DNA from: Austropuccinia psidii
Lineage: Eukaryota > Basidiomycota > Pucciniomycetes > Pucciniales > Sphaerophragmiaceae
DNA: 64,000 nt
Direction of reading: 5' to 3'
NCBI GenBank assembly: GCA_023105745.1
Contig: JALGQZ010000009.1
Span: forward strand, 39,799,359-39,863,358
The position numbers and the translations under genes are program-made. This document shows positions 1 to 64,000 of the stretch, piece after piece. Below the pieces are notes generated by a model, which had not been told where the DNA came from, searched no databases, and saw only the letters and a list, made by a program, of their open reading frames with translations. Each line of letters starts with the position of its first letter. Within the stretch, counting starts at the first letter, position 1.

Positions 1-700
1 ATATTAGTTTTTTTTTATTTTACATATCCCAAACACAAAGAAGGAATTATTTAACTTGAAATATTCATCATTTTAAAATGCTGCTGAAAAAGTCATAGGG
101 GTCCTTAAAATGAAATATGCAACGCTCAGGTGAGAGAACTGGATTATGCAGTTCCTGTTGAAAATCAAATTCTTTGTGAAATAGGTTTCTTACATAATTA
201 TTTTTTTCTTGCAAAATACATATTCAATTAATAAGGAAATTGAGGACGCCAATGGTGTTGATCAGCTTCTAAATGAGCCTTAGGGTGAGCTTGGTGTTCA
301 TATAGAGGATTCTAAAATGTATTTTCTGTGTCAAAGGATAGAAAAGAGAATTTGGGAAAGCTGTGTATTACCCATAAAGGAAAGCAGGAAATTAATTGAT
401 TTATTCATATAGTAAAAGGCTCTTGGGCACCAATTGGGCTGTAATTTCTACATTGTTGCAAATGGCCAAGAAGATATTTGTCTTTAAATCAACTTCTCAT
501 AATCTCATGAAATAATTGAGGTCTTTGTTTCACAAGACTTCACCATAAAAATGTTGAAAAATGGTTATTTAATCCCTCAAAGAATCATGTGAATCAGCCT
601 ATCTACTGTCAATTTGACCCATTTGAACTGGCTCATTGATGGAATTTTGTAATTATTTCCCCAGGTTAGAAAGGGAATTAAATAATTTCCCTTTTTGATA
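1..700 (+). repeat. Left arm of an old long inverted repeat
   Basis: Read forward, this segment aligns with the reverse complement of about 1490-2165. Shared blocks include ggtccttaaaat followed by aaatatgcaa (around 100-122), ttcttacataattat (around 187-202), and a stretch around 430-490 ending in agaagatatttgtc. I judge identity at about 70% by eye with small gaps. The arm is cut by the window edge. I recognise no protein motif in the open frames here, so it is more likely non-coding transposon or LTR sequence than a gene. Confidence 0.6.
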
Positions 701-1489
701 TCCTTGGGAAATCTGATCCTTTTCATTCACTGATGAAAAAAATGATTTTGTTCTTTGACCCATGTTCAGCTACATCGAACCCACTGATTTATCATTGGAA
801 CCTTTGCTCATTTCAAAATGTTGGTAATGGATTTTTCCACCTAACAACAAAGCTGTCTGGGGACTTGATTCTACATGTGTTCTCCCAAAACGCTCCTTAC
901 AAAGCCTGTGATTGGGACATTCAATACCTCGGAGCTTGTTGTAACCAGAATTGGGAGTACTTTTTTTCAAATTTAACCAGAATTGATGATAAGAAAAGAT
1001 TATTCTCGTATTCCAATTCCATAAAGATCCACTTAGTGAGCATAAGAACTCATATTTTGTATAAAGCTTCTTAATCTATTTGCAGCAGGAGTTAGAAATT
1101 CTCTAATCATAATTTGAAACCCTTACTTTGTATCTTAACTTACAGTATCATTTCTTTCACCTGTGTCTCTTACAAGCTTGATAAAAACCTTCTCATTCAA
1201 TTATTGGACAAAAATTCTCCAAGGATCCTTTGTGAGATTTCTACCATCAGTGTATTTCCTAATATAACACATGGATCCACCAAAAAATTAATTTAATTAG
1301 ACAATACTGAGTTAAATTTTTAGTTTCTTTTTTACAGATATAAATAAGTGCTCCAAGCAATTAGCAAGTATTAAGGAGCATATTTTTTCCAGAGGTAAAT
1401 GGTCTATAAAATGAAAATTGACATGAACCTACTTTTTTTTGGCTGGATTGTGCTTTTTACTTATTATCTCAAAATCTTTCAATAAGTTC

Positions 1490-2165
1490 CCCACCAAAAT
1501 TATCCAATTGGAAGACATGATGGACCACTGACTACTGACTCCTGAGTAAGATTTTCAAAAAGCTCCCCTCCAGCAGCTAAAGAGCCATCAAGAACCAGTC
1601 TGACAACAACTGTTCAAGAAAGTCAAAGAAAGTCCTCATCTTGAAATCTTTTTATGGTTAAGACTTTTGAAAAACAGAGGTTTTTAGAGAATTATTAAAT
1701 GACAAATATCTTCCTGACAATTTGAAACAATGTAGAAATTGAAACCCAATTATTTCCCAAAAGGCTTTCAATTTATGAATAAATCAAGTATTTCCCTGCT
1801 TGCCTTTGTGGGGAAAATATGTCGTTTTACCACATCCTCTGTTCCATCCTTTGGAAAAAGAAATTAATTTTAGAATACACTATATAAACACAAAGCAAAC
1901 CCTCAGAACCCTTGCGAGGTTGATAAAAATCATTGGTTTCTTCAATTTTCTTAAACATTTTATATGGATTGTGTAATAAAATATAATTATGTAAGAAAAC
2001 TATTTTAAAAAGAATATAATTTTTAAAAGGAAATGAATAATAAAATTCTCTTTCCTGAGGATTGCATATTTAATTTTAAGGACCCCCTTGAATTTCTCAA
2101 CAAAATTTAATAATGATAGATTTTGCAAGCCAAAAATAATTCCTCCTTTCTGTTTGGCATAGGAA
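1490..2165 (-). repeat. Right arm of the old long inverted repeat
   Basis: This is the reverse-complement partner of 1-700, with the centre of symmetry near 1080. The two arms could be two opposite insertions of one repeat family, or one foldback element. The central part (about 720-1440) shows only weak symmetry. Confidence 0.55.
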
Positions 2166-4477
2166 AAAGAAAAACACCTGCTCATATGTAAGGGTAAACA
2201 TTTAAAATATTTATGATTACCTCAAGCCTGCTTCTTCAGGTGATATCAAGCTCTAAAACATTGTGTCAAGAGTACCCTCCTCAGTGCATAAGCAGAATGG
2301 GAAGGGTAATAAAAATTGGGTTGTACATGAGAATTCTTCCCTAGTGAACCTTTTAGCACCCTTCAATAATGAGTGCTAACCCCCCAAAAGACATGTAAGT
2401 AATGCTAACTTAAAAGCAGACTGAAAGTACGACACTCTATGAGATGCCTCCCTTACAGCTATTCCATGGACCTTGTTGATTGAGGGGGACTTTTTAATTG
2501 ATAAAAGCTCCACAAATGGCACCCGAACATTGTTTAAACTCGGATTATTTTGGTTTGACATTGATTTCCTTGGGGATTCTTGCACAAGCTGGCTGTATGA
2601 AATAGGTTGAATAAACCACACACATTGAATATATTTTATTGTGAAATTAATCATCAATTTTCTATTGACCCCTTTCAAATCTTTCACTAGTTTGGTGTAG
2701 TGACCGGCCATTGGTGATAATGTATTGGAAATGCATCTTACCTCTTTAAGAAGAATTTAGTCATTAAATAATTGGTTAGGTGTATAAAGGCATCTTTAAT
2801 AATATAAAGAGATTTGTATAATCTTTCCGGGGGGGGGGGTTGGAAGAGATCTTGAACATATTCATGCCCCTGTAGAAACAAAATGTGAAACACCTCTCTC
2901 TCCTCATCTTACAAGTTTCAAAAAAATATCAGTATTACTTGATTTATTTGAGTATAGCTAAGGGCCATGGTTGGTTGCAAATGTGGTAATATTGGATTAT
3001 AATATTATTATGGCCTACTGAGAAGTGTAAGAAATATTTATTTCTGTGAAATCTGATGCTCACTTATAAAAAAAATTGCTTTTAGTCTTCTGATTAAAAA
3101 GTAATTTGAATTCAGGAAACGAATTATCCTCAAAAAGCACAAAGTGACGTTAACACCACAAATTACAGAACAGGGTATTATGTTTAATTATTTTTTGAAT
3201 TTCATGAAGTCAAACAATCAAAAAATCATAAGAATTTTCAGGATTAATATGAAATACTTATATTTATGTGTTAAATATTCCTAAAATTCCTTCAAAAGAT
3301 GTTATCAAGAAGAAATCATCAAAACAGGGTTTGTTTTTTCTTAAATTCCTTTGAGCTAAGTTGGACAATAAAAAGGGTCAAAATTTTTATTTCAGACTAC
3401 ATATTATGAAAAGAATAATCCTGAACAAATGATTTGCAAAACCAAATCATTGAATAAGAAATTAAGAAAATATATATATATTAATTTAAAAAAATCCAAA
3501 TCCATAAATGAATTGAATAAAGAAGTAAACAATTTTATATAAAAGAAAAATAGAATTTACAGACATTGGATATTTAAATATATATTTTTAGTAGAAGAAA
3601 TAATTAAACAAGAATTTTAAATGGTTTTAATCATCATTAACAAAATTAATAAACACATAAAAACAAAGGTTTCTAAATTCAGAGTTTGGTTATAGGAAAA
3701 GTTGAGAAAAAAATCAAATTAAATGAGAAAAATTGAGAGACTAAATTTTTCAACTACAAAGGAGAAACTGATATTGAATACCTTTTTGAAGTTAAATAAG
3801 CAAATTTTTTCATCAAAATCCAATATTAATTTTGCTACTGAATTATAAAATAGTTAATGTTTCAAAGTAGCCACAAACCAAATTCAAAATGCTTTTCAAT
3901 CTCACCTAAAAATCTCTTGTAGGAAGTTGCTATTAATCAGAGCCCATTAATATTTTGTATTATCAATCACAAATTATACACTTATTGAACAAACATGGTC
4001 ATTTTGAAATACATCAATGAGATTTATTATGTATGAAAAAATCAAGGAAAGGAAATGTTCAATTTATGTAATTTAATGTTTTAAACAGAACCAGATTAAA
4101 AAACAATTAACATGATAAAATATTGTTAACGAAAGTTCTCTTTGAGAAATACTTTGATGTTCAATACTTATTCACAAAAATAACAGATTTTAAATCAAAA
4201 TATTCCAGAAACTTCAAAAATTTTGAGTAGAGGTAATCATTATTTTAGAGCTTATTAGGTGCTCAGAACTTTATATTGAGGATCCTCTTGCATAAATGGA
4301 TGGCTGCCCCTTTTTTATTTTACCTTTCCTTAAAAAATGAAGGGACTTTAGCTCAAATATAAATTATTCTGATAAGAAGAATGCTTGCTTTATAATCAAT
4401 GAAATATTGAAAAAAAATCAGACTTTCTTCTTTTTATTTTTCAAAAAAATGGAGATTTCCTCCTCTTTCCTTAGCAT
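2166..4477. other. AT-rich stretch without recognisable gene
   Basis: I see no supported coding region, RNA gene or clean repeat boundary here. The stretch is strongly AT-rich, with an 11-base G run at 2829-2839 and short AT runs. The open frame at 2376-2711 (minus) shows no motif I recognise. It is probably decayed repeat DNA. Confidence 0.6.
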
Positions 4478-4485
4478 TTTATTTA

Positions 4486-4605
4486 GGGTGTTGGTAAACA
4501 CACATAAGCCCTTATGTGTTTTTACTAAAAACTTATGTGTTTTTACCAATTTATGGTAAAAACATGTAAGTTTATGGTAAAAACACGTAAGTGACCTTAT
4601 TTTTC
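4486..4605 (+). repeat. Left terminal inverted repeat with subterminal hairpins
   Basis: After the terminal gggtgttggtaaa come several direct and inverted copies of a motif like aaaacacrtaag, including the perfect arms cacataag/cttatgtg at about 4501-4518 separated by two bases. Such subterminal arrays are typical transposase binding sites in MULEs. The right end has only one copy, so the ends are asymmetric. Confidence 0.75.
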
Positions 4606-4781
4606 AAAAAAAATTCCTCAGGCTCAATTTTGAGGGTTTTTTTTTAATTTTTTTTGCCATATTTTACCCAACTTGGCATGTCAAAAGGCACAAATTTTTT
4701 CAAAATTTTTTTTTTGCCAAATTTCACCAATTTGGCCAATATGCCAAAATGGCATATTTTTTTCAAAAATTCATTTAAAAT

Positions 4782-5150
4782 CTTCCCACTTATGGATTTC
4801 CTTCATTTTTTTTAAAATGAAGGGTTCAATGTGAAGAATAAAGCATTAGAATCCCATAATTTTGGGAATTTTTTTGGGTGGGACAAGTGAAGGCGCAAAA
4901 AGGGTTTTTTTAAATGTTTTTTCCCGCCATTGTAATATGCCTATTTTTAAAAAGTGAATCTAATAACTTCCCACTTATGAATTTGCTTCATTTTTTTTTT
5001 AAATTAAAGGGTTTAATCTGGACAGTAAAGAACCAGAAGCTCATGAATTGGGAAATTTTTTTTTGGTGGGACAACAAGTGAAGGTGCAATGAGTGTTTTT
5101 TCAACTGTTATTTTCTTGTGTGTAATATGACTATTTTCAAGTACAAAATC
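4782..5150. repeat. Tandem duplication, about 185-bp unit
   Basis: Two diverged direct copies start at 4782 and 4967. Each begins cttcccacttatg and contains ttcattttttt, gggaattttttttg(g)gtgggaca, gtgaagg and gtaatatg in the same order. They lie downstream of the OTU stop codon on the minus strand, in the 3' flank of the MULE gene. The open frame at 5013-5249 is a product of this repeat and is not supported as a gene. Confidence 0.7.
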
Positions 5151-5249
5151 TCCACATGTTTGATAAAAAAGAAGACTGAGGTGGGAGTTAAGCAATAAAT
5201 ATGACTGAGGAGGGGGATAATTGGAATAAATTGTATATACAAAAATCAT

Positions 5250-5860
5250 TCAATCAGAATAAACCTCCAAAATAGTGGGTTTTTTCTGAGAGGGGGGAGG
5301 AAGATTGGACAAATAAAACATTCTGTGTTTCTTAAATTTATCAGCCCACCCCAGGGCTTGTGTTTGGGCATGAATCTCCCAGTTCACAGTAATGGGGGGG
5401 ACTGGATAAACTTTAGAAATGATTATGTCCAAAGGAACAAAATGAGAACAACTATTCAAGAAGCAGATGAAAATGGGGGGATTATCATTTGGAGGACAGA
5501 AATAAGAGAAAAAAGAAAAATATTGGGCTGTGGAACCAAAGAAAACTGGTCTTTTATACTTATTTGCAATTGGATCCCCCATGTCAGGAATGGACATCCA
5601 CTTGCTTTTTGGAGCCTGGCCAACATCTTCATACCATTCAATTCTTTCCAAATAAGAGGATACTGAGGGAATTAAGGTGTTCATGGCTTCATAAAGGTCT
5701 TGATTTTGTTGAATTTCTTCAGCCAAGTCACCTCTGACATCAGCCCATTGATCTTGAGTCTTGTAAATGAAGTGGGATACTGTTCTGTAGCCACAGTTTC
5801 CATCACCCTGGACATTGATGGCCTTGAAGGTGTATTTCAATATAAGCTTGGGCAAGTCTT
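5250..5860 (-). pseudogene. OTU-type cysteine protease domain, last exon of the MULE gene
   Basis: The predicted peptide has the OTU signature GDGNCGYR, with the catalytic Cys at about 5804-5809. A C-terminal SHFVPL follows, whose His would be the second catalytic residue. OTU enzymes cleave ubiquitin-like modifiers. OTU and ULP domains are known passengers of some MULEs, where their role is unclear. The exon starts after a 3' splice site at 5861 (ctggctcag); the intron is 5861-5952 with donor gtgagt. No stop interrupts these roughly 200 codons, so this is the best preserved part of the gene. It is called a pseudogene because the upstream part is broken. Confidence 0.8.
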
Positions 5861-5952
5861 CTGAGCCAGTTATATGATAAAATAAGCTCAAAAAATGAAT
5901 AAATATAAAAATAAACAACCGAAAATTACATTAAAAAGAATCAGAAACTCAC

Positions 5953-6615
5953 AAACAGCTTCGAGCATTCATCACTTGTGTGATAATTGCTTTGACAATG
6001 CTCACAGGTCAATTCAATTGCATCATAGATATTCAAACTGGTGGCAGGCTTGTGTTATTTTCTTCGTGAGGTTTTTCTTCCAATTGCCAATCTTCTGGAC
6101 CTTCTAAGGGTTACTTCTGATTTATTTAATTAAGTTGCTGAGGGTATTGAATCTGATGAACTGATGGATTTAGATAATGAGTCCTCAGAATCTTCAGAAT
6201 CTTCAGATGAGTCCACTTCCATAATTGGAGAGGGGAAATTTGACTGGGATCTTGACGTTGTTGTACTGGTCACTTTTGAGGGGGGTCTTCCTCTTCTCTT
6301 GGATTGACTTTCAATAATTTCAAATCTTGAAGGTTCTCTTTTTTTTTTATTTTTGTTTTTATTCTTGGCTCCTTGGGGTCTTCCACGGATATTCTTGCAT
6401 TCTAGTGGGTCTTCATAATATTGATCATCCTCTTGACTCTTGGGAATTTGATCAAATGGGACTTTTCCAGTCAAAACATCTTGAAAATGTTGAAGTATTG
6501 GAGTGATTTCTGCCATTGGTCTTTGAAACAGGTCTTCCCCAATGTCTTCAAATATTTTCTTGGATTCATTCTTTCTTTCTTTTTAAACACTTTGATCATC
6601 CCCTTGAAAACCAGC
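5953..6615 (-). pseudogene. AT-hook and CCHC linker exon of the MULE gene
   Basis: Two AT-hook-like cores are visible, RGRPQGAK and KRRGRPPSK, in a lysine- and serine-rich acidic segment (frame 6516-6130). Past a stop there, the same strand encodes CEHCQSNYHTSDEC at about 5994-5953, a CX2CX4HX4C zinc knuckle. AT-hooks bind the minor groove of AT-rich DNA; CCHC knuckles bind nucleic acid. The exon begins after a splice acceptor at 6616 (ttcttctcag) and ends at a gtgagt donor. A stop near 6590 and another at about 6130 break the frame. Confidence 0.65.
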
Positions 6616-6687
6616 CTGAGAAGAATATGACAAATAAAATCAGTTAATAAGAAAAATAATAATAATAATAAATTAAAAAACCCTCAC

Positions 6688-7239
6688 AGGCAAATTCAAA
6701 TGCCATTGAGGATGGAAGTCTTATAATTCAAGCCTTTGGCGCTTGGAAAATGCCTTTTGGGTCTTATGCTTGCAAGGAATGCCTTTATAATTGTTGTATT
6801 TGTTGGTGCATTTTTCATTTGGAGGAATTTTCTTTTTGAAATTTTCAAAGGCAATCTGAAGAGCATAATGAGACACCTTGCCATTGAGGGCACAGATGTG
6901 TGGAGGAAAATTCTTGACATGGACAATCATTTCTTTGGAGATTTTGTTGATTATTTCAATAAATTGTTTTCTGAATGCCATGTGGAGAGCCCTGAATACC
7001 TCCAGGATAGTACCAGTGGACTTTTGGAGCCAAAGTTTAACCATGGCATGGGCACCTTTAACTCTGGAGGTGGAGCCCACACCCAGGTGGCAATGGTGGT
7101 TGGTCCAGGCTGGCACATAATACTCCTTTAGAGGAAGCCATGTCTTTTCCAAATATTGCAGGACTTCAGGACTTTTGACTTGCTTTTGAAGCTTCTTCCA
7201 ATTGTCTTTGAAAGACTTTTCAGTGGATGAATACATAAC
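6688..7239 (-). pseudogene. MULE transposase C-terminal part with SWIM-like zinc finger
   Basis: This exon carries the third catalytic region, STSRVKGAHAMVK. In MULE transposases this position is normally SRVEGAH with the catalytic glutamate; here the codon is AAA (Lys). Further on is a SWIM-like motif, CT followed by GIPCKH. The exon is bounded by an intron at 7240-7316 (donor gtaata, acceptor tttctcag) and one at 6616-6687 (donor gtgagg). An in-frame TAA lies at 6719-6721. With the Glu lost, this copy should be catalytically dead. Confidence 0.8.
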
Positions 7240-7316
7240 CTGAGAAATGAATCCCAAAGTCATTAATAAAAACAATAATAAGAAGAAAAGTGAAATAAAG
7301 TGAAGAAGTATATTAC

Positions 7317-8320
7317 TTGATTCCAAAGGCCCATAAAATTTTCAAAATCAGTCCCATGACCAATTTTCTTCATGCAATGAGCAGATACATCCTTGTTGAT
7401 GTGCCAAATGCATAGCATGACTTTGGAGTCTGGGAAGAGCTTCTTAATAGAGTTTTTCAAGGCCAGATCCCTGTCAATAACAATAAGTGGAGGGGGAACA
7501 AGAGTGGTGTTGTTGAGGACCTTTTCTATGTATCGATTTAATGCCCAAGTATATGAAGGTTCATTTTCATTCTTCATCAAACAAAAAGCCCCAGAAAAAT
7601 TCTTATTAGTTGAGCTAAATCCAACAATATGAAAAAGGGCATTTTGTAGTTATTGGTTTTATAAGTACAATCCATAAGAATGAAATGAGGAAAGCCATGA
7701 AGAAGTTTTATGGCCAGGGGGTGAGTAAAAAACAAGGAGGTAATGTGTCCCTCAGAATCCCTTGCAGAGGACCAAACAAAATTTTCTTCTTTGAGAGTGT
7801 CAATAAGAGCATCAATGGGCCTTCTGCCTTGCAGTTTGTCTTTCTTGATTTTCTTGACTTGGTTGTAAATGTCTTGAAGGATTACAGGCCTGTCAGACTC
7901 CCTCTGGCTGCATAATTGGGCCTGAATTTGCCTTGGCATGAGCAGTGATTCAGAAATTTGAGCAATTTGGGATTTTTCTTGCTCATTGAATTTCCTGAAA
8001 GCAGGATGTTCCCTGATATTTTCAGTGGCCTCATGGCTATGTTCAGGATTTTTGACTTTAAGAGTCCAAGTGGTACTCTTGGCATATTTCCTGGCATAAA
8101 GTCTAAAAGGACAGTCAAGATTTCTTGAGGTGACTGTTTTGGAGGGGCGTTTGTTGGGATTTGGGGTGCCAGACCTGTCACAACATATTTCAATTTGGTT
8201 GTGGGTCATATTGGACCTCAAGGTGGACACAGCACACCCCTGAGCCCTGGCAACATTATGCACATGTTGCCAAAGAAGCTAAAGGGTCTGAAATTCACCT
8301 TCAGTGGGGGGTTGAAGCAT
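7317..8320 (-). pseudogene. MULE transposase N-terminal zinc finger and DDE core
   Basis: The likely start is the ATG at 8320; an in-frame TAG at 8279-8281 interrupts it 13 codons in. The segment encodes a FAR1/WRKY-like region (CCDR, then DCPFRLYARK and PEHSHE) and then the MULE core. The first catalytic Asp is in LMDCTYKTNNYKMPF and the second in VIDRDLALKNSIKKLF, followed by MLCIWHINKD. The frame shifts by one base at a short T run (A run on the plus strand) near 7634-7640. The domain order matches FAR1-like MULE transposases known from plants and fungi. Confidence 0.85.
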
Positions 8321-8619
8321 TTTTTAATGAAAAATATGTATAAAAGTGAAAAAAGGGGGAATTGGGGGATTTGGAATGGGGTAAGAACCTTTTGAAATGT
8401 GAAAAAGAGGTGAAAAAAGGTGTGAAGAATGAACAGAAGTGGTTAAGAGTGAAAGAAAGTGGCTTAAATGTGGGATTAATAGATGAGGGAAGGTAAAAAA
8501 TTGAAAACTGAGAGGCTTGAAAGCAGGTTGTTGTGGTGGACAATGCAGTCTTTGGGGGAAAAAAAAAAGTGTGAAAAGCTTTGCAAAATGGCTTTGCTTA
8601 CGTGTTTTTACCAACACCC
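8321..8619 (-). promoter_or_regulatory. CT-rich 5' leader/promoter and right inverted repeat of the MULE
   Basis: On the minus strand, upstream of the ATG at 8320, is a long pyrimidine-rich tract (about 8330-8570), as often found before transcription starts in fungi. The right inverted repeat is 8596-8619. The long frames at 8301-8617 (minus) follow from this CT bias and are not supported as genes. Confidence 0.5.
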
Positions 8620-8627
8620 TTTATTTA

Positions 8628-9901
8628 TTATTTGATGGAATTTTCTTTGTTGGAATTGAAAATATTCAGGCATCTTCCTATGAAGAAGAAATTTCAATTT
8701 AGGTTTTTTTTCTAAGAATTTTTAAAAAAAAATTATTGGAACATTTGTGTTTATTTAGGATAATGATAGAGTAAATATAGAAATAAGATTACTAAGCACA
8801 TACAAATTATGGAATGAATATAGAGTATATTTGATATTCACTTAGAATTCCCATAGTTTTGCTTTTTTTATTAAATTTTGATTTTCAATTCAAATATTGA
8901 TATTCATATTAGAAATTAGTAAAGGTTTTTTGTTCTTTTTTAGAATTGAATATTGAAAAAGGAATAGATATGATTCTTTTTGATGAAATTTATGGTTGAA
9001 ATATTTATAGGGAATTCTTTTTCTTTAGAAAAGCCTTCTTAGTCCTTTTTGCTAATATGTCCAACATCTGTTTTTTCATTCCTTTCAGATTCTTATAATA
9101 AATGTTTTTCATGTATTATGGAAAAGAGATGTTAAAATTGGATTTAAATTGTAAAATAAATCAATAAAATATACAAATAATGAATGTATCAAGAGAAAAA
9201 AATCATCTCAGGTTAATTCTTATAATGGATTGTAATTAGTTGAAGCTTTTATTATGGTGATTATTTCACTTTGAAGCATGGGTTCTTGTTTCAAGAAACC
9301 TAGAAAAATAAATTATATATATAAATATTTTGTTGTGTTGAATTTAATGAATTTTTGGGAGAAACGTTTGATTGTAAATTGGGAAATTTCATCAAAGAAA
9401 TACTCAAAAAAGAAAGATAAAGTGTTTAATACACAAAACATCTTACTTGTATAAACAATGGATCATAAATATATATATCTTTTTTTAATAAGAATAAGTT
9501 TGAAGAAATCATTTTTTACAGAAATGAAATAAGCTTTTTTCTCTTTGTAAGGGCCTGAAGATATGATATTGAATCAGAAAGTATTAAAAATTATCAACAG
9601 AACTGGATTTTTTGATAAAAAATTACATTAAGCAACTGCCTATTTAGTAGGTTTATAAAAGAAATCCAAAAATTGGAGTGATAGGTACTTTAGAGTTTAT
9701 AAAGGAAGATGAATAGTGAAGGAATAGATTTAAAAAAAAGGGAAAGGTAGGCTTTCAATATGAATTTGAAAAATATTGATCAATAGAAGCTCTGTGAACA
9801 AAATTCGGCTTTTAATAAAAACTAAGGATAAGGGAAGATAAGTAAAAACTAAATTTTTAAAGAGATTTTTGGACAGATTCTTTAAGAACACTTAACTGTT
9901 G
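8628..9901. other. AT-rich stretch without recognisable gene
   Basis: I see no coding region, repeat boundary or RNA gene here. It separates the MULE from the first LTR of element A. Confidence 0.6.
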
Positions 9902-9906
9902 AGTTT

Positions 9907-11605
9907 TGTCACAACCACAAAGAATAACCCCCCTCCATGGGTGTTGCAGCAATCCAGCCTGGAACCATGTTGGGGCCAATTAGCCACACCATATCTTTCA
10001 TGGAAAATTGGCCCCCTTTGGTTTTCTATGGCCCTTTGGCCATAGAACCTTCCCCTGGCCTTTCATGGCCCCAATCATCATTTAAGGCCTCAGGCCATAT
10101 CCTGCCATCATTGGCCTTTCTGGCGTATTTCCATATCTCTAACCCTCAGGCCTCTATCTTTGTTTTTGGGCCTGGGGGTGTCCTTTTGTCTCCTAAGGGG
10201 TTCTGGGCCCCATAACCACAACCATCATCCTTGGGCCACCCCCTTTCATTAGGGGGTCTAGGGCCTAAATGGCCTTTTTGGGCCATTTAGGCCCCCTACA
10301 GCCTCTACGGTCCATGGTCCATAGGCCACATACTGCGGTCTGTGAGCTAATCAGGCCCCTTTTGTCCTAATCCAAAGAGACAAAAAGGGGCAAAGGGGGA
10401 GGCCCACTAGCCCTCCAGGCCAGGTGGGTCTCAAACCACAATTGGGCCCACCTGAGCCATTCTTGGCCCCAAATCCCATCAAACCAAAAATGGCCATAAA
10501 GACCCTCAGGACCCATATTGGCCAGGGACCACTTTTCAGCACAAGGCCTCTGGTAGCCACCAGAGGCCACCAGCTCAGCTCAGCTGAGTCCTTCTCCTCA
10601 ACTTAAGGGGGATTCCTCACATTCCTCCATGCACCATGTACTCAAGATTGCAGCAGTGGTGCATATATGGTATTATATACCATTATGCACCATTTTTGCT
10701 CAGCAATTCAATGGTGAAGCTTTCAGAACCAAATTCCATGATTCCAAATCAAGGTCCCAAAATCCAACACCCATTTTGAAGGAGGACTCTTCAGCTCATC
10801 AGTCTGGCAATCCATGGTGGCTATCAGAAGACTATTCAAGAACCCCAACCACCTGGCCCTGCAGGAGTTTTGTTGGAAATTATTTCAGGATTATTCCAAG
10901 GGCCATTCTTAGAGGGTATTCATCATTCAATAAGCTGTCAAGGTAGCAAGTACTTCAATACTCCTTGGACAACTCAATTGGTCCATACAGGCAGCAATCA
11001 ATTATACCTGTATGCCCTTGGCCCAATCGGGCCAATTCATATTACACTGTGAGAATTCAATAACAAAGCTAAATTCTCAAGATGGCCAGAACTGTATTGA
11101 CCCAATTCAGACAATACAGCCGGATGATTCACCTTTCAGGATCAGCCTCTCAGTTTTTCACATATACTAGCCACCTTTCATCACCTGGGGACTTTTTCCC
11201 CACTTAATTAATATATTGGACTATTTTTATCTTTATTTTTATTTTCATTTATGAAAGTAAATACTGATATTCTTGAGTAAGTCATTTGCACCTTTCTTCT
11301 TTTCCTGTCAGTGGATATTGGTGGTCATATCCTTTACTAATTCCATTTCCTTTTCTTGCAGGTTGAAACAGTGAATTGGAGATTCACTTGGTTGGCTTCT
11401 TGGATTTTGGCTTTCTTATTTCTCTGACCATTGGCTTCACTTACTCTTTCTCATTTTTGACATACTTGTCCTTATTCTTACTCTTATCCTTCTTAAAGAA
11501 CTTCATTCTGCTTTATCTCTTTTATCCTTTTGGAGCCTTCCAAGTGAGTTCTTAATTCCTGAGTGCCAGACCACTCTTGTTTTCTGTCCAAGAGCCCCTG
11601 TGACA
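9907..11605 (+). repeat. 5' LTR of element A
   Basis: It starts tgtcacaacc and ends ctgtgaca. The first 700 bases are rich in GGCC blocks and relatively GC-rich in an AT-rich window; the last 400 are T/C-rich. It is about 167 bp longer than the 3' LTR, mostly because of a block near 10000-10120 that the other copy lacks. It should hold promoter and polyadenylation signals. Confidence 0.93.
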
Positions 11606-12308
11606 TTATATCAATTAGCTCATAATTTCTTTTCATTCTTTTATCATTTTCATTCTTTCATTCATTGAAATTATGACTCTTTAATGCTTATGAACTTAAT
11701 GATTCTTTGTCACTTCTCAATTTTCTCTCATTCATTCTTCATTCTTGAAAATTGATAACTGACCCACTTTTTATTTTATTTCTTATTTGTCTTCTTTTTA
11801 ACTCTCAATTTCAAATCATCAAATCTCATTCCAATCATAATTTAGGTATCTTTTTATTTTTGATTCTCAAATTGCTCATCAGATCAATTCAGACACCTTC
11901 TTCACATCAAGATTCATTTTGATTATTTCTTCAAGCATTTTTATTTTTAAGGAAGAATTCACTTCATATTGATTTGACATAATTGACATTGACTTCAAGA
12001 AAATTGATTGACCTAAAGATTTCATTAATTTTGCTGATTACTCACATCAAGAATTTTGACGTAAATTAATTTTGATTCAAGAATTCATTTGATTGACTTA
12101 TCTTCTGCAAGAATTTGATTCTTATTGATTTGATTGACTGATTTATTCACTTCAAGAGCTCATTTGATATTTGATTGATTGACTTACTTGAAGATTCTTA
12201 TTTGATTTATTATTTTCACTTCAAGATTTTATTTGATTGACATCAAGCTCTCACTTTTGATTGCCTCAAGTTATCCATTTGAATCTCGATCCTTATTATT
12301 TTCAATTC
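11606..12308 (+). other. Leader of element A with degenerate TTGATTGAC repeats
   Basis: From the LTR end to the gag ATG the sequence is T/C-rich. At about 11930-12260 it is made of repeated short units such as ttgattgact and caagaattcat. I see no tgg immediately after the LTR, so no standard tRNA primer binding site can be named. Confidence 0.6.
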
Positions 12309-13643
12309 ATGTTTACTCCTGAAATCATTCCTATCCAACATTCACCTCCTGAAAGGCATACCAGATCTCAGGCCAGAACTCAAGCTGTGCTCACTCCAAC
12401 TCCAAGAGCTCCTCTTGACAGCACCCCAGCAGTTCCTCAACTGAGGGTCCAATTAGAAATAGGACCTATTATGGAAGGAGAAGCACTATCCAGGAAGGAA
12501 GGAAGAGGGCCAAGGAGATCAAGCTCATTTTCAGGAGTAGTTGGCAGTTTTCCAGGACTTTCAAGAACCATTCTCAAGGTTCCAGGTAAAGATGATGAAG
12601 AGGAGGAGGGGAATTCTTTGGAAGAGGAAGAGTCTGATGGTACTGAGGCCACTCCTGCTCCTGTGGGGGCACCTCAAGGTACTGGAAGACCAACTCTAGC
12701 CCAGTCTGATCAGCCTGTCTCTCATCAATCTGAACCATCTTTACTGGCCATTATGCAGCAGATGACTCAAATTATGGCCAATCTTCAAGCAGATTCTTCT
12801 TCTGAATCATCAAGACCACCAGCCTTCAAGACCCCATCTATGAAGGCACCAGAATGCTTTGATGGGACTCAGCCCTTCAAAGTCAGAAGCTTTATTCAGT
12901 CTTGTCAATTCATTTTTCATAATGATCTGGCAAATTTCTCTCAAGACAGGAAGAAAGTTCTTTATGCCACTTCATTTCTTATTGGCAGGGCTGAAAAATG
13001 GATTGAGCCTTATCTTTCCAATCTCACAAACCAAGACCCAAGATACCTTCTCAACTCTTGGAAATTATTTGAATCTCAACCCTTCATTTTGTTTGGTGAC
13101 CCAAATGAAGTCAGAAAAGCTGAAGCAGAGTTGGATTCTTTGAGAATGAAAGAAGGTGGGCATGTATCTTTATACATTGCTTATTTTGGAAGCTTAGTGT
13201 CAAGAATCAGGGATTGGGGTGAAAAGGCTCTCATTTATCATTTCAGGGGAGGGTTGGCCTCCAGGATTCTGGATCAATTGGCCTCCCATCCTTCAAATAT
13301 TGATTCTCTTAAAGACTTAATGGATATTACCATGGAGCTTGATACCAGGTACCATGAGAGGCAAAAGGAGAAGAATCATCATCAAGAGAATAAGCCTGAA
13401 GCCTCAAAGTCAAACTCTTCCCATCCTCAAAACTCTTCAAGTTCAACTCAGAAGAGGGACAACCCCATTCTTCTTTGTTGAATAAAGACTTCAAGTTAAT
13501 GAATTCTGAAAAAAGAAAGAAGAATCAAGGAGGGCTTATGTACCGATTGTGGTGGGAAGCATAGTCTTGAGTCCTGTTTCAAAAGGCCTCAAAACAAGCA
13601 TCCCCAATCCTCCGGCAATTTTCTCAGCCAGGGAAAAGCCTGA
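12309..13643 (+). pseudogene. gag: Element A gag
   Basis: The start is the ATG at 12309 (MFTPEIIP). The open stretch at 12261 begins at a TTG and is less likely. The N-terminal part is Pro/Ser/acidic. From about 12840 a retrotransposon capsid region follows (PECFDGTQPFKVRSF, later AEKWIEPYL). The frame meets a TGA at 13479 and two more stops near 13497-13502. It then continues in the same frame to a zinc knuckle CTDCGGKHSLESC (13539-13577), which has three residues rather than four before the His. Gag forms the virus-like particle and binds the RNA. The stops remove the knuckle from the product. Confidence 0.88.
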
Positions 13644-14655
13644 GTGAAGATCATATTGTGTTCAATGGTCTTCACTGTTTTCCTTCAAGAGCACAATTGG
13701 GCATTCTGAATACTGGTGTCAAGAATTCTCTAAAGTTTTTTGTCTTTTCTTCTCTTGCTGATGTGTTTTACAGTATTCTCATTGATTCTGGTGCTACAAA
13801 CTCATTTATTGCAAAGAGGTTTGTTAACAAGTACTCATTGACCATGTCAGAACTCCCAGAGAAGATTCCTCTTATTATTTTGGACTTCTCTGAGTCCCCT
13901 TCTTTATTTGTGACTCACCATACTAAATATATGGTTGAGCTCCCTTCCTTCCCAAGCTTTGAATGGGACTTTTTAGTAATTGATACTCCCAAGGGAGAAT
14001 ACCTCATATTGGGCTTTGACTTTCTCAATCATTTTAATCCATCTATTGATTGGAAGCAAGGGCTCATCACCTTTAATGTTGATCAAAAGGACTATTATGA
14101 TCCTTCTAATTCTTTCAGTAATGACTTTTCTTCTGCCAAATCATGTGCAGCTCTGGTTGGTGATTCTAGAACACCATCAATTCCATCTTCTGTCCATATT
14201 CCTTCCCTTAATTCCCATCAGTCATTACTATCATCTAGAGATGGAGTCTTCAAAGAGATTCAAGATTTTAAAGAAGATAATTCTGTATCTTCACTTCATC
14301 TCTTCTTTGGGAATATGGACCTTCCTCCTTCATCTTATCATGACTCCCTGGAGGAGTTGTGGGATGAAGAGGAAGAGCCAGAAGAAATAAAAACCATGAT
14401 GAAGGTTGTTCCTTCTGTTTATCACCAGTATTTGGATGTATTATTCAAGGTGAAAGCAGAGAAACTTCCTCCTCACTGTGCCTGTGATCATCATATAAAG
14501 CTGGAGGGGTCTCTACCCCCAGTTGGGGTGATCTACTCTTTATCAAACCAAGAGTCAGGTACACTCAGGGCCTACATTTCAGAGAATGTAGAGAAAGTTT
14601 TCATCCAGCCAAGCTCCTCTTCAACAGGAGCACCTGTCCTCTTTGTCAAAAAGAG
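13643..14655 (+). pseudogene. pol: Element A aspartic protease and start of reverse transcriptase
   Basis: The frame overlaps the end of gag. The retroviral-type protease motif LIDSGATNSFI lies at about 13780-13812 and ILGFDFL further on, as in Ty3/Gypsy proteases that process Gag-Pol. The RT N-terminal part follows (SSSSTGAPVLFVKK, about 14611-14652). A frameshift at about 14655 moves the reading by one base. No ATG is needed if Pol is made by frameshifting from Gag. Confidence 0.88.
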
Positions 14656-15279
14656 GAAGATAGTGGCCTCTGTTTGTGTGTTGATTACCGCAAACTCAAT
14701 GCTGTTACTAGGAAGAAGAAATATCCTGTTCCTCCTATGAATCAGCTTTTCAATGTTTTTAATGGTTCTTCTATCTTCTCCAAAATTGATTTTCGTGGTG
14801 CATATAACCTGCTCAGAATCAAGGAGGGTGATGAACATTTGACAGCTTTTAGAACAAAATATGGCAGTTTTGAGTACTTGGTTATGCCTTTTGGGCTAAC
14901 CAATGATCCTGCCTCCTTTCAAAATCTTGTCAGTGATATCTTCCAAGATCTTCTTGATGTTTATATTGTGGCTTATTTGGATGACATTATGGTCTTTTCC
15001 AAATCTGAGGAAGAACATGTCACTCATGTGTCCACTGTTCCTTCCAGACGCAGAGCCAATAACATCTTTGCTAAGGCTTCAAAGTTCCTTTTTCAGGTTT
15101 CTAGTGTAGAATATCTTGGTTATGTTGTTTCTTCTGAAGGCCTCAAGATGGACCAAGAAAACGTCCAGCAGATTCTCAACTGGCCTCCTCCAAGAAACCT
15201 CAAGGCTCTTCAATCATTCCTTGGCTTTGCCAGTTTCTACTGCCATTTCATCAAGAATTATTCAAAGAATATCAGTTAA
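14656..15279 (+). pseudogene. pol: Element A reverse transcriptase
   Basis: Motifs in order: LCVDYRKLNAVT, FSKIDFRGAYNLLRI, FEYLVMPFGLTNDPASFQ, then the catalytic YLDDIMVF at about 14973-14996, and YLGYVVSSEGLKMD in the thumb. All are typical of Ty3/Gypsy RT. The consensus F-G-L-T-N-A-P has an Asp in place of the Ala. An in-frame TAA ends this piece at 15277-15279. Confidence 0.93.
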
Positions 15280-15783
15280 CTCAACAGTTTCCTCAAGAAA
15301 TATTCCTGTTTCCCCCTCAATGAGGAAGCTCTCAGTCAGTTTCACCACCACTCCAATCCTTCTCTACCCACCATTGTAGAGACCGATGCATCCGATTATG
15401 CCTTGGGTTCTGTACTGAGTCAGGTTTCTGACTCAGGAAAACATACCATTGCATTCAACAGCTGCAAGCCTATACCAGCTGAGCTCAACTATGAGATTCA
15501 TGACAAGGAACTCCTTGGCATAGTCTGGGCTCTCAAGTGCTGGAGGGCTTTTCTTCTGTCTCTTTCTTCCCCTTTTGAAGTCCTCACCGATCACACTTCT
15601 CTTCAATACTTCATGTCTTCAAAATTTCTTACTTGCCTTCAAGCCCACTGGGCTGAATTCCTTTCTGAATTTCATTTCTAAATCACTTACTGCCCTGGCT
15701 GCCTAGCTACTCTTCCGGACGCCTTATCACGTTGGGACAATGTTTATCTGGAGAGGGGGGAGGATTTCATCAGCAAGAATACA
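15280..15783 (+). pseudogene. pol: Element A RNase H
   Basis: The same frame continues past the TAA. TDASDYALGSVLS (about 15382-15420) holds the first catalytic Asp, YEIHDKELLGIVWALK the catalytic Glu, and VLTDHTSLQYF the next Asp. An in-frame TAA lies at 15679-15681, after which the frame continues with LPDALSRWD. RNase H removes the RNA strand during reverse transcription. Confidence 0.9.
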
Positions 15784-17104
15784 ATGAATTTTCAACAACT
15801 CATTAAGCAAGATGAAGTTCAACCCTCAAGATATTTTGCAGTCAAGGTGGAATCTTTTTCAAATTTGATTGAATCAAGGCAGAAGAAGTTATGGAAAGAT
15901 TCTCAGTACAAAAGTATCCCTCAGGAATTGGGCAAAGGTAAATCTGTTCAGGATTATTCTCTTGATTCATCTTCCCAACTTCTTTTATTCAAAGTTTGGT
16001 GGTGGTCCAAAATGACCCCAAAATCCAGCTCAGCATTATTCAAAAGCGTCATATCTCTCCTCTAGCTAGACACCTCGGCCAAGAGAAGACTCTCAAACTT
16101 GTCAAGCAGGATTTCAACTGGTCCAGAATGACTCAATTTATCAAGGATTATGTCTCATCCTGTCAACAGTGTTCAAGAAACAAGAATATTCATCATAAGA
16201 AGTTTGGACTACTCAAACCTCTCCCAATTCCAAATGGTCCTTGGATTTGTCTTTCAATGAGCTTCATCACTCAATTGCCATTACCCAACTCATTTGACTC
16301 AATCCTTGTCATAGTGGACAGATTCTCAAAAATGGTAGTTTTCATTCCAACAATGTCTTCCATCACTTCACTAGATTTGACCCATTTGTTCATAAAGAAT
16401 ATTTCCTCAAAGCATGGCCTTCCTTCAAGCATTGTTAGTGATGGAGGTTCTCTTTTTGTTTCTTTCTTCTGGACCAATCTTTGTCAGAAGCTCAAGATAT
16501 CAATAGATATTTCAACTGCTTACCATCCACAAACTGATGGACAGACAGAGAGGGTAAATCAGATACTAGAACAGTATCTTCAGATGTATTTCAGCTATCA
16601 TCAAGATGATTGGAACACCTGGCTCCCTCTGGCTGAATTTTCCTACAATAATTCTGACCACTCTTCAGTTAAGCAATCGCCATTTTTCACTGTTTATGGA
16701 AGAGATCCACAATTTGATTCAGTTCACATCACTCAAGACAATCCTGCTGGAAAGTTATCAAAAAAATCCAATCAGTACAGCAAGATGTCAAGATAGAACT
16801 TGAAGCTGACATAAACTGGTTCAAGAGGTATGAAGATAAAAGTAGAGCAGGTCCACCTGATTTCAATACTGGTGACATGGTATGGCTTTCCTCCAAGAAC
16901 ATCAAATAAAGTAGACCCACCAAAAAAACTGTCTGAAAAATGGCTGGGTACATTTCCAATCTTGAAGGAATTAAGTACTCATGCTTACCACCTCAATGGA
17001 AATCCATCCACACAGTCTTCCATATTTCCCTTTTGAAACCAGTCAAGACATCAACAATCCCAAATCGGCATCAAGAGCCTCCTCCTCCAATCATCATTGA
17101 ATAA
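15784..17104 (+). pseudogene. pol: Element A integrase
   Basis: The HHCC zinc-binding module is visible (RHISPLARHLGQEKT, then CQQC), followed by the core. The second Asp is in IVSDGGSLF (GAT at 16440) and the Glu in TDGQTERVNQ (GAG at 16548), with the standard 35-residue spacing. The first Asp, expected in an M-D-F motif, is Ser (AGC at 16260-16262). Frameshifts occur near 15995 and at an A run near 16758; an in-frame TAA follows in the C-terminal part near 16906. Integrase joins the cDNA to the chromosome; this copy would be inactive. Confidence 0.9.
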
Positions 17105-17311
17105 GAAGAGGAGTGGGAAGTCTCTCAAATACTGGATTCAAAGCTCAAGAGGGGAAAATTATGGTATCTGGTGGAATGGAAACGTTTCAGTCAAGACTCA
17201 GAAAGATCCACTTGGGAACCAACTGAAAACCTGAAGAATTGTCCTGAACTGGTCAAAGATTTTCATTCTTTATATCCTGACAAGCCAGGACCCAATTCTT
17301 CAAAAGCTTGA
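17105..17311 (+). pseudogene. Element A chromodomain
   Basis: This 69-codon open stretch, bounded by stops, encodes LWYLVEWKRFSQDSER followed by STWEPTENL. That is the aromatic-cage pattern of a chromodomain. In chromoviruses this integrase tail reads histone methyl marks and directs insertion to heterochromatin. It was probably continuous with the integrase before frame-breaking changes. Confidence 0.85.
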
Positions 17312-18081
17312 TTCTTTAGGTGCTTGGTGGGGAGAGGAATTACCAAACATAAGTCCCACTCCTGGTATGCACCTTTAGGATTATTCTACTCTTCTTTGTT
17401 GTAAGAATCACCTTGGCCACTCTGTGAGAACTTTGCAATTTGGACACAGATCTTTGGCCTGGCTTCAACATTAATTCCAATTTATGGCCATTTACACTTA
17501 GGCAAATGGACCATTCCTTTTCTGATTTCCTTTCCAAGACATTATACATTCAACACATTCCTTTAACAAGATTTTTCTTCATTTATGGCACTGGCGGGAG
17601 TAGTGACTACCAAAAGTGAGTTCGTCTCCTGGTGTGCACTTCCCTGAGGGGTCTACAATCTTTCAAAACATCACCTTGGCCACTCTGTGAGCACCTGGCA
17701 TCAAATTCTGTTTTTCAGGTCCTTGGCCACTTTCAAAATCAACCGTCAAAATCTGTGATGAAGATTGGAATCCTCCTCAAAATTTTCTTTCCCTTTTTGT
17801 TCTTTATTTCTTTCTTTATTCTTTATTTTCTTTCATTTTCTTTCATTCTATTTCCTTAATATTTTCTTTATTACGATCAATAATGCCAAAATGAATCTGT
17901 CAACACTTTCAAAGCCAAATGCCAACAGAAGACCAATTTAACCCCATCTCATATGCCATCATCAGTATCAGTTCAAAATTTGCCTTTCAAGAATCAATAC
18001 CTCTGGAATCCCTACACCAATTCCATCTTAACAGCCTCAACAGGCTCTTACCTTATCTTGGTGCTCAGGAGCTCACCATTC
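17312..18081 (+). other. 3' untranslated region of element A with an internal duplication
   Basis: There is no supported gene. Two related blocks of about 80 bp (about 17345-17430 and 17612-17693) share ctcctggtrtgcac and the identical 20-mer caccttggccactctgtgag (17409-17428 and 17672-17691). Confidence 0.7.
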
Positions 18082-18096
18082 AAGGTAGGGGGGTAC
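18082..18096 (+). promoter_or_regulatory. Polypurine tract of element A
   Basis: The purine run aaggtaggggggtac directly precedes the 3' LTR, where plus-strand DNA synthesis is primed. Confidence 0.85.
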
Positions 18097-19628
18097 TGTC
18101 GCAACCACAAGGAATGACCCCCCTTCATCGGTGTTGCGGCAATCCAGCCTGGAACCAAGTTGGGGCCAATTGGCCACACCATATCGTTTATGGCCAATTG
18201 GCCCCCTGGCCTTTCTGGCGAATTTCCATATCTCTAACCCTCAGGCCTCTATCTTTGTTTTTGGGCCTGGGGGTGCCCTTTTGTCTCCTAGGGGGCTCCG
18301 GGCCCCCTAGCCACAACCATAATCCTTGGGCCACCCCCTTTCATTAGGGGGTCTAGGGCCTAAATGGCCTTTTTGGGCCATTGAGGCCCCCTACGGCCTC
18401 TATGACCCACCGTCCGTGGGCCAATAAGACCTCTTTTGCCCTAATCCAATGAGGCCAAAAGGGGCCAAAGGGGGAAGCTCACTAGCCCCCAAGGCCAGGT
18501 GGGTCCCAAATCACAATTGGGCCCACCTGAGCCATTCTTGGCCATAAAGACCCTCAGCACCACTTTTCAGCCCAAGGCCTCTGGTAACCACCAAAGGCCA
18601 CCAGATCAACTCAGCTCAGTCCTTCCCCCAACTTAAGGGGGATTCCTCCCATTCCTCCATGCAACCCGTACTCAAGTTTGCAGGAGTGGTGCATATATGG
18701 TATTATATACCATTATGCACAATTTTTACTCAGCAATTCAATGGTGATGCATTCAGGACCAAATTCCATGATTCCAAATAAAGGTTCAAAAATCCAACAC
18801 CCATTTCAAAGGAGGACTCTTCAGCTCATCAGTCTGGCAATCCATGGTGGCTATCAGAAGACTATTCAAGGACCCCAACCACCTGGCCCTGCAGGAGTTG
18901 GGTTGGCAATTATTTCAGAATTATTCCAAGGGCCATTCTCAGAGGTTATTCATCATTAAATAAGTTGTCAAGGCAGAAAGTACTTCAATACTCCTTGGAC
19001 AACTCAATTGGTCCATAAAGGCAGCAATCAATTCTACCTGTATGTCCTTGGCCCAATCAGGCCAATTCATATTACACTGTGAGAATTCAATCACACAGCT
19101 AAATTCGCAAGATGGCCAGAACTGTATTGACCCAATTCAGACAATACAGCCAAATGATTCACCTTCCAGGATAAGCCTCTCAATTTTTCACATATACTGG
19201 CCACCTTTCATCACCTGGGGACTTTTTCCCTAGTATATTGGATTGATTTTTATCTTTATTTTTCTTTTCATTTATGAAAGTAAATACTGATATTCTTAAG
19301 TCAGTCATTCACACCTTTATTCTTTTCCTGTCAGTGGATATTGGTGGTCATATCCTTTACTAATTCCATTTCCTTTTCTGGCAGGTTGAAACAGTGAATT
19401 GGGGATTCAATTGGTTGGCTTCTTGGATTTTGGGTTTCTTATTTCTCTGGCCATTGGCTTCACTTACTCTTTCTTATATTTGACATACTTGTCCTTATTC
19501 TTACTCTTATCCTTCTTAAAGAAATTCATTCTTCTTTATCTCTTTTATCCTTTTGGAGCCTTCCAAGTGAGTTCTTGATTCCTGAGTGCCAGGCCACTTT
19601 TGTTTTCTGTACAAGAGCCCCTGTGATA
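18097..19628 (+). repeat. 3' LTR of element A
   Basis: It starts tgtcgcaacc and ends ctgtgata. It lacks about 100 bp present in the 5' LTR near 10000-10120. It keeps CpG at places where the 5' copy has CA, for example tgtcgc against tgtcac and gttgcggc against gttgcagc. Confidence 0.93.
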
Positions 19629-19633
19629 AGTTT

Positions 19634-21063
19634 GGAGTTATGAAAATGAGAATATTTCCAAGTCAAACATATCAAAGTTGTTTCATTTCAAGCATAAGAA
19701 AGCTCAAATCAATTACAAATAAAACTTCAAATATTAGTTCTTTTCATCATTTAAGGGTAATAGTGGTTTATTTTATTTTAAAAGATCAATTTTAGGCCAA
19801 TATGAATCTATGAAATAGGACAGAGAATTTGAGGCTTTCTCACTCACCTGAGACTATCCCAATTGTGTGCTACTTTGGAAAAAACAACTCCATTTTCTCA
19901 TAATTCAAATTCTAATCTTTGCAATACCTGAAATTCAATTTTTTCAAGTTTGAACAATGGGAGGAACCAAAAATTTAATTTAAAGAATTAAGTTCTGAAA
20001 ACCAGCTGAAAATTAGAAAAGCTCTTCTATCATTTTATTTTCAATCTTTTCTCTTCACAGTGTTGAAATTCAACTTTTTATGGCCAGGGGTGAAATCCAA
20101 CACAAGATTCATGATACTTATAATAAATTTCCTTGGAAGTTCAAAAAAATATAAATCCATTGAGTGAAGTATTATACTTATCCTTTTATATAAGAAAATA
20201 ACAATAATTTAATAAAATTTATTCTTTTATTGACAGAAAACAATGTTCAAAATATTTCACCATAAGGTACAATTTTGACAAATACTTGTCTTCATGTAAA
20301 ACAACTTTGTTTTATGAGAAAACAAGTAATTTTGAAAGAGGTTTTTTTTGAAAAATGTCATTTCAAAATGTCATTGAATATCTTAAAAACAGAATTGGGC
20401 CTTTAATTGGCCTATTTGTTAAGAAAATCCAATTTTTAAAGCACATCTCATTTTGAGTAAAATGTGTGTTAGAAGAATTTGTGTAAAAATATGGTATTCA
20501 TGGATGGTTTGGTAGTTACAAAGGACATTTTTTGAGTTGAAAAGAGGAAGATTTTGAAAATAATATATTGGAATATAAATAACCATTTGAATAATCCTTG
20601 GTTTTGATCATCTAGGTTTCATTAAATGAATAGTAATTTATGATATTTAAAATGAAAATTCAGAAAGAATATCTTTTGTAAATGAAAGCGTAACTGTTCA
20701 TAGTCAGTAAAAAAATTACAGGGGACCAAGATGATTATGGAATGAATATGCTTTATTGAGTTCACAAGAGTTAGAAAACAAACCAACAAAAACAATGAAG
20801 AAAGAAAACTGCAAAGAAAAAATAATTGAGCAAGAAAATTAGAAAGGGGGACAAGCACCCTACCTCAGTTTTTCATCCAAGAAATGTAATCCACATGCAT
20901 TATTGAAATCATTTCCTGTTGATAGCTGAGTATATTGTGGAATACTAAGAGAAAATTATTAAAGGGTGATCTGGATTCTGGTATTTACAAGTGACTGAAA
21001 TACATAAAATAAAGGGTTGGGATAACAATTTTCCTTTACTTCCAGAATATCAGAACTTAAGTC
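19634..21063. other. AT-rich stretch without recognisable gene
   Basis: I see no coding motif. The open frames at 20622-20858 and 20959-21219 (minus) are T-rich and show no known domain; the second overlaps the LTR that starts at 21064. Confidence 0.55.
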
Positions 21064-23849
21064 TGTCACAAGGGCTCTGGGGGATAGCAAGAGTGGCTTG
21101 GAACTCAGGAATAAAGAGCTTAGTTTGTGGGCTCTAAATGAATGAGCAAATGAATGAAGGATAAGAGCAAGTACAATTATGAAGGAGATAAGAAAGCAAG
21201 CTAAAGGCCAAAGAGCCAACCAAATAAGTCCTCAATTCACTCTTTCAACCTTCCAGAAAGAACAATGGACTTAGTAAAGGATATGACCACCAATATTCAT
21301 TGACAGGAAAAGAAGAAGGTTCAAATGACTGCCTTATGAATATCAGTGTTGGACTGTGACCCAAAACCAGAGCACAAACATGACAGCCAAAATAACATAA
21401 ACCAATGGTAGAGCATAATGACACTAAAGAGTGACCTGAGCCAAAATGGCTTATAAAGGGATTCAAAGAAATAGGAAATTCAACTCTTTCCAAAGATAAA
21501 ACTCCCATAACAACAGGATAGGGAATGACAGCTATTCAAGCTCAAAGAAAGAACTGAGCATAAACCTCAGTTTTCACCTCTCATATAGAGTAAAGATGGA
21601 GAGGAAGAAATCCATTAAATGGGTTTTCAAATTGAATCTCTCAATCAAGGCCATCTAATGGTACTAGCCAAATTGAGCTAGCATCAAAATTACAAAACGT
21701 ATGGCTAAAAATGAGCCAAATAAGGGTGAGCAAAATATTCAGCTCTCATCTAACTTCTACAGTTTTAGCTTGAGATACCTAACGTAGGGTCTATTTGTAA
21801 AAGCACAATAAGGGGTTTTTGATGTTGCCATCCATTTCCTCATAGATCATCTAGAACAAAAGCTATGGAGCAAACAACCTCAATATAGGACTCATGACAA
21901 ATCCACAATTTGATAATGGAATTTAGAATTGATATAAATTTGCAATATTTAATGCTAGATATACCAAATGAGTACCAAATTTTTAGATCTCATCAAGGGC
22001 TAAGAAACAGCTACTTTCGATCTCTCTATCTTCAAAATTGACAATGGAATTCAGGTTTTAAGATTATGATTCCACACTAGCCAGTATGGGATCTTACTGT
22101 GGGACAGCTGTCCATAAAATTGAATTAACAGCTGATCAATTGAATTAAATTCTTTTTATTTTTTAATTTTTTATAGCATGACAAATAATAGTCATACAGG
22201 AATGGTCTATAAAGATTCTGATGTGTCAGAAGCACCAGAACACACCTGTAAGCTCCATTGGTGAAAACATTCACCCTGAATAGGGTAGAAATAAGAACTT
22301 GTGGCATTAAAGCCACAGCTACACCCAATACCACTCTGTATTGATTGTATATAACCACAAAACAGCCAAAAGTAGTGAGAATATCCAGTCTGCGGTTGTG
22401 TGCAGAGGTAAAAAAACTGCCACTACCCCAGAGAAAGATAAAAGGAGGCTTTTCCTCACCAAAATTCCATCCAACATCCTGTTCTTAGTATTATCATGTG
22501 GTAAAGCTTCTTAAAGAAGCTGTACCCTTAGAATTAAACAGGTATAATTATAACTGTAATTATTGTAAACCAACAGGTGAACACTGCATCCAGGGGTATC
22601 AGTAGCACCCAGCATCACTAAATACTTAGGTATAGACTTTTAAACCATCTTATCATTATTTTATCATCATTATCTTTGTATCACACTCAGAGCTATAGCT
22701 TCTGTTCATCATCGTAAAGCTATATCATAGGGTCAGCCTGATGATAATGATTTAATTCCAATGATGAAAAGAAACCTGCAATAAAAGGGAATGCTGTAGA
22801 TTAATTAACTTGGGAAAAAGCTCCCAGTGGTTGAAAGAGTGGCCAGTATATGTGAAACTTTTGAATACTGATCCTGGAGTATTAAGAACCCAACCGTATA
22901 ATTAATATAAATCTGTATTGACTGTTTTGGGAAAATGAAGCTTGGTCATCTTGAGAAATGAGCTGTGTATTGAATTGACACCAAGGATAAATGAATTAAC
23001 CCAAAAGGGTCAATGCCATACAAGCTGCTTGAATACAGCCTTTATGGATGATTTGAGCTGTCCAAGGAGTGTGGGAGCTCTTGATGTCTTGAAAACTTAT
23101 TTGAGAAATAACAAACTCTTGAAATTGACCTTAAAGAATCATTGGTCAGTATTCCCTTGGAGAAATACTGTTGGGTTGGAAATGACCAATACCTGAAGGG
23201 CCAGGTGATTGGTGTCCTTTAATGGTTGTTTGAGTGTCCCTATGAATCACAAGCTTTAGTCCTTGGAAGAAATCCTTTGGAATGGGTTTGATGGACTGGT
23301 CACTTGAATTCAGATGAAATAAATGAGTATTGAAAGATTTATCATTGAATTCCTTGGGAAAAATGGCGCATAATGGTATATAATAGCACATATGCCCCAT
23401 TCCTGGTTCCTACAGCTCTGGGGAAGGTATTACCTTGTCTTGAGGGGAAAGTATTTTGAAGGTGGATTCCAGAGGCCATGGGACAATTGTCCATTTTGAA
23501 CCTTAGAAGTCAAAAGGCTAAAATTTTTGGCCCATTGGCCAAAGGGGGTCTAAACTTCTCCCCTGTCTACAGACTGTGATTTATAGTCCGCAGGGGGCCT
23601 AAATTGTGCAAGAACCCCTAACGAAAGGGGATAGGAAAGAAGGCATGTTAATGTTGGAAAGGACAATAGGCCCCTGGGAGGCTGAGAACACCCCAGGCCC
23701 AATTCCAGTGGGATGGCCTGGGGGAAGAGGTGATGGAAATTGGCCTAGAGGCCACTAAACACCATAAGGGGGGTCAATTGGCCATAATCGGGTTAATGAA
23801 AAAAATTCCCATAAACAACCACTGGGGGGTATTTACTGCAGTTGTGAGA
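21064..23849 (-). repeat. Solo LTR related to element A, reversed and interrupted
   Basis: The plus strand starts tgtcacaagggctct and ends gttgtgaga. It matches the reverse complement of the element A LTR in order, including gatatgaccaccaat, ctgacaggaaaagaagaa-like sequence and the ggtatataata block at 23368. A B-type LTR (21347-22743) is inserted. No internal coding sequence of A lies next to it, so it is probably a solo LTR. I found no clear target duplication (aagtc against cagta). Confidence 0.75.
21347..22743 (-). repeat. Solo LTR of the B/F type, reversed, nested in the A-type LTR
   Basis: It starts tgttggactgtgaccc. Its reverse complement follows LTR F closely (gaccctatgatatagc, cctgtttaattctaag, aagcctccttttat, ggggtagtgg). 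A-type sequence resumes at about 22749 (ttaattcc), which proves insertion. The flanks atcag and ataat could be a decayed target duplication (3 of 5 bases). Confidence 0.78.
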
Positions 23850-25425
23850 CAGTATCCCTTTATTCAGTAGGCTCCCAAAAACCATTGAATCTTTCCTTCT
23901 AAGGCTCTGTCCTCTATTGAAGATGGGGGATACATTTCATCATATAAATCCTGAACATTTTGAGTATTTGATTTGGGTCCTTTGATTTCTACTTCATAAG
24001 GATTGGATTTCAAACATTAATCCTTGCATATTCTTTTAAACTAGCTCTCAATAAAACTGGAAAGTACCAAAGGGTGTCAATTTTTATTTGTAAGTATTGA
24101 AAATGAATAAATTTGGTGTATGAATTGAGGAAGTATTCAAATATCACTAGCTTCCTGAAAAGAAAGATTTTTAACTATGTTAGAAGGTTTTCAGAAATGT
24201 ATTGGGGTTCTGGTCTAATAGGAGATGAATAAACTTTCTGAGAGGTGTAAAAAATCAAAATAATACATTCATTAGTAATCTGAAAAATAAAAAGAAGAAC
24301 TATCAAGTAAAAAATTCTTACTTCACTATTCCAATTAGAAAAATATATAATGAAAAACAAATTATTTCAAGATAACTTTCTCTAAAAATGAGAAGTGCTT
24401 CCTCACATAATGAAATAAGAAAGCTGAAAGTAAAAATTAAATTTTACAATTTGAGAAAGGAGAGTTGAAATGATTCCATGTTCTCTGGTTTGCAAAATGA
24501 AAAAAAGGAATACCTATTATTGAAGTACTTCCAAAGAATTTTTTATGTAAAATGTCATCTTGCACATATATGTTTTGGGAGGGTTGAGCCTTTTGTTTGA
24601 TTTAAAAAATCATAGACTAGATTCAAAGTTGATACAAATTTCTCATGGAATTTCAGGTTTTGCTGAAAATATGATTCCAGTTTTCCATTTTGGGAAATTA
24701 TTGAGTCATATTAAAATTATGTACCATCTAGTGCATCCAATAGCTTTTATATATCCATTGGGTAATGGTTGAGAGCTTGAAGAAAAGAAGATGATGAGAA
24801 TGTTTTCTTGGTTATAAAATTGAGATCCTCATGAGCTTCCAGGAAAATGATATGAGCCATGAATACCATTGAATTTATTCCTTCACTAAATGTCAGAACA
24901 ATAAACTTGATTTCTTGATAAATATGATTATTTACTCAGGAATTATTGGTTAATATTCGGTAAATGTTGAAGGGAACATCATATTGGTTATTCAAATGGA
25001 TCAACTGATTTTCAAATCAAATTACTTAATAATTACTCATTTAAAACAAGGTATAAAGTTATTTAAATTACATCTTGGTTAGGACTAATAAGATGGATTT
25101 TTAGCTAATTCTCTAGCTGAAGAGCTTACTTTTAATTGCGTGAAAAAAGTAATACTTCAGCTTTTGAAACAATAAATTTTGAAGGAAATACATTGATAAT
25201 ATTCTTCAAGTATGTTCCAAATGGAGTTTTGGTAAAAAATTATTAATATTTCTAATCTTATTGGATTGGAAAGTTGAAGAATTTCTCAGAGAAATTGTGA
25301 TTCAGTAGTACACAAGGGAGTATTGAAATAAGAAAATTGAATAGAAAAGAGCTTTTTTTAGTTTTTTTGAAAAATGTTTTTGGAAGAAGAAAAGAATTGG
25401 AATCAGTTAATTGGCCTAAAATCTT
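23850..25425. other. AT-rich stretch without recognisable gene
   Basis: I see no supported gene or repeat boundary until the LTR of element C begins at 25426. Confidence 0.55.
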
Positions 25426-27326
25426 TGTAAGATGTTTCCATGAAACTCTTAAAAGTATTACTATTATTCAAGAGTACTATGACTCTTCTTATGTAGTGTA
25501 ATAAATGAATTTATTATAACCACAATTAAATAAATAAATAAATAACTATGTCTTGTACTTGTTATACACTACTAGTGGCTATAAAAGTAAGCAGTAATTG
25601 TCTACTAGAATCAATTGGAAGAAGTATTAATAATAAGACTCATTAAAATAATATAAAATTGTTTTAGTGTATAGTATCTTTTGAAAAAATAATTATAAAT
25701 ATAATCCCACAAGAAAACTATTACTAAAGAAAAAATTTGAAAATTAAGTGGAAACACTCACTAATAACTCAATAATACCTTCAAAAGAATTGGAACAGTT
25801 ATTTTACAAATTAATTGTGGATTTAAAGGATTAAATTTGGTTTATAGCAGTAATAAAAAAATATGAAATTTAAAAACCTTTTGGAAATATTTTCATTCTA
25901 TTATTTAATGTCTTTATAATTCATTTGGAAAAATTTAACTCATACTCACGTGTTGTTACTAATGATATGATTGAATACTAGGATGATTTTGAAAAACAGA
26001 AAGGGTAGACCTCTTTTAAGTCAAAAACATCTCACAGAGGTATGCCATGGAGAAAAATAAAAATAAAAAAGAGTCAAAACCCATTAATCCTCTTTGGAGT
26101 ATTGGTTACATCACCTTTTGTCAAATAACAATATCATAATCACTTAATTTAGTCATTTTGCATAACTGCCAACCCATTTGGGGTTAAAAAAAACAAGGAA
26201 CAGCTGTCAATATTCCTTTATTTAAAAAAAATTAACTTCTCAAGGCTATCAATGTTATTGGAAATTTCATCACAGATGGTATTTTTGTGAATTTTTGAAG
26301 ATTCAGTGTTTCACATGGAATCATCAAAAATGGACTGTGAGTACAACTTTTAATTTTAATTATGAATTGAAAATTATTTCAGGGCTTTATATTAATTTTA
26401 CCTTTCTGAATTGCTCCTTAAAGGTTAAGAAAGATTGATTAAGAAATGTATTCTTAATGAATTTTTGCAGTTTTTACCTTATTTCTACATAGAAATGCAA
26501 ATAGCACAGTAATAGCTGGTTTCCATGAGGTAAATGCATGGATAATAGTGAAAAAAGGGTTTTAATTATTTGTTTAAGGTTTATCTTTGGAAAATTCTTA
26601 ATAATTGAAATGTTTTCAGAAGTCAGAGCCATTAATTACCTGCTTCTCATGTCAAAATAGCAGCTTATTTGCTATTTTCTTATGATTTAATGGGACTTTA
26701 ACTTGGAAAACAAGTTCCCAAGAGGTTTTGGAATACTAATTGGGCCATTATCAGAAATTAATAACAGCTTTAGAGCTATCCATAGTTCAGAGGCCTCAGA
26801 ATTTGGGTATGCTGGCTCCCTTCAATGTGTTTTGTTCCCCTTAGTTATTTTCATGTCAAAAATAGTAATTTTGGCTTAAATACTGACATCAACTATGGGT
26901 GCACCAAACCTTTATTTAAGAATACTGTATTTTAAATAGCCACAAACATGTATAGCACTAATCATGGTGCATATGTAATATGGGATTTCTCACATCTCCA
27001 TTATTTTGGCATTGAAGTGAGAAAGACAATTTTTTATGTTGTATTGATGATGTGGTGTTGAAGAATTTTAAATATTACCACCTCATAGAACTCATTCAAG
27101 CTAGTTCACTATATGGAGCTACTTTAGGTGAATATGTGTGTAGAATCCAAATCTGACCTTAAAGACATGGATTTACTTCCTCACAAAAAGGTTATTCATC
27201 TTTTCTTAAATGAAAAAGATTAAATTTTGGATAGATGCATGGCTTATGGGTTACGCATAGTTCATAATTCATTTAAATATCAATTTTGGCCTATTTGGGT
27301 GTGTAAAACTTCCCTCAAGACTCACA
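25426..27326 (-). repeat. 3' LTR of element C
   Basis: The plus strand starts tgtaagatgtttccatgaaactc and ends caagactcaca, matching the LTR ends of element D. It is about 70-75% similar by eye to the reverse complement of the solo LTR at 29781-41318. It holds an (aaat)n run near 25533. Confidence 0.82.
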
Positions 27327-27346
27327 TTACCTCCCACCAAAAAATG
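27327..27346 (-). promoter_or_regulatory. Polypurine tract of element C
   Basis: On the minus strand the sequence next to the LTR is ttttttggtgggaggtaa, the same design as in element D. Confidence 0.7.
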
Positions 27347-27539
27347 AAATCATACTACTATTTCATTAATGATTTCAAGAAGAAAGAAAATGCCCCAAAG
27401 GGGGTTAATTTCCACTGTACAAACTGTTCATATTACTCATATAAAGGAGCTAAAGCATATTTATAGGGATATTTAAGTTTTTGGCCTTTGTTCATGGTTA
27501 AATATGCTCAAACGTACATCTGAGTAATGTATGTCTGAT

Positions 27540-29780
27540 TCTGCCAGTGATTCATCTGCATGTACTGGGTTTCTAAATCTGACAAGATATTCTCTTTGAT
27601 TTTTAACCCCAAGTCTCCTTTCCTTGATGACTTCCTTTATGTTTTGTCTTCATTCTGTTCCACCAGTGGTAAAGTAAAATGAACTGGGTTCCTTAAAGGA
27701 AACAATTCTTTATCAGCTTTTTGATAAGCTTTAATCAAACTGACTGGGAAAGTGGAGAGTTTTTTTTTAATTCAACATAAAATTCCACTTGAACTGCATT
27801 GATTAAATGTAAGGCAAAAATAACAAAAGGTCCTAAATAATAATGTCGGAGTTTATTTGGGCCTTTTATATTATCAAAATTCAAGGTTGAAACTGGAATT
27901 AAGTCCCCTGCTCTTAAGTATGGTACTTTATGACTCTTGTCCCACTTCTCTTTTGCATATTTAAAAGCATCATTAATGCTTTGATTTTCATGATGTTTCA
28001 CTTTATCAAGAGTTACCTTGAATCTGGAAGCTGTAGGATCAATGTAAATCAAGTCTTTCCTCAGTGTATCTGTTGGGAGTCTCAGATTCCATCATTTTTC
28101 TAACATAGCATGAGTCTGATCTGTAGAACAATTAACTGATGTCTTATATGCCAGGTCTAATGCAGGTATTAAAGTAAACTAGTAATAGGTAAAGCAATCT
28201 GAATCACTGAGCTCTAAACCATAGGAACAGAATCTCATTATCATTTCTTCCAAAGTTTCAATAATTCTCTCTGCCAGCCCATCAGTTTGAGGATGGTATT
28301 CTGTAGAAAATGATAACTTGTTCCCAAACAATCTATGAAGTTTAGTCCAAAGTGCAAATTTGAAATTAGGATCTCTATCACTTATGATATTCTTAAATAA
28401 CCCTGTATGAGGAATAAATGTTCTCTGTAAAAGAATAGCTGTATCCATAGGAGTGTTATCTTTCTGAAATGGTAATAATATCTGCCTAAAATGATTAAGA
28501 AAGCAGTATAGCTCTTGTCACCATTTGTAGGAAGTGCTGTCACCAGATTCATGTGAACAAAATAGCAAGGGCATTTTGAATTCTGAATATGGATCATAAG
28601 TCCAAATTCATTGCCTGTTCTCCTGTTAGCGTTTTGGAATCTGTCACAAGTATGGATATACTAAATTGTTCCTTTTCTCCAAGATGGCCACCATTCACAG
28701 TTCTTTCAGAATGGGACGTTTTCCATATTTCATCCAGTGAGTTTACCAAAGCTGTGTCTCTAAAATCTTTATCCAGCAAGTATGTCAAAATATAGAAACT
28801 CTTGTCTTGTTTATATTAATCTCTGAATTATTTGAATAATCAAGCCTCAATGTCATTTATTTTTATTTATTCAAATTGGATCTGTGTTTCTGCTTATGAA
28901 GGTACAGAAGCTGGGTTATCAGGGGTATGGGCCAATTCCCACCTGCTCCGTCCATCAGCATTTTTGTGTATGTTTCCTGCCTTATGAGCTATTCTCATAT
29001 TTCCTCTACATTCTTGAATGGCGATTTGCCATCTCAAAACTTGACTGTTTGATGTTTTCATGTTCAGAAGATATTTTAATGCATCACAGTCAGTTATTAT
29101 TTCAAAAGCTCTTCCACCAAGATAATAGTGTAACTTCTCAAGTGCCCATACCAAGAATAAGCATTCCATTTGACTTTCACTATATCTGGATTCTGCCGGT
29201 TTGATCTGTCTTGAGATATAACAAACTTGACCTTCTGTTTGTTTTTAATATAGAATTTGGCCTTGATATAGAGCTGGTCCCAATTCATCTCCACATGCAT
29301 CAACAAAAAACTTGAAAGGTATATTCCAGTGAGGACTGAGAAGAAAAGGTGCTTCTTTGAGGCCTTCTTTATCTTCTCATATTGTGTAATTCTCCCTTCT
29401 TTCAGCTCAAATACTTTTCTTTGATCACAGAGTCTGTAGATTGACTTGTCTAGAATTGCAAAATATTTCAGATGTTCCCTATAGTAACTTGCAAATACAA
29501 GAAAAGACATCATTTCTTTTTTATTCTGAGATATAGCCTTAAGTAACACTGCTGCTAATTTATTGTTTTCAATACCCAAGCTAGATTCCCAAACTACTTA
29601 TCCAAGTGTTTTGAGTTTTTCAAACACAAAATTGCATTTTTTGAGTGAAGGCTTCATATTCACTTCTACAGCTTTTTCTAGTACTATTTTAAGTCTTTAA
29701 AGGTGCAAAGACCATTAGTCTGAAGATGCAATTATATTATCAATATAAATAATGAGCCATCCTTCAGAAAGTTCTGTGGG
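27540..29780 (-). pseudogene. pol: Element C pol fragment: RT, RNase H, integrase
   Basis: From 3' to 5' on the plus strand: a chromodomain-like tail (about 27540-27700), the integrase C-terminus (WDKSHKVPYLRAGDLI, STLNFDNIKGP), the core ([21 protein letters not shown]), a shortened zinc module, RNase H ([15 protein letters not shown], 29169-28894) and RT thumb to palm (29579-29097 and on to 29780). Compared with element D, about 150 bp are missing near 28700, removing the two His of the HHCC module. There are many stops and frameshifts. Confidence 0.85.
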
Positions 29781-31176
29781 TGTGAACCTTGATGTATACT
29801 TTACATACCAAATTTGGCCACAATTAATATTGAAATAAATTCTGAACTATGCATAACCCACAAATCATGTGTATATCCAAAATTCATTATTTTTTGTTTA
29901 AGAAAATATGAAGAGCTTTTTTGTGAGCATGTAGATTCATGGATTTAAGACCAGATTTGGATCCTACACAAATAATCACCTAGGGTATCTCCATATAGTG
30001 AACAAGCTTAAATTAACTCCATAACATGTTAATATGGAAAATACTCAAATAAAACATAAAAGAATTGTGAAAATTATTGTTTTTCCCAATTTCATGCTAA
30101 AATGATGGGAATGTGAGAAATTCCATGTTACAGATAAACTAATATTAGTGTTATGCATATTTGTGGCACTTCAAATTACAGTATTCTTAGACACAATTTT
30201 TGTGCACCCATAGTGGATATAAGTCTGAAACCGTGAATTACTATTTTTGATGTGAAAATAGCTAAGGGGGACAAAAGACATCAAAGAAAGCCAGGGTACC
30301 AGAATTAAGAGGCCTTTGAGGCATGGATAGCTCTAAATCTGTGAACTATGGCTGACAATGGTCCAATTATTATAATAAAACCTTTTGGGAAATTGGTCAC
30401 CAAGTTAAAATCTCATTAAATCATACGAAAATTGAAAATAAGCTGCTAAAGAGCAACTCTGACTCCTGTAACCATGTAAATTCTTGATTATTCTCAATTC
30501 ATAAGCCTTAAAAGAGTAACTTGAACCCTTTTTGGACTATTATGCATTAAGTTACCTCATCGCAACAAGCTATACTGTGCTATTTGCAATTATTTGTAGA
30601 AATAAGGTAAAAACTTCAAAAATTCATTAATAATACAATTCTTAGTAAATTTTTCTGAAGCCTTCAGTACCAATGAAGAGTATTGTTATCCATAAAGAAA
30701 CCAAAAAGAATTTTGATTTCCTATGTAAGATTCAAAGTTTTACTTACAGTCCATTTTTGACAATTCCATGTGAAACACTGAATTTTCAAAAATTCACAGA
30801 AAATACAACCTCTGATGAAATTTTCAGTGACATTAATAAATTTAATAAATTTATGTTTATTTTGAATTAAAATGAGATTTACAGCTGTTACTCCTTTTAT
30901 TCATAGATATAAATTGGTTGGTAGTCACATAAAAGACTTAAATAAGTAATTATGATAATCTATGTGACAAAAGATTATGCAATCAAGATTTCAAAAAGGA
31001 TAATTTCTTTCTCACTAGCTGGTTTTCTGTTTGCTACATAGCAGACCTCTGTGAGCTGTTTTTGACTTTAAAGAGGCCTCTTCTTGCTGTTTTTTCCAAA
31101 TCATCTTATTATCCAATTATACTTTCATTACAAACAAGTAAACTAAATTGTTCCCTTAAGTGTTTCAATCTTGCAG

Positions 31177-32599
31177 TGTCAGGCTGAGTCTATATTGAAG
31201 TGGTAATAAGAGTATTTACAACGAGAATTATGACTGTGACACGTAGAAAATTGATTTAAAATAAGGGTTTTGGATTTTTAAGATGATTTATAAGATAATT
31301 AAGGGGTTCTACTATTGGATTATAGTGGTGGTGAGCGCTACTGAGAACCCAGGGTGCAATCTTACCAGGTGGGTTACTATAATTAACTATATAATTATAC
31401 CTGTTTATTACCCAAGAGTAAAACTGTTTTGGACAGTTTACTACGTAGGGTATTCAAGAGCAGGATGAGGAGATGATTTTGGCTGTGAAAAGCCCTCCTT
31501 TTATGCTGAAATTGGGGTGGAAAGGGTACTAGACCTTTCCACGTAGAGGAAGTGAAGATTTTTTGCTTTCTGGTACTGGCTTGTGGTTTGCAAACAGCCT
31601 GTATAACCTGTATTGGGCTCAGATGTGGTTTTGAAACCACATCTGGGCGGTTTTCACCAATACAGGGTGAAAATTTTCATCTGGGGACCTCACAGCCTGA
31701 TTCTGACGTGTATGACACGTAGAATGCTGTACAGAAACTGTATGGGACCCCAGTATTGACTGACATATGAGGTATTGAAGTAAAAACATGCTTCTTTGTC
31801 TATTTGACACCTCATATTCATGGTTATGGGATATTATCCCATGGTAAGGCTGTATATGACAGCAGGTGGGATTTTGACCTTAAATCAGCTATAGCTTTGT
31901 CAATTCTTGAGATATCAACCTCAAAATTGGTTCGGTGTGTAGCCCTGTATGTTCTCTACACAATGGTACCTCATTCGATATGGGTATTGTTACATATGGC
32001 AAAGCTATCCCATGTACAAGATTTTTGTACATTTGCGTGTTTTGAGAAAAATGCTGTATTGAGCTTGTTTTCCCCATAACTTCTGCTGTAGTTGAGATAT
32101 GAGGAAATGGATGACACCATCAGATAGCCCTGATTGTGCTCTTTCCAAAAATACCCAACTTCAGGTATCCCACACTAAAACTGTAGAAGTTAGATGAGAG
32201 GTGAATGTTTTGTTCACCCTTATTTAGCCTGAAATTGACCATAACTCCAGTAATATTGGTGCTAGCTCAGTTTGGCTGGTACCATTGGATAGCCCTGGCT
32301 TAGAGATTCATTTTGAATACCCATTTGATGGGGTTAAGCCTCTCCCTCTAAATTTTAGATGAGAGGTCAAAATTAAGGTTTATGCTCAGCACTAACTTTG
32401 AGCAGGAATAACTTTTTTATTTCTTGTCCTATGGTGATGGGACTTATATTTTCAAAAAGAGGTGAGTTTTCTCTTTTGTTTGATACCTTTTGAGCTTATT
32501 TGGCTCAGCTCCATGTTTTGGTGGTATCTTGGCTATACCATTGGTTTATGGTATTTTGGCTGTCATGCTTGTGCTGTGGTTTTGAGTCACAGGCTGACA
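31177..32599 (-). repeat. 3' LTR of element B
   Basis: The plus strand starts tgtcaggctgagtc and ends cacaggctgaca. Compared with the other LTR it lacks a 16-bp stretch after tggttactataa. The small open frames in it (31395-31640, 31619-31810, 31804-32079) are repeated in the other LTR and are not supported as genes. Confidence 0.95.
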
Positions 32600-32620
32600 T
32601 ACCCTCCCTCTAAAAAAGGC
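32600..32620 (-). promoter_or_regulatory. Polypurine tract of element B
   Basis: The minus strand reads ttttttagagggagggta directly before the LTR. Confidence 0.85.
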
Positions 32621-32623
32621 TCA

Positions 32624-33715
32624 TCATTGATGAGACTGTTCAGTCCTCCTAGAGGCTCTGAATCTCCTTAAATGAAGGTTCCCATCTGGTATGGCATCCT
32701 CTGCCAACCATTTGTCTTTATCTGCTGTCTGGTTCTTAAATCTGACTAGGTATTGTCTTTGATGCTTCCCATTCAGTCTAATCTTCCTGGCCCTGATGAT
32801 CTTACTCACAGGTCCAGGGGAGTCTTCCACTTCCACTATCTCTTGTGGTGTGGGGTTCTTTCTCCTTGAGGGGAATTTGTCCTCCTCTGTCTGGAAGTAT
32901 GGTTTGACCAAACTGACTGGAAAGACTGGATGTTTCCTTGAAAATTCCTCAGTGCGTTTGACTTCCACTGCATTTTTTCCTATCAACTTAATGATAGTAA
33001 AAGGTCCTACAAATGAGTCTCTCATCTTTTTAGGTCCTTTGAGATTGTTGAAGTTCAGTGTAGACACTAGCACCTGGTCCCCTTCTTTGAAGTCAGGTTC
33101 CATATGTGATTTGTCCCACCTCTGCTTATTGTATTCTTTTGCCTCAGCTATGCATTTGGCAGCTGTGTCACAGGCCCTCTTCCACATATCATGGAAGTCT
33201 TTGGCTGTGGGATGGATGGTCAGAAGGCTTTTCTTCAAGTGATCCACAGGCAACAGGGGATTCCACCCTTTCTCTACCAAGGCAGGTGTTTTTCCTGTGG
33301 TGGAGTGCTGACTTGTGTTATAAGCCGGTTGGACAGCTGGTAAGAGGGTAACCCAATCATGGGTGTATCCCACATGGTCCTTGTATTCCATGCCATAGGC
33401 ACAGAATCTTCTGAGGATGTCCTCCATTGGTTGGATCATCCTTTCAGCTAGGCCATCTGTTTTTGGATGGTAAGCTGTGGAAAAAGCAAGTTTGGTACCA
33501 AGCATGTCATATAAGTTAGTCCAAAATTCAGATGTGAATCTTGGGTCCCTATCACTAATGATGATCTTAGGGACTCCACAGGTAGATATGATGTTATTAC
33601 AAAACAACAGAGCAGTATCCATGGCTGTGTCTTCTTTATGGCATGGTAGACACCTCATGCTCTTGCTGAACCTATCAACTATGATCAAACAGGCATTATA
33701 GTTTTCCTGGGACAA
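32624..33715 (-). pseudogene. pol: Element B integrase core and C-terminus
   Basis: The core has [15 protein letters not shown] (second Asp) and [14 protein letters not shown] (Glu). A DNA-binding tail follows ([48 protein letters not shown]). The last 60 residues ([20 protein letters not shown], then [11 protein letters not shown]) resemble a degenerate chromodomain. The first catalytic Asp is in the preceding frame (MDWVTGL), separated by a frameshift near 33700. Confidence 0.93.
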
Positions 33716-34571
33716 GTCCTGTTACCCAGTCCATGTTGATGGTTTCCAATGGGTGTTTGGGTTCTTCTATGTGTTGAAGCGACCCATACTTCTTCCCATG
33801 TTTCCTATTTGCCTTTTGGCATCTTTCACAAGTGTTGATGTATTCACTCAACTCTTGTTCCCACTTGGGCCACCAAGCTGTGCTTCCTACCCTCTCTTTG
33901 GTCCTGTCCTCACTCATGTGTCCCATATAGGGGCAGTCATGGCATTCTTGTAGGATCAATGAGATGTGGCCTCTGTCTACCACTGTGAGTGCACTTGTGT
34001 GCTTTTCTCTGTGGTAGAGCAGGCCATCTATAAGAAAAAACTTATTGTCCTTATAGGCCCTCAACCAGGGTTCTTCCAGCTGGGTTTCCACTTCTGGGCT
34101 CCTGTACTTTTGTTGAAGGAGTTGGATTAGTATGCTACACTGTTTGTGTTTGACATAAGACTTCTGTACCGCACTAAAAAATTCATTGTGCAGTTCTGAG
34201 GAACTTATTCCCAGTATGGGAGTTTCTGTCCCTTCTGAGTCAGTTTTCCCACTGTCAAGGGTACCACTTTCTGGTGCCCATTCAGAAAGTCTGCAGTTCT
34301 TCCTCCTATCTATTTCCATGAAATGGATAGGGATTTTTGCTGAAACCTCTGGGTCATAAGCTAGATTGCTTTTGACATTGTCCAGTGGCCATCTGCTCAG
34401 GCCATCTGCATTGGTATGGCTTTTACCTTCCTTGTATATGATGGTCATGTTCCCTCTATCCTCCTGGATAGCTATTTGCCATCTCAGCATATGTCTATTA
34501 GTAGTCTTCATGTTTAGTAAAGACTTCAAAGCTGTGCAGTCTGTGTAGAATTCAAAGACTGCACCCTCCAA
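33696..34571 (-). pseudogene. pol: Element B end of RNase H and integrase zinc module
   Basis: RNase H ends with [15 protein letters not shown] and [11 protein letters not shown]. The HHCC module is [16 protein letters not shown] followed by [16 protein letters not shown] holds the first integrase Asp. It shares its frame with the RT segment upstream, interrupted by a TAA at 34584-34586. A frameshift follows the VPG. Confidence 0.92.
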
Positions 34572-34586
34572 ATAATAATGGAGTTT

Positions 34587-35366
34587 TTATAGAGCCCAGA
34601 CTAGACATAGAAATTCTGTCTGGGTGGCCCCATACCTGGCTGCTGAATCTTTCAGCTGCCTGGAGATGTAACATATTACACCTTCTCTTGGTTCACCATC
34701 CACAATTTGTCTTTGGTGAAGGGCTGCTCCTAAGCCTTGGCTGCATGCTGCATCTATATATAGCTTGAATGGTAGTTCAAAGTCAGGTAAGATGAGTACT
34801 GGTGCATTGGTGAGTTCATATTTGATTCTCTCATATGCATCCCTCCTTTCCTGGGTTATTTCAAAAACTACATCTTTTGAACATAACTTGTATAAACTAC
34901 TAGTTATGTGTGCAAAAGTTTTGATATGGTTTCTATAGTAGCTAGCAAACCCAAGGAAAGATTGCATCTCTTTGATGTTCTTTGGTACTGGTTTTTGCAG
35001 TACTGCTGCTACTTTGTTCTGGTCAATTGCCAGACTAAGACCTGAGACTTTATTTCATAGAGCTAGTAACTCTTGTTGGCCAAAATTACACTTTTTGAGT
35101 GAAATTTTCAGATTAATGGGTATACATTTACTTAGAACTCTGTCTATGTATTGTACATGATCTTCCCATGTCTCTGAGTATATAATGATATCATCAATAT
35201 ATACTACCATCCAGCCTTCCATTATTTCTTCTTGAAATATGGTGTCCATCATCCTTTGGAAGTGGGCTGGTGCCTTCTTGATGCCAAATGGCATCCTGGT
35301 GTACTCATATATACCCATATGGCATATTATCCTGAGTAAATTCATGGAGTTTGGTTTAACTCCATT
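34587..35366 (-). pseudogene. pol: Element B RT palm/thumb and RNase H start
   Basis: IYEYTRMPFGIKKAPAHFQ, then the catalytic VVYIDDIIIYSE (about 35200-35165), [18 protein letters not shown], a TGA near 35053, then MQSFLGFASYYRNHIK and the RNase H start [20 protein letters not shown] with DSAARYGATQTEFLCLVWAL. The TAA at about 35364 stands where the family has a Gln codon. Confidence 0.92.
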
Positions 35367-36641
35367 TTAGTGGAAACCTTTCATACAATCCATTTTGGTT
35401 ATATATCTGGCCTTGGCCAGTTTATCTAACGCATGGGGTATCCTTGGTATAGGGTACCTGTCTGCTTTTGTGTAGTTATTCAGGGCTCTGAAGTCTCCAC
35501 ACAGTCTAGACTTGCCATCATTCCAGGTGATCAGGACAGGGGTGGTAATTTCCACTATTTCATTATGTCCAATCTTCCTGATGACATCCATATCCAGGAG
35601 TTCATTGATATGTTTCTCAATTCCTTTCCTGGTTTCCAGGCTTGCTGGATAAGGAGGTCTCCTCAGCATGGGTGGATAAGGCCTTTCCACATCCAGGTAT
35701 AGTTCTATATCATGGCCTTTGATCTTGCCTAATGGTTCTTCACCAATGGCAAATGCTGGTCTGTTCCTTCTCAGCATTTTCAGTAAGCTTAGTTTTTGTT
35801 TACTGGTGAGGGTAGTGCTAAACTGTCCCTCTCTGAATTCCTTCAGAAGTTCTTCAAGTGGATCTTGAGAAGATATTTGGTATATGTCAAGTGAAAATTT
35901 CTTCTCCTTGTTAGTACCAATGGTGATGTGCCTATTCTTACTGTTGTAAATGTCTATGCCATACATCCTCTGGTAATCTGTTCCCAGTAAAAATCCTTGG
36001 ATGTGGGCATCATTAAGCACTACAAACTCTGGGTTGAGTCTGATATTACCCTTCCTGTGTGGTATAATCATCTCTTTGATAATTGTCCCAATGGAAGTCA
36101 TCTTCCCTGATGCACTTTTAAAGTTCTTTGCCTTAGTGGGCAAGAGCTGTTTTTCCCAATTTGGGAAGTGGGTATCCAGATAATTCCTGGCTACTATGGA
36201 GCAGTGTGCTCCACTATCAATGATCAGTGGGTGCTGAGCATTGTCAATACAAACAGTCATTTTTGTGGCTGTCCCATGTATATATGCCATTCCTTTGATT
36301 GGTGTAACCAGGAATGTTTGTGCCTCTTGTGTGTGTTTGCACAAGTTCTTGTTAGCAGTGTCCTGTGGCATTCCTGCTTCCAACTGTATGTCCTGGATTT
36401 CCAGTGGGGTTTCCTCTTGATATTCCACTAGAAATTCCTCTCTTGGGTCTTGCTCATCCTCAGATGGTTCTCTGATGGCATCACCCATGGAGTCTGATTC
36501 AGAATCCTCTGTTGGAGGTTCTTCCTCAGGGACTTTCTCTATGGCATAGACTTTCTTCTTTGCCTTTGGACAGTTGTTGGCATAGTGGTCTGTTGAACCA
36601 CAATTGTGGCAAGAATTCTTCTTCTTAGCCACTTCTGCCAC
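35367..36641 (-). pseudogene. pol: Element B zinc knuckle, protease and start of RT
   Basis: The intact knuckle CHNCGSTDHYANNC starts 10 residues in. The protease motif is LIIDSGAHCSIVARNYLD with FLLGTDYQRMYGID further on. The RT fingers follow (PPYPASLETRKGIEKHINEL, VLITWNDGKSRLCGDFRALN, RYPIPRIPHALDKLAKARYI). The frame is the same as gag upstream, with a TAA at about 36719. Confidence 0.93.
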
Positions 36642-36719
36642 TCTTTCTCTGGGTTTGTCTTTAAACTCTACCCTGAGTGGTTGTTTCTCTTTGAAACTAC
36701 TGCTTCTATATGGGGTGAA

Positions 36720-38471
36720 TTACCCTATATTAGTCCTCTTCCTTATGTCTTTTAAGGTGTTGGCTATGTCATCTAGAGTGCAATTCTGGTTGCACCTGCA
36801 TTTTACTGCATGCTCTAGTTCTCCTGGCAGTTGTTTCAGGAGTTTGTGATTCCTCATTTGGATGTTCATCTGAGGATCAATGGCTTTGAGTCTTTTAGAC
36901 TGTCTAAGACACCACTCATATGGATCTTTGTCCACAAAGTATTTGTCATTTTCAAATGACATGGTCTTTTGCCATATCCAAGTTCCATTATTGTACTTTT
37001 GGATGATTTGACTCTTCCACCATGGCCAGTTTCTTCTGCCATGGATTTCTTTCATTTCTGTGTACCATATACTTGCATGACCTTTAAATGCAGTATTCAA
37101 TCTAGCAGTGATCCAGTAGTCTGGTATGCTTGGTACATCAATGAAGAGTCCATAAATATAATCTATGAGTTCCATATGATCATATTCTTCTGTTCCAGAG
37201 AATTTGGGCCAGTTTGAGGCCTCAGGAAGCTGTTTCAAGGCTTCCTTCTTCGAATAAGACATGCCATCTCCATCTTGGTATTGTGATGGGGATCTTGCCT
37301 TATTCATCAACATGGCATCTGGTTTGATGTCATCTGGTTGATATGGATTCTCCATAGCTTGGCCTTGTGGCTGGGGCTTCAAGCTATGATAGGCATTAAA
37401 CAATTTGTTAATGTCTTGATCCAGACACTCCCTGTCCCTTGTGCTGTGGTGTTGTCCTTCAAAGACTATATTCAGTCTTTTGTTGGTTTCTTCAGAGGCT
37501 TTGCTCAGTTGAGCATATCCTTCTTGAAGATTCTTAACTATTTGTTCCAGGGAGGCTTGAGTTTGTCTCATCCTCTCTTGGCTAGCTTTAATTTCTGCAA
37601 ACTGCTTTGCAGATTGTTCAGCATATTGGGACATTTGTAACCACAGTGTATCACTGTTGATGTTACTCTCAGATGTGACAATGTTATTTTCAGTCTGAGT
37701 GGGGGTAATGTTTCTATTACTAGGACTACTGATTCTAGAGTGGTTTACAACTACTTCTGGTTCTTGTGTACTTCTTTTATCAAATCTAACAGCTTCTGGA
37801 TCATGGGGTCTGACTGTTTCCTCCTCTGGTTGAAGGAGGTTTTGTTCTTGCCCTTGTTCCCTTGTCTTCTCCTGGAAACTTCCTGGAATTGTGAAGAATG
37901 GTCACTCTTGGCCACTGATCTGCTGGTTTCTGAATGGTGTGAAGCCACTGGAGAGCTGATTTGGCCTGCTCCTTGTGAACATGAAGGAATCTGAGTAGGC
38001 CCTGTCTGGGTTAACTGTTCTTCTATAGCTTGGATAGTGGCTTGATTCTCCCTTATCCTCTGTGCCCTTGCCTCCAGGAGTCTGTGCTGCCTGGTAGGAT
38101 TCCAACCTTTGGTGATTTCCATAAGGTCTTTGAAGTCTATCTCTCTGAGACAGATCTTCTGGCAACTTGATCCAAGTTCTGCCCAGTGAGTTGCTAGGTT
38201 GAACCTCTTGTTGTCCATGCTCCATTGAAATAAGTCTTTGAGGAGTTGGTGGATCTGAAGAACTTGATCCATATCCTTCCAGTCCTCTGGTTTGAGGTTT
38301 CCGTTGAATTGGAGTGTGAATGGCAAGGTTGATATTATCTCCCTCATTGTTTTTCCATCCACCACTGTGTCCAAGGTGTCCTCTTCCTGGTCTTCTGGTT
38401 CTGGACAATCCTTCTCTGTCCTCTGGCTGGTTCCTTTCAAAGCCAAGATCTCTGAGGTATGCAGGGGACAT
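36720..38471 (-). pseudogene. gag: Element B gag, starting inside a candidate intron
   Basis: One frame runs from the ATG at 38471 (MSPAYLRDLG) to the capsid region, with a TGA at about 37900 and a TAA at about 36719. The N-terminal 190 residues are polar and low in hydrophobic residues. Next come a coiled-coil-like stretch (QFAEIKASQERMRQTQASLE) and a capsid homologous to the one in element D (NWPKFSGTEEYDHMELIDYI, NWPWWKSQIIQKYNNGTW). The ATG lies 20 nt before a 3' splice site, so only unspliced RNA keeps it. Confidence 0.85.
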
Positions 38472-38819
38472 ATCAGTGTTTGCAAGCAGTCAAAAACTTT
38501 ATGTTCTTAGGGTATTTACCTTTGACTGTGCCTTGTACAAATTTATTGTCTGCTGACTTGGGCAGTTTGCCTTTGGAAGTTACAACTGGGTTAATAATTG
38601 TAATCTTTCCTGTACAAGTGGTTAAGGTTGGTTTACCTTGTATAGAAGCAGAGTTTCGTGGTTTTCTATTCCTCTGAGTGGCTATTGGTGTCCACTTTTT
38701 GGCTGTAATGAGGCCTTCACTAAGTCTTTTTCCTTTTCCCTTGCTGCCCTCTGGTTCTGAGGGTGTCACTGGTATGTTGGCCTGTTACTGGGTCTCAAGT
38801 GGTATGAAGTTTTCTTCCA
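37751..38819 (-). pseudogene. Element B overlapping spliced frame (accessory protein, function unknown)
   Basis: Candidate exon 1 is 38819-38520, with conserved SEGLITAKKWTP. Candidate exon 2 is 38451-37751, about 230 codons open in the +1 frame relative to gag. The intron 38519-38452 has donor aaag/gtaaat and acceptor tacctcag. Joining keeps the frame, with a split codon of one base plus two. The exon 2 product has a conserved block around DLMEITKGWNPTRQ and a basic C-terminus (SRRRQGNKGKNK, then IQKLLDLIKEVHKNQK). I recognise no family. A homologous frame in the same position exists in element D. Exon 1 has one in-frame TAA (38785-38787); element E has TCA there. It could be a nucleic-acid-binding or regulatory protein, but that is a guess. 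Confidence 0.65.
38452..38519 (-). other. Candidate 68-nt intron that contains the gag ATG
   Basis: It has GT-AG ends and a length typical of small fungal introns. Removing it deletes the gag ATG (38469-38471) and joins exon 1 to the overlapping frame. The donor aaag/gt is kept in element E (plus strand ggtattcaccttt at about 48520). Confidence 0.6.
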
Positions 38820-39413
38820 CTGAATCAAAGCAGGAAAAAAGAGGGCTTATGTCAGTTAAGACTTCTTAAAAGGCTGGTTTTGCATGTCTAAGAATGGCCT
38901 CTGGGCTTGTATGTTACTACAGATGCCCTTGTATGATGACAATGTAATTGAATTAACAATTCCACGTCAAAAATACAGCTTACTGATATATGGTATACTG
39001 TTTGTATGCCAATATCTCACAGAATACTTGTAATTAGCAAGTATAATCTGTTAAAAGAATGGTGTATTACAGGGTAATTGAGTTAACAATGTGCCCAAAC
39101 ACGCCTCAACTGTTGGTTTATCAGTATGAGTTGTCTTAATTCACTTAAGAATTAAGGCTGTATTGATGGCTTAAAGTGTTTTTATATACAAAACACGCCA
39201 AAAATACTAGTCTTGTGGTTATAAGCCACGTGACAGATACTCTATAATATGGGAGTATTTCAAAAATTAAAGCAAAAATATATATAAAATATATTTTTAA
39301 AGAGAAAATGACGCCTAAGAAAAGTAAAACAGATGTCAATAAATGATAAAGAAGAGAAAAACTTACTTGTAAGGTCCAAAAAATAAGTAAAAAACACGGC
39401 CAGGCCCCCAAAA
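38820..39413 (-). other. Leader of element B with primer binding site and candidate leader intron
   Basis: There is no supported gene. A strong donor (ttacaa/gtaagt, GT at 39366-39365) and an acceptor (gattcag at 38820) bound a candidate 547-nt leader intron. The upstream exon ends in A and the downstream exon begins TG, so splicing would create an ATG. Confidence 0.5.
39395..39413 (-). promoter_or_regulatory. Candidate primer binding site of element B
   Basis: On the minus strand the LTR is followed by ttttgggggcctggccgtg. The same sequence lies at this place in element D and, with one change, in E. It has the form of a tRNA 3'-end complement beginning tgg; I cannot name the tRNA. Confidence 0.65.
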
Positions 39414-40848
39414 TGTCAGGCTGAGTCTATATTGAGGTGGTAATAAGAGTATTTACAACTAGAAATATGACTGTGACACGTAGAAAATTGATTTAAAATA
39501 AGGGTTTTGGATTTTTAAGATGATTTATAAGATAATTAAGGGGTTCTACTATTGGATTATAGTGGTGGTGAGCGCTACTGAGAACCCAGGGTGCAATCTT
39601 ACCAGTTGGTTACTATAATAAGAGTTACAATAATTAACTATATAACTATACCTGTTTATTACCCAAGAGTAAAACTGTTTTGGACAGTTTACTACGTAGG
39701 GTATTCAAGAGCAGGATGAGGAGATGATTTTGGCTGTGAGAAGCCCTCCTTTTATCCTGAAATTGGGGTGGAAAGGGTACTAGACCTTTCCACGTAAAGG
39801 AAGTGAAGATTTTCCCTTTCTGTTACTGGCTTATGGTTTGCAAACAGCCTGTATAGCCTGTATTGGGCTCAGATGTGGTTTTGAAACAACATCTGGGCGG
39901 TTTTCACCAATACAGGGTGAAAATTTTCATCTGGGGACCTCACAGCCTGATTCTGACGTGTATGACGCGTAGAATGCTGTACAGAAACTGTATGGGACCC
40001 CAGTATTGACTGACATATGAGGTATTGAAGTAAAAACATGCTTCTTTGTCTATTTGACACCTCATATTCATGGTTATGGGATATTATCCCATGGTAAGGC
40101 TGTATATGACAGCAGGTGGGACTTTGACCTTAAATCAGCTATACCTTTGTCAATTCTTGAGATATCAACCTCAAAATTGGTTCAGTGTGTAGCCCTGTAT
40201 GTGCTCTACACAATGGTACCTCATTTGATATGGGTATTATTAAGTATGGCAAAGTTATCCCATATACAAGAATTTTGTACATTTGCGTGTTTTGAGCAAA
40301 AAGCTGTATTGAGCTTGTTTGCCCCATAACTTCTTCTGTAGTTGAGATATGAGGAAATGGATGAAACCATCAGATAGCCCTGATTGTGCTCTTTCCAAAA
40401 ATACCCCACTTCAGGTATCCCACACTAAAAATGTAGAAGTTAGATGAGAGGTGAATGTTTTGTTCACCCTTATTTAGCCTGAAATTGACCATAACTCCAG
40501 TAATATGAGTGCTAGCTCAGTTTGGCTGGTACCATTGAATATCCCTGGCTTAGAGCTTTATTTTGAATACCCATTTGATGGGGTTAAGCCTCTCCTTCTA
40601 GATTCTAGATGAGAGGTCAAAATTAAGGTTTATGCTCAGCACTAACTTTGAGAAGGAATAACTTTGTTATTTCTTGTCCTATGGTGATGGGACTTATATT
40701 TTCAGAAAGGGGTGAGTTTACTCTTTTTTTAATACCTTTTGAGCTTGTTTGGCTCAGTTCCATGTTTTGGTGGTATCTTGGCTATACCATTGGTTTATGG
40801 TATTTTGGCTGTCATGCTTGTGCTCTGGTTTTGAGTCACAGGCTGACA
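39414..40848 (-). repeat. 5' LTR of element B
   Basis: The plus strand starts tgtcaggctgagtc and ends cacaggctgaca, collinear with 31177-32599. Confidence 0.95.
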
Positions 40849-41318
40849 TTCAGAATCAGTCAGAAAGGCATGAAACCATAGAAATAGACTATAATTTGTT
40901 GTAATACTGTTATAAATCAATTTTGATTGTTTAAATCCACAATCTATCCACCAAATTTCTCTACCAACCCTTTTCAAGGTTTTGTTGGAGTATTGGTGAG
41001 TGGTTTTAATTAATTATTAAATATTTTCTCTAGTATTAGTCTCCTTCAATAATTATATTTATAATTATTTTAGTAAGAAATAATTATATTATTTTAATAG
41101 AGAATTTGTATTATTAAATACTGCTTTTCATTGATTCTTGTAGACAATTACTTCTTACTGTTATAATCACTAGTAGTGTATAGAAAGTAAAAGAAATAAT
41201 AAATTAATTAGTTATTTAATTGTGGTTATAATAATCTTATTATTAGATCTCATAAGAGCCGTCATAGTACTGTTGATTAATAGTAATATTATCAAATGTT
41301 TCATAGACACATATTACA

Positions 41319-42312
41319 GTGGGGAAGATGGTATTTACCATTTTTTGATAATGAGATGAAGAATTCTTAATTACAAAGGGTATTCTCACATACTCATAAA
41401 TACCACAAAATTGCATTTCTTAAGTGAAATTCTGATACTCACTTCTGAAACTTTGTCTCATACTCTTTCATGTATTTCAAGGTGCCAAGACAATGAGTCT
41501 GAACATACAATTATGTCATAAATATAAGTGATGACCCATCCTTCAGAAAATCATATGCAGAAGATGGTATTAATCAGTATTTGATAATTAGATGGATAAT
41601 TCTTAATCCCAAAGGGAATTCCCAGATACTCATAAATACCACAGTGAGTGATAAGTCTAAGTAATTTCTTGGCTTTAGGCAGAAAGCCATTGTGATTAAA
41701 GACTTTTAATGCATCCATTGAATTTATGTAATTGGATTTGGATGATTGTGTAAAGCTTGTTGGACTCTAGAAATTGGATACCTATCTGGAATTGTGTAGG
41801 TATTTAATGCTCTAAAATCTCCAACCATCCTTTATTTATCATGATACCAAGGAATAATGACAGGAGTTGTAACTTCAAATTATTAAATATAGACTGATTT
41901 ACTCAGTACACAAAGTTTTATCAACTCTTAGATATGTTTTTCCAAGGATCCTCTAGCTCTGGGGATTTCTGGGTAAGCTGGTATTACCAGTACTGGGAGG
42001 TATGTCCTGTCAATATTCAAAGTAATATCAAACTCATGTCCTCTAGCAGCACCTAATGGTTCATTATCTGAATAAAAAAAATTCTTATATGTGTAGAACA
42101 GTTTCATAAGCTCTTGCCTCATTTTGGCCGATAATTCTGGATATTTCTCCACATATGAATCTTTATTTAAAGATACCACTGATATTTGTTTGGAAATATT
42201 GGGAAAAAAAACTTGTCTCTTTATCTTTCCAATTGCAAAATATCTTTCTTTTTGGTTATTTATGTCAATACCATACATCTTTAAGTAGTCATTACCAAGA
42301 ATGATATGCTGA
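41319..42312 (-). pseudogene. pol: Element C second fragment: RT and protease end, with internal duplication
   Basis: It continues element C after the nested insertions. 41324-41404 repeats 41568-41648 (gaagatggtatt to cataaatacca). So a unit of about 245 bp (29621-29780 plus 41324-41404, and again 41404-41648) was duplicated in tandem before the solo LTR inserted. Further on are RT fingers and the segment MYGIDINNQKERYFAIG to NEPLGAARGHEFDI (42278-41928), matching the protease-RT linker of element D. Stops abound. Confidence 0.82.
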
Positions 42313-43787
42313 TGTCACAAGGGATCTTCTAAGTGAAGAGGGCATGGCACTCAGTAAATTGGGAATCAATTATGGAGGGCTCAAGTGGGATAATATAAAG
42401 GGGAACACTTAAGAGTGTAATAAAAATGAGATTTTCAATGAAATAAATATACTAAAAGAAGCCCAAACAAATAATAAGAGTAAATAATGAAAGAGCCAGC
42501 CACAAACAAGTTCAAGTCCCCTGTTTCAACCTATCATCAAGAAAGAGAAGGGTCAATAAGTATATGGCCACCAAAACTCTACTTAAAAGATGGGGAAATG
42601 CAAATACTACCTTAATAGCAATAAATATAATTTTCCAAAATAAGCAATAAGATTATTTATCAACCAATAGAGAAAATATCTGAATTAATTGGGGAAAAAT
42701 CCCCAAGGGGAAAAACAAATGCTGGTATATGTGGGAATCCACAAGCTCTGATCCAAAGAGTAAAGTCTCTTGAGAAGAATCTTAATTTGAATTGCTTTTG
42801 ATAATACAGTCCCTGTATGGATGTACAGGGCCTGTACAAGAGGTGTGGTGGAGCTGAGTTATAATACAGTTTCAGAAAAGTGTATTAAATAACTTATTGG
42901 CAAATTCAGCCTGTAAAAGTGTTGACAGACTGTATTGATGGCCCAAACTGTATGAGTGTTTCAGAGAGAAGACTTTCTGAAACTGAATTCTCATACACAC
43001 AGTGAATTGCTGATTTGGTGAGTTTGAGTGCGTTTAAGGTTAAATAACCTTACTCCTGATAGTGGCTGTCAAGATATCACCCTCTTGCACCTTCAGGGCT
43101 CCTGAACCCCATCAAGCCTTGACACCCTGGAGTGTCATCTCCATATCCCCACATTTTTTTGAAAAATATTTAAATTCTAACCTTCAGTCCTCTTGATAAT
43201 TATCCTGAGAATCCCCTTCATTAATTAATCCTTGTTCTATTTCATTGACAACGTTTCCCCTTCAATAAGTAAGTAATGTCAATTTTCTTGAGTTATAACT
43301 CCTTTCCTGAGTATTTTCTGCTTAATTTTCATTTTCTTTGATTGGAATTGGGGTGTATCCCAAAATAATGGCTACCAAATTATTCAGCTTGAAATTTGAT
43401 GAATAATGGTTATATGATTGTATAACCTTGCAAGAATTAGCCATACTGGTCTTTGGAGGCCTTTTCTTGCATCAAACCTAGGTTATGAATCTATTTATTT
43501 TACTGACTGAGGGCTCTTGTGCCCATGGTCTTGGAAATAAGACCAAATGCCCCTTTGGGGTCATTTGGGGTGCTTGTGGTTCTTTTGGGTCCCTGCAATT
43601 TTTATAGCCCTTATTGAAAATTTGGGCATTTTGGGCATTTTAGGCCATTTGAAGTCGTTATGCTACACAACCCATGGTTTTTAGGGGTTATTGAGGTCCC
43701 CCTGTTCCCAAATTTCCTGGTTTTCCAGAGGGTCTAGGGGACCAAAATGGGAAAGGTTGACCCATATGGCCTGGGCCCATTGAAAGG
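42313..43787 (-). repeat. Reversed A-like LTR joining truncated C and E
   Basis: It starts tgtcacaagggatcttc. Its reverse complement follows the element A LTR order (tggcactca near the start, tatggccaccaa, the CC/GG-rich half last). The right boundary is not sharp. Left of it is element C protease sequence; right of it is element E RT sequence (acccatgcggcatat). The flanks do not belong to one target, so it is not a simple insertion. Confidence 0.6.
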
Positions 43788-43805
43788 GAACCCATGCGGC
43801 ATATG

Positions 43806-45545
43806 TGTGAGCCTTAGAGGTATTTTCATATCCCCAAAAGACCACAAATAACAAAATTATTTGATAATTATAAATAAATATATTGATTTATATTATACAA
43901 AAAAAAATCAAACTATAAATATAAAATCTATATAAATACTCAAAAATTTCATTATAATTTAAAATTAAAATTACATTGAGATTTGAAATTGGGAAAAATA
44001 CACTTTTACTTTCAAAAGTTCAGTAAAAATAAATTTTCAAAAAAAATATTAAAATTAAAATAGTTTTAGAGAAAAGTTAAATAAAAATTATTATAAATTT
44101 TTTTTCAATAAATAAACTTATGAAAATGATTGCACAATTGGATTCCTCATACAAAATAAGGTGGGTTCACCTCTGGGTGAAAATCTTGTAGCTCAACTCT
44201 AAATAAGCTTATATTAAGTTTTTAGTATTTTCTGTATGACAATCTGAAAGCTCTCAAAATCTTAAATCATTTCATACAGCATGTGGTGCTAGCCATCACT
44301 TGTTTTTTTAAAATTGAGGTGTGGTGTGTAGCTTAGAAGGTATGAGGAATTGAAGTATTTTCAATTCAAACCTCAAAATGTGCATGTGAATTACATACAT
44401 GTACTGGGATTTAGATAAGTGGAATTAATTATTACAGTTTTCTATTGTAAATTTCAAATTGAATCACATATTTCTGTTTCTAGTATAATATATGATGGGG
44501 AATTTAAGAAAAAACACATTGGAGAGATTAGCTTTGGGGGTAAATGAATCTTGCCTCTAAGGGTGCCAGAATCCACCAAATTACTTTCTGAAGGTGTGGG
44601 ATGTTAAAATTCACACGAAATGCCATCAATTTTGGCCTAGAATTGAGTCACAGGGTCTGTTACTCAATTGATGATGAGGTTTTGATACCTACCAGGGCAG
44701 TTTTAACTGGACTTAAGGTCTCCTCAACACATTCTGAAGTGTTTTGAATCCTTGAAACCAAGTATTACTATAACAATGGCCAATTTAAGGGACTAAAATG
44801 GCCAAAACCAGCTTCTTTTGTCCAAACCAGGGTTCAATGATGAAATATCTGGCTTTTCAGCTTTCAGAGTGTCTCTCACAACTGATTAGAGTAAATTTTA
44901 CTTTTGGAGTAAGAAAATTGGTGGCTATAAAAGAATGTCTTCTTTGCCACACTTTTCTCTTCATGTTAGAATCTTTTCCTTTTAAAATTAGTTTAAAAAA
45001 TGTTGAACCAATCAATAAAATATTCCAACAACTTTTCTAAGGAAACTTTTTCAAGGTTTCACCACATGAAAGAATCATTATAATCATTTTTTGTAACTCT
45101 TATAATTATTTTTACCCTTGAACACCTTCAAAAGTGAATTCAAGTATCTTTCATCACTGTTAACTTGGTCATTTCTTTCCAAATCCACTCTGGTGACTTT
45201 TGGGTGCTTTTTCTCTTTAATACTGCCTTGAGAACTTGTTCTCATATAAATTGCCTTAATTTCTTTTTTCAATTAGTTCCAACTTAAATTGCACTTGGAG
45301 AAATTTCTTTTGTAGCCTCAAATCTATCTTGTAGAGTATTTTTGGATATTATTGTATTGTTGGTAATAAAATAAATGTTTATAATATTATTTTTTTATAG
45401 TAAGAAAGTTAAAAACAGTAAATTTGGCGCTTTTTCTTTAAAAATATTAAAATTTACTATTTTTCATTCAATTTTACCTTATACAAATTTTGAGAACAGA
45501 AAAAGTACTTAATTTTTAATCAAAGTTTCATATACATACCTTAAA
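43806..45545 (-). repeat. Solo LTR of the D-like type, reversed, in element E
   Basis: It starts tgtgagccttagagg and ends gtttcatatacataccttaaa; the ends resemble the reversed LTR of D. It is flanked by identical atatg at 43801-43805 and 45546-45550. Element E RT sequence continues across (ggcatatg, then atatgattctgag). An internal match to D is ttgaggtgtggtgt near 44323. No internal coding sequence is present. Confidence 0.85.
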
Positions 45546-48500
45546 ATATGATTCTGAGTATTTTCATGGAGTTTTTTTAACTCTGTTTTTGTGGAAGCCT
45601 TCAATACAATCCATATTGGTAATGTATTTAGCTTTCTACAGCTTATCTAGAGCATCGGGTATCCTTGGTATAGGGTACCTGTTAACTTTGGTGCAGTTAT
45701 TCAGTGCTCTGAAGTCTCTACACAATTTAGAATTGCCATCATGCCAATTGATAAGTAAAGGTGTGGCTATCTTCACTATTTCATTGTGTCCTATGTTTCT
45801 GATGACATCTATATCTAGGAGTTCATTGACATGCTTTCTAATTTGTTTCCTAGTTTCTGACCTGTTGGATACTGAGGTCTTCTGAGCATGGGTGGATAAG
45901 TTCTTTACACATATAGATATAGCTCTATATAATGGCCTCTAATTTTTCCCAAAGGCTCTTCCCCTATGGCAAAGGATGGTATATTCTTCCTCAGAACCTT
46001 TAGTAAACTAAGTTTCTGTTCACTGGTTAGGTTAGAACTGAATTGACTCTCTTTGAAGTCATTCAGTAATTCTTCTTAGGGGTCTTGATTAGCTAAATTG
46101 TATATATCAAGTGAAAATTTCTTTTCCTTGTTTGTGCCTATTTTTACTATTGTGAATATCAATACCATACATCCTTTGGAAGTGTGTTGCCAGTAAGAAA
46201 CCTTGGATGTGGGAATCTTCAAGCACCACAAACTCTGGGTTAATTCTTATATTACCTTCCCTGTGGGGTATAATTATCTCTTTGATAACAGTCCCAATCA
46301 ATTTCACATTTCCTGATGTACTTTTGAAATTCATTGCCTTAGTTGGCAAACGTTTCTTTTCCCAATTTGGGAAATGTTTGTCCAGATATTCTCTGGCCAC
46401 TATTGAGAAGTGTGCACCACTGTCACTGATAAATGGGTGTTGAGCACTTCAAACAAAAACAGTCATCTTAGTGGCTGTCCCATGAATGTATTCCAATCCT
46501 TTAGTTGGTTTGACCAGGAAGGTCTGTGAATCTTGTGTGTGTGTTTGCACAAGTTTTGGCTTGCAGTGTCTTGTGGTAGTCCTTCTTCTAACTTTATGTC
46601 CTGAATTTCTGGTTGTGTTTACTCTTGGTACTCCACCAGGAATTCTTCTATTTGATCTTTGTCATAATCAGAGTTTTCTCTGATGGAAGCACCCATAGAG
46701 TCAAATTTAGAATACTTTGCCTGGATGTCTTCTTCTGGGAATTTCTCAATGGAATAGATTTTTTTCTTGGGAGAGTTGTTAGCATATGGGTATGTTGACC
46801 CACAATTGTGACAAGAGTTCTTCTTGTTAGTCACTTCTGCCGATTTTTTTCTGGGTTTGTCTTTATTTTCAACCCTGGAAGGCTGTTTCTCCCTGAACCT
46901 ATTGCCTCTATATGGTGAATATACCCCCATGTTTTTCCTTTTCCTTACATCTTGCAAGATTTTGGTAATGTCATATTGAGTGAAGCTTTGGTTGCACCTG
47001 CATTTTACCGCATGCTATAGCTCTCCTGGAATTTGTGTCAGGAGTTTGTCATTCCTAATCTGAATGTTCATATGATGATAAATGACTTTAAGTCTTTTAG
47101 ATTGTTTCAGAAACCACTCATAAAGACCTTTCTCCACTTAGTACTTTTCATTTTCAAATTACTTTGTATTTTTCCATATACAGGTACCTTTGCTGTACTT
47201 GTGCATTATCTGACTCTTCCACCATGGATTTCTTTGATTTCTGTGTACCAAATACTAGGATTTCCTTTTAATTTTGTATTTATTCTAGCTGTAATCCAGT
47301 GGTATTTTATATTTGGAACACCAATTAGTTCCTTATAATAATATTCTCTTATACTAGAGAAATTTGGTCAATTTGAGGCTTTTGGAACTTGTTTCAGTGA
47401 TTCCTTCTCTGAATAAGTCTTCTTATCTCCATCTTGGTATTTTGATGAGGATCTTGGCTTATTCTCCAACAAGGAATCTGGTTTGATGTCTTCCTGGTGG
47501 TATAAAGTATTATCCAAAGGATTTCCCTGTGCTTGGGGCTGTATGTTTTGGAAGACATTGAAAATTGTTTCATGTCCTTATCCAGACATTCCCTGTCCCT
47601 TTTGCAGTGGTAATGCTCCTCTAAAACTTGGTTTAGTCCTTTTCAGTCTCTTCTGAGGCTTTCATCAGTTTAGAATAGCCCTCTTGAAGAATATGGATGG
47701 TTGTTCTTTTTAAGGTCATTAGTTGTAACATTACATTTTTTTCATGGAGCTTTTGAAAATTTTCTTTCTTTTTTTCTGAAAATTGGGACATTTGTAACCA
47801 CAGTTCATTTCTCTTAAGGTTAATCTCAGGTGGTACAGCACTTTGTTCATTCTTAGTGAGGATAATATTTCTAGTAGTAGGGCTGCTGATTCTGTCAGAG
47901 GTATTTACAACTATTTCTTCCTCTTGTGTACTTCTTTCACCAAGTCCAACAGCTTCTGGATTGTTGGTTCTGAATCTTTCTGCCTCTGGTTAAATTAAGT
48001 CTTGTTTTTCCCCCTTGATCCTTGTATTCTCCTGGAACATACCTGGGATTGTGAATAATGGTGACTCTTTGTCACTTATCTGCTAGTGCCTGAAAGTTTT
48101 GAAGCCACTGGGGAGTCTGCCTTTTTTACTGCTTATGAGCCTGAAGGAATCAGAGTATGACCTGTCTGGATAGATTTCTCTGGTATGGCTTGGATAGTGG
48201 CATTATTTTCTCTTATCCTGGATGTCCTTTCTTCCTGGAGCTTGGACTGGCTGGTGGGATTTCACCCTTTGGTGATTACCATAAGATCTTTGAAGGGTAT
48301 CTCTTTGAGATATATCTTCTAGCAGCCTGCTACATGTTCTTCTTAATTTGAAGCTAGGCTGAACCTCTTCTTTTCCATGCTACATTGGAGCAAATCTTTG
48401 AGGAGTTTATGGAGCTGAAGAACTTGATCCATATCCTTCCAGTCCTCTGGTCTGAGGTTCATATTGAATTGAAAGGTGAATGACAGTGTGGGTATGATTT

Positions 48501-48722
48501 CTCTCAGTTCTAAGGGTATTCACCTTTGACTGTAGCTTGTAAAAATTTGTCATCAGACGCATTAGCAAAATTGCCTTTAGACGTTACAACTGGGTTAATT
48601 ATAGTAACCTTCCCCATAAAAGCTATTAAGGTTGGTTTAACTTGTATGGAGTCAGATTTTTGTGGTTTTCTAGTCCTCTGAGTGGAAATTTGTGTCCACT
48701 TTCTGTTTGATATGAGGCCTTA
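45546..48722 (-). pseudogene. pol: Element E degenerate gag, protease and RT fingers
   Basis: RT fingers lie at 45600-46000. The protease end is 46400-46107 (AREYLDKHFPNWEKK, IQGFLLATHFQRMYGID), the gag end 46957-46619, capsid and N-terminal gag on to about 48510. The knuckle reads CHNCGSTYPYANNS, so its His and last Cys are lost. Near 48510 a deletion relative to B removes the start of exon 2 and most of the small intron with the gag ATG, while the donor remains. Confidence 0.8.
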
Positions 48723-50709
48723 TGTGAGCCTTTGAGATATGACCACATATCCATAAATGTCACAGCAAAATTTCTGTAATAATTATACTTATAATAATTA
48801 TGTCAAAAATTAGTAAAATACCATAAATAAGTAAAAAATCTAAATTAACTCAGAATCTAATGAATAAACATGTGAAATGAATGACACCATTAGATTCCTC
48901 ATGGTAAAATACACATATGTCATTTTCATGGCATATCTGAAAAGTCAATAATTACTGAAGTATACGTAATGATATCTTAAAAAAGGTACAAAAACTCATT
49001 TATCTCAGAAACCAATGAAACAATATTTAAAATGAATTGTACCATTGGATTCTCCATAAACCTTTACACATAAAACAATTATATAGCTAATCTCCAAAGT
49101 CAATACTTAAGGAATCAAGCTGAATATATGCACTTTTTTGGTCAGCGCATATATTCAACGTTTTTAGCTAATATCTCTTGAGATATACAATATAGAGAGA
49201 TAAACCAAAAATAAAGTCACCATGTAATTACTGTAAAGATACAGATATGAAATTTATTTCACAAGTTATAAACAGGGTTAAAACTTGTAATGAGTTATTG
49301 AATAAAATCAATAGAGCTGTTGACCACTTTGTTGTGAAAGTGGTCCAAGCTTAAAAATAAGTAGACAGTTAGATTCTACTAGTTCATTTGTGAAGAATGA
49401 TCCAATTTGTATTACAATATTCAAGGTATAACCCTTTGAAATCATGGTTTGAAGTTTAAAATATTAAATTTTGACCGAAAAGATGAGTTACAAGGAAAAT
49501 CATCAAAAATAGAGTTTTGATTATGTAATGAAATGCTGTTGGAAGTTTGATAAGGACATGCAGAGCTATCAGAATCCACTCTAAGAATAGGTGTAGCATG
49601 TATAACCTAGAAGGTATTAATGATCAAAGTTTAAGCTTAAATTTGATCATTTATGATCACTGACTGTAATCTTATTTTAAGTTTAACAGTCATATAAGTG
49701 ATAAAACTGATGAATACTATTATATTATGATTAATACTGATAAACTAAACAAAGTTTAGGCTTCTTTCTAGCCTATGATGTCATTAAACGTAGAGCTACA
49801 GTGATAACTCTAAATAATGGTGTAATAATGGGGTAAGATGGTTTTATCATGATGTAATAATAACTAAACCTTAAAATATTGATCACTTCTAGTAGAAAGC
49901 ACAAGTACACGTCTACTAGAAGCCTTCTGGACTCTAGAAGGGAGGTATTTACTATAAATAGAGCTCTTTTTACTCTATTTTCCCCTCAGAAGCTTACAAA
50001 ACACTAAATAATTAAAACAAAAAGGTAATTTCTTTATTCTTTATATATAAAACTCTTATATTATTAAAGATCAAAGCTCATTCTTATCATAATCATCATT
50101 CTTGACGTTATTACTTCAATTATTTAACTGTTTTGTTTAAATTTCTGTTAAAAACCTCAAATCCACATAAAATCAAGATAAATTGTAATTTCTCTTAATT
50201 TTTATTGTAAATACAATATAAATAAGTTTTATTTATATTTTTTTGGCGTAAAATCATTCAAAATTATTATATTAAGTGTTAACAGTAGGTTATTTATTCT
50301 TACTATAATATTTTCTCTCTATTATTACTTTAATAATTCTTTAATAAATATAAATAGTATTTATATTAATTTATAGCTTTAATATTAGTAATATTATTTC
50401 TATTAATTGTTTTTTAATAATAAAAAACAATTTTCTGTGCCTTTATTATTTGTTGGTAACAATAATAAAGTTCTTTTAAATATATGAATTATCTTATATT
50501 AATATATTTATTTATTATATTATTTTTTAAAATATAAATTATATTATTATATTCATTTAATAATATAATTATTTTTATGCCATAATTATAATAACTCTTT
50601 ATTATTATAATTTTTTTTTATCTTATTTATTTTATTTATAAGGACATTCATAGTACAATAAGCAAAATATCAGTGATTTTTACTTATTGTTTCATAGTCA
50701 AACCTTACA
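48723..50709 (-). repeat. Solo LTR of the D-like type, reversed, in the 5' part of element E
   Basis: It starts tgtgagcctttgagata and ends tttcatagtcaaaccttaca, matching reversed D LTR ends. The flanks cctta and ctttc are each one change from ccttc, the base order element B has at this point. Element E sequence resumes on the right (cactgttcctcttcccttttccc). Confidence 0.8.
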
Positions 50710-51416
50710 CTTTCACTGTTCCTCTTCCCTTTTCCCTTCTGCACTTCTGTGTTTGAGGGTACCACTTATGTATTTCCCTGTGACTGCGTCTCAAGTGGTA
50801 TGCAATTTTCTTCCACCAAAACAAAGGATGAGGGCTTATGTCAGTTAAGACTTCTTGTAATGATATTTTCATGTCTAACAATGGCCTCCAGTAAAATATA
50901 TGTCTATATTGTGCCCTTGTATTCTGATGTATAATTCAAATTATAAATTACTTGTCAAAAACACTGTTTTGTGGATGGATTGTCTACTACTGTATCCTAA
51001 TATCTGACAGATTAAGCTGTAATTAACAAGTATAATCATACAAGTGGTTCTTTAATGAAAAATTGAGATTATCAATATACTCAACAATTCCTGTGAAACT
51101 GTAACTCATGGTATGGATGTCTTCTATTTAAGTAAAACAAACATTTAAAGGGGTCTTGGTATTTTGATATCAAAGAAACACCCAATTTGGCCTGTGGTAA
51201 TTAAGTTATTATTAAACCATGTCAAAAATGAAAGACACAGTGGTATAAATTATACACCATTGGAAAAAATAGGAATATATTATATTTGTTAAAGGTACTT
51301 TTATACCAAAAATAGTAATGTTGAAACAAAATATAAGATGAAAATAAGACAGTACTCACTTTTTATGACAAAAGGGTCCAAAAAAAAGTCCAAAAAACAC
51401 AGCCAGGCCCCCAAAT
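50710..51416 (-). other. Element E leader and upstream exon remnant
   Basis: 50710-50818 matches exon 1 of the spliced frame of element B (CIPLETQSQG in the same frame, with no stop where B has TAA). A candidate donor (aaaa/gtgagt, GT at 51359-51358) sits where B has gtaagt. The matching acceptor AG is mutated to GG. The primer binding site is at about 51398-51415. Confidence 0.6.
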
Positions 51417-51917
51417 TTTTGGGCTGAGTCTATTATGGAGTGATAATAAATATATTTACAGCTCTAACTATAGCCCTCCCATGAATTATTAAGGTTAAAA
51501 TGGGTTAAAAATAAAGTATGAGGGACTTACTATAGAGATATAGTGGTGGTGAGGGCTGTTGAAAACCCTTGGTTCAGCTTTATGAATTGGATTATTATTA
51601 TAAATACTACAATATTTAAGATTAGAGGTATAACTGATTATTTTCCAAGAGTATAAGAGTTTTTGACAGTTTCAATATGTAGGAATTTAAGAGAAGAATG
51701 AGGATTCCTCTTTTGGAAAAGAAAGGTCTCTTTTTATATTGAACATGGGTGGAAAGGTCCACTAGACCTGTTCACAAAGGAATAGTGAAGGTTTTTCACT
51801 TCCAAGATCTTTCTTGTGGCTTTTACCATGCCTGTATTACCTGTATTGCGCTCAGATAATGTTTTGAACCACTTCTGGGAAAATACAGGGTGAAAAGTTT
51901 CATTTGGGGACCACACA
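51417..51917 (-). repeat. 5' LTR of element E, cut off by LTR F
   Basis: It follows the element B LTR from tgggctgagtctatta to ggggaccacaca, then stops where LTR F begins with tgtcagggtgac. Confidence 0.85.
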
Positions 51918-52157
51918 TGTCAGGGTGACTCTATGATATAGCTTCAAAATGATAATAGAAACTATAACTCTGAGTGTGACACAAAAATGATGATGATATT
52001 TTAAAGTGAGAATATGAGTAAAAGGGCTATACTAAAATAATTTAGTGATGGTGAGTGCTGCTGATAGCCCTGGGTGCAGTTTTTGTCTGTTGGTTTACAA
52101 TAACAAACCCTACAATAATTAAACTTATAATTATACCTGTTAAATTCTAAGAGTACC

Positions 52158-54345
52158 TGTAAGGTTTATCTATGAAACTCTTGATAATAGTAGCAAAATC
52201 AAGAGTACTATGACTGTCCTCAGTAGAAATATATAATATAACAAAATATTATAACCACAAATTTAAATATGATTATTAAAAATAATTATATAAAAAAATA
52301 AATTTAATTATTATTATAAAAATATAATAATAAAAAATAATAATAATTATAATATATTAGAATTATTCTATTATTGTTATAGTAACTGACAGTTATAACA
52401 ATAAGAAGTGTAAAGCTCTTAATGAGACAATTACACGTGGAAAAAATGAATATTAGCCACTTATAAATAATATAAATATTATTTATAAAAGAATTCAACA
52501 CACACTGTGCAGAAGTAATTGTTATAGAATCAAAATTCTATATAAAAAAACTATTACTAGATTAAAAAAATATAGAAATTTAGAGAAAACTTACTTATAA
52601 TATTTATTTAATAAAACAAGTCAAACAACAAAAGTTATTATATTAAATAATAATTATAAGTTAAAAACACGCCAAGAATCAATAATTTTAAAGATAAAAC
52701 AACATTTTATAATAAAAATTAATATTAAAGAGTTTTTAAGAGAAATTTGTGGATTTTAAAAGATATTTAAGATGATTCATTTTATATAATAAAATATATT
52801 ATTGGTGATTACAACAATAATCTAAATTCTATGATTTCAATTATTTAATTTTAATTAATAAAGAATAAAATAACTTAAGAATTACTTTAATAATAAGATT
52901 TTATACTTAATAAAACTTTACCTGTTTAAATTTCCAATATGATTGGATTGATATTTGATGATGGACAAAAACAGTGATGAAAAGACTCCTTTTATGTCTT
53001 CAAAGCACCTCTCATGACTCATAATGGATCTAGAGGACGTGCTCAGGTCAAAACTGAAAAACCATGCTTAAAAATAAAGTTCTTAACTTAAGGTAACTTA
53101 ATTTTAATTCCAATTTAAAGTTAACAGGGTTATTCTTAACTCCATGTAACTTTGATCCTCATTTAAACTAATTATCTTAAGTTTTTAATATAAATAAACT
53201 TATTTATCTTGAAGTTAATCACATGAACAACTTAAAAATGGAGTTTCAAGCAGAAATCTCTTAAACTCAATTTTTAATTAATTTTTAAAGAAATTATAAT
53301 TTTCTTTGAGCTTTAATTAAAAGAGTAAATTTCCAAGCTAATTACCCAGGAAATTTATTTATAAAAGATACATAAAATTTGATTTAAATCTAGATAATAT
53401 TACATTTTAAGTTGTGTGAAATGTTCAACCAAATCCATTAAGAATTGTATTTTTAATGAATTTGTGAAGTTATTGCTATTTTTCCACGTAAAATAGCAAT
53501 ACACACTAAACCTTAAGTTTTGATAAGGTTTGAATTCTTGTAACCTTAAAGTTTTAAGCTTATTTAAGCTTTTTAAGCTTAATTAAGTTTTGACAGTTCT
53601 TAAAACCTTGAATTCAAGCCTGCATATTGGGATTTACCCTCTGTCAGTTTGAAATGCCTGTCTAATTTGGGATAAAATCAGTTTAAACTTTAAAGTTGGA
53701 TCAAAGTCTAATCTTAAAGTCTAAATAAGGTTGAAAATCCTCCAATACAGGTGGACAACCCTAATTGAATCCTTTCAGATCCAAAAAGTTGGGTACCCCA
53801 GCTCTATTTGGTCTTTTTCCTTTGTCCCACCTTCTTGCATGGATTTTGCCCTTTTATTTATTTAAAGCCATACTATGGCCTTAAACCCTTATGAATTGAG
53901 CTCACCCAGGATTTACATTCTGTATGGCAAATCCTTAACCAATTCAGTAAATATACACCACACCTCAATTTTAATCAAAATTTTGGTAAGCTTCCATAAA
54001 CCTTATGCAACTTTAAATTTAAGCTTATTTAAGCTTGAATTTAACAATTTCAAAAAAATGTTAAAAAAGCTACATTAGTACTTTGAGATTCTTAAATCTT
54101 CTAATAACATAAGAAATAAGTGTTTTTGGGTATAACATCTTATGGATGTACCCTAGGTTATTTTTGGTGTAGAATCCAAAAATGACATAATATTTATAAC
54201 TTTGTTTATCTAAAAAAAAGTTATACTTATTTTTTGTTATTTTTTATTTTAAATTCAATTAAAAAGTCTGTTGAAGACAATTTTAACTGTATATAAAGTT
54301 ATTTTTGGCCTTATGGGTATGTTATACATACCTCACAGGCTCACA
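52158..54345 (-). repeat. 3' LTR of element D
   Basis: It starts tgtaaggtttatctatg and ends cacaggctcaca on the plus strand. It is very AT-rich, with repeated aagctt-type palindromes near 53550-53590. The open frames 52304-52501 and 53875-54078 are low-complexity and not supported. Confidence 0.95.
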
Positions 54346-54369
54346 TTCCCTACCACCAAAAAAAAATTG
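54346..54369 (-). promoter_or_regulatory. Polypurine tract of element D
   Basis: The minus strand reads tttttttttggtggtaggga next to the LTR. Confidence 0.8.
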
Positions 54370-54475
54370 TACCACAATTTTTCTTTTGTAGTATACCCCC
54401 AAGTTATTTGGGGGGGGTATAATCCACTGTCCAACCTCTTTACCTATACTTTTTTAAGTATGTAAAACACACAAT

Positions 54476-57400
54476 TCAAACTTTATTGAGCAAGGATCTC
54501 CTCTCATGTCTGAATCTTCTGAGAAACCTTTGGGAATCAGGTATTTTGCTTTCTACAATCCACTCATCTTCATGTTGTGGATTTTTATACCTGACTAAGT
54601 ATTCTCTTTCATTTTTTCCCCTAAGTCTTCTTTCTTTCACGACTTTTAGTATCTTTTTCTCCTCACTTTGATCTAGTGGGGGTACTTTTAAGGGTGTTTC
54701 ATTTCTCAAAGGAAATAATTCCTTATCACTTGAAGTGTAATGCTTTACTAAACTGACAGGGAAAGTTGGATGTTTTTTTTCTAGTTCTCCTGACAGTTCT
54801 ACTTGTACTGCATTTGTCCCATGAAGGGCTTTAATAATAAATGGTCCTGCAAAGGAATCTTTCAATTTCTTTGGGCCTATAATGTTATTAAAGTTCAAGG
54901 TTGAAGCTAGTATTAAGTCCCCTACTTTGAATTCTGGGGTCTTATGACTTTTATCCCATTTCTGTTTAGCATATTCAGAGGCATCATTCATGCTTTGATT
55001 TGCATGATGTCTCACTTTATCAAGCAATAACTTAAAGCTTGAAGCAGTTTGATGAATATCAATCAGATCTTTTTTCAAAGTATCAATTGGAAGTTTGGGG
55101 TTCCATCCTTTTTCCAACATTGCAGGAGTCTTGCCTGTTGAAGCATGGATGGAAGTCTTGTAGGCTAATTCCAATGCTGGTATAAGAGTACAACAATCAT
55201 AGGTAAAGCCATCAGAATCTTTAAACTTTAAGCCATAAGCACAAAATCTGCTGATCATGTCCTCAAGGGTTTGAATCATTCTTTCTGCCAGTCCATCTGT
55301 TTGCGGATGGTAGGAAGTTGAGAATGATAGTTTTGTACCCAAAAGCTTATGTAAATTAGTCGATAAGGCTGATGTAAATTTTGGGTCTCTGTCACTAATG
55401 ATGTTTTTAAAGAGACCAGTATGGGATATTACTCTATTCCAGAGCAAAAGGGCTGTATCCATAGCTGTGTCATCTTTGTGACATGGTAAAAAGATTGGTG
55501 TTTTGCTATATCTGGCTACAATAACAAGACATTAATTGTAACTTTTATCACCTCCAGGTGGTAAGGCAGTTACCCAATCCATGTGAACCACTTCCCATGG
55601 GGTACTTGGTTCTTGAATATGGATAATTAAACCAAATCTTTTACTAGTAGCTTTATTGGCTTTCTGGCATCTATCACAACTGTGACAGTACTCAATGACA
55701 TCTTTCCTCCAAGATGGCCACCAGGCACATGTCTTAACTCTTTCCATAGTTCTGTCTTCAGACAGATGTCCAGAATATATGTTATCATGGCATTCTAGTA
55801 GTATGGTGTTAATGAACATTCTACTACATAGGACCATGACACATGTGTGTTTAGATCTATGATATAGTATACCATCAAACAAATGGAATCTCCCATTATC
55901 ATGATATGTTTTCCAAATATCATCCAGAGAATTAGCCAAGGCTACATCTTTGCAATCTTTGTCAAGTAGAGCAGTAAGAATATGACAATTCTCATCTTTC
56001 TTAAAGCTTTCTCTAACTTCTTCAAAGAATTCTGTTCCAACATCCGTGGTATTAATTCCTTCAATTGGAATTTGAGGTTCTGCACTTGTAGGAACATAGG
56101 CAGGGTTATCAGGTGTATTTGGTAATGCCCATCTACTTATGCCATCAGCATTCTTATGAATATTTCCAGCTTTATGTACTATGGTCATATTTCCTCTATA
56201 CTCCTGTATAGCAATCTGCCATCTTAACATGTGTCTGTTTGGAGTTTTCATGTTAAGAAGTGATTTTACTGCATTAAAATCAGTAATTACTTCAAACACA
56301 CTATCATCAAGATAGTAATGAAGTTTTTCCAAAACCCAAACAAGGCAAAGGCACTCCATTTGGCTAGCTCCATATGTGGCCTCAGTAGGTTTAATTTGTC
56401 TTGAAATAAAAGAAATTGGACCTTCATAAGGTTTGTCATTGACAATTTGAACCTGATGAAGAGCAGCTCCTAAGCCTTCACCACATGCATCAATATACAG
56501 CTTGAAAGGAAGTTTCCAGTCTGGCATCAATAATAATGGTGCATTGGTCAAGGCATACTTGATTTTCTCATATGCTTGAATCCTCTCCTGCGTCATTTCA
56601 AAAACTGCTTGTTGATCACAAATTCTGTATAATGATCTGGCATGGATAGCAAAATCTTTAAGGTGTTGCCTGTAATAACTGGAAACCCCTAAAAAAGACA
56701 TCATTTCTTTTTTGTTCTGGGGCATTTGTTTCAGTAAAACTGCAGCCACTTTGTTTTTGTCAACACCAAGGCTCAGTCCTGAGACTACATGTCCTAGAGC
56801 TTTCAACTCATGAAACCCAAAATTACATTTTTTAAGAGATATTTTCATGTTCACTTGAAGAATTTTCTTAAGTACTAATGAAAGTCTCTCTAAATGTAAT
56901 TGCCAGGATTCTGAACAAATGATAATGTCATCAATATAAATTATTAACCATCCTTCTGACAATTCATGTGGGAAGATGGTATTCATCATTCTTTGATAAT
57001 GAGACGGTGCATTTTTAATACCCAAAGGCATTCTCAAATACTCATAAATCCCACAATGAGCAATCATTCTCAATAATTTCCTAGCATGAGGTGTCAAAAC
57101 ATTCTGGTGAAAGCCTTTTAGAGCATCCATGGAAGTAATGAATCTTTCTTTGGATAATAGAGTCAAAGTCTCATGAATTCTAGGGACTGTATACCTGTCT
57201 GGGATAGTATAGGTATTCAGTGCTCTAAAATCACCAACCATCCTTGACTTATCATTATGCCAAGTAATGATTACTGGAGTTGTGACTTCCACCTCCTCAT
57301 TGTGTCCAACTTTTCTAAGAACTCCCAGTTTCATTAGTTCATTAATACGATTTTCTAATGCTTCTCTAGCACTAGGGCTAGCTGGGTAAGCTGGTCTTCT

Positions 57401-58108
57401 TAATAGTGGCAGATAAAGCCTTTCCACATTAAGCATAATGTCCACCTCATGGCCTTTTATTGCCCCAAGTGGTTCATTATCTGAAGCAAAGGCTTCCCTG
57501 TATTGAAATAAAATTTCAATAAGCTCTTCCTTCATTTCCAGTGTTAATTCAGGACTAATTTGTGCTTCAATTAATTGACTTGACACAAATGTTTCCTTAT
57601 TAACATTTTTTACTTGTTTAATGACAGTAATTTCTCTTTTTTCTAGAGGAAAAGCAAATTTTTGTCTTTTATTTTCCCCTATAGTGAAATACCTGTCTTT
57701 ATGATTATTAATATCAATACCATAAATATTGAGATAATCATTCCCAAGTATAAAGTGTTGTGAAGTACAATTATTCATAACAACAATTTCAACTTTCAAT
57801 CTTATACTTCCTGCAGGATGAGGAAATATGATTGCTGTGTCAAATATACCCAAGGGGTACATACTTTGGCTAGCACTGCTGAATTTTATACCTTCAATTG
57901 GCATTAATTTGTCTTGCCAATTGGTATAAACCTTGTCAAGATAATCCTTTCCAACACAAGTGCAAAAAGCACCTGAGTCAAGGTGTACCTTGGCTTCTGG
58001 GTTTTTTATCACAATATTAGTGACACAAGATGAACCAGATGTATAACATTTAACTCTGGCAGGTTTGGTTTTTTGCATTTTACCATCTTGCACATGTATG
58101 AGATCCAT
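54476..58108 (-). pseudogene. pol: Element D pol: protease, RT, RNase H, integrase
   Basis: Protease [13 protein letters not shown] lies about 30 residues in. RT has [35 protein letters not shown] and the catalytic [12 protein letters not shown]. RNase H has [14 protein letters not shown] and [17 protein letters not shown]. Integrase has HHCC ([23 protein letters not shown]), [20 protein letters not shown] and [10 protein letters not shown], then a tail ending with [17 protein letters not shown], a chromodomain-like fold remnant. Only one stop (TAA at about 55529) splits it into 858 codons and the 54476-55462 part. All catalytic Asp/Glu I checked are present. IVDR of the family reads VARY just after the stop. 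Confidence 0.95.
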
Positions 58109-58228
58109 ACATTCATCACTATACTGTGGTAAATGAGTGTGTACCTCAGTTACTTCAAAAGAAACATGAATGTTTTCTATACTAAGCTCCTCTGGTACTT
58201 CTTCTTCTTCTGAAGGCTCAGAATCACT

Positions 58229-60243
58229 TTAATGTAAAGATACATCAGTTGTTTCTTTTGTGTCTTCCACTTTTTCAGCATTTATCTCATTGATTCTTTT
58301 CTTCTTTGGGAAAGTGTTTGCTAAATGAGATGTGCTTCCACATTTGTGACATTTCAAAGGAAGTCTGTCTTGTGGCTTATTTGGTTTTGAAATTGGTCTC
58401 CCATTAGTCTTGGTGTCTATTGGGGATTTGGACCAATTTATTCCAATTTTTGTTCTAGTAGTGATGTCCTCCATAGCATTGATATAATATTCTGTAGAGC
58501 AAGGCTCAATAAATCTGCTTCTTATAGAATGCTCAAGGTCACCACCACATTTTCTTAATATCCTTTTATGTACCATTGTTTCAGACATATCAGGATGAAG
58601 GGCAGTTAATCTGTCCTTCTGTTTAAGAAACCAAGACATGGGCCTGTCCCTCTCAATATTAAAAATGGCTTCTTCAAAAGAATTTTACATTCTAAATCTC
58701 CAGGAATCATTAGCTCATTTGGAAACAATTTTTTCTTTCCACCAAGGCCAAGAATATTTACCATGGTCTTGTCTCATTTTGTAATACCATTTCTTTGCTG
58801 ATCTGGTAAATAATTAGTGTAATCTGGCACTTATGTATTCATCTGGTATGTTAAAGTCTTCCTTAAAAATATCAATTGTTTTCATAAATTCCATATGATT
58901 ATATTCTCCTTCACCATTGAAGGTTGGTCATTCCTCTAATTTTGGAGTTCTTTGAAATTGCAAGCAGTTTCCACCTCATTACTTGAAATGGTATGATGTA
59001 AATCATTAAGCACATTTCTGTCAAGAATTGGTGTGGATTTACTTGGCAATTCATTTTTGAGTGATATATTATTAATACGTGATTGAATGTCTTCTTTCAA
59101 TTCAAGTCTTGCTTTATCACTTTTTTCCAATTGTTCTTGGAAAAGAGCTGCATTGTGACCAGTTGAATTTTCCAAGTTTTGAACTTGTAATTTCAATTCT
59201 CTTAACTGTCCAGTTATAAAAGAAATTGAATTGTCATCTGGTTGATTGAGCAAAGTAACTTTAGACTCAATTCCTGCACAAATTTGCGTCAAAGACGCAA
59301 TATTGTCTTCATTAACATTTCTAAGGCCAATAATGGTCTTTTGTTGTTCTTTCACTTGTAATATCTCATTACCCAACTTTTGTTGGATATACTCAAATGT
59401 TTTAAACTTTGTTGTAATTTCTTTATTACAAGATTCAAATTGAGTTACAAGTTTAACAAGATCTATTTCTTTGGGAAAGATTGGCTCAATCTTTCCTCCT
59501 CCTTGTTTTTGAATTCCATCAGAGTTCTTGCCATGTTGAACACATTGTCCATGGCTGTCTTTTTCTTCTTTGGGATTCTGTAATTCTGAGGGTCAGGCTT
59601 GTTCCATTTGGGCTTTGCCTTTCCCTTTGCCTTTTGCTTGCCCTTCTGATTGGTCTTTGGGGCTTGCTTTGCCTTGCTTGGCACTTGTTGAGGCGGGGTT
59701 TTGCTGGTGGATGCTTGGGGAGCTTCCACTGGGCTGTTTTCCTTGCCTTGGGCCAACTTCTTCTTCTGATCTTCTGATAACATGCTTTGGTTTTTCAACC
59801 AAGATTTTATCTGTTGGACTTGTCCTTTGCAAGACATTGGTGTCCAACCCTTCAGAAGATCTTCTGTCTTTTCTGGCCCCATGAATTTCTTCACCTGAAG
59901 ATAAGAGTTCATGGAGCCTATCCAAAGACTTGGGAGAAGATCCCACTCTTGCTGTTTGGCGGCCATAAACCAGTTCTTGTACTGAGACTGGTAAATCTCC
60001 ACTGCTGCCTGTTGGAAATGATTCAGGTCTAACAGCAATAGCAGTTATGTCAGCTTCTGGACTCTCAATAAGAGGTTCAGAGGTGCTGGCTAACCTTTGG
60101 GAACTGGTGGAAGTTCTGGCATCCTCCATTTGTGCCTCTCCTCTGAGCTGAAATTCTTGTCTTTTTTATTTGTGACTGGAATGTCCTGGTCCAGATCCAT
60201 TTGATTGGATGGAGTAATTACTTCCACTTCTAGTAGGAGTCAT
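58229..60243 (-). pseudogene. gag: Element D gag, starting inside a candidate intron
   Basis: The start ATG at 60243 (MTPTRSGSNY) is 14 nt before a 3' splice site. In-frame TAA at 60166 and TGA near 59591 interrupt the polar N-terminal part. A coiled-coil-like part follows (frame 59376-58936), then capsid with at least four stops and a frameshift near 58945 (EYNHMEFMKTIDIF, SWPWWKEKIVSK), then 58639-58229. The knuckle CHKCGSTSHLANTF has Phe for the last Cys. Confidence 0.85.
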
Positions 60244-60407
60244 TGCATGTCAATTTTAAGAAAAAATAGACTAGAATGGATTGAATTCACCTGCTGGACC
60301 TTTAAAGGGTTCTTTGGTTATCAAACCCCTTGGTGCTGGGCTGGTTTGAATTTCAATACTAGACTCTGAGGCTTCAGAGTCTGAAGAGCTGTCTCTGATT
60401 GATGGCA
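59463..60407 (-). pseudogene. Element D overlapping spliced frame (accessory protein, function unknown)
   Basis: Candidate exon 1 is 60407-60291, containing SSSDSEASESSIEIQ and RGLITKEPF. Candidate exon 2 is 60229-59463 in the +1 frame relative to gag. Two stops lie near 60080 and 60050; then 191 codons are open, including EDLLKGWTPMSCK, which matches DLMEITKGWNPTRQ of element B. A Lys-rich tail follows (KGKQKAKGKAKPKW, then DNVFNMARTLMEFKNKEE). The intron 60290-60230 (cag/gtgaat, cctactag) has the same phase as in B. The family is unknown to me. Confidence 0.65.
60230..60290 (-). other. Candidate 61-nt intron that contains the gag ATG of element D
   Basis: It has GT-AG ends with a ttgac branch-like sequence. 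It includes the ATG at 60243. The position, phase and size match the intron at 38452-38519. Confidence 0.6.
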
Positions 60408-60952
60408 CTAGAGGAAAATAAAAATATAAGTTATTTTATCAAAAAATAAAGATAACTTATAAACTCAACTTATTGAATAAAGTTGTGTTAATGTAATTTA
60501 TGGAAAATTACGTCAAAAATAAAGAAAAATGTCTAAAATAAAAGAAAAAATGTTTTTAGTAAAGATTTTTAATTTTTTAATTTTTTATTTGATTTTGTAT
60601 TTTCTGTAAAGAAAAATAATTATGCAATTAACAAGTTTATTAATCAAAATTGTTTTATTATTCACTTTATACTAGAATAACTCAAAGAATAAATTTCAAG
60701 TCTGTGATGTGAAAAAGCCACTAGTTAGACAAAAGAAATTTATTCTAAGTCACTCAATAGTATATTGTTTCAAACAATATTCATAAGCAAAAATAACTTT
60801 ATTAATATTATAAAGATTATTCATAAGGGATAGGTCCCAAAAAAGCCAATATTAAGATAAATATGGCAATTTTACGTCAAAAAACAGTAAAATAAGGTAT
60901 AGAATATGATTTATGTCCAAACATTCATTAAAATCACGGCCAGGCCCCCAAA
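60408..60952 (-). other. Leader of element D with primer binding site
   Basis: It is AT-rich with no supported gene. A splice acceptor (tcctctag) ends at 60408, followed by TG as in element B. The candidate primer binding site is 60935-60952 (minus strand tttgggggcctggccgtg-like). No donor as clear as that of B is seen. Confidence 0.5.
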
Positions 60953-63102
60953 TGTAATGTTTGTCTATGAAACTCTTGATAATAGTAGCAAAATTAAGAG
61001 TACTGTGACTGTCCTCAGTAGAAATATATAATATAACAAAATATTATGACCACAAATTTAAATATAATTATTAAAAATAACTATATAAAAAATAAATTTA
61101 ATTATTATTATAAAAATATAATAATAAAAAATTATAATTATTCTATTATTGTTATAGTGACCAACAGTTATAACAATAGGAAGTGTAAAGCTCTTAATGA
61201 GACAATTACACATGGAAAATATGAATATTAACCACTTATAAATAATATAAATATTATTTATAAAGAAATTAAACACACACTGTGCAGAAATAATTCTTAT
61301 AGAATAAAAATTCTATATAAAAAAACTATTACTAGATAAAAAAAATATAGAATTTTAGAGAAAACTTACTTATAATATTTATTTAATACAACAAGTCAAA
61401 CAACAACAGTTATTATATTAAATAATAATTATAAGCTACAAACACAACCAAAATCAATAATTTTAAAGATAAAACAACCTTTTATAATAAAAATTAAGAT
61501 TAAAGAGTTTTTAAGAGGAATTTGTGGATTTTAAAAGATATTTAAGATGATTAATTTTATATAATAAAATATATTATTGGTGATTACAACAATAATCTAA
61601 ATTCTATGATTTCAATTATTCCATTTTAATTAATAAAGAATAAAATAACTTAAGAATCACTTTAATAATAATATTTTATATTTAATAAAACTTTACCTGT
61701 TTAAATTTCTAATATGATTGGATTGATAATTGATGATGGACAAAAATAGTGATGAAAAGACTCTTTTTATGTCTTCAGAGCACCTCTCATGATTCATAAT
61801 GGATATAGAGGACGTGCTAAGGTCAAAACTGAAAACCCATTCTTAAAAATAAAGTTCTTAACTTAAGGTAACTTAATTTTAATTCCAATTTAAAGTTAAC
61901 AGGGTTATTCTTAACTCCATGTAGCTTTAATCCTCATTTAAACTAATTATTTTAAGTTTTTAATATAAATAAACTTGCTTATATTAAAGTTCATCACATG
62001 AACAGCTCATAAATAGAGTTTCAAGCAGAAAGCTCTTAAACTCAATTTTTAATTAATTTTTAAAGAAATTATAATTTTCTTTGAGCTTTAATTAAAAGAG
62101 TAAATTTCCAGGCTAATTACCCAGGAAATTTATTTATAAAAGATACTTAAAAATTAAATTTATATGTAGATAATATTAAATTGTAAGCTGTGTGAAGTAT
62201 TCAAGCAAATCCATTAAGAATTGGGTTTTTAATGAATTTTTGAAGTTATTGCTATTTTTCCACGTAAAATAGCAATACACACTAAACCTTAAGTTTTGAT
62301 AAGGTTTTAATGCTTGTAAACTTAAAGTTTTAATCTTAATTAAGTTTTGACAGTTCTTAAAACCTTGGATTCAAGCCTGCATATTGGGATTTACCCTCTG
62401 GCAGCTTGAAATTCCTGTCTAATTTGGGATAAAACCAGTTTAAACTTTAAAGTTGGATCAAAGTCTAATCTTAAAGTTTAAATAAGGTTGAAAATTCTCC
62501 AATACAGGTGGAAAACCTTAATTGAATCCTTGTAGATCCAAAAAGTTGGGTACCCCAGCTCTATTTGGTCTTTTCCCTTTGTCCCACCTTTTTGCGTGGA
62601 TTTTGCCCTTTTATTTATTTAAAGCCATACTATGGCCTTAAACCCTTTTAAATTGAGCTCACGCAGGATTTACATTCTGTATGGCAAATCCTTAGCCAAT
62701 TCAGTAAATATACACCACACCTCAATTTTAACTAAAATTTTGGTAAGTTTGCATAAACCTTATGCAACTTTAAATTTAAGCTTATTTAAGCTTAAATTTA
62801 ACAATTTTAATTTTTTTTTAAAAAAGTTACATCAGTACTGTGAGATTCTTAAATCTTCTAATAACATAAGAAATAAGTGTTTTTGGGTATAACACCTTAT
62901 GGATGTACCCTAGCTTATTTTTGTTGTAGAATCCAAAAATGACATAATATTTATAACTTTGTTTATCTAAAAAAAAGTTAAACTTATTTTTTGTTATTTT
63001 TTATTTTAAATTCAATTAAAAAGTCTGTTGAAGACAATTTTAACTGTATATAAAGTTATTTGTGGCCTTATGGGTATGTTATACATACCTCACAGGCTCA
63101 CA
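60953..63102 (-). repeat. 5' LTR of element D
   Basis: It starts tgtaatgtttgtctatg and ends cacaggctcaca on the plus strand, collinear with 52158-54345. The differences are mostly single transitions and small indels. Confidence 0.95.
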
Positions 63103-64000
63103 GTACCACTTCTTTTAAGAAGTTATACCACGTAAGAATATCAAGAACAGGATGCTGAATTTGCTTCCTGGTGAGGCAAAGCCTCCTTTTATCCTGTTCT
63201 GGGGTAGTGGAAGGTGGTTTACCTCTGCACACGACCACAGAGTGAAAATTTCTCACTACTGTGGGCTTGTTTGTGGTTCTATACACTCAATAAAGGCTAG
63301 TATTGGGTTTAAATGTGGCTTTAAAACCACAAGTAGTCATTTTTACCCTATATAGGGTGAAACGTTTCACCAATGGAGTTTACAGGTGTGTTCTGGTGCT
63401 TTTGACGCGTCAGAAACTGTACAGAACCTGTATGGACCTCTGTATTTGACTTAACTATGAGGTATTGAAGTATAAATAAGTTTCTGCGTCTGTTTGACAC
63501 CTCATAATCATACTTATGGGATAGTATCCCACTATAAGGCTGTATTGGCAAACTGTGGGAGTTTGACCTTAAAGCAGCCATACCTTTGTCAGTTTTTGAG
63601 ATATCCACCTCAAAATTGGTTCAGTGTGTAGCCCTGAATGTGGTCTACACAATGGTACCTCATTTGATATGGCTATCATTAAAAATGGCAAAGTTATGCC
63701 ATGTACAAGTATTTTTGTACATATGCGTGGTTTAGACAAAAAGCTGTATTGGGCTTGTTTTCCCCATACCTTCTGCTATATTTGAGATATGAGGAAATGA
63801 ATGACGCCATCAGATAGCCCTGATTGTGCTCTTTCCAAACAGACCCCACTTTAGGCATCTCACACTAAAACTGTAGAAGTTAGATGAGAGGTGAATGTTT
63901 TTTTCACCCTTATTTGGCCTGAATTTGACCATAACCTCAGTAATACTGGTGCTAGCTCAGTTTGGCTGGTACCATTTGATAGCCCTGGCTTAGAGCTTCA

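What the first reader, a model, noticed from the sequence alone, without database searches (positions are those of the whole stretch)
37751..60407. Two Gypsy families share a spliced accessory frame that overlaps gag, with the gag ATG inside the intron
In elements B and D a second long frame overlaps the 5' part of gag in the same +1 register. In both, a 61-68 nt GT-AG intron joins an upstream exon to that frame in the same phase (one base plus two). In both, the gag-pol ATG lies 14-20 nt before the 3' splice site (38471 and 60243), so splicing would remove it. The products share GLIT in exon 1, a KGWxP block in exon 2, and a basic C-terminal tail. This suggests a splice switch: unspliced RNA for Gag-Pol and genome, spliced RNA for an accessory protein. 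The sequences and frames are seen directly. That splicing occurs, and that the protein is made, is inference. Overlapping accessory frames are unusual for Ty3/Gypsy elements.
Basis: partly seen in the sequence, partly recalled or inferred. Interest (0 to 1): 0.87.

Follow-up and report, generated by a model that had tools for sequence, protein, structure and literature searches.

The report
Splicing builds a retrotransposon's start codon
In a family of jumping genes in what is likely the myrtle-rust genome, a predicted extra gene that overlaps the capsid gene has an ATG that appears only when two pieces are joined; intron-free copies in the same genome show those joins directly, and the protein is predicted to help the element control its own RNA.

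Summary
The host is likely Austropuccinia psidii: every named protein among the 120 listed in each of three searches is from it. In family B, 16 junction-selected copies were examined; all 16 lack the 68-nt intron, so splicing is recorded in the genome. Eight of them also lack a 547-nt leader intron and a 66-nt in-frame intron; in all eight the leader's last A meets TG and makes an ATG, and in two natural copies the frame stays open to its normal end. Family D has a further 66-nt intron (absent in one copy). A young third family, E, has the same layout, with introns 2 and 3 missing in several copies. In D and E the split A|TG start is predicted only.

Old, shared changes favour sites silent in the accessory frame (B 52:46 against 204:58 for singletons, p=7e-6; D p=0.009; weaker in subsets). 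The overlapped gag frame shows no such constraint.

Not supported: homology of the B and D proteins (hhalign probability <1%). The window copies themselves are broken. Splicing is well supported, selection moderately. The protein's role, proposed as a CERV/Rev-like helper of intron-retaining genomic RNA, is inference. Eight literature searches showed no report of this in rust elements.

The parts
39414..40849 (-). Element B 5' LTR (partner 3' LTR 31177-32600)
   Evidence: self-BLAST of the window, 95.3% identity
39394..39413 (-). Element B primer-binding-like stretch (TTTGGGGGCCTGGCCGTG), upstream of donor 1; limits approximate
   Evidence: directly after the LTR; present in copies
38820..39366 (-). 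Element B intron 1, 547 nt, ACAA|GTAAGT ... TTCAG|TGG; removal joins A(39367) to TG(38819-38818) = ATG
   Evidence: absent in 8 copies, ATG at the junction in 8 of 8; donor 20 of 21, AG|TGGAAG 21 of 21 copies
38520..38819 (-). Element B accessory exon 2 (MEENFIPLETQ... once spliced; window copy has a private TAA near 38787)
   Evidence: open in 17 of 21 copies; all 20 other copies read TCA at the window's TAA codon
38571..38636 (-). Element B optional in-frame intron (66 nt, 22 codons) inside exon 2
   Evidence: a 66-nt gap there in 9 of the 16 intron-2-less copies, 6 exact and 3 placed 2-4 bases off by the aligner
38452..38519 (-). Element B intron 2 (68 nt), holds the gag ATG 38471-38469 and a CTGAT branch-like site
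   Evidence: absent in 16 copies: exact GT-AG in 14, in L075 and L088 68 nt but split by the aligner; conserved in 21 copies
37751..38451 (-). Element B accessory exon 3, overlapping gag in the +1 frame
   Evidence: open in 18 of 21 copies; selection on this frame
36723..38471 (-). Element B gag frame (window copy interrupted by TGA 37904-37902)
   Evidence: zinc knuckle and pol domains follow
60953..63102 (-). Element D 5' LTR (partner 3' LTR 52158-54345)
   Evidence: self-BLAST, 92.8% identity
60408..61369 (-). Element D predicted intron 1 (962 nt; ATAA|GTAAGT in the LTR to TCTAG|TG); would form ATG and remove the primer-binding-like stretch
   Evidence: only GTAAGT in LTR plus leader, preceded by AA; same donor in L090, L091; acceptor TCTAG|TG 17 of 21 copies; not seen removed in any copy
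60291..60407 (-). Element D accessory exon 2
   Evidence: open in 18 of 21 copies
60230..60290 (-). Element D intron 2 (61 nt), holds the gag ATG 60243-60241
   Evidence: sites conserved; one possibly spliced copy L091, ambiguous
60095..60229 (-). Element D accessory exon 3
60029..60094 (-). Element D intron 3 (66 nt); carries in-frame stops of the accessory frame, length a multiple of 3 so gag can read through
   Evidence: absent in L113; donor 20 and acceptor 21 of 21 copies; database gene models use it
59463..60028 (-). Element D accessory exon 4 (core with KGWTP, basic stretch, C-terminal helix)
   Evidence: helix prediction on a relative
47908..50819 (-). Element C, a decayed B-like copy: accessory remains at 50819-50706 and 48734-47908, split by an insertion
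   Evidence: tblastn, BLAST with B

Best explanation
These Ty3/Gypsy elements carry a predicted accessory gene, overlapping gag in the +1 frame, that is likely expressed from spliced RNA: in family B removing the leader intron creates an ATG (A|TG) and removing intron 2 deletes the gag ATG, and genomic copies lacking these introns show both joins directly. Unspliced (or intron-2-retaining) RNA would serve as genome and as Gag-Pol messenger; fully spliced RNA would encode the accessory protein. Shown: intron positions, LTR-flanked intron-less copies, the junction ATG in 8 B copies, a frame open from that ATG to the family's normal C-terminus in natural copies L077 and L079, and the selection signal on the accessory frame. 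Inferred: that those copies were made by reverse transcription of spliced RNA (the only simple route), that the protein is made, and that families D and E use the same split start codon. Least certain: the protein's job. I commit to a regulator of the element's own RNA, working like CERV of C. elegans Cer1 or retroviral Rev: predicted to act on RNAs that keep their introns and allow them to be exported, translated and packaged.
For: Splicing: 15 junction hits, control 0, all 15 fetched, plus L075 found through the leader junction. Of these 16, 16 lack intron 2 (14 exact GT-AG by the aligner; L075 and L088 lack 68 nt but were split by it), 9 lack the 66-nt intron, 8 lack the leader intron; all 8 read ...AA|TGGA at the join. 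Complete or nearly complete 5' LTR upstream in L081, L082, L083 and L087, so they look like reverse-transcribed elements. The 15 that could be placed are scattered on the copy tree, at least 6 changes of state. E: intron 2 exactly absent in 7 of 7 fetched of 8 close hits, intron 3 in 6 copies. D: intron 3 absent in L113. Split start in D and E: an AA|GTAAGT donor and an AG|TG acceptor in the right frame. In D the donor lies upstream of the primer-binding stretch (in E of its like), which would explain why intron-1-less copies were found only in B. Selection: with a control downstream of the overlap in B where gag position 3 is favoured. Database gene models: 25 of 120 listed B-like proteins carry the exon 2-3 join, 13 of 120 D/E-like the exon 3-4 join (some may come from intron-less copies). 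Precedent: PMC10309623 (abstract and passages read).
Against: No RNA reads or peptides were available. Intron-2-less B copies were selected by the junction pattern itself. D intron 2 rests on conservation and one ambiguous copy. D/E intron 1 was seen removed in no copy: the 20 fetched of 27 hits (18 of 25 E, 2 of 2 D) were AG-to-AA point mutants; D's TCTAG|TG acceptor is kept in 17 of 21 copies. Ten of the 41 B copies were picked by accessory-protein similarity, which favours a conserved accessory frame; without them the signal is weaker (odds ratio 2.15, p=0.023), and in the 21 DNA-selected copies alone it is not significant (p=0.55, 14 shared changes). In D the codon-position counts alone are not significant (p=0.11; position 3 against 2 p=0.63). 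Several pairwise B comparisons are uniform across positions. The downstream gag control in D/E was inconclusive. The fold models are of low confidence, and nothing in Pfam, PDB sequences or (E protein only) viral folds supports an RNA-export role.
Confidence: 0.72

Rival explanations
1. The accessory protein is a structural or packaging partner of Gag (matrix- or nucleocapsid-like, RNA-binding through its basic stretch), made from spliced RNA, rather than a regulator of RNA export.
For: Helical core, lysine/arginine-rich disordered stretch and a C-terminal helix in low-confidence models; the gene lies at the Gag end of the element.
Against: Making it from a separate spliced messenger that lacks the gag ATG fits a regulator better than a stoichiometric structural part (inference); no sequence or fold match either way.
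Confidence: 0.25
2. The +1 frame is a by-product of codon bias or of selection on gag, and no protein is made.
For: Long open frames can arise opposite biased genes; no protein has been observed; in the 21 DNA-selected B copies alone the selection signal is not significant.
Against: In the larger sets shared changes favour sites silent in the accessory frame and not in gag; D vs E differ at accessory positions 43/36/73, with accessory identity 111/171 against gag 75/170; multi-exon phase is kept and D's stops sit inside an intron that one copy lacks.
Confidence: 0.05
3. The intron-less copies come from chance deletions or gene conversion, not from spliced RNA.
For: L057 and L060 carry imprecise deletions near intron 2, so deletions do occur there; intron-2-less copies were selected by the junction pattern.
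Against: The leader and 66-nt introns, not used to pick the 15 pattern hits, are also absent in 7 and 8 of those 15; exact GT-AG ends in 14 of 16 copies for intron 2; the same kind of loss in E and, once, in D.
Confidence: 0.04
4. The leader-spliced, intron-2-retaining RNA makes a short exon-2 peptide and then Gag by termination-reinitiation, so the switch is mainly about translating Gag.
For: In B the exon-2 frame read into intron 2 ends at TGA (38475-38473), one base before the gag ATG; in E a TGA lies 7 bases before it.
Against: It does not account for selection on exon 3, nor for fully spliced copies; in D the spacing varies.
Confidence: 0.2

Closest known systems
CERV of Cer1, a C. elegans Gypsy/Ty3 element (PMC10309623; abstract and passages read)
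   Same: Accessory protein from a spliced multi-exon mRNA of a Ty3/Gypsy element; one exon in a frame different from gag; gRNA keeps functional splice sites; no homology outside its own group.
   Different: [quoted passage not shown] a split start codon is not mentioned in the passages seen; CERV's export role was tested by mutation, here it is only inferred; different host kingdom.
Retroviral Rev/Rex/Tax-type regulators (recalled)
   Same: Made from fully spliced RNA; basic stretch; overlap with other frames.
   Different: No match to them turned up in Pfam, PDB-sequence or viral-fold searches; position is at the gag end; no response element was looked for.
Copia, BARE1 and EVD spliced Gag messengers (recalled)
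   Same: Splicing inside an LTR retrotransposon changes which protein is made.
   Different: There splicing raises Gag over Pol; here it deletes the gag ATG and opens another frame.
SpIREs of human LINE-1 (PMC5860796; search listing and abstract start only)
   Same: Spliced element RNA reverse transcribed and inserted.
   Different: Non-LTR element; there no accessory gene is opened by the splice (recalled).
Additional ORFs of plant and rotifer LTR elements (PMC7264820, PMC5408684; listings with abstract starts only)
   Same: Extra genes beyond gag-pol.
   Different: I did not read their expression details; a splice-built start codon overlapping gag was not seen in the listings.

Membership tests
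Ty3/Gypsy LTR retrotransposon | Paired LTRs with a primer-binding-like stretch behind the 5' LTR | tested here: met
   LTR pairs 95.3% (B) and 92.8% (D); TTTGGGGGCCTGGCCGTG follows in B and D
Ty3/Gypsy LTR retrotransposon | pol order RT - RNase H - integrase | tested here: met
   D: RVT_1, RT_RNaseH, Integrase_H2C2 in that order in one frame, all above cut-off; B, broken into pieces: RVT_1 fragment below cut-off, then H2C2, rve below cut-off and SH3_Tf2-1 in that order
Ty3/Gypsy LTR retrotransposon | gag with a zinc knuckle | tested here: inconclusive
   zf-CCHC above cut-off in B; no match in the D fragment scanned (window 58232-58684)
CERV/Rev-like accessory regulator | Encoded by a spliced RNA of the element | tested here: met
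   by genomic intron-less copies, not by RNA
CERV/Rev-like accessory regulator | Needed for export of intron-retaining genomic RNA | not testable with these tools
   needs a cell assay
CERV/Rev-like accessory regulator | Recognisable homology to a known regulator | tested here: not met
   no Pfam match better than E=0.0047 among members, none in PDB sequences, none at E<=0.001 in viral folds for the E protein. Filed only as 'works like', not as a member
One accessory protein family shared by B and D | Profile-level similarity | tested here: not met
   hhalign probability 0.7% and 0.56%; D and E are clearly related
[quoted passage not shown]
   the accessory gene lies at the 5' end, overlapping gag

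The most novel reading that the evidence does not exclude
A fungal retrotransposon lineage reads the splicing state of its own RNA through its start codons: each spliced form has one usable ATG (junction ATG for a Rev-like regulator, intron ATG for Gag). In B the leader donor lies behind the primer site, so spliced RNA can still be copied into DNA and the genome keeps a fossil record of the element's splice isoforms; in D and E the donor lies before it, so the accessory messenger cannot be copied.
Probability: 0.35. Interest if true: 0.85.

Novelty: new variant of a known kind. Interest (0 to 1): 0.74.

Why it matters
Accessory genes from spliced RNA are a hallmark of complex retroviruses and, to my knowledge, are described for few Ty3/Gypsy elements. 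This would be a fungal case, in abundant families (6863 and 4683 unconfirmed first-look candidates for the B and D probes) of a gigabase genome, with a start codon that exists only after splicing. Because spliced copies persist in the genome, the element's splice forms can be read without RNA. The accessory frame, not the overlapped start of gag, carries the selection signal, so annotation that leaves such proteins as 'hypothetical' hides a conserved gene.

Tried and rejected
Rejected: homology of B and D accessory proteins. Not found: intron-1-less copies in D and E; the 20 fetched of 27 exact hits are acceptor point mutants, 7 E hits were not fetched. Rejected as off-target: two of the four hits (L076, L078: no match to B) and the two-mismatch group (9 of 17 hits; L114 and L115 checked, 7 not; one close hit also not fetched). 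Little use: Pfam and PDB searches, structure models of pLDDT 57.7 and 66.0, Foldseek against viral models for the E protein only, the bacterial promoter scan of the LTR. Homologues outside A. psidii could not be judged: each protein search listed only the best 120 of 900, 406 and 872 hits; all named ones are A. psidii and one had no name. Literature: eight searches; 'rust fungi, Gypsy, spliced, gag, accessory' gave none. PMC8063080 and PMC12210899 were read as passages only. In one search the two rows with L062 as first sequence have an uncertain phase and are not used. In one search the D exon 2 was started three bases late and exons 3 and 4 were cut one base off, so the first and the junction residues there are wrong; the coordinates above were re-checked. 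In the tree count L057 and L060, with imprecise deletions, were counted as intron-bearing. A checkpoint note says 'over 100 identical copies' for E; the call shows about 55 of 150 rows with one score.
Full report
What was claimed and what is there. The window lies in a 1.015-Gb genome. All named proteins among the 120 listed in each of three searches (of 900, 406 and 872 hits) are Austropuccinia psidii MF-1 'hypothetical proteins'; size and low GC (window 34.6%) fit the published A. psidii genome, which is mostly Gypsy elements (PMC8063080, passages). I take the host to be A. psidii or very close. Elements B and D are LTR elements on the minus strand with Ty3/Gypsy domain order.

The gene model is larger. 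In B the only strong donor match in LTR plus leader is ACAA|GTAAGT at 39366 and the acceptor is ATTCAG|TGG at 38819. Joined, they give A|TG GAA GAA, an ATG in the accessory frame. Exon 2 is open in 17 and exon 3 in 18 of 21 B copies; the window copy has a TAA of its own in exon 2. D has a third intron, 60094-60029, holding in-frame stops; it and B's optional intron are both 66 nt, a multiple of three, so gag (in D) or the accessory frame itself (in B) stays in phase whether or not they are removed.

Genomic copies record the splicing. A search for the exact B intron-2 junction gave 15 places, with none for the reversed control. All 15 were fetched, together with L075 found by the leader-junction search. 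Alignment to the window shows: 7 lack intron 2 only (L053=L080, L054, L055, L056, L061, L084, L086); 1 lacks the 66-nt intron and intron 2 (L085); 8 lack leader intron, 66-nt intron and intron 2 (L075, L077, L079, L081, L082, L083, L087, L088). The aligner placed intron 2 exactly in 14 of 16 (split in L075 and L088), the 66-nt gap exactly in 6 of 9 (2-4 bases off in 3) and the leader gap exactly in 5 of 8; for the other 3 the join is shown by BLAST. The join itself reads ...AA|TGGA in 8 of 8. In L077 and L079 the junction ATG opens a frame to the usual accessory C-terminus. Complete or nearly complete 5' LTRs precede the body in L081, L082, L083 and L087, as expected of elements reverse transcribed from spliced RNA. 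On a tree of 41 copies (L087 dropped as too short) spliced copies are scattered, needing at least 6 changes of state.

Other families. E (P0227-like; L063-L072) is young: 148 of the 150 matches listed have no stop in the accessory match and about 55 share one score. Its intron 2 (65 nt, with the gag ATG) is exactly absent in L063, L065, L066, L112, L116, L117 and L118 and off by one base in L067; its intron 3 (63 nt) is absent in L063-L067 and L117. D gives one copy without intron 3 (L113) and one ambiguous for intron 2 (L091). For intron 1 in D and E no spliced copy was found; the 20 fetched of 27 hits are point mutants. Yet both have an AA|GTAAGT donor and an AG|TG acceptor in the right frame. 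In D that donor lies inside the LTR, upstream of the primer-binding stretch; in E it lies upstream of the same stretch, though E's LTR ends were not mapped. Spliced RNA would lose the primer site and could not be copied. In B the donor lies downstream of it. This explains the contrast but was noticed after the fact.

Selection. In the B overlap (41 copies) singleton changes fall evenly on accessory codon positions (85/96/92), while changes shared by three or more copies fall 25/25/51 (chi-square p=0.011). In accessory terms N:S is 204:58 for singletons and 52:46 for shared (Fisher p=7e-6); in gag terms 197:64 and 79:20 (p=0.41). D (23 copies; L113 dropped): accessory 123:56 against 9:14 (p=0.009), gag 147:33 against 20:4 (p=1); position counts 62/45/83 and 3/6/15, p=0.11. 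Ten B copies had been picked by accessory similarity; without them accessory p=0.023, and in the 21 DNA-picked copies alone, with 14 shared changes, p=0.55. Between families, D and E differ at accessory positions 43/36/73, with identity 111/171 in the accessory frame and 75/170 in gag; B and C differ 33/38/61; several closer B pairs show no skew. Downstream of the overlap B and C differ 68/54/111 by gag position, so gag constraint returns there; the same control was inconclusive for D/E.

What the protein may do. No family match worth naming. Models are weak but agree on a helical core, a disordered basic stretch and a C-terminal helix in both B and E proteins. The B and D/E proteins are not demonstrably related. 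The best functional parallel is CERV of Cer1, made from a spliced messenger and required for export of unspliced genomic RNA (PMC10309623). An element whose genome keeps working splice sites faces the same problem, so I propose the same role; this step is inference.

Standing. Splicing: well supported by genomic copies, untested on RNA. Conserved accessory frame: supported, with the sampling caveats above. Split start codon: shown as sequence in B, predicted in D and E. Protein and function: untested.

Noticed in passing
L063-L072 (E family; places): A young family: 148 of 150 listed matches have no stop in the accessory match and about 55 share one score; it looks recently active.
   Followed up: partly
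L070:995-1120: The primer-binding-like stretch ACATTTGGGGGCCTGGCCGTG occurs twice about 100 bases apart in this E copy.
   Followed up: no
window 38476-38469: The branch-like CTGAT contains a TGA that ends the exon-2 frame one base before the gag ATG (TGATATG); in E a TGA lies 7 bases before the gag ATG. Possible termination-reinitiation.
   Followed up: partly
window 47908-50819: Element C, a decayed B relative, has its accessory exon 2 split by an insertion of about 2 kb.
   Followed up: no
L057, L060: Imprecise deletions of 62 and 71 nt overlap intron 2 and do not have GT-AG ends.
   Followed up: no
window 63300-64000: Resembles part of the B LTR (84%), perhaps another LTR copy cut by the window end.
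   Followed up: no
L092-L109: Acceptor AG-to-AA point mutants in E copies turn the intron-1 acceptor AG|TG into an unspliced ATG in the accessory frame.
   Followed up: partly
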